Source of the DNA: Edaphochlamys debaryana
Taxonomy: Eukaryota > Chlorophyta > Chlorophyceae > Chlamydomonadales
DNA: 64,000 nucleotides
NCBI GenBank assembly: GCA_016858145.1
Contig: JAEHOE010000041.1
Coordinates: 496,001 to 560,000 of the forward strand
Reading direction: 5' to 3'
In this document: piece after piece, positions 1 through 64,000 of the stretch
Layout of the letters: every line of letters starts with the position of its first letter
Numbering within the stretch: position 1 is the first letter of the stretch
The notes under the pieces: generated by a model
What the model saw: only the letters and a program-made list of their open reading frames with translations
What the model was told of the DNA's origin: nothing
Databases searched by the model: none
Translations under genes and position numbers: made by a program

Positions 1-93
1 AAGCGGCTGCCCCCGTGGCAAGGGCCGTTGCTCTTTGCTTCATAAATGCCTGCATAATCACGTCCAATCGTTACCCATGCCCACCACCCACAG

Positions 94-1038
94 AACGCTG
101 TTATGGTTGGCTCGGTCAACGCCACCACCCTCAACGTTGACGCCACGTGGGATACACGCCTGTGAGTACGGCGCACGGTGTACAGCGGGTTTGGGCAGGG
201 CGGTACTGGATTGGTGCGTCATTCAGCAATGTCACTTTCCCGGGTCAGTAGGCCCAATGGCACACGCACAGAAGGCCAGCCTACCACTCTCGCATTCGGG
301 GTCGCCCGCTTGTCCCGTACCCCTCTCGCACGATACGGAGGGACCGCCAGGTCCATCCTAATCCGTTGCTCACAACACCGCACTGCCATCTACCCGCTCG
401 TGGTACTCCCCCTCGCAACCACTATCCGTAGCGGTCCACCCACGCGAAGGTTTCCACCACCAAGGTGACTCACAAAACCCATGACACCTCCCACCCACCC
501 GCCCACCCACCCACCCGCCCCCAGCGGCCCCCGCACCCTGCGCACCGACCGCTCCAGCGGACAGCTGCAGTTCGTGGCGGATCAGACCAAGGCCTCGCTG
601 GCAACGCCCAACAACGTGGCCATCCTGTACGGCAGGTACGGCAGCTGTTGGCGGGCTCGACGGGGCCTAGTCGGGTCTGAGTCAGCCTGGGGCAGTGGTT
701 GAAACCGTGGTGGACCACGTGTTCGCACTCGGGTGTTTGGCGCGCGCCGCTGGGTGGAGCGAGGCCGCAGGTCTCGGGTATAGGCCCTGCCCCTCTCCTC
801 TGCACGATAGAGTAGGCGTGCCGTGAGGCCTGCACTCCCCCTTGCTCACCCCTACCCCTTCTCATCCCGACCTCGCCCGCTGCCACCCAGGTCCTACGTC
901 CACGCCATTACTAATGTGCTCGTCCCGGCCTCCGTGGACCTCAAACAGCCCGGCGGCGCAGCTGACGTGGCGCCATCGGCCCTGGCCACCGCCCTGGCGC
1001 TGCTTGGGGCGCTGGCCCTGGCACGGCTGGCTGACTAA
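94..1038 (+). CDS. FAS1 (fasciclin) domain protein, 3' part, probable GPI-anchored surface protein
   Basis: Three terminal exons of a gene entering from the left: 94-161, 525-635 and 891-1038 (TAA at 1036-1038). Phases agree across both introns (donors GTGAGT at 162 and GTACGG at 636; acceptor AGs end at 93, 524 and 890). The joined reading contains TLRTDRSSGQLQF, then NVAILYGR and SYVHAITNVLVP. That matches the end of a FAS1 domain, whose last block is a His in a hydrophobic strand closing with VLxP. After a short spacer the chain ends in a hydrophobic tail (ALATALALLGALALARLAD), the layout of a GPI-attachment signal. FAS1 proteins act in adhesion at the cell surface or in the matrix; that role is inferred here. 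Only about one domain's end is visible, so the family call is moderate. Bases 1-93 read as intron. Confidence 0.6.
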
Positions 1039-2969
1039 GCAGTCCGCATCTATCCGATCTGGTCTGGTCTGGTCTGACTAAGCAGTCCGGACGGTTCGGT
1101 TTCGTCAACGAGACTGTGCACTCAGGAGTCCAGCCGGCGTGCGGCGGCGTGTCGTACGCCGGACGTTTCGGTTGCATTGATAAGTGGGGACAGCTGAAGT
1201 ATGAGCTGACGGTGTGCTTGGGATACGCGGGGTGAAGGGGGTCGGGGGCAGTTGGCGCGTGCGCGTGTCAAGAGGGGTTTACAGCAAAGTGCAATGCCAG
1301 TGCACGAGGGCGCGCTCGGCTCCAGGCCCTAGTCGCCATGCGAGAAGGGTATCACCTGGAGGTGACGGTTGGAAGATGTGCGGACTCCCATGCAGTCAAG
1401 TTACAATAAGTCTTATGCTTTCTCTGTGTGCTCCTCGCCAGTTTCTCCAGTTTCGTTGGCACTCCCTGGCGCAGGGGCAAGCACCACTTCTGATACTTTG
1501 AGATAGCGAGTGCTTTGAGTGATGGTTGTGCCGAGGGAGGGACAGGGGTCCGGCTGTGGAAGGGGGTCAGCTCCACGGCTCTGTGCGTGGAAGGGGTTGC
1601 TTGCTTGGCGTGCTTGGTTTGGGCGGAACCTTGAGCGAGACTCTGCAGGCCGAGTATCCGTCTACCGGGGCGATTAAACGTGGTTTATGTGGCTGGGGCG
1701 TTTACTTCCCTTCAGTTGAGCGATACATGGGTCGTGGTACATGCGTATGCACGGTACCACTACTGGCAAAGCTGGCAATGTCGTTATCTGTGCTGGTTGG
1801 AACTCTTGGAAGTACGAGGTGATGCGCAAAGGACTCATGCGTGCATACAAGGTCGCCCCCAGGAGCTTGAGGACAAAGGTGCTTACATGTATCCAGACAA
1901 CATCCCTAGGCGTTGGCAGGACTGAGCTCTGAAGCCCAGTTCTCATCATGTGTTGGTGCGAAGCCGTGCTCGGTGGCGCGGCTCCTAACTACCCGGTATG
2001 AAATGACTCGTAGAATCTTGCTGTGGGCCGGAGCGTGGCACGGAGGTGTTGCACCCAGGGCCACCTCAGGGCCGCAGGCACAAGGCAAGAGAATCAGTGC
2101 AGAGTCGATCAGCTTACAGACCAGCTGCACCACAGGTTGGTGCGTCGGCATTCCCGCTCCTTGCTCCCGCACGGGTCTAAATTCATCACCACGCCGCGTT
2201 TTATCATGACAACCGAGACAGCCCTGGACAACCCAGAACCCACTCCGAAGGGACGGGCCCAGAGCTGGCCCTGGAGGTGCCTGTGGTACTAGTAGTCCAC
2301 CGGGCAGCCACCTCCTCGGCTCAGGCGGCCACCCGCCACTGCCACTACCAATTGACACGCCACAGCCAAAATGTAGGCTACATCCTGCAGTGATCCCAGT
2401 CCATCCCAGCAAGCTCTATCCCCGCATCTCTGCTCAGTCGTTCAGTGTCAGGAAAGACCATAAGAAGGGCCGGAGCCAACAGAACAGGATAAGCCATCCA
2501 GCCCTGGTGTAACCAACGTCTACTCAACGAGTACCGCCGTCATACCGGTCAGCATATATGTTATTTTAGCTATCTATACATCAGGGAGTCAACGTGCAGG
2601 TGAGCTGCCTAGTCCCACTCCTCCTTGCCGCTAAGGGCTGATAGCCATCCACCCACACAGCCCCGTCTGCAGATCTCGCTGGGCCTACCTAAGCGAGACG
2701 CTAAACACGCAGATACCACACGTACTGTCGAGTGCAGTACAGGCAGTTCTGGGGAGTTCGCGTGGACCTAAGGGTCTGAGGACAGCGCAAGAGCTGCTTT
2801 CGCTAGCTATGGCGCACATGGGAGTCCAGGAACGCATGATGCCGTGCCCCTCCTTCCCCTCAACACGGGGGGCACCATCCCCGCCGGCCGGCCCCGGACG
2901 GAGCTGCCGCAACAACAACCCCAAAAACCCATTCCCCATACCCACCCCCACCCGCAATCCAACTACCCC
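1039..2969. other. Intergenic / 3' UTR region between two convergent genes
   Basis: No coding exon, RNA gene or mobile element could be supported. Open frames here (for example the minus-strand frame at 1906-2412) have no Pro/Ala-rich coding bias, domain or splice-site context. A short GTCTG direct repeat lies at about 1060-1080. The region probably holds the 3' UTR of the FAS1 gene and, at its right end, that of the minus-strand Cys-rich gene. Confidence 0.5.
2508..2512 (+). terminator. Candidate TGTAA poly(A) signal of the FAS1 gene
   Basis: This is the first TGTAA downstream of the stop at 1038, the chlorophyte poly(A) signal. It would imply a 3' UTR of about 1.5 kb, long but usual for these algae. 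The link to the FAS1 gene is by position only. Confidence 0.4.
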
Positions 2970-2974
2970 TTACA
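2970..2974 (-). terminator. TGTAA poly(A) signal of the Cys-rich gene
   Basis: TTACA on the plus strand reads TGTAA on the minus strand, 318 bases beyond the stop codon at 3292. Position and spacing fit the end of the minus-strand gene 3292-5703. Confidence 0.55.
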
Positions 2975-3291
2975 ACCTTCCTTGCCCCCGGATGAATGCG
3001 TGGCGGGGCTTGCCCCACTGCGCGCGCGCGCCTCCTGCCGACTCTACGTCTGTCGATACCGCCACGATTGTCACGCGACGCGTGGACCAAGCCAAAATCA
3101 CACGACGGCCAAATCCTCGGCCTCAGCGCCACCATTCGCAGGGCCGCCGCCGCCGCCCAGCGTCACCCCAGCCTGGTCTCGGCATGGCCTCCGCCTTCTC
3201 CAGCGGAGGCACGCCGAGCTCCTGCCCCGAGTGGATCGGGGCTGGGAAAGTGAAACCCGGGATCACTGCACAGCACAGGCCTGACAGCGCA

Positions 3292-5703
3292 TTACTCGGA
3301 GGCCTGGGCCTCCGCAGGCGATGGCAGGTCCCGGAGCAGGGCCTCCAGGCGCGCGGCGTCCACGTGCATGGGCCCGCCCTCGCCCTCACAGTCGCCCGGG
3401 GTCGCCTGGGGAGCAGGCGTGGGGCAGGGCGTCGTGAGGGGGGCGTGCTGGGGCTTGGGGCGAGGGGCTGGGTGTCTGCACGTGCAGTGCGCGAGATCTG
3501 TCGCGCGTGGAAGGGCACGCAGGTTAAGTGCCGTGACGCTCTCCATCCGAGAACCGCACACAGCTGCTCACCCTGCGACACGTGTCTACCGCCTTTGCGT
3601 AGGCCAGATAGAACCTGGGCAGGGCGGAGGCGGAGGCGAGGGTGGAGCGAGGGGCAAGATTGGCAGGTGAGATGACCCTGGGTGTGCGGGCTATTCGTTG
3701 GCAACGCAGGGACCCCGCGCATGGGCACCCTCCCCATCGCCCATGGCTCCCGGCATGAGAGCTCGACTCACGAGTCCAAGGATGAACCTGCATCTGCGCT
3801 TGCGGTGGCAGCCGCAAAGGCTGCCGTACAGCTGCCGTACAGATCACTACGGGCCAGGGCCAGCGCTTGCCTTGGCACACCGGCAAAGCCAGGGCCGGAA
3901 GACTCCTGCACGGACGAATGGGGCGAGGCCCGCTTCGTAAGGCCTGTCCACGAGGGGCGGGTCCCCGGCGGTGGATCGCCTTCCGTCTAACCACGCATGG
4001 CCTGAGGCCATTGCCACCTCTTGGTATATCTGAGCTACGGCCAGGTGCCCGGGGGCCAGCAGCATCTAAGCCCCTGCCGCCTCGGAGGATGCTAGCAGCC
4101 ACGCCAAACCCATCCGCCCCCGCGCCCCCCCCGGCACACCCACTAGGAGGGGTGCCAGGCTGGCGGCCAGAGCGGCGAAGTCGGCCTGCCACAGCGCCGC
4201 CGAGGTGCACAGGCCCTCGCCAATCGGGCCTGAAGGCGAAGGGAGGTGGGAAAGGAGCACTACTTGGGTTGGGTTGGAGAGGGTACTGGTGCGGCATATC
4301 GGGGCATGTGACCTCTGCGCGCTTACAAAAGGCACGTCACCGCACATGGCTCTCCCAGAGCAGCTGCCAGCTGCCCTTACCAGACCAACCCAGGGCCAGG
4401 CCCCAGTCAGGCCCACACCCAGCATGCGCGGGCCCACGGAGGCCCGGCCCCGCTTGCCTGCCCGGCCGCTCCCCAACAGCCGCTGCCGGAAGACCGCCTC
4501 TACAAAGGACGGGAGGTCGAAGTCCGGCCCGCCGTCGGCCGTGACCCCGGCCGCCGCGATGTGCTCCCGTGTCCGCCATACGCAGCCCATGTGGGTCGGG
4601 CAGGAGCTGGCGGAAGCTGCGCTGGCCTCACAGCGGATCTCGCGATCCGCCAAGGAGCCGGGGCAGGCGGAGGTGGAGGCGGGGCCCGGCTGGGCGTAAG
4701 GGTGGGCGTGAGGGGCGAGGGGGGCAAAGGGGCGAGGGTGGGACGTGGGGTACGGTAGGCAAGAGGATTACAAAAGATAATGGCTGTGCAGGGGGTGGCG
4801 TGGGCAAATGCCTCTCGAAAGCAGGCAAGCGAGATGCTTTTAGAGTGTGTGATCTACAATGCAACGCATAGCAGCGTTGCTGGCCTCTAGTAGCCCCGGG
4901 CGCTTCATTGCAGCAGCACACGCCGTGCCAACTACTTCCCCACCTGCACGTTTCTCCCCAGCCTGCACCCCTCGCCCTCAAGCCACCTGCAGGCAGGACA
5001 TTGCGGTGAGCACATGCCCTGAGCGCGAGTACAGCATCTGGGGCGCGCAATGACGTCATAGTTGCGGGTGACTGGACAAGCGGTAGGTGTCGGCTGGAGT
5101 CCAGAGTTCAATCGTGCCGGCACGCCATGTCCCAACTATTCCAGCACTCACGCGCATGTCTCGACCTCCACGCAGCTCCCTTCGATGCCGAACGTTCTAC
5201 ACCGATAATCGGCGGCGAGGTTCCATGCGAGAAGTCTGCCAGTACAAGAGCGGGGTCGCTGGTCAGACGGGAATGGGTGAAAGGGTTGGAGGCGTGGACG
5301 AAAGCATAAGCGTCGCCCGGAGCGAACTGACCTGGAAGCCGCTGTTGCTGGCGTTGGAAGCGATGCGACAAAGCCTGGGTTGAGAGCGCAGCCGTTGGCT
5401 TCCGGCAAGCAGATTCCGCCGCTGCTGGGCAGCTGGTCTCGGGACCCTCGCAGGGACATGCGTGCGCCTGCTTGTGTCCTCAGCTGACGCCGGCTTGTCG
5501 TTGCAGCAATGCGCTGCGCTCCGCTTGCGCCCTGCGAGGAAGGGCGTGCTCGCCAGGGTTGCGCGCCTTGCGCCATAAATCTGTGAACAACTGCGCGCGT
5601 GAGCCGTCCTGCTCAAAGGACCTACCTGGAGGACCAGAGCGGTGGTGCTCAGTGCCAAGAACGCCGCGACTGCAGATAAGCGCCCGCCTTGTTTGCGCGC
5701 CAT
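3292..5703 (-). CDS. Small secreted Cys-rich protein of unknown family (9 exons, ~337 aa)
   Basis: Family not recognised. Exons, 5' to 3': 5626-5703, 5332-5531, 5152-5196, 4944-4986, 4419-4689, 4144-4229, 3772-3905, 3572-3614, 3292-3405. All phases close and the total is a multiple of three. The fifth donor is uncertain: 4341 also keeps frame and adds 26 residues. The start is the ATG at 5703 because it opens a classic signal peptide (MARKQGGRLSAVAAFLALSTTALVLQ over residues 1-26). A basic stretch with TSRRQL follows, then a mature part with about 13 cysteines in short motifs such as GGICLPEANGCALNP, GSCVEVETCAW, EGCRLG, SCPTHMGCVW and YAKAVDTCRR. The end is an acidic, Leu-rich helix (ARLEALLRDLPSPAEAQASE). 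It is inferred to be secreted with disulfide bonds. No catalytic motif was seen. It lies tail to tail with the FAS1 gene. Confidence 0.65.
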
Positions 5704-5962
5704 GTCGCCGGGGCTGGACTCGGCTAGCTGCAACCTCGATCCAGCTGCGCCCTCAAGAGCTTATGTACGTAGCTATGTTGTGGAGCTGCGTTTAGGGGTA
5801 TGAACGCGCCATCGTCGTGACGACCAACCCACCTGGTTGCGCGGGCGCGCCGATGCACGCATTCCGTATCAGGAGGTGCGGCTGCCTCATGCGTGACAGC
5901 AACCCGCCACGGGCCCTCGAAGCCAAGCGCGCGCAGGCGCGATCCAGTCCAAGCAACCCCTT

Positions 5963-6360
5963 CTGGTCCCTGACCAACGTCCCTGACGTCGTCAGGGTCA
6001 CGCGTGAACTGATGAGCATTGGAGGCCTCAGAATCTCAGGGGTCGTTGGGCCCGTGTTGGGCCCGGCTGTTGACGACCAGGGACCGCTCCGACTTGTTGG
6101 TCAGCAGCGTCTGGGGTTGGGGTGGGTGGGGTGAAAGGGGGTAAGGGGGCAAGGGGGTGATTTACGGAGCGTTGGACAGCGAAGGGAGATACAGAGCGGC
6201 AGCCAGCGCAGGTACCCGGTAAGGGGGTAGAGGGTAGAGGGTGTGTACGTAATCCCCAACCCAAAGCCCCTCCGTCGTGGCCCTGGTCCCTGACCAACGT
6301 CCCTGCCGTCGTCACGCGTGAACTGATGAGCTACCTCTGGAGGCCTCAGAACCTCTCAGG
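5963..6360. repeat. 78-bp direct repeats bracketing a captured EZH fragment
   Basis: Bases 5963-6040 and 6283-6360 are copies of one 78-bp sequence beginning CTGGTCCCTGACCAACGT and ending GGAGGCCTCAGAA..CTCAGG, differing by a few substitutions and short indels. The 232-bp EZH-derived segment lies between them. Such a layout arises when foreign sequence is pasted into a locally duplicated target. Confidence 0.85.
6037..6268 (-). pseudogene. Stray copy of EZH exon 12 and its flanking intron
   Basis: Bases 6037-6268 match 10644-10874 inside the EZH gene at about 97% (roughly six differences), same orientation. The copy includes nearly all of the exon encoding TLLTNKSERSLVVNSR and about 155 bases of the intron upstream of it in EZH sense. 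It lacks the exon's last bases and donor site. Because intron sequence is included, the copy came from DNA and not from a spliced transcript. It lies about 1.1 kb downstream of the EZH stop codon and is presumably non-functional. Confidence 0.9.
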
Positions 6361-7412
6361 ACGACTCAGGCAGTGCCCCCTGCCCCCATCGTAGTCACAG
6401 CGTTTATGCCGCGCCACGCTTCCCAGGGATTCCAGTAGTAATCCCAGTCCTCCGACGGCTCTCTTGACACCCCTTAACTCCGTTGCTAGTAGAAATTCCT
6501 TGACACCAGTGCAGGTGGTGCTTCGTATGCTGAGGTACGCGCGGAGCCATGTGCTGACTGCTGACCGTGCTGAGGGATTCTCAGGCGGCCGAGGTGTCTG
6601 TCCCGCGGCCATCCACCGGTGTCCTTGCACATGTTGCCAGCCGCCCAAGGCCTCGTTGCTCAGCCAGGAGGCTTGGGCTCTGAAAAGGGGGTCCTTGCGA
6701 CGCTGATTACGGTGGCATGCCTCCAGTTCTCCTTGGCCCTTGAACCTCCGCCCTCCATCAAAGCCAGAAAGTGATTTCCTCATTCAATAGACGGTCCCTA
6801 AACCGGTGCCTTGTCTCGTCTCCCGGACAATGGCTGCCAACCCCAGAGGCGATGCAACTGCGCATGCAGTCGCCCCTGGCCTACCAGGCACAGTGGGCCC
6901 AGACTTCAACGCACCCGTTCCGGTGCAGCAACGGTCAACGGTAAACCGTCTGCTCCTTCAAACGTGGCCCAACACTTCCAAGGGTACACAATCACTGACC
7001 TGTAAGCCATTCCTCTTTGCCTGCGCCCCTTCCAAGCCTGCCTGCCAACCCAACAATCGCGCAACAGTCAACCCTCTGCTCCCTCAAACGTGGCCCAACC
7101 ACTATCTGTTCGCTTCTCCACTTTGCCCGCGCTCCGTCCCAGCCGGCCGCCTGCCCAACTGCTGCTCTGCCCCTCGCCGCTCAAGTCCTGCACTGCCCCC
7201 TCCCGGAGAAGGGGGCTATGCCCTCCCCCCCCAAACCCCCCATCACGCCCCCCCCCCCCCCGAGGCCATCCACGGCTCCTCCTGCCCACCTGCTCGTCCC
7301 CCCAAGCCTCGTCCCGTACTGACTGCTCGTCCCAAGTAGCCAACTGCTCGTCCCGCGCCACCACCGGCTCGTCAGTCCGTCCATCTGCTCGTCCCACGCC
7401 GCCGCCCGCTCT

Positions 7413-9471
7413 TCAGCTGCGGTGCTTCTTCTTGACCCAATGGGGGGCAGTGTCCTCCGAGTACCTGACAGGGGGGGGGGGGGGGGAGTTTGGGGGGGCA
7501 GGGTCGAACGGGTTGGAGCGAAGGGGCAGGCGGGTAAGGGGTTAAGGGGGACTGGGGAGGAGGGGAATGGGGCATGATGAGGAAAAGGGGCTGGTGGGAA
7601 GCCATGGACATGGGGCACAAAGCTTGCAGCTGTGCGGAGCCTGACTTCATGGATGCAGATGTGTGCTGGATATGGGTGTGTGCTGGATCCAGATCTCGCA
7701 CCTGTAGTCGTACGTAATCTCCATGCCCGGGTACACGGGCTTGTCTGCGAAGATGGCGATGCGGCTCTCCCCGTCCACCAGCAGGACCTGACAGGGGGGG
7801 GGGGAGGGAGGAGGGGGGAGGGGGGAGGGGGGGAGCAATGGGGCAGGGAGAGGACGGGACGCCATGTGAGCGGCAAACAGGGAAAGGGGGAAGAGGGAGT
7901 GCCTGCCACACACCTACCGTACACACACACATACGCCCGCGCAGGGGTCTCCACGCCGTCCACCCGCGCCCTGACTCTACGCCCGCCGGCGGTGTGCCGC
8001 GTCTCTAGGTTCTACGTCCTCGACGACGCCTCTTACGGCTATTAAGCTCCCCCTGCGCCCATTCCCTATCATCCCTGCATGTTCGCTTCTGCTCTACGGC
8101 CACCGTCCGCCTTCACGCCAGGTGAGCACTATCTTCTCTCATATCGGGCTCCTTCGGGGGGATACGACCGTCCCGGGTTGCTGAACTCGTTGTCTGTTGT
8201 GGGCTTTCGTGTGTGCACACCGCCGGCGGGCCGCACAGCTGTTGCTCAGACAACGAACGAACCTCTGGCGCTTCCCGCTCTGGCGCTCGGACCGTTCGCT
8301 CTGGGCTCGCGGAGCTTCACCAACTGCAACAACTTCAGTATGTCGGAAGGAGCTGGCGCCTCACTACTTCGGGGTCTCGCCGGGCTTTCTGCTTTCTTAC
8401 GGCTTCCTCGTTACCCAACACACACATACGCACCGCTTCCTTGCTGCGAAGACTCTGTCACGCACCTGCCCCTATCGGCCTCCTCGTGACCCCCACTCGC
8501 CCCCCTCCCGTCCTGCTGCTGCGCCTCTCGTCCCCTTCCTACCCCCCGCTTCCCCCCCCCTTACCTTGGCCTTGGCCACGGGCTCGTGGCTGTGGTTGGC
8601 GCAGCGGAGCTTGTTGCCCCTGGGGTGGGGTGGGGTGGGGGTCGGGGTGAGGGGTGAGGGGTGAGGGGTGAGGGGTGAGGGGTGTGTGGGCAGGTCAAAG
8701 ACAAGGGCTTTTCCCCGGGATCAGGGTCCAGGCGGCAGGACGGCCCGTTCCCATCCTTTCCCCCTTCCTCCCCCCCTCCCTCCCCCCCTCCCTCCCCTGC
8801 CCCCACCTGAACTTTGCGTCCACCACCCACTCCGTGTTGAGGTTGAACAGGTAGCTGGAGGGGGGGGGCAGTGGGAAGGACGTGGTTACCGGTATCGGAA
8901 GTCAGGAGTGCAGGTCTGACTCTGCTAGCATTAAAACAACAACAACGACAACACGTCGGCCATAGCCATGCGGGAACATTGACCATGTGGCCCCAGGCCA
9001 CCGTGGACTCCCAACACTGAACTCTAAGCATTTGCCATTTGCCAGCCTCCACCCCCGACACCAACCACACCCTCCACGAACCCGTACGCACCTGTTGTTC
9101 ATGTGGTCGTACACGCTGCCGCGGCGGTTGGCCTCGTCCTGCGGCGGTTGGCAGTACGGTTGGCGGTTGAAGGAGGGGGTACTCGACCCCACATCCTACC
9201 TCTACCTCAACCTCCAAAACCACTCTGAAGCCGCCCTGCCCCCTTCCCCCCCTGTCAGGTCCCTCCCCCCCCTCCCCCTTGCCTACCTGTGTGATCAGGT
9301 CCCCCGTGTACTCCCCCAGGAAGCCGTTCTTGGACTCTTCCCCCTCCCCCCCCCCCCTGTCAGGTCCCTACCTCCCCCCCTTGCCTACCTGTGTGATCAG
9401 GTCCCCCGTGTACTCCCCCAGGAAGCCGTTCTTGGACACGTGCTGGGCCGCGAACAGGCCCCAACCCGCAC
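7413..9471 (-). other. EZH: EZH SET catalytic domain
   Basis: Six exons encode GAGWGLFAAQHVSKNGFLGE, YTGDLITQDEANRRGSVYDH, NNSYLFNLNTEWVVDAKF, RGNKLRCANHS, VLLVDGESRIAIFADKPVYP and GMEITYDYRYSED. The NHS (AdoMet) and YDYR (catalytic Tyr) signatures are intact. Where most EZH proteins read NHSxNPNCYAK, this one reads NHSHEPVAKAK, so the Asn and Cys after NHS are replaced without a length change. Confidence 0.93.
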
Positions 9472-12400
9472 CTGGGTAGAGGGGGGGGGGGGAAACGAAG
9501 GGGCGGGAGAGTGGATGGCGGACTCGTCAGTGGCAGAGCGCGGTGGTGGTGGCGGCATGTGGGCCAGGAGAAGGGATGGAGGCTTTCCGAATACACATGG
9601 CCCGTGGCCGCTACACCAACAGATGAAGCTAGTCGTCACCAGTATGCGCCCCCTCCTCGCCCTCTCCTTCCGCACCCCTTCCCCCCTGCCCCCCCTCTTG
9701 CCTCCCCCCCAACCCCTCACCCGGAATGTCCGACGTGCCCAGCACCACGTGCGCGTACCGCCCCCCCCCTCTTGCCTCCTCCCCCCCCCTGTCAGGGCCT
9801 TGCCTCCAACCCCCAACCCCTCACCCGGAATGTCCGACGTGCCCAGCACCACGTGCGCGTGCTGCCGCATCCGCAGCCGCATGTTGTGGCACTCCCGCCC
9901 CGGCTCCGCCCGGCCCTCCAGGGTGGGGGCGCAGCCGCAGCAGAGGTCCGGGTCGCACTCGCGGCCGGCGGCGGAGCAGGGGCACTGGTTGTTCTTGCAC
10001 CCCGACTTGCAGTTGCAGCCCTTGAAGCTGCGGGAAGGTGGGGGACAAAGGGGGGGGAAGGTGGGGGGAGGGAGGAGGGGGAGGGGAGAGGGGGTTGAGG
10101 GAGGAGGGGCATTGGTGGGTGGGGTGGGGGTAAGGGAGGGCAGCCGGGCTAGCAGTTGCAGCCCTCGAAGCTGCGGGGAAGGTGGAGGGGTTGAGGTGGC
10201 GAGGCGAGGGGGTGATTCTTGGAGAGCAAAGGAAGCTACAGAGCGGCAGCCAGCGCACCCGATGAAGGGGCGGAAGGGCAAGGAGTAAAACATTCTGACA
10301 GTTGCGGTTGCTCCCAGCCTTCCACACAACGCTCCCTCTCCCCCACCCTAGGCCCCTCACCGCTCCTTGCAGGCGGGCGAGCAGGCGCAGAACTTCTCAC
10401 AGAAGTTGTGGGCACGCACGCAGGGGCAGTCGGCCTTGCACTTGCCCATGCACGTGCACGGCTGGTACTCCTGGGAGGTGGTTGGCGGTTTGGAGTTGGT
10501 GGGTGGTTGGGAGTTGGGAGTTGGTTGGGGGTTGGGAGGTGGGGATCCTAACTTCGCTTTCGGAAAATGGAATGAGGCGTCGGCTTAAGGCGGCCCCCAG
10601 CGAGCCACTGGGCCTGGGCTGGGCCCGCAGCGCGCTCACCTGCCAGGGGTCGTTGGGCCCGTGTTGGGCCCGGCTGTTGACGACCAGGGACCGCTCCGAC
10701 TTGTTGGTCAGCAGCGTCTGGGGTTGGGGTGGGTGGGGTGAAAGGGGGTAAGGGGGCAAGGGGGTGATTTACGGAGCATTGGAGAGCGAAGGGAGATACA
10801 GAGCGGCAGCCAGCACAGGTACCGGTAAGGGGGTAGAGGGTTGAGGGTGTGTACGTAATCCCCAACCCAAAGCCAGTAGAGGAAGCGGTCAACGTATCCT
10901 CTCTCCTTCCACACACCCCTCCCCGACCGACTAAATCGGGACCTCGTCGTGGGACCTCAATCCCATCCCCCCGCAACCACCCTCACCCCAACCCCTAGAG
11001 TCCTAAACCGGACCCACCTTCTCGGTCAGCCCTGCAAAGCACTGCCAGCGAAACCCCTCAAACCCCTTTCAAATAGCCTCCTCCCCGCTGCCCCCGCCCC
11101 CTCCGACGCACCTTCTTGGTCCGTCCGCCCTTGCGCCGAGCGGGCACACGGCTGAGCCCCACCGCATCCGCACCCCCAACCCCCGCGCCGCCGCCGCCGC
11201 CGCCGCCGGCCCCCGCCGCCCCGCCGTAGCCGCCATCCAGCTCCCCGCCGCCGCCGCCGGCGTTAGCACCGCCGCCGCCGGCGCCCACCCCGGCGGCGCC
11301 GCCAGCGCCGCCAGCGCCGCCGCCGCGCCGCGCCTCCGCCTCGATCCGATCCATGGCGGATCTCACTTCGGCGCACGTGCGCCCCGGCCCGATCAGTACG
11401 GCAACCATGCAGGGATTGCCCGCGCCAAACACCTGACGTCAGGGGGGATGCCAGGGGGGGTAGGAGGCTTCGTTTTGGGAGGACACTTGTGGAATCAGTG
11501 GAGTGGGATGTTGGTTTGAGATTGTCCAGAGCTTCCCAAGTGAAGCCCTTGCGTACGGCACTCTCACCTGGATGCCCTGCCGTACGAGGGACAGCTCGTA
11601 CGTCGTCCACTCCTTACTGGCGCCGCCGCCAGCCACCGCCGCCGCCGCCGCCACCCCGTCCGCAGCGCTGCCGGGGCCTGCACCTGCCGCCGCCTCCTCC
11701 CCATCCACCTCCATCGCCTGAGAGCCCTCCGCCGCCCCCCCTGCCGCCGCTGCCCCTGCCGCCGCCGCCCCTGCCGATCCCGCCGCCCCTGCCGCCGCCA
11801 CCGCCAGCCGCCAGCAGGAGGGGCCGCAGGGGCGGGCGCTGGCGTCCGCGGGAAGGGGCGCGGGGCGGTGGTGGGGCTTCACGTGACCACCGCCTGGGGG
11901 GGAGAGGGGGGTGGATCGTGGGAAGGGAGGGGCGGGGCACGGGGGCGGGGTTGGATCAAGAAACGTTAGGGAAAGACTGGGAAAGGGATAGCTAGCCGGA
12001 GGCCCCGTAGCCCGTACCCGACTCCCGCCCACCCCCCGGGGAACCACGGTCCCATACCCAGGAGCCCCACACGTGATACCCACTGTGTGTACGGCATCCG
12101 TAGATCCTGCATCTGCGGCAGAAGGATCCCACGAAGGCGTCCAGGACCTCCTCCACCTGACAGGGGGGGAGGGGGAGGGGGGGAGGGGGAGGAGAAGAGT
12201 ACCGGTAAGGGGGTATCGACGACCTGGCCAGGGCGGAGGGGTGGGCAGGCCTGCTCATGGCCCCCATGCGAGCGAACCGCCCCCGCCGCCCCTCAGCCCC
12301 TTCTTCCCCCCATCCCCTCTTCTCCGCACAGACTGCCACTCCGTCTCCTCTCCGCCCGCACGCTCCATACGCCACACCCCCACCCCACACCTGAAGATTT

Positions 12401-15316
12401 AGCCACAGGGTGCTACGCAATCAAGCGGAGATTATCGACGGACGTACAACCCCCCAAACCCACCTCCATGTCCCCCCGGCTCTCGTCCGGCAGCCTCTGC
12501 CGCTGCAGGTAGGCCAGGCGCTGGGCGATGGCCTCGGGCTGGGGCTGGGGGCGGAGGGCCTCCATCAGGCCCTGTCAGGGGGGGGAGGGGGAGAGAGGGT
12601 GGGGGGCAAGGGGGGGGGAGGGGGAGGCATGGAAGCGGGGGAGAAGGGAGACGAACCCTGTCTGTCACGCATGCACGGGCTGCGTCCATGGCCCAGTCCA
12701 AACCTCCTCCCCCTGTCCTTCGCGCCACCCCCCCCTGTCAGGGCCTTGCCTCCCCCCCATCCCTCACCTCTAGGACGTCCGGGTCCTCCCACCCGTACTC
12801 CCCCGCTAGCCGGGCCATGGCCCAGTCCACAGCCGCACCGTCGGCGTCCTCCCAGGGTAGGCGCTGGGGGAAACAGGCGGGTGAAGAGGAAAGAGGTTAC
12901 GGCGAGGTTACGGCGAGGTTACGGCGAGGTTACGGCGAGGTTACGGGGGGTTAAGGCGAGGTTAAGGCGAGATTGCTGTTTGAAGGGGTGTGACGAGGAT
13001 GGGGGGATGTATGGTTCCCAGGGCAGGCGCTGGGGGATGACGGGCAGGGGTATGATTGTGGAGCAGCAGCAGACGGGTAACATGGGGGTGAGGGAGGGAG
13101 AGAAGAGGTTGCGTCGGGACCGGTCGGGAGTAGTGCTGTTATAGCGGTAGTCAGGAAGTCGGGATGGGCGTTGAATGCCTCACGTCGCTTCCCCCTTTCC
13201 CTTCGCCTTCCCCGCCCCCTCCTCCGCATCCCCCTGCCACTTGTCCCCTAGGAACACGCCCCGACACGCACCCATACACACACGTTTCCCCCCTAACCCC
13301 CCCCCCCCCCGTCCCCCCACCTCCTCCGTCTCCCCGTCGTCCGCCGGCACGGTCTCCCCCAGCTCGTCCACCAGGAACATGCGGCGGCCGTGGTCACGTG
13401 CCAGCTCGTTGCGCTTCAGGTAGGACCAGGTGGTATAGGAGGGGGGCTGGGGGGTAGGGGGGGGGGGCAAGAGGGAGGCAAGACGGTGAAGGGAGTGGGA
13501 CTTCTGAGCGTCACCGCCCCCTCCCCCCACCTCAACACCCGGCTCCCCATCACCAGGCCCAGCAAAATCCCCTCCCCTCCTGGGCTTCCAACCGGACTGG
13601 CGCAGTGAGCTCTGGTGCTGTGCTTCCATACCGGACTACCCTTCACCGGCTCGCCCCCTACCCCACACCCCTCATGCCCTGAAGCCCGGCTTCGCCTTAC
13701 AGCCCCACTCCCTCAACCCCTCCCCCACCCAATCCCTCACCGGCTGTACTGCCGGAAGGCTGCACATGTGCCGCGGGCTTTCGGTTCCGCATCTATGCGC
13801 GGCCGGCTAGTCACCGCGCCTACGACTCCCCGGCTCATGCGAGCAGCCCTCCACACACGACTCCTGCCACATCCCTGCAGATCCTCCAGCCCCCTTTTTC
13901 GCGCCCCCCCCCCCCTCACCGGCTGTACGGCCGGCAGGCTGCGCACGTGCAGCTTGGTTACGTGCCCTGACTGCGCCGGGCCCTGCCGTACGCCCACCCG
14001 CCGGTCCGACAGCGGCAGGGGCAGCAGCTGGGCGGTGCGGAGCTTGGGCGGGGGGGCCAGGGGGGCCAGGGAGCCGGGCGTGTCTGGGGGGAGGGGGGGG
14101 GTGGGAAAGGGGGCCGGGCATGCGGGGAAGGGGAAGGCGCTCGGAGCCTTGGCTTTGGCTTTGCGCCGCCACAAAACGGCCTGCCCGCTGCCCCGCCCCC
14201 CACTCTTCCCAACCTTCTCCCCCGCTCTTTCCCTTCGCCCCCGGCATCAACTGCATGGGACGGGCTTTGGACTTACTTTGGGCTTACGGACCGGCCGGCT
14301 ACTAGCCGCCCCAATATGCCAACCCCTCTTGTGAATCCTGCCGCCCCGCCCCATCCCTCTGTTCACTGCACGTGCCCCGCCCACGCCCACGCCCACCCCG
14401 CTTACCCACATACACTGCCCCCCCCTTGGGACTTCCCACTTATATCATCAGGGTCAGCGCACTGCCCTCCCCCCACCCCCCCCCACCCCCCACGGCCCAC
14501 CCGTCTGGCCGTCTCCCAGGCGGGGTATGGGCAGGCCCCCGCCCGGCCCCGCCCAGCGGCTGTCGGCGCCCTGGAGGCGGTGTGTCAGGTACTGCTCCAG
14601 GGCAGCCTGGGGGGGGGGGCAGGTTGGGGAAGGAAGGAGGGGGGCGGGGGGGGCGGGGGGGGGGGTGAGAGCGTGGAGGCGGGGTCCCTCCTCGCCTCAT
14701 CCCCTGCCGGCTCCCGGGCATCCCGGCTGGACTATGCCTCCTGGTGCCATCGAGTCTCCTGCCTTGGGGGGACAACGTGCAGTCCCTCGAAGAAATTGAA
14801 AGCAAGAGGGGCCCGCGGGCTGGCTGCTAGCTCCTGTGCCCCATAAGGGCTTGAGCAGCCAGCCCCTGGGTGGGGGGCGCTGCACGCACCCGGTTGGCCG
14901 CCAACACATGCGTGGCCTTGTCGCGCTGCTTGGCCAGGTACTCCTTCTTCAGCGACCGAAACCGCTTCGCCAGCTCTAGCGGCGTGAGCCCTGCTCGGAG
15001 GCAGGGAGGGCCGAACTTGAGCAGGGAAAGCGCGAATGGCGCGCAAAAGGCAAACTCCCCAAGAACAGCTGATGGAGTGCAGTGCGTGACTTGTCGTTAA
15101 CTATCTTAAGCCGGAGTTAAAAATGTCAGCCGGACCCGGTCGGCAGCCTCGAGAGCCTAGCACTGGCATGCGCTTCGCGCGCAGCTCACCGTGCGCCTGC
15201 CCGTTGCGCGCCCTCAGCTCCGCAGACCTCTGAGCAACGATATCTTCCATAGCATTTCGTCCTGCGGGAGGCTCCTGAGAGCCGTCCCGAGAAGGGGCGC
15301 CTGTGCTGCTCGGCAT
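7413..15316 (-). CDS. EZH: Enhancer-of-zeste histone H3K27 methyltransferase (PRC2 catalytic subunit)
   Basis: Catalytic subunit of Polycomb repressive complex 2, trimethylating H3 Lys27 in the nucleus. Exons 5' to 3': 15190-15316, 14890-14990, 14501-14606, 14277-14337 (uncertain), 13920-14083, 13321-13446, 12768-12863, 12464-12571, 12084-12156, 11568-11893, 11112-11432, 10640-10717, 10361-10470, 9825-10027, 9389-9471, 9092-9138, 8807-8854, 8565-8619, 7702-7787, 7413-7464; about 790 aa. Domains in order: basic N-terminal helix (LAKRFRSLKKEYLAKQR), plant-type block PPSYTTWSYLKRNE, EZD2 (FCRRCRIYGCRTH), SANT (SKEWTTYELSLVRQGIQVFG), Gly/Ala-rich insert, CXC, SET ending YDYRYSEDTAPHWVKKKH. It resembles plant CLF/SWN more than animal EZH2. 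The start is the ATG at 15316. The exon at 14277-14337 leaves phase 2 while the next needs phase 1, so that junction is unsolved. Several introns carry duplicated exon edges. Confidence 0.93.
9249..9437. repeat. Tandem duplication of the SET exon edge (period ~102)
   Basis: Bases 9249-9335 and 9355-9437 are two copies of intron plus the 3' end of the exon encoding FLGEYTGDLITQ, including its donor site. The right copy is the real exon; the left lies in the following intron. Confidence 0.85.
9711..9860. repeat. Tandem duplication of the CXC exon edge (period 104)
   Basis: Bases 9711-9756 repeat 9815-9860, the end of the exon encoding HVVLGTSDIPG and its GTGAGG donor, with no visible mismatch over 46 bases. 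The left copy lies in the next intron. A second fragment, of this exon's start (FKGCNC), recurs diverged at about 10148-10178. Confidence 0.85.
9825..10470 (-). other. EZH: EZH CXC (pre-SET) zinc cluster
   Basis: The exons at 10361-10470 and 9825-10027 encode EYQPCTCMGKCKADCPC, FCEKFCACSPACKER, FKGCNCKSGCKNNQCPC and AGRECDPDLCCGCAP. This is the full CXC Cys array that binds zinc and DNA next to the catalytic domain. It continues into CHNMRLRMRQHAHVVLGTSDIPG, the lead-in to SET. Confidence 0.95.
11112..11893 (-). other. EZH: EZH SANT domain with long Gly/Ala-rich flanks
   Basis: The exons at 11568-11893 and 11112-11432 meet within the SANT core: SKEWTTYELSLVRQGIQ, then VFGAGNPCMVAVLIGPGRTC and AEVRSAMDR. 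Before it lies about 70 residues of Ala/Gly, and after it about 60 residues almost purely Gly/Ala, ending in the basic ARRKGGRTKK. Such homopolymer-like inserts are common in GC-rich algal proteins and are probably disordered. Confidence 0.85.
12084..13446 (-). other. EZH: EZH N-terminal conserved blocks (YTTW to EZD2)
   Basis: Four phase-compatible exons encode PPSYTTWSYLKRNELARDHG, then an acidic stretch (ADDGETEE), RLPWEDADGAAVDWAMARLAGEYG, GLMEALRPQPQPEAIAQRLAYLQ and VEEVLDAFVGSFCRRCRIYGCRTH. The order matches plant CLF/SWN, where PPYTTWxFLDRN is followed by an acidic tract and a Cys-rich EZD2 segment that binds the SUZ12/VEFS partner. The last exon donor is taken as GTGGGT at 12083, which restores phase; a downstream GTGTGG is the alternative. 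Confidence 0.85.
12894..12969. repeat. 11-bp tandem repeat in an EZH intron
   Basis: About seven units of GGTTACGGCGA, the last ones altered to GGTTAAGGCGA, lie in the intron between the exons at 13321 and 12863. The unit is not the chlorophyte telomere repeat. Confidence 0.85.
13735..13953. repeat. Duplicated exon edge HVRSLPAVQP
   Basis: Bases 13735-13772 copy the end of the exon at 13920-14083 (encoding VRSLPAVQP plus donor, 13915-13953) with about four mismatches in 36. Splicing the real exon directly to PPSYTTW keeps phase, so the copy is read as intronic. Confidence 0.75.
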
Positions 15317-16856
15317 GGCAGCTGGTCGCGCCCCTGTGTCGCGGCTGCGGCGTCGTGGCTGCGACCTTGCGTTGAGGTGTCAGTGCATAGCTGAGGGGTT
15401 TGGGGCAGGGCAAGGTCACGGCCGGTACGGCAGGTTTTGCGCACCTGCCTGCGTGCCGGGTCTGGGTGATGTCCGGGCCTGGCCCCCCAATGACGTGGCT
15501 TTCGCCGGAGCAACGAGACACGACCATTGCTGAACACAAAGTCTGCGACAAGGGGACCCCTTGTCGGCGACTGACCTGACCTGAACGTAGGCGACTGTTG
15601 GGGGTTGGAGGGAAAGCGGCAAGGCAGGGCACGGCACGGCCACGTCGGCAAGTAAAGGGTCAAAGCGGGGTCGGCATCACGACAGTACAGTGACAACAGC
15701 ACAGTATGCCCGGTTTTGGCGGCGGGCTGGTCAAGGGAAGTGCAGCTGTCTGGCCCCCCAGCCGGTCATGCAACGTTCTCCCCCACTCCTCAAGCACGGC
15801 CTATCAAGGAACATCCTCTCCTGCCTGCCTGCGTGCCTGGATCCGTCCTGTACCTCCTCTGTCCAATCCGGGTGGACCGGGTCTCGCTGCAAGACCCTTG
15901 CGTCTGACCTGCAGCACAGCTCAGGCGTGTTGCGCTACATGGGAGCAGGTGCTGCCAGGCAGGGCCAGAACGAAGAGTGAAGACCGGGGCGGACCGGCTC
16001 AAACGCAGCGGCGCGCCTTTACAGGGCGTCTCACATACCGCACACCTGCACGCCTGGGCAATCCTCACGTCCTCAGACAGACAATTTTGATCGCACAACC
16101 CCTACTATTGACAGTCATACTCCATACGTTTACGATTGGGGTGCCCCGCGGGTGCTCCCCAGGCAGGTCAGCGGAGAGCAAGCTAGCGAACATTGGCTAT
16201 GGCCAGCCTGCTTGCCCCCAACCTCACGCCAGTGACGCCACTCCACATCAGCCTAATACCATGTCTACCTAGTGTCACCGAAAGGAGAGTCCCAGCCGTC
16301 AAATTGGAAGAGGGCCATGTCGGGATGGCACAAAGCTTTCTGCGAGACGTTGCGAACCTTGCGCTCTAGCTTAGAGCCCCTCAAGTCTCAACTCGAGGAC
16401 TCACACCTGCCCCAACTCCCAACTCCCCACTCGCTCATAAGCACCGTCGACACAATCAACTGCTAAACCGCAATCCATGCGGCGTCAATTCACGGAGTGA
16501 CGCTCCCACACACGTATGCCTGCCGTGCTGAGATGTCCTGGGTCAACACATGTCCTGTGCCTGCGCTCGCGCGCGCGTTCTTTTTCCCATGCATCCACGC
16601 ATCCACCGCCATCCTGCCCGGACTACCTCATCCTACTTCATCTCCTCCCAATCTTGACACCGCGGTGCCACTTGTAGCCGTGGCCTGCCTACAGCTCTGT
16701 CCCCCCGTGCTTGCTCTAATCCTACCCCCTTGCCCCCATCCACCTCATCCTCTGCCGACCCATCCCTGCCCTCCTGCTGGCGCCTCCTCCCTATCCCAGG
16801 AGGAACTCGCCACCTTCTCAGTACTCGAACCTCGCACTCGCCTCCCCTGCGCAGCC
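15317..16856. other. Intergenic: EZH promoter and 3' UTR of gene A
   Basis: No exon is supported in this 1.5-kb stretch. The left part should be EZH promoter and 5' UTR. The right part is downstream of gene A's stop codon, with a minus-strand TGTAA at 16019-16023 about 835 bases beyond the stop. Confidence 0.5.
16019..16023 (-). terminator. Candidate TGTAA poly(A) signal of gene A
   Basis: TTACA on the plus strand, TGTAA on the minus strand, about 835 bases past the gene A stop. It is the nearest match downstream of the gene. Confidence 0.4.
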
Positions 16857-18032
16857 TCACTGCTTCCCCAGCGGTGGGAGCTTGCCCAGGGGCGGGAGGC
16901 TCCCCAGCGGCGGCGGGTTGTTGGAAGACGCCGACGAAGGGCCGTCCGTGGGGAAGGCTCCACGCGGCGACAAGTTCCGACTCATCGACCGCCCCAGTGT
17001 GCCTCCAAGGGAAGCCCCCAGTGGGGCGCCAAGGCTGCCCCCAAGGCTGCTGCCCAAGGGCGCCCCTAGCGATCCACCCAGCGGGCCCCCGAGGGTTCCG
17101 CCTAGCGAGGTCCCGCCCAAGGACACCCGCCCGCCGGCGCCGCCAGCCTCAGCAGACATGCCACTGATGCTGGGGCGGCCGCTGCCGCCGCCGCCCAGGC
17201 CGCCGCCGCTGCGGCTGCTCGGGCCGCTGCCGCTGCCGCCCTGCCCGCTTGTGTGACTAGGGATGTGCTGCATCCCCATCATGCTGGTCCCACCCAGGCC
17301 GCTGATCCCCGCGCTGCCGCCGCCCGCGCCGCTTATGCGCTGGCCTGTCTGCAGCGAGCCGCCTATCAACCGCACGGGCATGCTGGATTCGAGCGCGGTG
17401 GTCGCCTTTTCGGGCTCGTCATCGCCTTCCATCTTCGCGATGTCCTCGGGCTTCGCGCCGCGAGCGAGCAGCTCGTCCTTGATGTTGCCAGGCAGCACCT
17501 CTACCGGCGGAGGAGGAATGCTGAGGCTGCTGGCCTTGGCCAGCGATCGCGCCTGCGCGGTGAGGTCATCGTCATCGCCCTCCTCGGGCACCGATGGCCC
17601 GCCGGGGTTGGACGTGCGTCCCCCAGCCGCCGTGGGAAATCGACTCGACCAGCGGCGCGATAGCGCGCGCGGTGGGCCGTTGTTCATCCCACTGGAATTG
17701 ATGCGTCGGGCCACCGAAGTTCGCTCGTCGGTCCATCCCTCGGGCTTTCCACTGGGCGTGGGCACCAGCACGGCCGGCGAGGCCTCGGGCACTGGCGCGA
17801 GCGTGTCGTCCTTGTCCACTTGCAGGGGTGGAGGCGGCTGGGGCGGCGTGGGCCCGGCGTGGACCTTGTACTTGCCACCCGAGTGGGCGCCCAGGGTGAG
17901 GATGCGCTTGACATTGTCCCAGAGCCCGTTGCTGGAGGGCGGCGGAATGTTGGAGCGCGAGGGAGAGCGGTACGGCCCGCCATTGCCATTGGCGCCCTCC
18001 TCCCCAGCGGCAAGCGGATTGAACTGGTTGTA
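16857..18032 (-). other. Gene A cytosolic tail (last exon)
   Basis: One exon of 391 residues after the TM exon. It opens with YNQFNPLAAGEEG and holds a charged region (PEEGDDDDLTAQARSLAKA, DELLARGAKPEDIAKMEGDD). A Gly/Leu/Ser repeat of the type GGTSLGGTLGGPLGG follows, and the end is LGSLPPLGKLPPLGKQ. It is Ser/Pro/Gly-rich and probably disordered. It lacks the HHWSYALPQ motifs of genes B and C. Confidence 0.85.
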
Positions 18033-21000
18033 CTGCAGGGTACAACAAGGTGAATTAGGGCAAGGGGGTGGTCATCAGTGCGAGATCATGGCAAAGCATG
18101 GGGGGGAGGGGGTCCACAGCACAGGACACGTTACACCGGGCACAAGGGAGGGACAGCCGAGCATATGCATCCATGCGTGTACAGATGTGCCACCTGCCTC
18201 CACCCTCGGGCCCCCACCCCCGGGTTACTCACCCAGTTGTCCGCGTTCGCAGCCCGGTCCTCCTCGTGCTTGCGCTTGTTGCGCTGCATGAGTAATAGGA
18301 TGATGATGATCAATGCCAAGCCGCCCAACAGGCCGCCCACGACGCCGCCAATGATGGCCGCCTTGTTGTCCTCCTCCGGCGGGCTGCTGCCCGAGGGGGT
18401 CGGCGTGGGCACGCCCGACTCCCCCGACAGCGTGCTGGGCGGGGGTGAGCTGGTCACGGCCAGGGGGGGCGTCTGCGTGGCGGACAGAGTGGGGGACGAG
18501 GAAGGATGGTGGGTGGCCTAGGCAGGCAGGCTAAGACCTTGCTTGCAACCCAGTGCTGGATTCCGCCCCCCTCCCACGCAAGCTCCCTCACCTCCGGGAC
18601 TGCCACCCCGCAGACCGTGGCTCCAGTCATGCCAAGCCCCGTGGCGTCCGTGGGTACGGAGCTGGCGCACGCCACGCTGTACGCCGCCATGCCCTCCGTG
18701 CTCAGCTGAGCCGTGTATGACACATCGGACTGCGGATGGTTGGCGGGGCGGCGGTTAGCAGTTAGTGAGAAGAGCAGCGGCACGTGTGTCTGTGAAAGCG
18801 ACATCAGCACCTAGTTGTGCAGATGCGACCACAGCTGCTTACCCGCGTGGTGCTGGCCATGTCGGCCGCCGTCGGGATGCACATGCCCTGCAGCGGCGTG
18901 TTGGCGTCCCGCCAGGCGACCATGGAAGCGTACACGCTGTCCGCAACACCATCAGGCTGGAGGCCGTTGAGCGCATCCGTGTTGGTCGCGCTCGGCGTGG
19001 CCTCGAGATCAACCTGAACCGCCCATGCGCTGCCCGCAACATCTGTCGGGCAACTCCCGAGGAAGCGCGCGCGACCGATGTTGCGACTGAGCTGACGTAT
19101 CTGTCGACGCTCCTGCAGCAGGCGGTGCGCTGTCTTGAGCGCGGCGGTGTTGGTCGCGACGCATTGCACGTTGTTGAGGCTGCTCGCGGCCAAGCCCAGC
19201 GCTTCGAGGCTGGTGGTCAGCTGGGCGCGCAGGCCGTCAATCAGCGCTGCGTCGCACGTGACCTGCAGAGGCGGTACAGGGCATCAGGGCAAATGCAGGG
19301 CTCAGCCAGCGAAGGGGCAAGGCAGGGATCGCCAAGGAACGCGAGGCGCTCTTGTCTCCACCAAGGACCTCTTTACCCCCTGCCAACCCCGCAGCGCCCT
19401 TGACCCCTGCCCCCAGCCCCCATGTCCACCCCTTTCCCCGCCACCCTCACCGTGCTCGGCAGCGGCATGAGCGGCACGTCCACGCGCACCGCCTTCACCA
19501 GCCACTGCGAGGACCCGGGGTACAGCGTCGCAAACACCTGCGACCAAGAGTCCGCCGCGCCGCCGTCCGCGCCGTCGCTGGGCGGGACCGCAAAGGACAC
19601 GTTCCAGGTCGCCGTCAGCGTGCCGGCGGGGTTCTGCGTGTCCGTGAGGTTCTCGGGGACCATTAGGAGCGGCTGCGCGGGGGGTGACGGCGGCCTCGGT
19701 CGCGGTGGGGGAGGTGGGGGAGAAGGCGGCAGGGGCGGGGCAGGTGAGGGCGGGGACGGGCGCGGAGATGGTGGAGCGGGGCGAGGCGAGGGCGGGGACG
19801 GGCGCGGCGACGGCGGCAGCCGCGGCGGCTTGGGCGGGCTCGGCGGGAGCGGGCGCGGCGGCGGCGAGGGCGGCGACGGCGGCGATGGCAGGTCCGGCGG
19901 TGGCGGCGGCGGCGGCGGGAGCGCGCCCGCGAAGCCGCTGATCCGCACCGCGTCCACCACCGCCGATGGGTCCAGCTCAAACACGATTCCTGCCACCAGG
20001 TTTTCGGCGGACCAGGAGGAGCAGCTGTACCAGAAGGGCGCTGCGCCGTCGGTGCACACGGTGCTGTCGGTGGGGCAGTTCCAGAGCTGTGTGGGTGAGG
20101 GAGGGGCGGCAAGGGAAGGGAACAGGTGAGACGGAGGCAAGGGGGATGGCGTAACTGAGCATGGGGAGGGGGGGTCGACGGAAGTCTCATCGCTGCATTC
20201 TCAGTCTCCTACGGCCGCCCCAAGTGGCCTTCGCCCCGAATCCCCAGCCCAATCCCCCCGCCCGCACCCCACCCACCCAGTCCAGCTTTCCGTCGCTCCG
20301 CAGCAGCGCCACCTGCCCTATGGCCCCCGCGAACTCGGAGCTGGCGATGCGGATGCCCATCTGATGGGGGAGAGGGAGAGAAAGAGGGAGAGGGAGAGGA
20401 ACGTGGAGACGGCAGGAAGAGGGGAGCTCAGGATGAGGGACGGGGAGGTGTTGCGTGTTGGCGAGGAGCAAGAGGCGGGTCGCCCGAGCCCACCGGCCCG
20501 CCCGCACCCCGGCCGCACACCAGGCCCAGACCAGGCCCCAAGGCAGGCCCAACCAGGCCCCAGCCAGGCCCCAATCATGCCCACCTGGCACGCGTACAGC
20601 GGTCGGTCCATCATGACGATCAGGAGCTCCCGGGTGCCCGGCAGCGCGCCGTCCCCCCGCCAGGCGATGCTGTAGAGCTGCGCCCGCGCCTCCTCGGGGA
20701 CCACCGAGGTGTTGTCGAAGCAGGTGCCGCCCTGGAAGTCGGGGGCGCCCATCATGCCCTGTGGATGGGGGAGGGTTGAAAGGGGGGAAGAGCGGGGAGC
20801 GGGGGGAAGGGGGGGAGAGGGGAAGGGGTGGGTGGAGAGTCAGGCAGTGAAGCTCGCGACGTGACGGGTGGGTACCACAGGGTTCACCACGGGCGCGGGC
20901 TGCGTCCTGCTGAACAGGTCGGAAATGGCGAATGCTCCGGCTTCGTGCTTCGCTGCTTGATAGCGGTGCGCAGTAGGCAGCATCAACCAGGCTGCTAGCT

Positions 21001-24000
21001 GGACGTGACCGCTTCCCCTCATTGGATTCATTGCCCACCTGCGTGTTGTCCTTGTGACTGCTTCCTTCCCCAGCCTACTTCCCAGTTGCCCAGTCCTCCC
21101 CTGCCTGCCCTGCTCGACGGCTCCTTCTCCTAGCTGGACGGTTAGACCCAGGCTCCCCAGCACCCCAGCACGCCAGCACCCCAGCACTCAGGCCCACCTG
21201 CGTGTTGTCCTCGAAGCCCGACCCCGGCACATAGGAGCCATAGGCCGACACCTCGCCCGCACTGCAGTCCGCCAGGTTGGCCGGGCAGGGCACGGGGCAC
21301 GTGGACACGGGCACAGGCGGCTGTGGCGGCGACGGCGGGTATGCCGGCGGCAGCGGCGGCGACGGCGGCGGGGGTGGCGGCGGCGGCGGCGACGGCTTCG
21401 GCGGCGGCAGGGGCGGCGCGGGTGGCGGCGGCGATGGTGCCGTCGGCGGTGTGGTCGGCGACGGCGGCAGCGGCGGGCTCGGCGGCGGTAACGGCGGTGG
21501 CGTGGGCGGGAATGTCGGCGGCGCGGACGGCGGCGGCGATTTGATTGTGTCGTATCCGACCAGCCGTACGGCATCCAGTACGACACCTGCCGACATCTGG
21601 AAGGCCACGCCCGCCACCAGGTTCTGGTTTTCGGGCAGGCTGCATGAGTACCAGTAGGCCTGCTGGGACGGGTCGGTGCCCAGGCACTCGTAGCCGGCGG
21701 TGATGCAGTCATCCAGCTGCAGGGAGTGGGGGAGGCGGGGGGGAGGAGGGTTGGGTATTGGGTGGTGCGGGCTAGGGGGGTTGAGGGTAAGGCCCTGGTG
21801 TTGAGTCTTGGAGGGAGAGCGCTATCAGCCTTGCCGGGCTCCCATCCGGGCTGGGGCCATTAGTAAGGACCAGGTCCCGCTGACCTGTCAGGCGCTGTAA
21901 GGCTGCCCTTCTCTCCTCCCCATCTTGGAAGGTGCCGGTGGCCCAAGTGATGGCAAAAATTGCCCTTCCCTGCCGCGTTCCCTGTCCCCCCTCACCCCTT
22001 CGCCTGCACTACCCCTTCCCCTCCTCCCTGTCCTCCTTACGTATTGGAAGGTGCCGGTGTCCCAAATGATGGCAATGGACCCCACAAAGTACCCGCTGGG
22101 GTTGCTCGCGACGCGCAGCGACACCTGACACGCGTACAGATACTTGTCAAACAGCATCATGACCTGCGGCCCGAACGCGTCGTAACCGCCCGTCCACAGC
22201 TTGTCAGAGAGCTCGGGCGTGAGCGCGTCGGGGCCTGAAACGCAGAGCTGATCGCCGTAGTCGGGCGGGCCGAGCAGCGCCTCGGCTCCAGGGAATTCGC
22301 CGAGAAACTGGTTGCCGTACGCATACGTCTCGCCGACCTCGCAGTCCGCGACGCCGACGGGGCAGGACGCGGCGCAGACGCTAGGCGGCGCGGGCGGGGG
22401 CGGCGGGGGGGGCGGGGAGGGCGGGGAAGGGGGCGAGGGTGGGGGGGCGGGGGGCGAGGGCGGCGAGGGCGGTGCAGGCGGGGGCGCGGTCGGCGCGACG
22501 GGCGGCTTGGGCGCTGGCGGCTTCGGCGGAGGCTTCGGCGCCGGCGGCGGTGGCGGTGGCGGGGGCGACGGCTCGGGAGGTGGCGGCACGGCTGGCGGCG
22601 GCGTGTGCGGCGGCCATGGCGTGTACGGCGGAGTCATCGGCACCTCGGGGAACGGCGGCGGCGTGCCGGGCGGCGGCGGGAAGGAGCCGCCGTAACCGGT
22701 GAGCTTGATTGCGTCGACCACGGCAGCTGCCTGCAGCTCCACCACGAGTCCGGCGGCTAGGAAGCTGACGTCGGACAGGTCGCAGGTCCACCAGTAGGCC
22801 TGCTGCTCGGGGGTGGCCCCGGTGCAGACGGTGCTGTCGAGGGGACAGTCCAGGAGCTGGGGGGAGGGGTGGGGGGGTGGGAAGGAGGGGGTTGGGGGGT
22901 GGAAGGGGTGGCTAGTGTGGGCATGTATGGAGGGTAGGAGGTCAGCTTGGAACGCAAGAGACAGTGGGGTTCAGGTCTGATAGCTGAGCCGTCGTCAGTG
23001 TCCCCACGCCCCTATCTGCAACCTAACCCCTGGCTCACCCAGCTCAGCACCCCGTCCAGGCCCATGAGCGCCACCTGCCTCCCTCCCCCCCTTGCATCCT
23101 CCCCCCCTTGCCTCCTCCCCCTCTTGCCTCCCCCTCCCTGGCTCACCCAGCTCAGCACCCCGTCCAGGCCCACGAGCGCCACCTGCCTCCCTCCCCCCCT
23201 TGCCTCCTCCCCCTCTTGCCTCCCCCTCCCTGGCTCACCCAGCTCAGCACCCCGTCCAGGCCCATGAGCGCCACCTGGCCCAGGCCCCCGCCGGGGTTGG
23301 AGGCCACCTTGATGGCGAGCTGTTGGGGGGGAAGACGGGTGTGTGGGGAGTAAGGAGGGGTTGCGACTTGAGAGGAGGACGCTTGGGGCTTTGGGTAGAT
23401 AGGAGCTAGTTGGGGACGTTCGAGACTGTGGAGGCAGAGGTGGAATGACGCAGCCCTGGAACCAGCGAGCGCACCTGGCAGGCGTACACGGGCCGGTCCA
23501 TGATCACAATGGCGAGCTGCCCCATGACCGCCGAGCTGCCGCTGAGGCTCCACAGCTGGTCGCTGTACTGTTCGGGCACAGAGCTCGAGTCGGCGAAGCA
23601 GGTGCCGTTGTACGTGTCGGCGCCGACGAGTGGATAGTAAGTTGGATCGTCGCCGAGACCCTTCGCGACCCAGACCGTCTGCTCGCCCGCGGCGCAGTCC
23701 ACGGCCATGTCGGTGCGATCGGTCGGACATGCTGCCATGCAGGTCGCCGCGGGTGGCGCGACGGGCGGCGTGGATGGTGGTGCGGGCGGCAAAGGCGCAA
23801 AGCCAATGACTCGCACCGAGTCCGCCACCACAGCGCTGTGGAGTGACACCTGCACGCCCTTGGCCGGGACCTCGCTGTACGGCACGTCGCACGAGATCCA
23901 CGTGGCCGACTTGTTCGTCTCGGCCGTACAGGGGTCGCTGACGATGTTGCAGCTCGCGAGCTGCAGAGGGGATAGGTGCGCGGGGCCAGAGGTCAGAAAG

Positions 24001-27000
24001 GAGCCCCGACGGGAGGCTGGTCACGGGAAGCCAGGGGGCTGAGTGGTGACATGCGCAGCCAGTGCGCAGCGCTAGCTAGCTAAGCTGTTGGGGGGTTCAA
24101 GGTGGGGCAGGGGAAGGGCGCTTTGCGCACTTCCGCCTCTTCTGCTGTTGGGCTTGTATTTTCCTCTTTTTCTCACAGCCGACTAGGCCCAGAACCCCCT
24201 GCAACAGCCATATCCCTCGCAGTCAACGTCTCACATCGGCGGTGGAGTCGTCCACATAGATGATGTTGTTCCACATTACCGTGTTTCCTCCTGGGTTGCT
24301 GACAAGCAGCACAGCCACCTGCGGGCGAGCGCAAGCCGGGGACGGGGGTGAGTCCAGGTTTGCACACAGCCCCTCCAACCCCCTTGCCCCCCTCCCAGTC
24401 GGCTCCTTCCACACTCCAACCCCCTTCCTCTCCCCCGCTCTCTCCTCCCTCTCCTCCCCCCTTGCGAACCATCCACCCACCTGGCACGCAAACACAGACT
24501 CTGCAAACGTCAGCGTCACGATGGTCGACTCCTCGGGTGGGTCCCCCGGTGCCGTCCACAGCTGCCCCTGCAGCTCCGCCGTCACATTCTCAGGCCCGGC
24601 CAGGCACTGCCCGTAGTACGACGGCCGGCCCGCCAGCGCCGCCACGCTGACGTCATCGCCCGGCTGTACGGCAGCGTACGACACGACCTCGCCCACGTCA
24701 CAGCTGGCGGTACCGTTGGGGCACAGGAAGGTGCAGACGGGGGCGGTGAGGGGGGGCGCGAGGGGCGCGAGGGGTGCGGGCGGGGCCAGGGGCGGCGGGG
24801 GGGCGATGGGGGCGTCGGGTACGTTGGGGAGGCCCGGTGGCGGCGGCCACGGGGGCAGCGGCGTGTACGGCGGCCACGGGGTGTACGGCACCCAGGGCCA
24901 GCCTGGCGGCGTGGACAGTATCTCAGGCGGCGAGGGCGCGCTCGGCGGTGACTGCTTGAGCACCGGGAAACCAATCACCCGTACGGCATCCAGTACGGCC
25001 AAGTCGTCCACCTCGAACGCCAGGCCCGACACCAGGCTGGTGCTGTCCGGCAGATCGCACGTGTACCAGTACGGCTTCTGATCCGGTGAAGTACAGACTG
25101 TCGAATCCAGCACGCACATGCCGTCCAGCTGGGGGTGGCGGCGCGGGAAAGCGGAGGATGGTGGGTTACGAAAGCCAAGTGCGCACGAGGTTGGGCCGTG
25201 TAGTTTGCGCCAGCTGCTAGCTCGCCAGCCCACTGCCCGCTTCGAAACAGCTGGGGTCCCCAAAAGGCAAGCGCGCACGAGGTTGTGGCGAGGCACGACA
25301 TGGGCCGTTTGGCTCTTGTCAGGCTAGCACGTGAAGGAGCCGCCGGCAAGCAACCAATACCCTAAGCTGGTTCAGCAACGCAGCGCTAGGTGGCGCTAGG
25401 TGGCGCTAGGTGGCGCAACGCAGGGCGCTAGGTGGCGCGGCCGCGGGCCCGGGCTCACCCAATTGAGCACGCCGTTCCATAGGATGAGCGCCATTGCGCC
25501 CAGGGAGGTGCCCCCGTTGGAGGCCACACGGATCGAGACCTGGGGCGGCGGAGGGCAGCGAGGCAGGCAGGGCGGTTGAGAAGGAGCGTGGCCGGTCCGG
25601 ATCGACAGCTTGTGTCGGGCGAAAGAGAAACTGGGTTGCCCCAACCTACGCCCCCTGGACTCTTCTCGCTCCTCGGCAAACGGCACAAGCGCCAGCTCGC
25701 CCCTCTTCCTCTTCCGCCCCCCCCCTCCCCCGGCCCTCACCTGGCACGCGTACACGCTCTCATTGAAGTTCACCAGAGTGACCTGCTTGTACGGCGATCC
25801 GCCGGGCCTAAACCAAAGCTTGGATTTGAGATCCTCATCCGACACGGCCGTGGAATCCGTGAGGCACTGCCCGTTGTAGTCGGGCGGTCCCATCAGAGGG
25901 TCGCCGCCCTGGCCGGGCGCCGCATCTCCGCTGCCGCCGCCGCCGTACACCGTGATCTCGCCGATGTTGCAATCGATCATGGGCTCATCGAAGTAGTACG
26001 GCGGCCCCTCGCACGGCACCTTGCATTGGGACGAGCCCGGTGCGAGCGGCGGGGACATGGGGGTGGCAGGGGGTACGGGCGGCGACGGCGGTGGAGCGGG
26101 CGGCATCGGCGGGGCCTGCGGCGGGTCCGGCTGCGGCGGCGGGCCGTACGGCATGTAGCCAACCACCCGTACAGCATCGATCACGGCGGTGCCGTTGAGC
26201 GTGAAGATCACGCCGCGGGCGTAGGCCGCGGCCGGCAGGTTGCACCTGGGGGGACGGGGAGCGGGGGTCGAGAGCGTGTGGTGAATCACGAGTCCGGCGA
26301 GCGGTGGAGCAAGCAACAACGGGGGTTGGCGCATGAGAACACATGAGCAGCCAGCACGGGTTGACACGTGACGGAAGATCTGGGAGCAAGGAGGGCGCCA
26401 CCAAAACACAGCGCTCCGCCGGCAACCAGGCCTCAGGGCGGCATCAGTGAAAAGCGAGAAGGCTGGGTCTGTCGTGCGAGTGGCTGAGAGGCACTCCGCT
26501 GACCTACGGGGCGGACGGAACCCGGGTTCTCGGCAGGGGCCTGGTCGGGGCTGCTCACCTGTACCAGTACGCCTCGCCCCACGCGGCGTTGCCGTCGCAA
26601 AGGTTGTTATCAATGGGGCAATCGAACTGCGGTGCAGGGGGGCGGGGGGATGGCCGGACGGACGCTCAGGGGAAGTAAGAGTAGGTGATACTGTAGTCGT
26701 TCGCACCAGCTACGAGAAAGCGGGGTCATGCAGGGGAGGTAAGAGATCGCCGTGTGCACAAGCGCCTCGAGGCCCTCCCCGCCCCTTCCATGCATCTCGT
26801 CAAGCGCTATTTGTTCCCATCCGCGCCGCGCCGGCCCCGGCGATTGCCCACACCACACAATCCCAGGCGGCAGGCTTACGTATGCGGGTTCGCTGCCGTT
26901 CAGCAGAAGGCCGACGCGCGTGACCGTGTTGCCCTTTGTGTTGGATGCCACCCGGACCGCAACCTAGGGGTGGGGAAGGGAGTGTCATGAGCATGGGTTG

Positions 27001-30000
27001 CCTCGGTTTAGAGAGGGGAAAGACCGCGGTGCACGGACCTTTTCGCGACCAGGCCCCAAGTGGGCCTCCGGCGGGCCCAAGCTGGGCCCAAGCGCTCCTA
27101 ACCTCACCCCCCTCACCTGGCACGCGAACACCGGCGTATCCAGCGCCACCTCCACCACCGCATCCTTTCCCTCGGGCGTGGTCCACAGCTGGTCCGTGTA
27201 CGAATCCGGTACGAAGTTGGGTCCGTCCATGCACGGGCCGTAGTACGTCTCCCAGCCCAGCAGGGTGTTGTACCCGCCGGGGCCGCGATTTGGGTCGGTC
27301 GCGTTTGAGGACGCGTAAACCACCATGTAACCCATTGAGCAGTCGGACTTTGCCGGGTTGCACGGGACCTTGCATTGATCGGGCGGCGGCGCCTGAGGCG
27401 GGCTGGGCGGGGCCGGCGGCGCGGGCGGCGGCGACTGCAGCACGCCGTACCCGGCAATCTGTACGGCATCCAGTACGGCGGTGGGCGTGATCTCGAACGA
27501 CAGCCCGACGGCCATGTTGTTGATGATTGGGATGTCGCACGAGTACCAGTACGCGATCTCGCCCGGGAAGGTGCCGGTGCAGGGCTGCTGGTCACTCGGG
27601 CAGTTGAGCTGCGGGTGCATGGGGCCGGGAACACACGATAAGCACAGTATACACATGGTCCACACGGGCTTGCTAGGTCAAGAAAACAGGCCGGCATTGG
27701 TATGCAAGCCAGCGAGTATGTCTCGGACGGGTGCAGAAACATGGAGTTTGGCTCGACATTGGGCCTTCTGGCATCCTCCACTGCACTGTACATTTCCCCG
27801 TACAGGCCGTACGGGATACTCACGTCCGACTGGAAACCGCCGTCCACCAGCAGTGAGACGCGCCCAATGGGAGAGCCGGGGCTGCTCGCGATGCGGAACG
27901 ACACCTGCGCTCACACACGGCGGTGGGGCGAGCAGGCGGTAGTGGGCACGTGCACGGCAACACGCCGGCCCTCACTGTGCGCACGCCAAGCCCCTGCCCG
28001 GCCTTCCAACACACTGCTGGGGTGCTAGGCGCCAGCCGCCTACAACGCTCAGCTCTCTCGCCCTCTTTCCGCCACCAGCCCTCAGCCCACCGCTCCTACT
28101 GCCCCCCCACTGCCATCTCACCTGGCAGGCGTAGATCTTATCAAACGTCAGATTGATCGTTGCCCGCATGTCGCGGCCTCCCGTCGTGAGCGCGGCCCAC
28201 AACTTGCCCTCCGTTTTGTTGATGGCGGCAGAGCTCGCAATGCAATCGCCGAAGTATTGCGGACCGCCAAGAAGCGGCGCGATACTGTCGGTTCGGGCCG
28301 CATCGCTGGTGCCGGTCGCGTATATCAACTTGTAGTCGTTGCAATCCGCGGCCCACCAAGGACACTCGGCCAGGCACGCAAAGGGCGACGGCACGGCGGG
28401 CGCGTCAGGGGCATTCGGCGCGTACGGCGTGTACGGCGGGAGCGGCGTGTACGGCGGCAGATCGGGCCAAGCGGGCGGCGCGTCCGGGTAGTACGGCGTG
28501 TACGGCGGGAGGGGGGTGTACGGCGGCATGTCCGGGAAGGAGGGGGGGTTGGGGCCGAAGGGCGGGAAGTCCGGCATGTACGGCAGGCCGGGGAACTCTG
28601 GCGGCATGGGCGGCGCGGGCGGGGGCGAGGGCGGCGGCGGCGGTACCAGTGCCGGGTATCCCACGACGCGTACGGCATCTACGACCATCGTATCTGCCAT
28701 GCCGATCGTGAGGCCCGACACCAAGATGTTGGCGCTGGCCAGGCGGCACGTGTACCAGAAAGCTTGGCTGGGAGCGTTCGTACAAGGCACGGGGGTGTCA
28801 CAGTCAGTCACCTGCGGCATTCGGGCAGTACAAGGGGGCGTGAAGGGCGGGTGCAGCGGCAAGAGTCAGAAGCGAAGTAAAGCATTGGGTTCAAGCTTAC
28901 GGCCGCCAGGGTACACATGCCCCGACCCCCCTCCTGTGCCGCCTTAGCACCTCGCTCCCAGCACCCTGCACAACCCCAGCACCCACCTCACTCAACAATG
29001 ACCACACCCCCGCACCAGCACCAGACCTTCCCACGCTCCTCGACCCCAGCGCCCAACCACCCCTTCCCGCACACACATAACCCACCCAGATCATGACTCC
29101 GTTGGGCAAGTTGAGCGCCACGGGACTGATGGCGGTGCCTCCAGGCGTGCTCACCACCCGCACTTGGACCTGTGGGGAAGGGCGGGGTGGTATCTTGAGC
29201 AAGAGGAAACCGTGTAGCGTCCTAAAGTAGATAGCGTCGGCCACCGAGGGGCGGGGGCAGGAAGGGAGGGAGCGGAAGGAGCGGCTTCCGCCCCCCCTAT
29301 CCTCGCCCTTCCATGCCCACATCTTTTATACCTTAGCACCCGCTCACCCCGCCCCCACCCGACACCGGCGCGCCAAGGCACCTCCAGGCCAAAGCCAGCG
29401 CCAAGCAAACCCTCCCCACCCTTACCTGGCACGCGTACAGCATCTGATCCAGATCCACCATAACGAGATCCTGCCCGGATCCAGCTTTCGGGACCCAGAG
29501 ATCTCCCGTGAGCTCCCACGGCACGGCCCAGTTCCCGGGCAGGCAAGATCCGTCGTACGTGGCGGGCCCCAGCAGGGCGTCGTACCCCCCGAAGGCCGCC
29601 CACTCGGGGTCAGAGGTGCCCGCGGAAGCGTAGGCAGCGGTAACCGTGGAGCAGTCGGCGGTGGAACCCGGGCAGGGGAGGCCGCAGGTGAGGGCATCGA
29701 CGCCGGGGGCGGCGGGGGGCGAGGGCGGGGCCGGCAGCGGGTACCCGATGACACGCACGCCGTCCAACACCACTCGGTTGGAGAGGCTCAGTGTGACCCC
29801 CTTGACGAGCGACTGCGCGTCGGCTGTCATGCACCTGGGGGGTGGGGGCGTTTGGGGGTGGGGTGCGGTTACAGCAGGCGTGAGGGTGGGGGAGCGGAAG
29901 GGCGAGGGAGCGGGTGAGAAGGAAAGCCAACAGGCGGCCATGCAACCAAGATAGCCAGAGGGAGGTCAAAGAAGAGCGGGGGACTGGTGATGTGGTGCTG

Positions 30001-33000
30001 AAGAGGGCAGCGCTCCTGGTTTCTTCACTGTGCCCCGGCCGCGCCAGTGGGAGGCCAGGGGAACGGGGGCCCGGTGAAGCGGCGGGGCAAAGTCAGACAT
30101 GTTTTCCCCTACTACCGCACCTGAACCAGAAGGCCACCTCTGCGTCGCTGGTGCCGTTGCAGCGCTCCGCTCCGGAACAGTCCGTCAGCTGGGGAGCGGA
30201 GGGTTGGGGTGGGCGTAAGGGGATGGGGTGGTGTGGGGTTGGATGGAGTTGTGAGGCGGCGGGGAGCAGTTTGGCGGCAGCGAGGGGGGCTGTAGTGATG
30301 GATCTCGTCCGCCGTCTGCCAGTGTGGAGAAGTGATGGGGCTTCTCACCGGCGTCTGCCCGCTGGGGTAAAGGTCCACCATGATGGGCCAAAGGTCCAGC
30401 GCGACGCGCCCCGGCGTGCTGACGACACGGATGTTGACCTACAGGGGGTAAGATGGGAGGCATGTGGCCGAGCGAAAGGATGAGCGAGCGCGGGGACGCG
30501 GGGCCGTGGCGGTGCCGCAGCGTGCCGTAACCTGCCGTGCAGTCGTCTCGCCTCGGTTACGCCCGCCGCCTCGGCGACCTCAGGCACAACCAATCAGCCT
30601 CTGGCACCCAGCCCAGAGCCGGCCCAAGCCCAAGCCAACCTGACCCAACCAGCACACCATGCCCGAACCCGTGTCGCTCACCTCGCACGCATACACCGGC
30701 TGCGCCAGGGACACACTGACCATATCCACATCGCTCGAGCCGGCCGGCAGCGAGAACACCTGACTCGCCAGAGCCGTGGGCACGGACTCAGGTCCCGCCA
30801 AGCACTTCCCGGCATACGTGGGCTTCCCGATAAGCCCACTAGTGCCTGTGGGACCGGCGGCTGCGTAGGTTTCGATCGGACCGGAGGAGCAGCTCGCGCC
30901 AGCTGGGCACTCGGACGGGCAGGTGGGTGGTGGGGGCGCGGCAGGCGGCGACGGGAGCGGCGGCGGGCTGGGCAGGGAGGGGGGCGGCGACTTGACGGCG
31001 GGGGCGAAACCCACGACACGCACGCCGTCCACGACGGTTGCGTTGTCGAGATCGAACGAGATGCCGTACGCGAGCGCAAAGGGATTGTTGAGGGTGCACA
31101 TGTACCAATAGGCGCTCTCGGTATCATCGCGGCCCAGGCAGGGGGTGATGGGGGCACAGCTTGACACCTGCGGCGAAGGGAAGAGGAGCAGCCACAGTAA
31201 GGCCAAAACGGTCGTGGAGTCGTCGCTGAAAGCAGCCATGACAGAGGAGCGCCATGACTGCTAGTGAAACTGTTTAGGAGTTGAGGCGAGGAGCCAGGCG
31301 GCCTACGCCTCAAGGCCGGCTGTTACCGGTATCCTCAAAAAGGGCGGCATAAGCCTGAGAAAGCGGCCCACGTCTGGCCGTATTGCATGGCCTCACCATG
31401 CTCTTTATGCCGCCCGCAAGGCTCAGAGCAACGTTTGTGACCGACGAGGGTAGTCCGGGCGTCTGCGTGATGCGGATCCCCACCTGCGCAGCACACATAC
31501 GACAGAGCACACGTGTTCGGCCTTGTCCTGAGGACGGATAACGCCCACGCAAACCTGGGGATTGCCTAGTACTGCCCACCAGCCCCACTGCCACTCCCAG
31601 ACGCACCGAGGACGCGTACACGGGGTACACGTGCGCCGGGCTTACTCACCCCACGCGTCTGCACATATAGTCCGGTCTGCCTTTCACCCCCTTCGAAAAC
31701 CCCCGGACGCACCGAGCAGGCGTACACGGGCCGCTGCAAGGGCACCAGCACCGTAGTCGGGCCCGGGCCCTCCGGCGGTACGTACATCCCATCGCGATCT
31801 GCGTCCAGGATCTCCGACGTATTCGCCGTACAAAGGCCCGCATACGCCGGGGCTCCCGCAAGCGACGGCAGCGCGTCGACTCCGCCGTACACCACAATGG
31901 GTCCCGTACAATCTGCCTCCGGTTCCGGGCACTGGTCCATGCACGACACATCGGGCGATTGCGCGGCCGGCGGCGGGTAGCCCAGCACCCTCACTGCGTC
32001 CACTGCCACTCCCTCTGACAGCAGAAAGCGAATGGCCGCCACCTGTTGGCTTGCGTCCAGGGTGCACGTGTACCAGCGGGCAGCACCGCCCTGGCACGGG
32101 TCCTGGGCGTCGCAGCTGTCGACCTGAGGGCCGGATGGAAAGGAAGGGTTGGGGCGGGGGCGACACGGCTGGGGGAGGCGTGGGGAGGTCCCGCTCGAGC
32201 GCGTGAGGCCCCGCGCCCGGGCCCCGTGTAGAGGGCACACGTCGGTTCCACAAGGCCAAGCACCGCCACAGCTGAAGCTGGAATAGAACACGAGGCCCCG
32301 TGTCATCGCCCCTACCACGGGCTCCGCTGGGCTAAGGCAAGCCACCCCCCCTCGCTCACCCCGCCCAGGGTTCCGTCGCTGAGCATGGGCAGGAGATCCA
32401 TGATGGCTTCCGAGCCCCCGGGGCTGAGGACCACGTGGATGGCGATCTGGGGGGTGGGACGGGGATGGGGGGGGGCAGGGGAAGGGGAGGGAGGTTGTGG
32501 ATCAGGGCGAGGCAGGACATGTGCCCAACACCTCCCCCGCCCGCCCGCTCCTCCTCACCTGAAACCTGTGCTCCCACCCACCCCCACTCCAAGCCCCCGA
32601 GACGCTCCTCACCTGGCACCTGTGCTCCCACCCACCCCCACTCCAAGCCCCCGAGACGCTCCTCACCTGGCACGCGTACACGACCTGCCCGAAGTCCACC
32701 GTGAAATTCTTGGGCCCCTGGCCCTCAGAAACCATCAGCAGGCTGGCCAACTCGTCGGCCCGAATCGCGCTCGCATTTGCAAAGCACGTATCGAACTTTG
32801 GCGCGTCGACAAGCCCCGGCGCCACGTCGGCGCCGTCCACGCCGTACGCGAGTACGGCACCGGCCGTACAGTCCGCCGGCTCCATGCACGGCGTGATGCA
32901 GACATCGTTGGGCGGCGGGGGCGGGGGCAAGGCCGGGGGTGGCGGCGGCAGCTTGCCAGCCCACCCCACCAGCTCCACGCTGTCGATCACCACCGACTCG

Positions 33001-36000
33001 TCCACCACAAACGCCGCGCCAACCGCCAGGGCCGTGGGATCAGATGTCGTACATACATAGTCGTACGCCACCTCCTCGGTGGTGCCATTGCAGGCCTTCC
33101 GCTCCGCTGCGCTGCAGTCCAGCTGCGGGGTGCGGCGATGGGAACGGCACAGGACGTTGATGTGGTGGGGTGCCGGCAGCAAACTCACCAGCCCCCCGCC
33201 CCCCTCCCGACATCCCAGGCACGGCCCCTACTTTCCCTTGCATTCCCACCGCCCCTAACTTGAAGGCCACCCCGCAGAGGGCGCCCAGTAGGGCAGCAGC
33301 AGCGCTCACCGGCCGCTCCTCCAGGCCTTCGAGCAGCAGGGACACGCTACCCAGGGACTCTGGCGCGTGAGCGCTGGCCACGTGGATCATCACCTGAGCA
33401 GGGAGGTCAAGGGCGCAGGCGAGAAAGGGTGAGTCATGCAACAGTCTCAACTCCTGGCGGTACCCGGCTGCTCTTGAAGAGCCAGCCTTAGCACCCCGTG
33501 TAGCTTCGAGACTCTAGGCAAATCATCACCCAGCCCAATGGTAACTTCGTGACGGCCAAATGCTCTTTACCGCCATGCTATCCCACCTGCGCCCCTCGGA
33601 CCCATACTTCGGCCCCGTTCTGAGGATCCCACCGTGCCCCAAATAAGCGCCTAAGTCAGGCCCACGCCAGGTCCAGACCAGGCCCACGCTAAGCCCAGAC
33701 AAGGCACAAGCCAGGCCCAGATAAGGCCCCGCCCCGCCCCGCCCCTTCACCCCAGAACCCACCGAGCACGCGTACAGCGGTTGCTCCATGATCACCCTCG
33801 TGACGTTCGGCCCTCCCACTGTACGGTACCACAACTTGCCGACCACCTCGGGCGTAACACCGTCCGGCCCCGACCGGCAAGTGGCGCCGTACGTTGTACT
33901 GCCGATCAACCCCTCAAAGCCGGCAGTTGTGGTTACGTTTTCGGGCGTGAGCCCAAACGCCGCGAAGGACGTCACCTCGCCCGCCGCACACACGCCCAGG
34001 CCGCGCGGGCAGGGCACGGCGCACAGGCTGTCGGTGGGGCCAGAGGGTGGCATGGGCGCTGACGGAGGAGGGGAGAGGATGGCCGGGAAGCCGGTCACCT
34101 CGACCGAGTCGAGGACCAGCTTGGCGCTGACGGTGAAGGCCACGCCGGCCGCGAGCGGGAGCGAGGTGGCGGCGGCGTTGGCGGAGGAGCAGGCGAGGCG
34201 GAAAGGGGTCTGCTGGCTGGTGGCGCCCGTGCACACCGGCATGGTCTCGCACACGAGCTGTGTGGCGAGAGGGAGGAGGGAAGAAGAGGGAGGGAGAGGA
34301 AGACGGGGGCAGTGTGAGGGAGGCGGAGGTGAGGCGTGAGAGTCAGCCCAGCACAGGCTTGCCCCATCCTTGAACCCAGCCCAGCTCCTGCCACGTGTCG
34401 TCTCCGCTCCAGGGACTGCTCCAACGGCCCTCCGCTGCCCCCGGTCCCCGCGGCTCCAGGCCCCACCGTCTCCAGGTCGTTCCCGTCTGCGTCCGTCAGG
34501 GCCATGTCGGTGATGGGCGTCCCGTCGGAGCTGAGCACCTTCAGGGTCACCTGCGGGCACATGTGTCCACGTCCTTAGCCCTGATTTTGCCAACGCAGGA
34601 ACCAGGGCCCTCCCTCCATAACAGGCCCGGCCCGCTTCCGAAGCTCTCCTCGCCGCCTCCGTCCACTGCTGCCGCTTTCTGCCGCTGCCGCGTGCCAACA
34701 CGACCCTCACCCTCCGTTTACGCGCGCACCATCAACGCCGCCCAACAGACAGGGACACGGCCAGAGCCCTGTCTGCGATGCCGCGCAGCCCTTCGACCAT
34801 CCCCAGACCCTTCCCCCCACCATCCGCCGCACCTGGGATGCGTGCCCGTCCCTCCCTCCACCCTCCCTCCGCTATCCCTTCGCCCAGCCCCACCCCCACC
34901 CCCATTCCCGAACCCTCCTCCCCACCGGCCGCCGCACCTGGCACGCGTAAATGGGCTGCGTGAGCGTCACCTGGAGCCTCAGCGGCTCCGCAGTGAGGGA
35001 CCCCGCCGCAGTCCCCAAGCTCCACAGCGAGTCGGGAGCCTTGCTGGCGGCATCCGCGGGCCCCGCCACACACACCATCCCCCCGTAGTCGCTTGGTCCT
35101 AGGAGCTGGCTGTAGCCGCCAACGACGTCACCCAGCGACGACGTCACGTTAGCCGCCTCCACGCGCCCCTCGCCCGTGCCACAGCTCGCGCCCGAGTCCG
35201 GGCACGGCAGCGTGCACACGCCGCCGCCCACGACGGGTCCGCCGCCCGAGGGCGACGCGGGAGGGGGCGGCGGGTAGTTGGGCTCGTAGCCCGCCACCCG
35301 CACCGCGTCTATGACGTCCTGCCCTGCCAGCGTCAGTTGCACCGAGTAGGCCAGGATATCCTCCGGGGCCACCAGGCTGCAGGTGTGCCAGTAGGCCGTC
35401 TGCCCCGCGGAGCCATTGCAGGGCGGTGGCCCCGCGGCGCCGCAGTAGAGCTGTGGGGCGGGGCGGGAAGGAGCGCAGGCCGGAAAGGGGAGGCGTGAAG
35501 CGTGCTGGGCCGGAGAGTGCCTTGGAAGCTAGACGCTCGATCGGGAAAACTCTCCCGAGCCCGACTCAGGGCCCCTTGTGCATGGTGAGAGAATGATAGG
35601 ACCGAGCCCCCTGCAGTGGCCCCCACCCGCCTCACCGGGTTCGTGACGGTCCCCGACTTGTCCACCAGGGATATGGGCATCATGCTGCCGTTCACCAGCC
35701 CCGCTATCCGCACGTCAACCTGAAGGCACGTGTATGAGGAGGTCAGGGCAGCGTTGGGAGGCGGAGAGGGGTCCTGCCGGGAGGCCACCCGGGCGGTCGG
35801 CGGCACTGAACTCCGTCGAGGCATGGAGTCCCTGTCCCACCTAGTATGCGCCCTTGGGGTCTGTGACTCCAGCTTGCCTCCGGTCGGGCACTTTCCTCCT
35901 CCACCCGCCCCTTCCAGCAGTCTGCGTTGCCCCCCTGCACTGCCCGCCCACACGTCCGCCCACCCACCCACACCCCCGCCCGCCCGCCCGCCCGAGAGAG

Positions 36001-37121
36001 CGCGTGGTTGAGGCCGCTCCAGCGAGCTGTGCTGCCCCAGTGCTATGCTGCCGGTGTGTGCTCCCCTGCCACACCCGGCCCTCCGCCTCCTGCACAGCCC
36101 GCCCCCACCCCGGTGCCACCGCCAGTCACCCTGGCACTCCGTGGCCCCGCCCGCGCGTCTGTAGCTGCTCCAGGGAGCCCCACCATCTCTGTCATACCCC
36201 TCCAGAGCTCAAAACCACGGAGCCCATACCCCCCGCTGCCCCTTCCTCGTCAAGTATGCGTACGGCGCACCGTACGGCACGCACCTGGCACGCGTACACG
36301 GGCCGGTCCAGCACCACCCGTACCACAACAGCCGCGTCAGTCGTCCCCGGACTCCACAGCGCCTCCCACTGCGCCGTCGGCACGCTGCTCGCATTGGCGA
36401 AGCAGGTGCCGTAGTAGTCGGCAGTGCCCATCAGGGCTGCGAATCCGTCCACCGCCGGCTTGGTAGAGCCAATGCCCGCCGACCTCGCATACACCACCGT
36501 CTGCGGCCCGCACACCGCAGTTGCGCACGGAGCGGAGCAGGTCGGCGGCTGGTCCGGAGGCGTGGGCGGCCGAGGCGAGCGGGGCGAGGGCGGCCGGGGG
36601 CTGGGGCTGGCCTGCTGGAGCCGGCGCCTGGCCCCCGAGGCGGCTTGGGTGCGCGGGAGGGCGCCTCGAAGGGTGCGGACGTGGCCGCCCTTCCCGGCAT
36701 GGGCCCCCTCCGCGCGGGACCCCGTGTAGCCTGCGGGGATGCGACAGCGGGAAGAGGGGCAGGTGTGATAGGCGCTAGGGGGACGTGAGAAGGCAGAGCA
36801 GGGCTGATGGGGACAAAAACGGGAGGGGTGGCTGTGCCCGTGTTTCTCGGGGGCCGAACTTGCGGACACCGGGGTGGCCGAGTCGGCTTCAGTAGTGTTA
36901 GGCCTCAGGCCCACCACCCACCCACACAATTCTGGTCGCTCCCTGGCCTGTATACCTGGAAGGCCTTCTCCCACACGAGACGTGGCTCGCGGCAAGCAGC
37001 CCGGGGCGAGAATGAGCAACACCGCCAGTAGACGGGCCGCCAAACAACCGCGCCGAAACCAGGAGCCGGTTCGGGTGCTTGAAGCCCCATAAACACGGCT
37101 CCGGGCGCCTTCGGTGCGCAT
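16857..37121 (-). CDS. Gene A: giant modular single-pass membrane protein (36 exons, ~3,843 aa)
   Basis: Family not recognised. Order: signal peptide (MRTEGARSRVYG, core LLAVLLILAPG), RRRLQQ, then 14 Cys-rich globular domains separated by Pro-rich linkers, Pro-rich stalk, membrane-proximal domain, TM helix, 391-residue final tail exon. The exon module reads front half (DC..C.G..YWYTC..VVDAVRVxGY), Pro linker, back half (CxxxCP..ADC..GEV.AYG..Y.G.CL..LW..YACQ), then a 27-30-residue V-exon (VAIRVxSxxG..). Because the linker cuts each module, the folded unit is back half + V-exon + next front half. All introns are phase 0 except the first (phase 1) and two extra phase-2 introns. Every exon sums in frame. 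Module exons are listed separately. The ATG at 37121 is supported by alignment with gene B. Inferred role: surface receptor or wall-to-membrane linker. Confidence 0.87.
18233..18472 (-). other. Gene A transmembrane exon
   Basis: This exon encodes a Ser/Pro/Thr-rich juxtamembrane segment, then IIGGVVGGLLGGLALIIIIL and LLMQRNKRKHEE. One hydrophobic helix with GxxxG-like spacing is followed by a basic stop-transfer sequence, giving a type I topology (outside N-terminus). Confidence 0.92.
18592..19262 (-). other. Gene A membrane-proximal domain
   Basis: Exons 18843-19262 and 18592-18729. The first opens VTCDAALIDGLRAQLTTSLE with LNNVQC and closes with GMCIPTAADMASTTR; the second encodes SDVSYTAQLSTEGMAAYSVA and a Cys pair. 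The same two-exon domain occurs in genes B and C just before the TM. Its position and helix-then-strand look recall SEA-type modules, but no SEA cleavage motif was seen, so this is only a comparison. Confidence 0.8.
19451..20086 (-). repeat. Gene A: last front half and Pro-rich stalk (module A15)
   Basis: Exon 19451-20086. The front half (LWNCPTDSTVC..FWYSC..VVDAVRISGF) completes the 14th globular domain. About 80 residues of PPSPRPSPPSPRP type follow, then a non-repetitive segment (LTATWNVSFAVPPSD..FATLYPGSSQW) shared with genes B and C. Confidence 0.85.
20277..21716 (-). repeat. Gene A module A14 (extra intron in back half)
   Basis: Exons 21198-21716, 20585-20758 and V-exon 20277-20360. 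The front half and long Pro linker are normal, but the back half is split by a phase-0 intron after DNTQ, where other modules run on. The piece GMMGAPDFQGGTC..PLYACQ lies in the second exon. The edge of the first exon recurs at about 21036-21052. Confidence 0.85.
22041..22856 (-). repeat. Gene A module A13 (V-exon fused, longest linker)
   Basis: A single exon, 22041-22856. Here YACQ runs straight into VSLRVASNPSGYF with no intron, unlike every other module. The linker, roughly 100 residues of P, A, K and S (APKPPPKPPAPKPPVAP), is the longest in gene A. The exon edge at 22044-22075 recurs at 21925-21956 with about four mismatches. Confidence 0.88.
23030..23276. repeat. Three copies of the A12 V-exon edge
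   Basis: Bases 23030-23076, 23138-23184 and 23230-23276 are near-identical 47-bp copies covering the end of the V-exon (encoding VALMGLDGVLSW) and its donor. Only the right-hand copy is joined to the full exon. Confidence 0.88.
23239..23960 (-). repeat. Gene A module A12
   Basis: Exons 23475-23960 and V-exon 23239-23319. The front half is divergent (TWISC instead of YWYTC; VADSVRVIGF) and the linker is very short (PPAPPSTPPVAPP). The back half is typical, ending RPVYACQ. The V-exon reads LAIKVASNPGGGLGQVALMG. Confidence 0.87.
24235..25128 (-). repeat. Gene A module A11
   Basis: Exons 24481-25128 and V-exon 24235-24318. The front half (SPDQKPYWYTCDLPDSTSLV) closely matches the last front half of gene B. 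The linker is Tyr/Trp-rich: PWVPYTPWPPYTPLPPWPPP. Confidence 0.88.
25384..25438. repeat. 10-bp tandem repeat in a gene A intron
   Basis: Units of CGCTAGGTGG, three in a row and then two further partial copies, between modules A11 and A10. Confidence 0.8.
25459..26626 (-). repeat. Gene A module A10 (extra phase-2 intron)
   Basis: Exons 26559-26626, 25741-26245 and V-exon 25459-25539. An intron splits the front half at YWYR/C, the same site as in module A7. The back half (CKVPCEG..IDCNIGE..LMGPPDYNGQCL) resembles the back half of gene B module B7. Confidence 0.86.
26880..27608 (-). repeat. Gene A module A9
   Basis: Exons 27117-27608 and V-exon 26880-26963. Front half LNCPSDQQPCTG..YWYSC..VLDAVQIAGY; short linker (PPPAPPAPPSPPQAPPP); back half ending TPVFACQ; V-exon VAVRVASNTKGNTVTRVGLL. 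Confidence 0.87.
27824..28811 (-). repeat. Gene A module A8 (Tyr-rich linker)
   Basis: Exons 28122-28811 and V-exon 27824-27904. The front half (VTDCDTPVPCTN..FWYTCRL) matches B7. The linker repeats MPPYTPLPPYTPYYPDAPP and DLPPYTPLPPYTPYAP, which puts many Tyr within Pro-rich sequence. Confidence 0.88.
29086..30188 (-). repeat. Gene A module A7 (extra phase-2 intron)
   Basis: Exons 30121-30188, 29426-29834 and V-exon 29086-29169. An intron interrupts the front half at FWFR/C. The back half (CGLPCPGSTADCSTVTAAYA) is nearly identical to that of gene B module B6. Confidence 0.87.
30349..31167 (-). repeat. Gene A module A6
   Basis: Exons 30682-31167 and V-exon 30349-30438. The front half (SSCAPITPCLGRDDTESAYW) is nearly identical to that of B6, but the back half (CPSECPAGASCSSG, ending YACE) has no counterpart in gene B. 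Confidence 0.88.
31397..32123 (-). repeat. Gene A module A5
   Basis: Exons 31713-32123 and V-exon 31397-31483. It is nearly identical to B5 through the whole module (VDSCDAQDPCQGG, VAVDAVRVLGYPPPAA, ADCT.PIVVYGG, QRPVYACS, GIRITQTPGLPSSVTNVA). The linker is only a few residues long. A diverged copy of the back-half exon end lies at about 31603-31640. Confidence 0.9.
32360..33122 (-). repeat. Gene A module A4
   Basis: Exons 32667-33122 and V-exon 32360-32446. The back half (DCTAGAVLAYGVDGAD, PKFDTCF, FGQVVYACQ) and the V-exon (IAIHVVLSPGGSEAIMDLLP) align with B4. In the front half the usual YWYTC reads YDYVC. Confidence 0.88.
32551..32666. repeat. 54-bp tandem repeat carrying a duplicated donor region
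   Basis: Starts at 32551, 32605 and 32659: two full 54-bp units and a partial third that runs into the A4 exon end. Each unit starts CTCCTCACCTG, i.e. CAGGTGAGG on the coding strand, so each carries a possible splice donor. Confidence 0.9.
33310..34257 (-). repeat. Gene A module A3
   Basis: Exons 33763-34257 and V-exon 33310-33393. The front half is atypical (LVCETMPVCTG, FRLAC in place of YWYTC, LVLDSVEVTGF). The back half has VPCPRGLGVCAAGE and ends PLYACS. Confidence 0.85.
34467..35450 (-). repeat. Gene A module A2
   Basis: Exons 34938-35450 and V-exon 34467-34550. Front half CNGSAGQTAYWHTC..VIDAVRVAGY; linker PPPPPASPSGGG; back half CTLPCPDSGASCG..IYACQ; V-exon VTLKVLSSDGTPITDMAL, similar to that of B2. 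Confidence 0.86.
35636..36730 (-). repeat. Gene A module A1 (N-terminal, back half only)
   Basis: Exons 36285-36730 and V-exon 35636-35719. After the signal-peptide exon (36977-37121) come a basic segment ending SGARRRLQQASPSPRPPSPR, a Pro linker, the back half (CSAPCATAVCGPQTVVYA..RPVYACQ) and the V-exon. No front half precedes it, as expected if the fold starts after a linker. Confidence 0.87.
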
Positions 37122-38288
37122 TCTGGTGTTCAGCGGGTCGCTGCCCGGCCATGGCGTGCTCGTGTCTGTGGTGGACACGCCATGGCTGCCACCACAACGA
37201 GCACAGAACACCTCCAGATAACTGCACAAGTTCAGCTCTCTCCGTAGAAGTCCACACCGGGACCGGGATGGGGTCTACGCGTAGACGGGGCGCGGAACCC
37301 AATGGCTATGCCATCAGAGATAAGAGAAGCTCTACCAGCTTAACGCCGCACTCTGGTCGAACGGCTGGGTTCGGCACCCGCGTTATATGGCAAGTGTAAG
37401 CGCTCAGTGATACACGTTCGCAACGTCGGGTGCGTGCCTCTCAATTGATGGGAGTGATCTGTTTAGACTGTAGAGACCTGGTTGCGGGGTTCATTGTCCT
37501 CGGCGAGAAGGGGGGTCCGCTCGCCGCATGGACACGTCGTTTAGCCGCCCGACCGCGACGCTTTCGCCGTTGAGAATGGTCAAGGAGCGCTCTTACCCGG
37601 AAACAACACAGGCAACACGCAAAGTGTTTGGGGCGGTTAATACTCGATTTCCCTCCAGCTTCGGTGGTTCGGTGGTTCGGGCCGCGGGCCGAAATACGGA
37701 AGATAGGAGTTCAGGGCAGAAGTCCCTCAGGAAAGCGTTGGCTATCAATACAAGTGCAGGACGCGGGCGGATGGGAAGGGCGTGGGCGGTAAGCTCCCCG
37801 GCCCAAAGAGGGCCGGCGGGGGCGGGCGGGCTCCGAGCGCGGAGGCTCGGGCGCCTCTGATGATCAGGGCTGGACGACATGCCTGACAAGCGCAGGTTCA
37901 GGGTGAAAACTGAACAGGGGGGAGGCAGGCAGGAGGCCGAGCGTGGGGTGGGGGTTGGGCGGGAGGTCCCAGCGACAAAACGTTGGCGGCTGGCGTGTGT
38001 GTACTGGCCGGCGAAGGGAGCCAGGCGGCCGGCGGACGGGTTGTCAGCCTGCACCATCACTGTAACGTGTGTTGAACACGCGTCAAGAATTGTTTTACCC
38101 TTGTCGATGACGCAAACCTCGGGTTAACTCAGCTCGAGCCCACACCATGCCGAACGACGCGTGGGCCACACTGCGCCTCTGCGGACCGCCATGACGGTTT
38201 CTAGCACTGTGAATTAGTGAGGTGTGAAGCGCGATGGCCGCGGCACTGTCGGCACGGCATGTCAAAGGAGCGAGCTTATAACGCGCGG
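37122..38288. promoter_or_regulatory. Shared head-to-head 5' region of genes A and B
   Basis: This 1.17-kb gap separates the ATGs of the divergent paralogs and must contain both promoters and 5' UTRs. No tRNA, rRNA or coding exon was recognised. An in-frame upstream ATG at 38259 could start gene B ten codons earlier. Confidence 0.6.
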
Positions 38289-41200
38289 ATGCGCTCCGAG
38301 AGAGTTTGGGCCCAAGTTTTGGGCACGACGGGCTATAGGAATGGCCCAAGGGTCAGAGACTTGGCGACTGCTCTTCTCCTGATGCTGCTCATGAGCTCGC
38401 CTGGCGTCGCGCCGCGAGCCGCAGCACGGCCAGGGGAAGCAGACCGGGGTAAGAGAACTGGGGGTCACAGCTGGGGCACCAAACACGGACCGCCAGCTGT
38501 ATACCAGGGCGCGGGTCGGCAGGGTGTGCGGCCGAGGGCCGAGGGCTCGTGGTTCAGGCCGCACCAGGACCCAACCCCGACCCTCATCCTGCCCACCCCA
38601 TACCAGTCCTCTGCTCCCCTCCCTCTCTCCCCCTCTACCGCCGTCCGACCGCGCAGAGCCTGCCCTCACAGCCAGCCAGCTGCGAGCAGACAGCCGCCCC
38701 CGCGCCCGGTATGGCGCCCGCTCCAGTCTTACCCTCACAGCCCACGCAAAGCGGCACCGCTCCCTGCAGCAAGAGGATCCCCAACCGCCCCCTGCCTACG
38801 GCTCCCAGACCTCCACGAACCCGCCCCCGCCCCCCGCCAACCCGCCGCCCAGCTACGGCCACAACTCGCCCGCCTACCCGCCCCCGCCCCCAGCCTCCAC
38901 CCCCGGCCTCTGCCCTGCCGAGTGCCCCTGGGACCTGGCGGACTGCTCCCTGGGCCCTGTCGTACTGTACGGCGCACCAAGCGCCGGGCCGCTGGCGGGG
39001 CCGCCGAGCTACGCTGGCGGCTGCCTGGAGGGCGCTTGGGCTGTGCCGCAGGAGCTGGCGGGGGGTGCTTGGTTCGTGGGGGAGGAGGGCGGCTGGGGCA
39101 TGGTGGAGGTGGAGCTGGAGCGGCCGGCCTTCGCGTGCGAGGTGGGTGGTGCGCGTGCATGTTGGGTGGGGTGGAGTGGGTTGGGGGACAGGGAGGAAGT
39201 TTGCAGGGCTGCCTGCGCGTGAGCTGCGGGTGGGATGGAGTCCGGAAAGTCTGGTGGGGTCATTCTGCCTGTGAGGGCCATCAGACATTGGGGATGGGGT
39301 GGGGAAGAGGCAGCGGGATGGGGGTGCGGATGGGGTGGAGAAGGAACAGCGGGATGGGGCTGAGGATGGGTCGGGGTGAGCGAGTACACAGCAGGTCCGG
39401 GAGCATACGCTCGGCGCCTGGAGGTCGGGAAGGTGTGGGAAGGGCTGCTAGTGTAAGCGGAAGGGGTGGATGGGGGGTGAGGGGAGTGTCGCGTGGGCTG
39501 AGCAAGGCAGGCCGGGGTGTGCTGCAATGGCCATGGAAGGGGGCGTCTTTTGGTCGGCCAGCCCCATTCGCATCCGACACTGGGGCCCTCTCCATGCGCC
39601 GCACGCAGGTCGCCATCCACGTGCTCAGCTCGCAGGGCGTGCAGGTTGAGCTGGGGCCCGTGGGAGTCACTCTCGTCTCCGGCGACTCATACGCGGTGAG
39701 TCCTGGCCCCTGCCCTGCTGCTAATGCCTTGGGTGGTCCCGCCTTCTCCGGGGGTTCCGCTCCATTGTGTGGGGGCAGCCGCTGCAGTGTGTGGGCAACC
39801 AGTCGCGCTGTCAGCGCAGGTTGACGCTTCCTTACGCCCGCCTGACGCTCACACGGCCCACGCTCCATTGCCCACACCCACCGCAGCTCACCACGTGTGC
39901 GCCCACGGTGCCCTGCACGGGGGCCGATCCCGAGGAGATGTCGTACTGGCTCACGTGCCCCATCTCGGATGCGTCATCGCTCGTACGGACCGTCATACTG
40001 GGTGCTTCCGAGCACGTGGTGGTTGATGCCGTACGGGTGACAGGCTACGCGGAGCGCAACGACGGCGGAGGCCCAGCCACATACCCGCCGCCCCCGCCGT
40101 CTTACGCATACCCGCCACCCCCGCCACCCCCACCCCCGCCGCCCCCGCCGCCCGTACCACCCCTCACCGGGTCCTGCACGGCATGTCCGGCCGACGTGGC
40201 GGACTGCGGCGCGGGCGTTGTCGTACTGTACGGCGGTGCCGTACTATCTGATCCCGGGCTGTCTGCGACCGGGTGGCAGGGGGGCCTGGCTGGGCCTGCC
40301 AGCTACGTGGGGGCCTGCCTGCCGGACCCCACGTGGGTGGACCCGGCCTGGGCTCCAAAGCTCTGGTGGCTCAGTCCAGGGCGCGAGGGGGAGGCGGTGC
40401 ACGTGGCTTTTGCGGATGGGCCTCTGCACGCCTGCCAGGTGCGCAGTCCTCCGGAGGCTTGGGGGGCACACGCTCGGGGCTTGAGGGCAGGGGCTTGGAA
40501 GCGTTGGGTCGCTGGCTGAAGAACCGACGGGCTTCGGGCGCTTGAGAAGTATAGGGTCGGGGCTAAGGGGCGCTGGGGCGTCGGCGCAGGGAGACGCGCG
40601 GCAGGATGGGGGTGACGTTGTGTCGGTGACTCCTACGGTTAGGCTTCCGGTCTCCAGAAGTCTAGGGTGGCGGGCGTTTATACTCAGCCGCGTGTTATAC
40701 TTCACCAAGCGCCCAGTCACGTAGGGGGCCCGTGCCTCCTGACAAACCCTCGCGCCTCACCCTTCCTCTCCCGTCGCCTTCCCCGCATCCGCTTTCGCCA
40801 TCACACCCCGCAGGTCGCGTTCCGCATTGTGAGCAGCGACGGCGCCGCCGTGACCCGCGTACAGCTGCGAGTGCGGCCCGCGACACCTGCGGCGGAGGGC
40901 GGAGAGCAGGACGAGCTGGTGGAGGTGAGCGGGCGCGGCCTTTCGGCAGCAGTAGAATTGAAAGACGTCTGTAGTTAGAAGGCTTCTCGGGCCGGTGCTA
41001 GGAGGCAGGGACGAGCTGGTGGAGGTTAGCCCCAAATCAGACAGCAGCGCGGTGTCAACAGCATCCATGAGGACTTGTGCTCAGGCAGGGACCAGCGGGT
41101 TGACTGCGGGTTGACTAAGGCCCACTCTTGCACGCATTGCTTCCCTGCTCCCTCCTCACCCCCCCTGCCCCACGCACACTCCCTGCCCCACTCCCGCAGC

Positions 41201-44200
41201 TCGACTGCCCGCCGGAGCCTCAGCCCTGTCAGGGCCAGGCCGAGGGCGAGGTGTCGTACTGGCACACGTGCGACGTATCCGATCCGGCCCTGCTGGCCAC
41301 GGGGCTGGCGCTAACCGTCGCCCCAACCGCCATCCTCGACGCCGTACGCGCCACCGGGTTTCGACACGCGTACCCTCCCCCGCCCCCGCCCCCCGCCGGC
41401 CCGGACTTGGACCCCTCCATCTGCCCTGCCGGTTGCCCCGGCCTCCATGCGGACTGTGCCGGGGGCCTGGTTGCGGCCTATGCGGCTTCGGGTCCGGAGC
41501 CACTGCAGGGTCCGTCAGACTTTGACGGCCTGTGTCTGGCGGGGCCGGAGGCGGTGCCCCTGGAGCTGTTGGGTTCGGTCTGGTCTCTGCCGCAGGGCTC
41601 GGGCCCCGAAACCATTATGGTGGAGTTGGACCGGCCGCTGTACGCATGCCAGGTGGGAGGTAAAGGGTGCGGGGCCTGGCCTGGGCCTGGTTTGGGCCTC
41701 CTGTGTGGGGCCTGCTGGGTCCCGGTGGCGGGCTGGGCATGTAGGGATGGACCGGCCGCTGTACGGTGCCAGGTGCGGGGGAGTAGGGGAGGGTGCGTGT
41801 TGGGCCTGGCTGGGCCTTATTTGGGCCGAGGTCGTACTTCTGCCTGAGGGCAAAGGTGATGCCATGCTAACGGCCATGCCCAATCTGCTGCCCTGGGCCT
41901 CCAGGTGGCGGTGCGGGTCGTGAGCTCACCAGACGGCAGCCTGGGCGCCATGAACCCCGTCGCAATCGACATCGCCACGGAAGACCTGACCTGGGTGAGT
42001 GCTTGGATCGCGTCACACAGGTACTCAGCTCCTGTTTGACTTGTCCTGGCACCGACTCTGCCTGGCACTCTCTCAGTTGGTTAGCTCCACCCTTGGCCTT
42101 TGGCCTTCACTCCAAATCTCATTCATCCCACCTCACATCACGACCTTTTGTTCGCTTCCCCTCCCACCCAATCCACCCCCGTCAGCTTGGCGACTGCGAG
42201 GCCCATCCGCCCTGCACCGGCGCCAGCGAGGCTGAGTCAGCCTTCTGGTACACGTGCTCCATCGGGATCCCAACCGGCCTCGTACACGGCGTCTGGTTCG
42301 TACTGTCCGAGCACGTGGTGGTTGACGCCGTACGGGTCCTGGGCTACCCGCCCGCACCCCCGGCCTCGCCCCCGCCCCCGATCGCACCCGCCACGCCCCC
42401 CCACGAGGATGGACCCATCTGCCTTGTACCATGCACTAGCGAGGGCGCTGACTGCACTGTCGGGCCGGTATTGGCGTATGGCGTGGACGATTTTGGCGTC
42501 CCGACTGAAATCGTCGGAACGCCCAAGTTCGATACGTGCTTTGAGGATACGAGTGCGATTGGAGACGTCCAGCTCTCCAGCCTGCTGTTCTTTCCCATGG
42601 GCCAGGGCCGTACGGAGATCATTGTGCCGTTTGGGCAGGTCGTGTTCGCGTGCCAGGTGCGGAGGGTCCGAGGGCGGGGAGCCTTACGCAGTTGGGGAGT
42701 GCAGGGGTGCCAGGGGACGATGAGAGTGTGGGACAGCGGCGGCTTCGTAGCAGCCTCTCGGTAGGTCTTGCCTGGCCTGTATTCCCTCCCTGTCCCACGC
42801 CCTCCCTCCCCATCCCCTCCCGATCCCCAATACCCCACCCCACCCCACACACATACAGATCGCCATTCACTTGGTCCTCAGCCCCGGGGGCTTCGAAACC
42901 ATAATCGACGTCCTGCCTTTGTTGAGCGATGGAACCCTCGGCGTGGTAAGCCAGGGGGGTTGGCTTCCCTGAGGGCGGCGATGCCCAGGGGCCTCGTGTT
43001 TCAGCCGAGTTAACCGAGTTGGAGCCGGGTGCCTTGGCGTGGTGAGCGGAAGCCCCAACCCCTAGTTGAGGGCCGTGTAGGCTCCAAGTACTCAGACCTT
43101 TGTGCGCGTCTCTGCCCCCGGGCCTCCCGAGCTAGTCTTCTCTTCTGCTCCTTTCAACTGTGCCGCGTCCCTCGATCCACAGGTCGACAGCTGCGACGCC
43201 CAGGACCCCTGCCAGGGCGGCCCTGCCCGCTGGTACAGCTGCTACCTGGACGCCAGCCAACAGGTGGCGGCCATTCGCTTTCTGCTGTCAGAGGGAGTGG
43301 CAGTGGACGCAGTGAGGGTGCTGGGCTACCCGCCACCAGCTGCGCCCTCGCCCGATGTGACGTGCATGGACCAGTGCCCGTCGCCTGAGGCCGACTGTAC
43401 GGCACCCATTGTGGTGTACGGCGGATCCGACGCGCCGCCGTCGCTTGAGGGATACCCCGGTTACGCGGGCCTGTGTACGGCGATCCTGGACGCAGACCGC
43501 GATGGGCTGTACGTACCGCCGGAGGGCCCGGGCCCGACTACGGTGCTGGTGCCCTTGCAGAGGCCCGTGTACGCCTGCTCGGTGCGCCGGGGGTTTCTGA
43601 ATGGGCTGTAGGGCAGTACCCGACTACGCCCGTAGCGCGGGTGAAACGTAGTCAGCTCGTATGTCCTGTCCTGTGTACGCTTCGCAGGTGGCAATCCGCA
43701 TCACGCAGACGCCCGGACTCCCCTCGTCGGTCACGAACGTTGCTGTGAGCCTCGCGGGCGGCATACCGAGCATGGTGAGTCCATGCAACACGGGCGCGGC
43801 TACGAGAGACGCCTCTAAACGTTATGCCACCAGTTTGCAGACAACGGGCTCAAGGCTACATGCCATTCAACACCGGACACATCACCTGTGGCTGCTCCTC
43901 ATTTGCTCCCCGCCCCTCTAGGCGTCAAGCTGCGCCCCCATCACCCCCTGCCTGGGCCGCGACGATACCGAGACCGCCTATTGGTACACGTGCGCCCTCA
44001 ACAACCCCGCTGCTCTCGTGTACGGCATCTCGTTCGATCTCGATAACGCAACCGTCGTGGATGCCGTACGTGTGGTGGGATTCGCCCCCGCGGTCAGGGC
44101 GCCACCCCCGGCCTACGCCGGTGCCGCCTACCCCCCGCCCCCGCCCGGCTACGCCTCAGCCACCTACCCGCCACCCCCGCCTTACCCACCTCCGCCCCCC

Positions 44201-47200
44201 CCGGTTGAGCACTTCATCTGCGGCCTCCCCTGCCCGGGTTCCACCGCCGACTGCTCCACGGTCACCGCTGCCTACGCTTCCGCGGGCACCTCTGACCCCG
44301 AGTGGGCGACCTTCGGGGGGTACGACGCTCTGCTGGGGCCCGCCACGTACGACGGATCTTGCCTGCCCGGGACTTGGGCCGTACCGTGGAATCTCACGGG
44401 TAAACTGTGGATCCCGAGGAATAACGATGAGGTGGTGACGCTGGATCTGGATCGTATGCTGTACGCGTGCCAGGTAGGCTCAGACAGGGTCGGGCCTAAG
44501 TGGGCCCTGTTTCGGGCTTGGTTGCGGGGGCCTGAGTGATGGGGTTTTGAGATCTGCAACAAGTCAAGGAGTCATAGATGCGCCGCTAAATAAAAACCAT
44601 CTCCTGCTCTTGCCCCTGCCACCTTGCGGCCACCGTAGGTCCAGATCCGCGTGGTCAGCACGCCAGGCGAATCCGCAATCGGCCCCGTGGGAGTAAAGCT
44701 TGAAGACGGATCCCTGGTCTGGGTGAGTGTGCTGACCATATGTTAATAGTAACGATTGAAGCGAACCCACGTTTAGTGGGTGAGCGTGTCTTTATCAGCA
44801 CTGTCGGGATAGGATACTCGTCCAGCAGGCCTCTGACCTTGGGAGTGACACTTAGAAGGGATGATTGTCCATGCAGCCCTTCCTGTCCCTCACTCGTCCT
44901 TGCCCCCATGCCCTCCTGCCTTCCGCCCAACCCTTTCTGCAACCCCCCAATGCCAGCTGACCGACTGCGACACGCCCGCACCCTGCCTGGGCCCCCAAGA
45001 CCCCGCCTTCTGGTACAAGTGCCGCCTGCCTCCCACCGCCGCATCCAGTGCGGTGAAGGGCGTCACCGTACGCATGCAAGCTGTTGTCGTGGATGCCGTA
45101 CGGGTCATCGGATACCCCCCAGCCAGTCCTACAACGGAGCCCCCGGCGCCGACCCCGGAGCCACCCGCCACGGTCCCCACCGCCGCGCCCCCCGCGGCGC
45201 CGCTCCCCACCTACCCCAGCCCGCCGCCGCGCTACCCCTCCGGCCCCAGCTACGCCCCGGCCTCGCCCCCGTCCTACGCCCCCTCCTACCCCCCGCCTTA
45301 CCCCCCACCTTTCTACCCCCCGCACGCCCCGCCGCCCCGCTTCCCGTCCGCAACCTTCCCCCCACCACCGCAGCTGCCTGCATCGCCCCTGCCGCCCCAG
45401 CCGCCCGCCCCGCCATACTCTCCCACCTGCCGGGTGCCTTGCGTGCGAGGCACCAGCCAACACCACTTTGCCGCCGATTGCGCCGCCGGTGAAGTCACGG
45501 CCTACGGCGCGTCCGACTACTACCTGCGCGATCCTCGCCTCAACGCCCAGCTCATGGGCCCGCCGGCGTTCCTGGAGGGCCGGTGTCTGGGCAACGGTCG
45601 AGGCCAGCCGCTGCCGGAGGAGCTGCGGGGACGGCTGTGGCGCCGTTCGGGGGAGGACGGGGGCGCGGGGCCGCAGCTCTTGTTTGTGGCGTTCGAGCGG
45701 CCCGTGTTCGCTTGCCAGGTGGGTGGGTGAGGATCGTGTGTGGGGGGACGGTGCGGGGGCGTGGGCAGTGGGGGGGCTTGAAGGGAGGAAAGTGGAGGGG
45801 CTGGAGGGCGGAGAGCCGGTTGCGGCGGGCACGGCTTGCTCAGTCTTGGACAAGTGTGGTGCGGGGGCGGGTCGACCGACCGCAGCTCCCTTTCCTGTCT
45901 CTTGCGCTCCACACACACGGGCGCCCCTACCCGCTACGCACCCCGGCGCAGGTGGCCATCCGAGTGGCGCGCAGCCTGGCTCGGTCGCTGCGCATACTGG
46001 GGACCATCAACACAGACGACGTGGTGGACTGGGTGAGGGCGGGTCTGCGAGGGTGTGTTCCCCCCTCCCCCCAGCCATACGGCCTTGTTTGCTCCCCCCC
46101 GCCGCCTGCCTGCCTGCCCCACGCTGTCTTTCCCTACTCCTGACCATCTTCCCATAACCCCTGCGCCTCATGATAAGTTCGAGGACGGCGCGTGCCCCGA
46201 GGACACCTCCTCCTGCACCGGAGCCTCCCCGGATCAGAAGCCGTACTGGTACACGTGCGATCTGCCGGCAAGTACGAGCCTGGTGTCAGGCCTGGCCTTT
46301 GAGGTGGACGACGAGGCCGTACTAGATGCCGTACGGGTGGTTGGGTTTTCCGTACTGGAAACGTCGCAGCCCGCAGCGCCGCTGCCGCCAGCCGCCAGTG
46401 ATGTGACGCCGCCGCCGAGCCCAACGGCGCAAGTGCCTGTCGGGCCACCGCCGCCGCCGGCGATGGGGATCCCAGTCTACCCGCCGATGCTGCCGCTGCC
46501 GCCGCCGCCGTCCCCACCGCCGTCACCTGTGCCGCCGCTGCCGTTTGGAGGCGCGCCGCCGTCGCCAGCGCCGCCGGCGTCGCGTCTGCCTCCACTTACC
46601 CCGGCGTTCCACACTGCACCGCCCCCGCCGTTGCCGTCGCCGTCGTACCTGCCTTCACCGCCGCCGGGGCTAGCCCTGCCGCCGCCGCCGTTGCAACCAC
46701 CGCCGGCGCCGCCGCATCCCATCGCCCCGCCGTTATACCCTCCGTCTACCCAGCCGCTCCCAACGGGCCAGCCCTGCCCGCCGGCGCGGCCCCCTGCTCC
46801 GCAGCCGGCCCCCGCGGGTCAGCCCATCCAGCCCCAGCAGCCGAGCTATGCGGCACAGCCACCGTCACCACAGTCGCCCCCACCGCTGCCGCCAGGGGTA
46901 AAGGCCGCCTGGCCTCCCGTCCCTCAGCGCCCGCCGTCTCCTCCCCCACGGTCACCGCCGCCACTCCCGCCTTCCCCACCCTCTCAACCTCCGCCCCCGT
47001 CGCCCCCGCTGCCCTTGCCCTCGCCCCTCCCTCCCCCGGCGCCAAGTGCTCGCCCTCCCAGCCCCAAGCCCCAACCTCGTCCCCGCCCACCCTCACCGTC
47101 TCGCCGCCCCCCATCGCCTCGACCCCCCGGGCCCCTCCTCTCTATCTCCCCGCCCGCCACCCCTCCACCAACCGTCCCCACCGCATCACCCCCGCTGCCC

Positions 47201-50200
47201 CCGCTGCCGCCTCCACAGCCCCTACCTCCCCCTCCTTTCCGCGCCTCCCCTCCGCCGCCCTTGCTGGACTCCCTCTCCTCCTTCCTCTCCACCAACAGCA
47301 ACGGCTCGGCCGGGTTCCTCACCTTTTCGGTGAACGTGACCTTTGTGGTTCCCACGGGCGATTCCTGGATGGCCGTGTTTGGCACGCTCTACCCAGGCAC
47401 ATCGGAGTGGGTGGTGTGGGCACAAAAGGTGGAGGTGCCGCCGCTGGCGCTGCCGAGCGGGGTGAGTCGGGGTGGGGGTGGGGTGGGGTGGGGGGTGGGG
47501 GGTGGGGGTGGAAAGGGCGGCGCATATGCACACCCATGGGCATGCTGGGGCCCCTCTCCTCTCACATGCCATGCCGCACTCACCCGACTTGCCCCACTCA
47601 CAGTGTTTCAGATGTCGGTATTCTATTCCGATATGGAATATTTCTGGGATCGAGGGCTCCAAAAAAAGGAATAGACCGGCCTCGGAGGGGCCTTGCTGTA
47701 TTCCGACCGGTCGAAGGGCCAGTTGGGGGGGCCGGCGGGGGCTGCTAGGCGTTTTGTGGCGGAAAAGCTGACGTTAGCGTTCCTCGCCAAGCCTGCGCGC
47801 GTTTCTCTTTGCTAAGCCTACTTCTGGCGGCTGGGAGCTTTAACTGGGGCCCACACCAACGCTAGGAACAGGCGGTTCCGGCTGGGAGTGCTAACCTGAG
47901 GGCACACGCACGCAAGGGACAGGCTGAGGCTGGCAGTGTACATGTCACCACAGAGAAACGCTTGCAAAAAGACGCATTTTGATCACCATACTGCAGTGTG
48001 AAATCCTGGAAATTTCCTCGGGGGCTCCCGCCCCCAAACCCCCGGCTGGTGGGACACCCCCCAGACCCCCCGGTCGGAATAGCGGCGGCCCTTCGGGCCG
48101 CAAATTTATTCCGTTTAGGATGGGTTTTTGAAGGCCGCAGAAACGAAATCTGACACACTGCCCACTCACCGTCATCTGCTCATGTGCAGGTCGAGACCGA
48201 GCTCCGTGACCTTTGAACCTCGACATTCACTCACCTGCAACCTTCGCCCCTGCCGTCCTCCTGCCAACCTCCGCCCATCCGCAGGTCGATTGCTCGGCGG
48301 ACCTGCTCACGGGCCTCAAGTCCTCCCTCGCCTCCAGCCTCACAGCCCTCGGCCTCGACGTCGGCTCCCTGGGCGACGTCAAATGCGCCATCGCGGTCGC
48401 CCGTCGCCGCAGCCTGCTTTCTCTTCCCAGCCACGAACACGACGTCCACCACCTCGCGGACCCGAACGTTCGCAATCGCGATCGCACTGGAAGCCGCCGG
48501 CAGCTGCGAGCAGCTGACGCGGCCTGCCCCGCGCCCGCGCCCGGCAGCCCGACCGTTGATATCGCGGTCAAGGGCGCGCCCACGAGCTCTGGAGGCGGCA
48601 GCGCGCGCTTGGGCGCGACCAACAGCAGCAACATGGCGGAGGGTGCCGCTGCCGGGCTCGGGACGTGGCAGGACGGGTCGGGGGCGCTGGCGAGCATGTG
48701 TGTGCCGCCCTCTAGCGAGATCACCACCACTGCAGAGGTAGGGGGAGCGGCGGGCGTGGGCTGATTGTGAGGGAGTGCCTGGAGAGTTCCGCGGTCCGAA
48801 TCGAGAGGTTGGGGTTCCGAAAGCGTGGATCTGTTGACGCTGTCCCGGGAAGACTCGCCCAGACTGTCGTCCGCCCCTCCTGCACAGGCCCTCGGGGTTG
48901 ACGCATGCTGGTGAATGCGCACTCAGCCCTGCCCCCACTCTCCATTCCACCCCTGCTTCCCGCCGCTCCCTCCCCCACCTCCTGACCACGGACCCCCACA
49001 CAGGCGTAGGTCACGTACCGTCTGGCGCTCAAACCTTCTCACAACAAGGCCATGCATGCTGTTTGACACCCAACCCTCTGCCCCTCCCCTCCTGCCCACC
49101 CGCAGGCGCAGGTCACGTACCGCCTGGCGCTCAGCGCCGAGGGCCTGGCCCGCTTCCTGGCAGCCTGCGTGGGCGGCTTCCTCACGCCCGAGGGCGCGGC
49201 GCTGGTGGGCTTCCCGGGGGCCACCGTGGCCTGCTCTGTGCAGGCGCTGGCGGTGAGCGGATGTTGTGGGGCCTAGGGCTGACCGGCTTGCCGTGAACCC
49301 TGCGGACCGGTGTGGGTATTGGGGTTGAGGTTCGGGCGGGGGTCGTGGTCTCGAGTACCACCGCCTGGCCGGCTTGTCGGTCGAGCGTGCGAATAGCAGC
49401 TGCGAGCGGCACGTGTTGCCCAGTCCATGGGTTCGGGGTTCGTGGCCAAGCATGCTGCTCCATTCGCGACCGCAGCGGTGGAACCCAACTGCCCCCTTCC
49501 CGCCCCAGGTGCCCCAAGCCACATCGGAGCCCAGCCCGCCCTCGCCAGACTCCCAGCCGGAGGGGGGCGACGGCGGCCTCGGCGCAGGAGCGCTGGTGGG
49601 CATCATCGTGGGCTGCGTGGTGGGCGGCCTGCTCGTACTAGCGCTCTGCGTCGTACTTGCCGTATTCCTCGTACGGCGCACGCAGCGCGAGCGCGTGGAG
49701 CCGGACGGGTCGCGGCACACGCAGCTCCACCAGCAGCAGCAGAGCAGCGGTGGTGGTAGCAGCGGCGGCGGCAGCGGTGGCGGCAGCAGCGGCGGCGGCA
49801 GCGGTGGCGGCGGAGGCGGCGGGCTGGTGGCGGCGCCGCCACTCCAAGGGTCGTACAGCCCGTCAGGACGCGTGCGCGGAAACCAGGTGCAGCCCGGTGA
49901 CGTGGCACCGCACGGGTCGCCGTACGGATCGCCGTACGGGTCGCCGTACGCGAAGGACGTGCAAACGCCGTCAGACGCCTCGGGGCGGCAGGAGCGTTGG
50001 TGGGAGCCGGCGGTGCCGTCGGAGAGCGGTGCCGGCGGCCGGCCGTCGCCGCCGCCGCCCCCCGTCGCGCCGCCGGCCCCCCTGCCGCCCTCGTCTGCAG
50101 ACCGACTAAATGAGCAAGGGGCAGGGGCCGGGGCCGGGGCGGGGGCGGGGGCTGCACCGTACACGCCGCAGCCCGTGCCCGCCGGCTTGCCTGGGAGCCT

Positions 50201-51128
50201 GGAGGGCGACGGCCCTCCGCACGCAGAGCAAGCATCGCACGCGGCGCCGCCGGAGGAGGCGGCCACGGCGGATGCTGCGACCGGGTCGGCCCCGTCGCCG
50301 CCGGACCCGGGCCCTGCCAGGCAGGACAGTCATCATTGGTCGTACGCACTGCCGCAAGGGCCGCCGGACGGCGCCTCCCCGCAGCAGCCGGCGGATGGGC
50401 CCGTGCCCGCGCCCCCTGCACCGGCGGACGCATCAGGGCCAGGGCAGGTGCCGCCGTACCCTCCGCCGCCGGCGGCGCAGGACAGTCACCACTGGTCGTA
50501 CGCACTGCCGCAAGATTCGGCCGAGGGCGCACCCGGGGATGCAGCGGCAGGGTCCGCCGCCCAGCCCCCGCCGCCAGCCCCGGCCGCCCCATCTGGGTCA
50601 GCGCGGCCCTCCCTCGCGGGCGTGGCCCCGCCTGCGCCCGGCTCCGCACGGCCCTCCGAGCCCGGGGCCCCGCAGCGGCCCTCCACCCCGGCCCAGCCGT
50701 CACCCGCCGGGAGCCAGTCCGGCGGCGTGCCGCTGCCGCCGCCAGCGGCGGCAGCGGCAGGGGCAGCGGCAGGGGCCAGTGCGTCCAAGCGGTCTCTTCT
50801 GGCGGAGCCGCTGCCGCCGATGCCGCGGGCGACGCCGTCGCAGTCACGCATGCGCTCGCCCCTGGGCCTGCCGCCGCCGCTGGCGGCGCCGCCGTCGGCG
50901 GCGCCGTCGCAGAGTGGCATGACGCCAGCGGGTGCGGTTATGGGTGGGGAGCCGTCGGGGGCGTGGCCGTTTCCCGCTGAGCCGCCGCCGGCTGGGGACC
51001 AGGCGGGCAGTGCTAGCGGCGCGGAAGCGCCGCCGCCGGCCGCCGCCGCCGCCGCCCCGCCGCCGCCGCCGATAGAGCGAGGGGCGTCGAGGCTGGGGAA
51101 GCTGCCGCCCCTGGGCAAGCTGCGCTGA
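38289..51128 (+). CDS. Gene B: giant modular single-pass membrane protein (19 exons, ~2,654 aa)
   Basis: Paralog of gene A in the opposite orientation. Exon 1 is 38289-38448 (signal peptide MRSERVWAQVLG with core LATALLLMLLMSSPG). The ATG at 38289 is chosen because it aligns with MRTEGARSRVYG of gene A; 38259 is the alternative. It ends in phase 1 like gene A's exon 1, and all other introns are phase 0. Order: KRHRSLQQ motif, seven Cys-rich globular domains between Pro linkers, a stalk of about 300 Pro-rich residues, membrane-proximal domain, TM helix and a long tail ending RLGKLPPLGKLR. The tail exon also holds two copies of DSHHWSYALPQ and a Ser/Gly repeat. All exons were joined by eye and the total closes in frame. 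Inferred role: wall-spanning surface receptor or adhesion protein; no enzyme motif was seen. Confidence 0.87.
38657..39695 (+). repeat. Gene B module B1 (N-terminal, back half only)
   Basis: Exons 38657-39141 and V-exon 39609-39695. Basic N-terminus with RHRSLQQEDPQ, a Tyr-containing Pro linker (NPPPSYGHNSPAYPPPPP), back half (CPAECPWDLADCSLGPVVLY..AFACE), V-exon VAIHVLSSQGVQVELGPVGV. Confidence 0.86.
39887..40924 (+). repeat. Gene B module B2
   Basis: Exons 39887-40438 and V-exon 40814-40924. Front half CAPTVPCTGADPEEMSYWLTC..VVVDAVRVTGY; linker of repeated YPPPPP and a run of Pro; back half CTACPADVADCGAG..LHACQ. The V-exon is long (37 residues), and its end GEQDELVE recurs at 41006-41030. 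Confidence 0.87.
41200..41994 (+). repeat. Gene B module B3
   Basis: Exons 41200-41652 and V-exon 41905-41994. Front half LDCPPEPQPCQG..YWHTC..ILDAVRATGF; back half CPAGCPGLHADCAGG..RPLYACQ. The exon edge encoding DRPLYACQ (41626-41656) recurs at 41747-41775 in the intron. Confidence 0.88.
42186..42945 (+). repeat. Gene B module B4
   Basis: Exons 42186-42656 and V-exon 42859-42945. Front half CEAHPPCTGASEAESAFWYT..VVVDAVRVLGY; back half CLVPCTSEGADCTVGPVLAY..FGQVVFACQ; V-exon IAIHLVLSPGGFETIIDVLP. The back half and V-exon align closely with A4. Confidence 0.88.
43183..43774 (+). repeat. Gene B module B5
   Basis: Exons 43183-43581 and V-exon 43688-43774. It is nearly identical to A5 (VDSCDAQDPCQGGPARWYSC, VYACS, VAIRITQTPGLPSSVTNVAV). 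It is the best-conserved module of the A/B pair. Confidence 0.9.
43922..44722 (+). repeat. Gene B module B6 (A6 front, A7 back)
   Basis: Exons 43922-44473 and V-exon 44639-44722. The front half matches A6 (SSCAPITPCLGRDDTETAYW, VVDAVRVVGFAPAV). The back half and V-exon match A7 (CGLPCPGSTADCSTVTAAYA; VQIRVVSTPG). The switch lies in the Pro/Tyr linker. Confidence 0.9.
44957..46032 (+). repeat. Gene B module B7 (A8 front, A10-like back)
   Basis: Exons 44957-45718 and V-exon 45952-46032. The front half matches A8 (LTDCDTPAPCLG..FWYKCRL). The back half (CRVPC + long loop + DCAAGEVTAYG..LMGPP) is closest to A10. The linker is Tyr-rich: YAPASPPSYAPSYPPPYPPP. Confidence 0.83.
46178..47461 (+). repeat. 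Gene B: last front half and ~300-residue Pro-rich stalk
   Basis: Exon 46178-47461. The front half (SPDQKPYWYTCDLPASTSLV, VLDAVRVVGF) matches A11. About 300 residues dominated by PP, PSP and PPAP follow, then LLDSLSSFLSTN..NVTFVVPTGDSW..LYPGTSEW, the segment shared with genes A and C. The exon acceptor is ATAAG before TTCGAG. The stalk is hydroxyproline-rich-glycoprotein-like and should be rigid and wall-embedded. Confidence 0.86.
47593..48168 (+). mobile_element. hAT-like MITE with 8-bp target-site duplication
   Basis: The element spans 47601-48160 (560 bp). It starts CAGTGTTTCAGATGTC, and its other end, reverse-complemented, starts CAGTGTGTCAGATTTC: terminal inverted repeats matching at 14 of 16 positions. 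It is flanked on both sides by the same 8 bp, CCCACTCA (47593-47600 and 48161-48168). CAGTG termini and 8-bp duplications are hallmarks of the hAT superfamily. No transposase frame is present, so it is non-autonomous. It holds internal ATTCC/GGAAT inverted repeats and a hairpin near 48086-48103. It sits in the intron between the stalk and membrane-proximal exons, which is several hundred bases shorter in genes A and C. Strand is arbitrary. Confidence 0.87.
48285..49252 (+). other. Gene B membrane-proximal domain
   Basis: Exons 48285-48737 and 49106-49252. The first holds VDCSADLLTGLKSSLASSLT..GDVKC and closes with SMCVPPSSEITTTAE; the second encodes AQVTYRLALSAEGLARFLAA and a Cys pair. It is homologous to the domain at the same place in genes A and C. 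Confidence 0.85.
49001..49134. repeat. Duplicated exon start in gene B (period 102)
   Basis: Bases 49001-49032 copy 49103-49134 (acceptor plus the codons for AQVTYRLALS) with two mismatches. The left copy carries its own AG and could act as a decoy acceptor. Confidence 0.85.
49509..51128 (+). other. Gene B transmembrane helix and cytosolic tail
   Basis: A single 539-residue exon. LVGIIVGCVVGGLLVLALCV plus VLAVFLVRR forms the membrane span and stop-transfer. The tail holds a Ser/Gly repeat (49,740-49,830), SPYGSPYGSPY, two DSHHWSYALPQ motifs about 50 residues apart, and the end RLGKLPPLGKLR. It is almost entirely low-complexity P/A/G/S. Confidence 0.9.
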
Positions 51129-52777
51129 GCGGGGCGTGAATGCGTCTAGCCTAGTGCCGCCTCTGCAGGCCTCGGGGTGATGTTGGGAGAGTGTGAGTGC
51201 GTGGGGACTGGGGAGAGCGGCAGGATGCACGCGCCGTGTGGCAGCTTTGCCTGTTCAGGTTTTTCCTTTGCAATCACTCAAAAGCACTTCCAATGCACGC
51301 TTCATCGTTCTTTCTCGAGTTTTGGCTTCGTCTTTGTCTGACCTGGAAATTGGTGCGTGTGGCAGGCGTGTGGGCCCGCAGCGCACAGCTGCAAGTGCTA
51401 ACATCACGTGCCAACCGCCGTACATTGTACACCACCTGAGACTCTGAGCTCGAGGGTGGCGATGCCGAAGCGTCATGCCCCCTGACCCTGCCCTGACCCC
51501 CACTTCGCTAGGACTTGACCGCGCTACTTGCTTATTGACGAAGAGACCGGAATGGTCACTCGAATCACCGCTTGACTGGTAACCTTCTTGCTTGTCACAC
51601 CGTCTTCCCCCTGCCCTAGCGGCGCTAGCGGCTGTGTCTGTGGGCGAATCCTCATACATTGGCTAACCTGTCTTGATTTTCTGCCCGGCTTCATGCATTC
51701 TTCGGCAAGAGTTAGACAATCGCTGCCGTGGTCCCTGGAGACAACCTAGCTATGTGTGTGTGTTTGAAGTACCCGGGGGTAACCGGGCAAGCGGCAATCT
51801 GTGTGCATTTATCTCCATCTACGGTACAACCCACCCAGCGCATTGATCTCACCCCTCCTTGAAGGCGGATCTAGTGTACCTTTCGCTGCCTCGCATCCTG
51901 CATGACGACCCCTCACGGCATCTCTCCTGGGCTCGATTAGGACGCACGGATGGCGACAGAGCCGCACTGATGGCGGCTTGTAATAACGCGCAATACACAT
52001 CTCGGTCGTTTAAGAGGTCTTGGCATGCGGCAGAAAGCTCCGCATCACCGGTGCCGGACAGCGGCCTGGGTCCTGCCAAGATCAGCTTCCGTACAATGCA
52101 TCGGACACCCAACAGCGCCGACATCACGGACATGCGCAGTCAGACCCAGGTGAGCCGCAAGGTGCAGCCACCATACAGCACACATACAGCAATCGGGCTA
52201 TCCCGATACGGGCATGCACCAGCCGAGGACTTCTCAGACGACCCATTCCTCTGCATGGCGCCGCCGCAATGCGTTGGCACAGGTTGGCACCGTGCGCGAT
52301 CTTCCACACCTCCCTTGAGCGCAGCTGCCAACTTGCTACGTAGCCGCCTGCCTGCCCTGCCCAAGCAAGCAGCATTACTTCAGCTGTAAGAGCCGTTCGT
52401 ATTAAGTTCCATGCGTGCTTCAATATCCTGGCTCGACGGCAGTGGCCGCCCCTCCGATCGCGGTGCAGATGGCACGCGCTCCCCCGTCGACGCGTCCCTG
52501 CGTCTTGAGCCCGCTCTCCGAGGCCCGAGTGGGGCGCAACCAGCTAGGCTCCAGCCCGTGCACCTCGCAGTACTCAGCGCCCGTCTCCACCCCAGCGGCC
52601 CCAGCTCCCTGCTCTTTGTTGGCCCATCCGACCCAGCCCCTACCAGCCTGAGGCCACGCCACGAGCTGCAGCCCCTGCTTGCCGCGGCCCCTCCACTCTG
52701 ACGAGCCCCATGTCTGGGACAACAGGGCAAGCACCCGCACTGTAGCCCCTCCCGCCGCCCCCCTCGTCGCCAGCATC
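51129..52777. other. Convergent 3' flanks of gene B and UNG
   Basis: No exon is supported. Plus-strand TGTAA words lie at 51979-51983 and 52385-52389; the first, about 850 bases past the gene B stop, is the likelier poly(A) signal. No minus-strand TGTAA was found for UNG. Confidence 0.45.
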
Positions 52778-55746
52778 TCAGGTGGGCCGCCACTCGATGG
52801 GCGTCAGGCCCTGCTTCTCGAGCAGCGCGTTGGCCTGGGAGAAGTGGCGGCAGCCGAAGAAGCCGCGGCTGGCGGAGAGCGGGGAGGGGTGCGCGGAGCG
52901 GAGCACGTGGTGCTTGGAGCTGCGGGGGTGGGGTGGGGTGGGTGTGAGGAGGGAAGGGGGAGGAGGGGGATGGCGTGTGGGATATAAGAAGGACGGTCAG
53001 GGCGCGGAGGAGGGGGCCAATCAGCAAACCTGGCAGCGCACGGCAACGTACCGCCCCGCATGCCCCAGCATATGGCCGCTCGCGGCAGCCTGCCTGGGAG
53101 AAGGAGGTCGCCACCGCACCGCCCCGCTGCCCTGCATGCCCCAGCCCACACCCCTCGCACATGGCGGCCACCCGCCGACGCACTGCTCCGCGGCTCCTGG
53201 AGGGCCGGGCGGCTCTTCCAGCCCCTTCCCCACCACCCTCCCAACCACGCATTCCTGCCCTACTGGCCCCACCCCCCACCTCCCTCTGCTCACGTGTCGA
53301 TCAGGGCGGCCTTGGCCTGCGCCGGGTTGCCCCACAGCAGGAACACGATGCCGGCCCGCTTCTGCGACAGCGCCCTGATGGCTGCGTCCGTGAAGGCCTC
53401 CCAGCCGCGCTTGGAGTGGCTGTTGGCCTCGCCCTGGCGCACCGTGAGGCAGGTGTTGAGCAGCAGCACGCCTGGGGGAGGGGGGGGGTAAGGGGGGGAG
53501 GAGAGGGTAAGGGGAGACAGGTGTTGAGCAGCAGCACGCCTGAAGGAGGGTGGCAGGGGGGCATGTGGAGGGGGGTGAGATGGATGAAGGAAGGGGGTGG
53601 GGTGCGGACGGTGTTTGGGAACGAGGAGGCAAGTGCTGGGCCGCAGCACGCCTGGCGGTGAGAAGGAGGAGGAATGGAGAGGCACAGAGGGGTGACGAGA
53701 GGTGGATGGGATGAGGCCTCAGTCAAGTCCAGCGCGATACCGGCACATACCAATCTAGCCCCGCCACGGCAACCCCCTCCTCCCCCGGGCCCGCCCCCAC
53801 CCTGCACGCTCCACGAGGTGAGGTCGCCCTTGGTGGGGCGGTCCGCCCAGCCCAGGTCGGTCTGCGGGGGGGGGGGGGGGAGGGGCACGGACAGGGGAGG
53901 GACAGGGGGCAGCACGAGCGGGTGAGTGACAGCAGGCAGGCAACAAGGCACCAGACGCGCACGTAGGGTCAGCCCACGTGTTTCCTCGGCTTCCACGAGC
54001 AGCCCCCAACACCCATCCCTCCCACACCTGCGCCTCCATGTAGATGTAGCCCCACCCACTCTTCCTCCAGCCGCGCACACACATTTCCTCCGCGCGCCAC
54101 CCCTCCACCCTTTCCCCACCTTGCGCCCCTCCCCAACAAGGCCCACCTGCGCCTCCTTGTAGATGTTGAGCAGCGAGGGCGGCAGCGCGCACCCCGGGGG
54201 CACCGAGAAGGACAGCCCCATGGCCTGGCCGGGGCCGTGGTAGGGGTCCTGGCCCAGGATCACCACCCGGACCTGGGGGGGGGGGGGGGCAAGGGGGGGG
54301 GGAGGTGGGAAGGGCTGCTCGCATGAGCCTGGGAGACTGAGGCGCGGGGATAAGTGGGGGAGGTGTGTGTGTGGGGGGGGAGCCGTGAAGTGGGGCGGGA
54401 AGCAAGTAAGGGGAGCGTGGATGGAGGGTAAGTGATGGGGAGCGCGGCTTGCGGAGCAGGGGGGAGGGGTGGGCGGCTGGGCCGGAGGGGGGGAGCACGT
54501 CTGGTGCGCTCGACCGCAGCCGCGGCCTTCCAGACGTCGCCTCCCTCTCAACGCCCCGGATGAACAATTACCCAACCCCTCCCCTCCCCGACCCCATCCG
54601 GCCGCACCCGGTCAAAGGGGCAGCCATCAAGTGCCACGGACTTCCTGACCTAGAAAGCCCCGCCTTCCTCAACTTTCCTCCCCCACCCCATCGCCTCCCC
54701 CACTCCACCCACGACCCCATCAGGCCGCACCCGGTCAAAGGGGCAGGCGTTGAACGCCTGGAAGACGGCGTCCCGGGGCGGGAACACGGGCTTCTTGCCG
54801 GGAGCCCACTCGCCCCTCAGGAAGGCCTCGAGGCTGCGCATGCCGGGGGTGGCCAGCTGAGGGCCCAGGACCTCCTGCCAGGAGGGCTCCGTGAGGAGGG
54901 AGGCCAGCGCCAGGGGGGGCGCGCCAGGGGCCGAGGCCTGGGTGACGGCCAGTCGGGCCAGGGCGCGGTTGCGGTTGGCCGCGATCTGGGTCGGGCGGGT
55001 TGGGGGTTGGGCGGGGTTGGGCGGGGTTGGGAGGGAGGAGGGAGGAGGGAGGGCGGTGGAGGGGGTTTGGGATGTGTATGACAAGGATGGGTAAGGAGGA
55101 GGAGAGAGGAGAGGGTGGGATGAGCGGGAGGAGGGGGCAAGCAGAGCAAGCGGGGAAAGCGAATGGAGGAGAGAAAGCATGGTGGGATGTGGTTCTTATG
55201 CGCAGGGGCGCAGAGGGCCCTGATGGGCGGACGCGCACCTGTGCTCGTTGCGCGGGAGTCAGCCCGTCGTCGACTGCCTCAGCTGGCGGTGCCGAGGCAG
55301 CCTCCGGCACATTGGCGGGTTCCGCTGTCCCGCCGGCAGCGTCCTCCACCGGGGCTGGGGCTGCGACGGATGGTGCGTCCGCATCTATCTCCATTTTACG
55401 CTTGCGGGCTGCCGCACGCTGTGCCCGGGGCGACATCCCCGCGGCGGCCCCAGCATCGCCGAGTGCTGCTGCCTCTGGCGACATACGCCCAGCAGCTTGG
55501 CCGGGCTCCGCACCCGCCGGAGCTGCTCGTGTTGCGACGCCAGAGAACTGTAGATAACGCAACCGACGTTTAGCGCGTAGCGCGACAGCGACTCGCGGCC
55601 GAGTTCCCCGTGAGGCCACGCCATTTCAAGCTCACCGGTTGCTCATCCAGCGATGGACCAGGCTTTTGTTGTTGTTTCGGCGCGAAGAAAGACTCTATCG
55701 TCTTCTTAGCGCGCTTGGCGTCCTTGAGCACCGCTGACGAAGCCAT
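52778..55746 (-). CDS. UNG: Uracil-DNA glycosylase (family 1), nuclear form
   Basis: Removes uracil from DNA, the first step of base-excision repair. Exons 5' to 3': 55636-55746, 55239-55547, 54731-54985, 54272-54147, 53861-53801, 53471-53294, 52919-52778; 393 aa, all phases agree. The catalytic block [18 protein letters not shown] carries the water-activating Asp. Then follow [13 protein letters not shown], the [12 protein letters not shown] strand, [14 protein letters not shown], the uracil-reading region [12 protein letters not shown], and the minor-groove loop [20 protein letters not shown] with the catalytic His. The N-terminus ([14 protein letters not shown], residues 11-24) matches the PCNA-binding PIP box of nuclear UNG2, with Lys replacing Gln. 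A Pro/Ala-rich disordered spacer with the basic patch RAAARKRK follows. It is divergently transcribed from the PsbP-like gene. Start: ATG 55746. Confidence 0.97.
54590..54746. repeat. Duplicated UNG exon edge (period 123)
   Basis: Bases 54590-54623 copy 54713-54746 (the end of the third UNG exon, encoding CPFDR, with donor) with one mismatch. Similar copies of the next exon's edge lie at 54027-54050 (of 54142-54165), and of the acceptor of exon 6 at about 53515-53540 and 53640-53660. Confidence 0.85.
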
Positions 55747-56403
55747 AGTTCGAGCGCGGGCGCTCGCCGCAAGCCCAGCTGACGCCCTCCACGCTGTTCA
55801 AGCGATGTGTAGAGTGCGAATAGGAGAGCGAAGGTCAGCAATGGTACTCGCGGGCAGAGTTGGGCATCGACAGCTGCGTCTGGCAGAGTCTCGAGGCAGG
55901 CTCGGGCTCAGCTGGAGCCAATGGCACCACTTCTTTGTGTAGTGCTTTGTGCTGACATGCCAACCTGGCGGGTTTTCCTTCTGGGCTGGCTGGATCGAGG
56001 GCCATCGCGCGTGCCCAGCAGGTTCGGGGCGCACCTCACACCTGCCGCGCTGCCCAGTCAAGATGCTTGCCACGCCCAAAACCCGCCCGACCCCACCCAA
56101 CGCGGGGTGTCAGAGGCCTTGCGAGCCGGGCCATGGCTCACCTTGGAAGCGCGCCGCAGCCCACATCTCCGCGATGTTCTCTCATCAAGGATTGCGCGTG
56201 GGGCTAGCTGGGAATGAACGTCCGCGTCCGTGCGCAGCGACAGGCGGGCGCAAGCATGCAGCCGGGTTCGCGACGACGAGTGAGTGCGGGCCTGTTTGAG
56301 CTGGTCGGATCGCTTTGAAAATCTAGATCATTCGTAGGCAAGTTGCGAGGATTGGACGGAAACAAAGTTGCCGCTCTCTTCACGGTCGTGCCCGATTACC
56401 CCC
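55747..56403. promoter_or_regulatory. Bidirectional promoter region, UNG / PsbP-like gene
   Basis: This 657-bp gap between two divergent ATGs must hold both promoters and 5' UTRs. No clear TATA element or other site could be supported. Confidence 0.55.
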
Positions 56404-58496
56404 ATGCCCACCCTCAACGTCTCCCCGCGCTCCCCGGCAGCCCCGCGCGCCCGAGCGCCTCTGCCTCCCAGCGCCACTTTCGAAAGTACCTCCCCATGCA
56501 GCAGCTATGACCGCAGCAACACCACCACCCTGCGCGGCGAAGCCCCCGCGACCGTGCTAACCCGGCGGCACGCGGCAGCGGGCCTCGCCGCCGCCCTCGC
56601 CTTGGCGCTGCCAAGCCCCGCCCGGTGAGCCCCGCCCCTTCCACCCCTAACCCTTCCCACCACCACCATTCCCTCATCATGGTCTTTGCGTCTGGATGCG
56701 GCCCTAACTCCTCACGTTGGTACCCCCTGGCCGCCCCTGCAGGGCAGAGAATGGGCCGCTGCCCAAGACATGCCTAGCGGCCAGCGACGGTGAGCAGCAG
56801 CCGGGGCCAGGAGGCAGAAGCCCAGGGGCCATGGGCAGAGGCCCAGAGGCAGAGGCGAGGGGCTGAGGGCCATACGGGCGCCATGGGGCCTAGCTCCAGG
56901 GTCCCAGGGTCACAAGGGGCCGCAGAATGGGGGGGCAGAGGCGCTGAGGCCGCGGGGCTGGCTCCGTGCCCCCGGCTCCTCGCTACACCCACCCACCCCA
57001 AGCGACCAAGCCCCTGCCCCACATTCTGGCTCGCCTCCTCAACCCGGGGTCCCCTCGCACACACGCGCTTGCGCGCAGGCCTCCCCCCTCCGCCGCCGCT
57101 GCAGCCCTACTCCGACCCGCAGGGCCGCTTCCGCCTGGCGGTGCCGTGCGGCTGGAGGCAGGTCACCAGCCTGCTGCCCGACTCGAGTAAGGGGGTGTGG
57201 GGAGCGGGGATAAAGGGTGGTGATGAAAGATCACTGGATCAGAGACCACCGCGGGTTGGAGATGCGAAGGGGAGGACAGGGTAGGCAGATGAGAGGGGTA
57301 CCGTACGGCAGCCCGTCAACCAGCATCCGCCCTCCCCCAACCACCACTCCGTCCCTCGTCCCCTACCCCCATCTCCCAGACGTGCTAGCCTCCTTCTATT
57401 CCCCCGAGGAGCCGGGCGCTGAGACGCTGGCCGTGTACCGGGGCGCACCGCCCGAGGGGGGCCTGGGGTCACCGGAGGTGTGTGCTTTAGGGGGGAAGGG
57501 GAGTGTTTTTTTGGGGGGGGGAAGGGGAGGATGGGGTGGAGGCGGGAGGGGAACGGGGGGAAGGCGGTGGGGGCGGCTGTGGTTTGAGACCGAGGGCGAG
57601 GGGCCTTCGCTTGCGCACCCCGCTCGAGTGGGCTGCCCGTACCTAGGTACGTCAAGCCCGCCTGCCCTCGCTCCGAACCTTCTCCCCGGCCCGGGCTCCC
57701 TCCGCCTCCCTGCCTCTCACCACCCCTCCCCCTCCCCACCCCACAGGAGGTAGCGGCGGCGCTCGCCCGCGTGGCACCGAACGGCATCGTACAGGAGTCG
57801 TACGGCGTGACTCATGGCGGGCGGTCGTATGCGGTGGTGCACGTGCAGTTTGGGGGCAACACGGCGGGCATGTTCGGGTGAGGGGTTGGGGGAGGGCGAG
57901 GGGGAGGATGGGATGGGGAGGAGCGGGAGGGCGTCGATGAGGGACATTGGTTGGGCAGTCGGGCGAGCGGTGAGGTCGAGCCCTTAGGAGAGAGGGTTAG
58001 GCATGGCTGGATGAGGTCAAGGGCGGAAAGGAGGGTTCGAAGGGGCAGAGGGGGAGGCGGGCAGGGATGCTCGCGGGTGGCCGCGGTTACACAAAACAAC
58101 CCCTGCCCCCGGCCCTCATCCATTGTGCCACCTCCTTGCCCCTGGCCCTCAACCATGGTATCGTCCGTACCGCATCTTACCGCAGTGCCGCACGGGAGTT
58201 CCGCTCAGTGGTGGTGGTGCAGGTGGGTGTGCGGCGCGGGGTGGTGCGTGTGCTGGGGTCCTCCACGCAGTCACCTCCACCCGCCACCTCCCGCATACCC
58301 CATTGACCCCCTGCTCCCCCCCTTTCCCACCCTGGCCCCCCACTGCCCCCCAAAACCCTCCCTCCCCCCACCCCCCACCCCCCAGGGTGTGCAGTACACC
58401 CTCCGCGTCACCTCCACGCGCTACCGCTACCTGGCCTTCCCGGAGGTGCGGTCCTGGCTGCACGGGGCCGCGGAGGCGTTCGAGGTGACGGTGTGA
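56404..58496 (+). CDS. PsbP-domain thylakoid-lumen protein (7 exons, 250 aa)
   Basis: Exons: 56404-56624, 56743-56789, 57079-57186, 57380-57477, 57747-57877, 58186-58222, 58386-58496 (TGA 58494-58496); all phases close. The N-terminus is a Ser/Thr/Pro/Arg-rich chloroplast transit peptide. A second, lumenal signal follows with twin Arg (TRRHAAAGLAAALALALPSP) and an ARA cleavage motif after residue 75, so the Tat pathway is likely. The mature part begins ENGPLPKTC, then YSDPQGRFRLAVPCGWRQV, the YxDxxGRFxLxVPxGW signature of the PsbP/PPD family. SFYSP, GSPEEVAAAL, RSYAVVHVQF and a final YTLRVTS..AFEVTV strand follow. PsbP-like proteins assist photosystem assembly or NDH; which PPD this is cannot be told. 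The ATG at 56404 is the first in frame. Confidence 0.87.
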
Positions 58497-58595
58497 GGAC
58501 AGCTAGCTGTGTGTCAACGGCAGCGTAATTGCATAGCTATGCTGCTGTAACGGGGGGTGGAGGGCGGTGGAGGTGCGGTCCTGGCTGCATGGGGC
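58442..58595. repeat. Terminal-exon fragment duplicated downstream (period 127)
   Basis: Bases 58569-58595 repeat 58442-58468 (encoding EVRSWLHGA) with one mismatch in 27. The copy lies beyond the poly(A) signal. Confidence 0.8.
58546..58550 (+). terminator. TGTAA poly(A) signal of the PsbP-like gene
   Basis: TGTAA 50 bases after the stop codon, in the expected position for a short chlorophyte 3' UTR. Confidence 0.75.
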
Positions 58596-60326
58596 GGTGT
58601 GAGAGATACAAGTGAGGAAGCAGAGGCCAGGGGACTTTGGGGGTGCTGCTAGTGCGGGGTGATACGGGCGTTGGACGTGCTGGAGGTGTGAGGCACCACG
58701 TGAGGCATAGTCGCGACACACTAGAGTATCTTTGGGACTACCGGGCGTGGTAGATGGTTGAGGGCTTCGTGGTGGGCAGTGATGAATGCTTTGTTTGGTT
58801 GGTGACGTGACACAAACGAAGCGGTCAAGCTGTACGGCGGTGGGGTGTTGGGTGGGTAGGGCGGTTGCGCGCGCGCGGTTGCTGTTTCGCTGCGCTCTGA
58901 CGGGCGGACAGCAGCCCGCTTGCAGGGGCGGCTTGGCGGACGTTGGGCCAACAAGCAAAGTGGTACGGGAGTGGAAGTCCGCCCGGAAGAGGAAACCGGG
59001 ATGGTCCCGCCGTTGCACGCACCGCACACAGTGCCTGAGCTGAAGATCAGGCACCAACCTCAAGGCCACCGCAGTGCCAACACCCGTAGTAGCGCCACGC
59101 TTGTTTATACGCGGCCACTCGCAGAATCGGCAAGCAAAGATGAGCGAGTGTGAGCATGTTTGGACGCGGCAAGCAAGGAGGAGGGTGACCTCCGCTCATG
59201 AGCGGGCAGCGGCACCCTGCCAGTGGTGGCACCACTCGGCACCCCCGGGGGCTCGGCACCCCCGGGCGGGGGCCGTCATGTGCCATGTACAGCCGAAGTG
59301 CCGTACGAGCCACAGCCACAGCCACCGCTCTATCTCTAGATTAAAATTACGAACAACAAAGGATCAAGATGAAGGATCAAGACAAGCATAAAGGGTCAAC
59401 CGGCCCTTGATCGCCGGCTTCACGCACAAAGTCCGATAGGGTCCGACCGCAGAAATGCATGGGCACGCGCTTAAGTCCTTCAGTCCTACCCGCAAACGCC
59501 AACACCTCTTCCTTGAGTAACATGCAATCACAGCGCAACTCAACGCTCCGCCGCCTCTCCCTTGCGGGAGGACGGGGCAAACAGAACATGGCGCCACCCA
59601 AGGTCACATGGCACCACCACCCAAGGTCACACAAAGCCGCAGCAGCGGCAGCGCCTGACGCAATGACGTCAATCCCGCATCAATCATTGCCATCGGTCGA
59701 TCGGTGCCAGCATGAAATGCCAACTGACATACAATCCTGCCTGTGCACGCACCGTGCCTGTACGTAGAGCCCTACCTAGTGCATTGACTTGCAGGAGTGC
59801 CAGCACTTGCGACGGGCACTGCTTGCTGTTTGTGAACATTCACATTGAGTTCCCTGACCCTCTCCAAATGCATGCCCCATGACACCCTGCCATCCCTCCT
59901 GCCGCAACAATAATGAAGTACTCGGGAGCTCTGTTCCCTGACATGAAGCCCACACCATTGACCACACACCAGATCCCCCCACGTGTGTCTGCCGTTCAGC
60001 AGCGCAGTCGCACATGGTACGCAACTCAAGCGGTCAATCACAATCAAACAAGATGGTGTCGGCTCCGCCCTGTGGATCTGGTGGATCCATGTCAGATCCG
60101 CCCTGTGGATCTGGTGGATCCATGCCAGCTTCGCTCCGTGTATCGGGTGGATCCATGTCAATAGTACTGTCCGGGTATGTAGCTGCAGGGGCCAGGGCCC
60201 CGCGCAGCTGTACAGAGCTGCCCGTCAGGGCCTCGCATGTGTGCTATGTGCTCCTGGCATCAAGGCACAGCACCTATCGTCCTGTCCGCCCCCTCGACCA
60301 TGCACCGCCGCAGAGCATTCGCCCAT
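58551..60326. other. Intergenic between convergent PsbP-like gene and gene C
   Basis: No coding exon is supported in 1.8 kb. It holds a duplicated 27-bp exon fragment, a twice-repeated CTCGGCACCCCCGGG near 59237-59266, and a 33-bp tandem repeat (listed separately). No minus-strand TGTAA for gene C was found near its stop. Confidence 0.5.
60064..60162. repeat. 33-bp tandem repeat, three copies
   Basis: Copies at 60064-60096, 60097-60129 and 60130-60162. The first two are nearly identical and share CTGTGGATCTGGTGGATCCA; the third is diverged. It lies 165 bases downstream of gene C's stop. Confidence 0.88.
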
Positions 60327-63300
60327 CTAGCGCCCGAAGCGACTGCCGGCGCCAATGGGCGGGAGGCCGCCCAAGCGCGACGGCTGCGCCGCCGCCTGCA
60401 CCACGCCAGTTCCGCTGTTGCCGCCGAGGGAGGGTCGGCCGCCGGTTGCGGGTGGAACCGAGGGGCCGCTCGAGGAGGAGGAGGAGGACGAGGAGGTGGA
60501 GGAGCGGGAGGAGGCCGAGGACTGGTGGGAGGACAAGCCCGGCGGCGCGTGCGGCGGTACCCCGTCGCCAATGTTGTTCGAAAGACCCGGAGGCGGCGGC
60601 GTTGGAGGCGGGGCCTGCGGGGCCACGACCCCAACGCTGTTGCTGGAGAATGACAAGCCCGGAGGCGGCGGCTTTGGAGGCGGGGCCTGATCTGACCCCT
60701 CGACAACGCTGTTGCCTGCCAGTGAGGGCCGGCCCGACCCTGGCGGCGGTGCTGCGGGGCCAGCAGCCGATGGGGATGGGCGCGACGAGTCCGGCACATG
60801 TGTCTCGGCCGGGAACGGCGCCCCGTACGCTTCCCCAGGTGTCAGCGATCCTCCCAACGGAGGCAGCGACCCGCCCATCGGGGGCTGACGCTGCGACTCG
60901 GTCCCTGAGCCGTGGTCTGAGCCGGGCGCGGGCGGCCCCCGGCCTGAGCCCGCCAGAGAGCCCGCCGCTCCCGCACCTGCCGCCCCCCCGTCCGCGCTGT
61001 CCTGAGGCAGCGCGTAGGACCAGTGATGACTGTCCTGCGCCGCCGGCGGCGGAGGGTACGGTGGCACCTGCGCTGTCCCTGATGCGTCCGCCGGTGCAGG
61101 CGGCACGGTCGCAGCCCCATCCGCTGGCTGCTGCGGGGAGGCGCCGTCTGGCGGCCCTTGTGGCAGTGCGTACGACCAATGGTGGCTGTCCTGCCTAGCC
61201 GGTTCCAGTTCCGGGGGCGGCGCCGTACCGGACTGGCCGTACGACACGGCAGCATCCTCCGGTACGGTAGCTAGGCCCCCCTCGTCGTTAGGAGGTCTTG
61301 ACTCGTCGCCCAAGTCCCCGGGCAGGGAGTTCTCCCGGACCGGCGGCGCTCCGAAGGGATCGGGGGCCGGGGCCGCGGCCTGCTCCTGCCCGCTCCCCGA
61401 GAACCGCTTGGACGTCCGCTGCGGGTACGGCGCTTGCCCGTACGGTGGCGGCGAGCCGCCGGGCTGTTGTCCGTACGGCTGCTGACCGTGACCGTACGGC
61501 GGGGGTGCCGACGGCCCCGCCCCGCCCTGCTCAGGCGGTTGTGCGCCCCACGGCCCCTGGCTCTGCCGCCAGGCCTCCTGCCCCGCCTCCTCTGGAGCCA
61601 CCAAGGGCGAAGGGCTGGGCCCATCCGACGGCATCACCCGATTACCACTGCTTAAGCGCCCCGATGCCGAGGGGCGCAGTCCCTGGCGGCTGGGCGTCGC
61701 CTGCAGCGCCGGCTGTGCGGCCGCCGCTTCCGCCCCACCCGCCGCCGCCGCTCCCGCCCCTGCGTCCGCTGCGTCCGCCGTCCCGTCCGCTGGGCTGACC
61801 TTTTCGCGCCGCACGTGTCGTACGATCAGTACGGCAGCCGCCACGCACAGCACGAGTACGAGCAGGCCGCCCAGCATGGATCCCACACTGATTCCGATGA
61901 GCTGGCCGTCGCTCAGGCCGTTGTCGCTACCCTGGGGAGACGGCGAGGCCGAGGACGCTTGCAGCACCTGAGGGGGAAGAACAAGGGGCAGAGGAGTTGG
62001 GCGAAGCAGGAGGATGACACGAGAACATAGGCAGAAGCGGGGGCAGAGCCGGAGTGAAGGTGCTTGAGAGCGCGTGCGCTTTGTGGAGAGGGATACATGC
62101 GATCCCAAGCAGGACAGGCGGCTGGCGATTGGGGGCGAAAGGAGCCGTTAAAGCGCGTTCGCCAGGGATCAAGCAGGGTGGCAGGCAACCGGGCAGCCCT
62201 GTTCCCTCACCGGCGCTGCCTGCACGAAGCACGAGACCCGGGCCCCGGGGAGGCCCATCATGGCCGCCCCCTCGGCGCTCAGCACGCCGTTCACGCAGGC
62301 GGCCTGGAAGGTGGCCAGACCGCCCGAGCTCAGCTGCAGGCGGTACGTGACTTGGGCCTGCGGAGGGAAGGGGCAAGGGTAGGAGTTGCATCTCCTGCTT
62401 TCCTTAGTCAACAAGCCCCCAAAGCGAACAGGCAGCGCACGGCAGCGGTGCGCACCTGGGCTGTTGTGATGATCTCGCTCGAGGGCGGCACACACATGCT
62501 CGCCAGCGCTGCGGTGCCGACCTGCCACGCCCCGACTCCGGCGGCGGTGGTTTCGGCCATGTTGCTGCTGTTCATCGCGCCAAAGGTGCCGCCGCCCGAG
62601 GGAGCCCCCCCGACCGCAACCACGACCGTGGGGCTGCCCGGCGCAGGATCGGGGCAGGCACCGGCGAGCAGCCGCCGATTGGCATCATTACTACCGAATG
62701 CAACACCCACGTCGTCCGCAGCAGAAGCGCCATCGCTGAGGAGGAGTCTCGCGAGTCTTCGGCGCCGTGCGGCAACACCGCACCTCACGTCGTCGAGGCT
62801 ACCCACGTCGAGGCCCAGGGCGGTCAGGCTGGAGGAAAGCGAAGACTTGAGACCCGCGAGCAGGTCCGCAGAGCACGTGACCTGCAGGTGTGGGACCGGC
62901 AGCAAGGGCGGGGGGTAACAGGTGGGGAACGCGGGCGGGGCGTTGCCAAGACTGGAACAGGCGTGGGCCTTTGCGCGGCCCCACACCCCAAATGCAGTCC
63001 CCGCCAACTCCTTTCCAACCGGTTACAGAGTCCACCCCACGGCTCACCCCGCTCGGCAGCGTCAGTGGCGGTACATCCAGCTGTACCCCCGTCACCTCAA
63101 ACTCCGCAGAGTTTGGGTACAGGCTGGCGAACACTTCGGTCCACGTGTCCCCCGTGGGTACTACGAACGTCACGTTGACGGTTGCGGTTAGGTTTCCTGC
63201 CGTACTGTTGGCGTCTGAGGCTGTCAGGAGGGATGACAGCATCATGGGAGAGGGAGGTAGGGGCGGGGAGGGCGATGGGGGCCGGGCCACGGAAGGGGGC

Positions 63301-64000
63301 GGCACGGGCGAGGGTGGAGGTGGATCGGTGGGCAAACGGGATGGTGGGCTGGGGTTGGTTGGGGCCGGGGCTGCATCGGGCTTAGGGGAGGAGTCCGGCG
63401 GTATCAGGGCCGATGGTGGAGGGAGGGGTGGGGCTCGGCGAGCTGACGTTGGTGGGCGGGGGCTGGGCATGCTTGCACGTGGCGAGGGCGATGCAGGGCG
63501 TGAGGAGGGCGGCGAGGGAGGGGGCCTGGGAACCGAGGAATAGGAAGGGAGAGTGGTGGGTGTGCGCGAAGGGTAGACCGGGGGGGAAGGGGGCGGTGCC
63601 AGGGGCGGCCGCTTGGGTGGGCTCGGCGATGTTGGGGGGCTGGGAGAATGCGGCGCGGGCGATGATTTGGGCGTGGGCGGGAGTGCTGAGAAGGTGGAGG
63701 GCGGAAGGGTCGGCTGCTGGAGCGGGCGAGGTGGCAAGGGTTTTGGAGGATACGCAAGCAGATCAGGGGGGCTTGGCGGGGGCGACCGCAGAGGCTGTGG
63801 AGATGGGTGGGGCGGTGGAAGACGCGGCAGCGATGGGGACGAGTTCCCGGGCGGGGGAGTCAGGCCGGTCGGGCTGCGAGGCGAGGGTGCACTCTTGGGC
63901 GGGGCTGGGGGGCTGGGGGACTTGGGCGAAGGCGTCGGAGGCTGGGGCGTGGGAGGCGAGGGCGATGCGCCGGGTGGGCGCATGGGTGAGGGAGGTGGGG
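60327..64000 (-). CDS. Gene C: third giant membrane protein, 3' part (5' end outside window)
   Basis: Exons seen, 5' to 3': stalk from beyond 64000 to 63048, membrane-proximal 62881-62456 and 62357-62211, TM plus tail 61967-60327 (546 aa). The stalk is a long run of PPSP and SPxP, then LLTASDANSTAGNLTATVNV..TGDTWTEVFASLYP. The domain VTCSADLLAGLKSSLSSSLT..VRC and AQVTYRLQLSSGGL follows. The TM is LIGISVGSMLGGLLVLVLCV..VRHVRREK. The tail holds repeated PYGQ/PPYG, two DSHHWSYALPQ motifs, a Ser run, and the end SRLGGLPPIGAGSRFGR. The architecture from stalk to C-terminus equals that of genes A and B. The open frame continues to the window edge, so the ectodomain lies outside and its domain number is unknown. 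Confidence 0.88.

Follow-up and report, generated by a model that had tools for sequence, protein, structure and literature searches.

Pherophorins, matrix proteins of the volvocine algae, have hydroxyproline-rich rods, and in yeast the wall-integrity sensors Wsc1 and Mid2 have a cytoplasmic tail and Wsc1 a Cys-rich head. In Chlamydomonas the mastigoneme proteins MST1 and MST3 and the incomplete-PKD receptors are described as combining globular or Cys-rich domains with polyproline-II rods, some PKD-type proteins carrying C-type lectin or SEA domains (PMC11015965). Wall removal sets off a strong gene programme in Chlamydomonas, for which sensors exist only as proposals, and the plant CrRLK1L and WAK receptors are reported as absent (PMC6704257). 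For the sensing of a protein wall by an alga, the multivalent heads of predicted lectin fold on Pro-rich rods described here offer a concrete candidate for knock-out.

Gene models and their support

The window, a stretch of 64,000 nucleotides from Edaphochlamys debaryana, holds the following genes.

16857 to 37121, minus strand: gene A, 36 exons, 3852 aa, with signal peptide, 14 eight-Cys modules, Pro-rich stalk, membrane-proximal domain, transmembrane (TM) helix and 409-aa tail
37122 to 38258, no strand: 1.1-kb intergenic region between the divergent start codons of A and B
38259 to 51128, plus strand: gene B, 19 exons, 2664 aa, with signal peptide, seven eight-Cys modules, 304-aa Pro-rich stalk, membrane-proximal domain, TM helix and 487-aa tail
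60327 to 64000, minus strand: 3′ part of gene C, with the end of a giant Pro-rich rod, membrane-proximal domain, TM helix and tail

The models were built by hand from the genome sequence and the splice sites were picked by eye for GT-AG, so that the GT-AG introns of A and B are not independent support. Such support is provided by the cysteine register, the open frame and GC3. A single frame is open across the 36 exons of A and the 19 of B with no internal stops, the introns are mostly phase-0, and GC3 is 0.85 and 0.80 against an intron GC of 0.66 and 0.64. Over four collinear stretches of A and B modules dN/dS is 0.22–0.55. TGTAA is a poly(A) signal, and the three sense-strand copies, two in A and one in B, are all intronic. 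Hydropathy gives one strong TM helix in each of A and B, with type I topology. Both promoters would have to sit in the 1.1-kb intergenic region.

The gene models and hydropathy support the family of modular, giant, Pro-rich single-pass proteins put forward in the earlier note. Its three genes are indeed members, but the family is larger and includes D and E. No family match was found in the interval between B and C (about 51.1–60.3 kb). The likely first exon of C lies ~3.5 kb past the window edge, and its Pro-rich rod of >1000 aa is mostly beyond the window. A strict motif search found no eight-Cys module in gene C or up to 30 kb past the window; as read, the build of C, D and E comprises a rod, a membrane-proximal domain, a TM helix and a tail, but no modules.

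Eight-Cys modules and their predicted fold

The modules lie as follows, introns included.

35280 to 36545, minus strand: module A1
34081 to 35222, minus strand: module A2
32955 to 34029, minus strand: module A3
31971 to 32906, minus strand: module A4, 71% identity to B4
31000 to 31949, minus strand: module A5, 88% identity to B5
29735 to 30927, minus strand: module A6, additional phase-2 intron in C part
28650 to 29692, minus strand: module A7, 70% identity to B6
27441 to 28382, minus strand: module A8
26149 to 27380, minus strand: module A9, additional phase-2 intron in C part
24961 to 26031, minus strand: module A10
23793 to 24741, minus strand: module A11
22686 to 23747, minus strand: module A12, MID exon partly reduplicated in next intron
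21546 to 22382, minus strand: module A13, N and MID parts in one fused exon; used for structure prediction
19925 to 21305, minus strand: module A14, additional intron in N part
38905 to 40054, plus strand: module B1
40169 to 41367, plus strand: module B2
41416 to 42353, plus strand: module B3
42414 to 43335, plus strand: module B4
43357 to 44089, plus strand: module B5
44213 to 45121, plus strand: module B6
45422 to 46354, plus strand: module B7

Eight cysteines are in register in all 21 modules, each of 160–185 aa, which stand in tandem (14 in A, seven in B, none in C) with Pro-rich linkers in between, bearing out the earlier description of Cys-rich repeats in A and B. Profiles drawn as subsets of one joint alignment found every target: that of A found 7/7 B modules, that of B 14/14 A modules and that of the back half of A, a search the earlier note had proposed, 7/7 modules of the front half, with no matches in 200 shuffles. 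The head-to-head paralogues A and B are a clear case of module loss.

An intron minisatellite and chimeric collinearity between A and B indicate that the locus rearranges. It is very improbable that exon strings of several short genes, or of copies in decay, were joined into giants by mistake, a reading to which this rearrangement and the hand-made models lend something; against it stand the single open frame of each gene, the cysteines kept in every module, the one strong TM helix per protein, the GC3 values, dN/dS below 1 and the intronic position of each TGTAA word. On the cysteines, dN/dS and GC3 a pseudogene mosaic was likewise rejected.

In the model of A13 the module is predicted to be a beta-sandwich of galactose-binding/discoidin type, with the jelly-roll of the galactose-binding domain-like superfamily and, as in the Pappalysin family, the form of a scarf-type domain, that of PAPP-A being the nearest. 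By this prediction, the green alga contributes to the galactose-binding/PAPP-A scarf fold a disulfide-rich eight-Cys branch without detected sequence relatives. That the Cys-rich domain matches no named family stands for sequence where searched, but is incomplete in view of the predicted fold.

Sixteen of the 21 modules, all but A1, A2, A4, A5 and B2, were scanned whole against Pfam, ten singly and A10–A14 and B5–B7 within stretches, two of the stretches with shortened linkers. None of the 16 has a strong match to a characterised domain. No galactose-binding family was matched in them at E up to 10 (beyond E 0.1 few matches survive the HMMER filters), nor was a PAPP-A family (hmmscan) or WSC, the last being rejected as a family. 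Ten modules gave three unrelated families only, one member each (best E 0.031), three spliced module stretches with three membrane-proximal domains gave no matches, and ten exon ORFs gave weak low-complexity and TM-like matches only, all below curated cut-offs. Membership of the pherophorins or of SRCR was also rejected, since neither the exons nor the modules that were scanned matched a pherophorin, SRCR or C-type lectin domain, as was identity as a protease, HExxH being absent from A and B.

One PDB profile search, the first, gave no match; the other gave ZneB (E 0.012) and a fatty-acid-synthase chain (1.1), judged to be chance or composition, and a viral fold library gave none at E 0.001 (best 0.86). 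Searches of a large protein set, one with B minus most of its tail and scoring residues 140–1560, found no relative; they find only relatives sharing five-residue words and are not proof of absence in other algae. The pattern TACGCCTGCCAG occurred 29 times and its reversed control 38 times. No named family with this combination of parts was found in the open-licence literature.

Modules of predicted lectin-like fold on Pro-rich rods, differing strongly in number between the neighbours A and B, might also belong to gamete or cell-cell recognition receptors, the expansion of the family giving recognition diversity. Among the surface receptors known from Chlamydomonas are the sex agglutinins (PMC6704257). 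The rapid divergence expected of recognition loci is, however, not seen in the module dN/dS, and this role seems distinctly improbable.

Stalks, membrane-proximal domains and tails

The remaining parts of the three proteins were mapped as follows.

36956 to 37121, minus strand: A exon 1, signal peptide, hydrophobic core at aa 24–45
38259 to 38448, plus strand: B exon 1, signal peptide by eye, core below the 19-aa hydropathy cut-off
19670 to 19930, minus strand: A Pro-rich stalk, 87 aa, 62% Pro
46349 to 47260, plus strand: B Pro-rich stalk, 304 aa, 48% Pro
18592 to 19633, minus strand: A membrane-proximal domain, three exons, 6 Cys
47303 to 49252, plus strand: B membrane-proximal domain, three exons, 6 Cys
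62208 to 63203, minus strand: C membrane-proximal domain, three exons
18287 to 18361, minus strand: A TM helix, GG-rich, then RNKRK
49590 to 49664, plus strand: B TM helix, by hydropathy
61821 to 61901, minus strand: C TM helix, by eye
16857 to 18286, minus strand: A tail, 409 aa, G/S/P-rich, ending LPPLGKLPPLGKQ; 200-nt intron 18232–18033 included
49665 to 51128, plus strand: B tail, 487 aa, P/A/G-rich, ending RLGKLPPLGKLR
60327 to 61820, minus strand: C tail, low-complexity

Signal peptides had been assigned to A and B and are present there; C also has one (by eye), mostly outside the window. The membrane-proximal domain, thought to have two exons, has three in A, B and C. An SEA-like domain is at most hinted at by a GSxxVxV strand and basic sites: scans of six membrane-proximal relatives, two of which were incomplete sequences, gave no SEA match, Pfam gave two unrelated families only for the six domains (best E 0.028), and the structure predicted for the largest membrane-proximal exon from three sequences was not confident (pLDDT 37). 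Across the family the TM helix carries glycine repeats and a basic stop-transfer.

Long low-complexity tails had been foreseen, and those of A and B reach the lengths given above. They end in LPPLGK repeats, common to A and B, and the word DSHHWSYALPQ is found in B, C, D and E; together these motifs suggest a conserved intracellular role. This speaks against purely structural anchors, in which the rods would fix wall to membrane and the modules act as spacers or wall-assembly points without signalling. Such anchors, which we consider unlikely, would suit the module-free build of C, D and E and tails in which no enzymatic domain was recognised.

The tails bear too on whether the family serves surface attachment and gliding as a flagellar glycocalyx or adhesion protein, like FMG-1B of C. 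reinhardtii, which A matches in size and topology, FMG-1B being a giant (4389 aa) with a single TM helix and almost all its mass outside (PMC7759384). By the lengths published there (4389 aa in total, 4340 outside, 22 in the TM helix) its inner part is ~27 aa, against tails of 409 and 487 aa in A and B. The mismatch led to rejection of orthology with FMG-1B, and the adhesion role itself appears unlikely.

A possible tether, and known systems

The reading that we favour, at about an even chance, places A, B and C in a single family of hydroxyproline-rich-glycoprotein type, with type I topology and one pass through the membrane, whose lectin-like heads on polyproline-II rods would grip wall, coat or cell as a tether and possibly a sensor. 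Four disulfides would stabilise each secreted head, and the Pro segments, once hydroxylated and glycosylated, would form the polyproline-II rods, setting the heads apart and raising them tens to hundreds of nm above the membrane. There they would face the wall, the flagellar coat or other cells, whose glycans or glycoproteins they could bind with multivalent avidity, the TM helix and tail linking this contact to the cytoplasm as a tether and perhaps a sensor of tension or integrity. Recombination at the linkers would alter module number and rod length and so tune reach and avidity. If the lectin-fold prediction holds, an algal cell could plausibly use such proteins to take hold of its wall or surroundings, or to sense them.

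A further, quite improbable step would cast the family as the so far missing wall sensor at the plasma membrane of volvocine algae. Here the lectin-like module strings would grip the glycoprotein wall, rod and disulfide-knit membrane-proximal domain would pass on tension, a cut at an RR-L type basic site ahead of the membrane-proximal Cys strand would give a force-releasable two-chain receptor, and the long tail would drive the wall-repair programme, while recombination, by changing rod length and the number of modules (from 0 to 14) between paralogues, would set reach and sensitivity. The earlier interpretation of these proteins is supported in part, as regards their architecture; their wall-spanning location and sensor-or-tether role we infer. 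E. debaryana is unicellular, so the colony stages proposed for expression checks are irrelevant.

Among known systems, the nearest predicted fold to the module is the scarf domain of the Pappalysins PAPP-A and PAPP-A2 (SD; M1 in another paper), at 14% identity. PAPP-A is a secreted metalloprotease, whereas A and B are without HExxH and have Pro-rich rods and a TM helix. From the galactose-binding folds (CBM32, F5/8 type C discoidin, F-type lectin) the modules differ in their eight conserved cysteines, their length of 160–185 aa and the lack of a Pfam match in 16/21. The WSC domain is shorter than these modules, and WSC-type sensors have Ser/Thr-rich rather than Pro-rich rods; here the modules are in tandem, up to 14. 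A single TM helix and an extended ectodomain are shared with Wsc1 and Mid2 (PMC6704257), the family having a cytoplasmic tail besides. FMG-1B, compared by description only, is like A giant, single-TM and mostly extracellular, with a very short inner part unlike the long tails here (PMC7759384). The anchor of MST3 is a PKD2-like multi-helix domain (PMC11015965), in contrast to the one strong TM helix of A and B, and it is this helix that also sets the family apart from the pherophorins.

Gene models and the eight-cysteine module

The window, bases 496001–560000 of contig C41, contains two complete genes of this family of giant, proline-rich membrane proteins and the 3′ part of a third:

37121 to 16857, minus strand: gene A, hand-built model with 36 exons encoding 3852 aa in a single open frame
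38259 to 51128, plus strand: gene B, hand-built model with 19 exons encoding 2664 aa
3′ end at 60327, minus strand: gene C, with its 5′ part beyond the window (30 kb of flank read)

The start codons of A and B are divergent and lie 1.1 kb apart. Most introns are in phase 0 (32 of 35 in A, with one in phase 1 and two in phase 2; 17 of 18 in B, with one in phase 1). Since the splice sites of both models were picked by hand, their GT-AG borders are present by construction; one acceptor in B ends in AAG. Support for the models that is independent of GT-AG comes from the register of the modules, from the GC3 (0.85 in A and 0.80 in B, compared with 0.66 and 0.64 for the GC of their introns) and from the poly(A) signal TGTAA, which occurs three times on the sense strand within A and B, each time in an intron. 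The mean GC of the window is 67%.

The extracellular repeat, a predicted lectin-like module of 160–185 aa, is present 14 times in A and seven times in B, with exactly eight cysteines at matching positions in all 21 copies. Outside the modules, A has two cysteines in the signal region and six in the membrane-proximal domain, and B has the same six together with one in the stalk and two in the TM helix. Introns usually split the module into an N part (CxxxC to YACQ), a MID exon of 27–37 aa and a C part carrying LDC...PCTG...YWYTC...VVDAVRVxGY. A single exon usually runs from the C part through the Pro-rich linker into the following N part; A6, A9, A13 and A14 depart from this layout. Using profiles that were all drawn as subsets from one joint alignment, the A modules matched all seven B modules (E 1.4e-36 to 5.3e-51), the B modules matched all 14 A modules (E 2.2e-26 to 1.2e-57) and, in the test proposed in the earlier note, the back half of A retrieved all seven front-half modules. 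The control of 200 shuffles gave no matches at E ≤ 10. At the end of the MID exon of A12 and in the intron after it there is a 92–108 bp minisatellite (23028–23277, minus strand), which copies the exon end with its edge AG and GT and gives additional potential mini-exons of 12 aa (VAL[VM]GLDGVLSW).

Divergence of A and B

Four pairings between the genes stand out, B4/A4 (71% identity), B5/A5 (88%), B6/A7 (70%) and the C parts of B7 and A10 (77%); the remaining whole-module pairs are 22–48% identical. One B exon carries the C part of B5 together with the N part of B6, and its two sides have different counterparts in A, namely A5 (88%) and A7 (82%), so an A6-like module was apparently lost from B through a join in the linker. 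The dN/dS values of the four paired stretches (0.42, 0.34, 0.55 and 0.22) and of the membrane-proximal domain (0.63) suggest that both copies are under constraint.

Rod, membrane-proximal domain and tail

A hydropathy scan with a 19-residue window gave a single strong peak in each protein (A 3418–3447, maximum 2.9; B 2145–2185, maximum 3.17), bearing out the earlier proposal of one TM helix. Weaker peaks, from just over the cut-off to 2.0, fall within modules or the membrane-proximal domain (four in A, three in B). The signal core was detected in A; that of B lies below the cut-off and was called by eye. The Pro-rich stalk measures 87 aa in A (62% Pro) and 304 aa in B (48% Pro), and the linkers add up to 514 and 222 aa, respectively. 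Scaled from the mastigoneme helix, for which residues 1854–1932 are described as spanning 22 nm (PMC11015965), the B stalk would be ~85 nm long and a 1000-aa rod ~280 nm.

The membrane-proximal domain, previously described as having two exons, has three in the gene models. In B its intron at 47462–48284 (plus strand) measures 823 nt, roughly three times as long as the average intron of that gene (271 nt). Alignment of six sequences (A, B, C, G and partial I and J) shows seven invariant columns, and by eye most of the domains have basic sites ahead of a cysteine. Prohormone-convertase-like processing has been proposed for secreted Chlamydomonas proteins, though not for this family (PMC6313938). 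The domain gave no relevant Pfam match and no confident model in structure prediction. The tails, of 409 aa in A and 487 aa in B, are of low complexity and end in LPPLGK words.

Gene C, its neighbours and the wider family

What is likely the first exon of C encodes a signal peptide and sits near position 67470 (extended window coordinates). After it come a Pro-rich open frame of 1032 aa, counted from stop to stop, and a second such frame. These minus-strand frames overlap, with a phase switch near 64.2 kb (extended coordinates 64136–64730) that is due either to a short intron or to an assembly error, namely a wrong base in a C homopolymer. No module turned up in a strict motif search of both strands at 60–94 kb. 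Outside the window, at ~569.7 kb (minus strand) and ~596.9 kb (plus strand) of contig C41, an FAD-binding motif (VAIIGGGPAGLA) occurs in open frames that flank C and a further family member, E, on the far side in mirror orientation, an arrangement suggestive of a large inverted duplication that includes C-like genes.

Within the window, an exon at 9397–10347 (minus strand) matches a pre-SET CXC domain with a score that falls just short of the curated cut-off (Pfam PF18264, E 1.5e-4), and the gene may on this basis encode a histone methyltransferase of the Polycomb E(z) type. The open frame at 53301–54611 (minus strand) contains what we take to be a family-1 uracil-DNA glycosylase motif; scanned in its raw form, the frame had no Pfam match at E 0.001.

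E. debaryana is a unicellular relative of Chlamydomonas with a published genome of 142.14 Mb in 527 contigs and a GC of 67.1% (PMC8226300). In the 141.9 Mb (502 contigs) searched here the family has at least ten genes, with weaker matches on further contigs. Besides A, B and C, membrane-proximal exons were detected in D (~585.7 kb) and E (~592.9 kb) on contig C41 and in F (C196), and modules beyond A and B on contigs C196 (F), C73 (G), C100 (H), C6 (I) and C93 (J); C101 gave no module match at E 0.5. From exon-level readings rather than finished gene models, G and J consist of a signal peptide, one diverged module, a long Pro-rich rod, the membrane-proximal domain, TM and tail; I was read with the same signal peptide, module, rod, membrane-proximal domain and tail. 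F has one module, membrane-proximal domain, TM and tail, and H about three modules in a reading that covers all but its 3′ end. No relative was found in a large protein set, which says little about other algae.

Our general reading of the family as putative tethers or receptors is held with moderate confidence; the parts are consistent with a multivalent tether or sensor of lectin-like type that is anchored in the membrane. In yeast, Wsc1 and Mid2 are described as single-TM sensors with glycosylated, spring-like ectodomains, and the same source reports CrRLK1L and WAK homologues to be absent from C. reinhardtii (PMC6704257). FMG-1B is likewise a giant single-TM glycoprotein, and such proteins are described as serving flagellar adhesion too (PMC7759384), but its inner part, as given there, is far shorter than the tails of A and B (409 and 487 aa).
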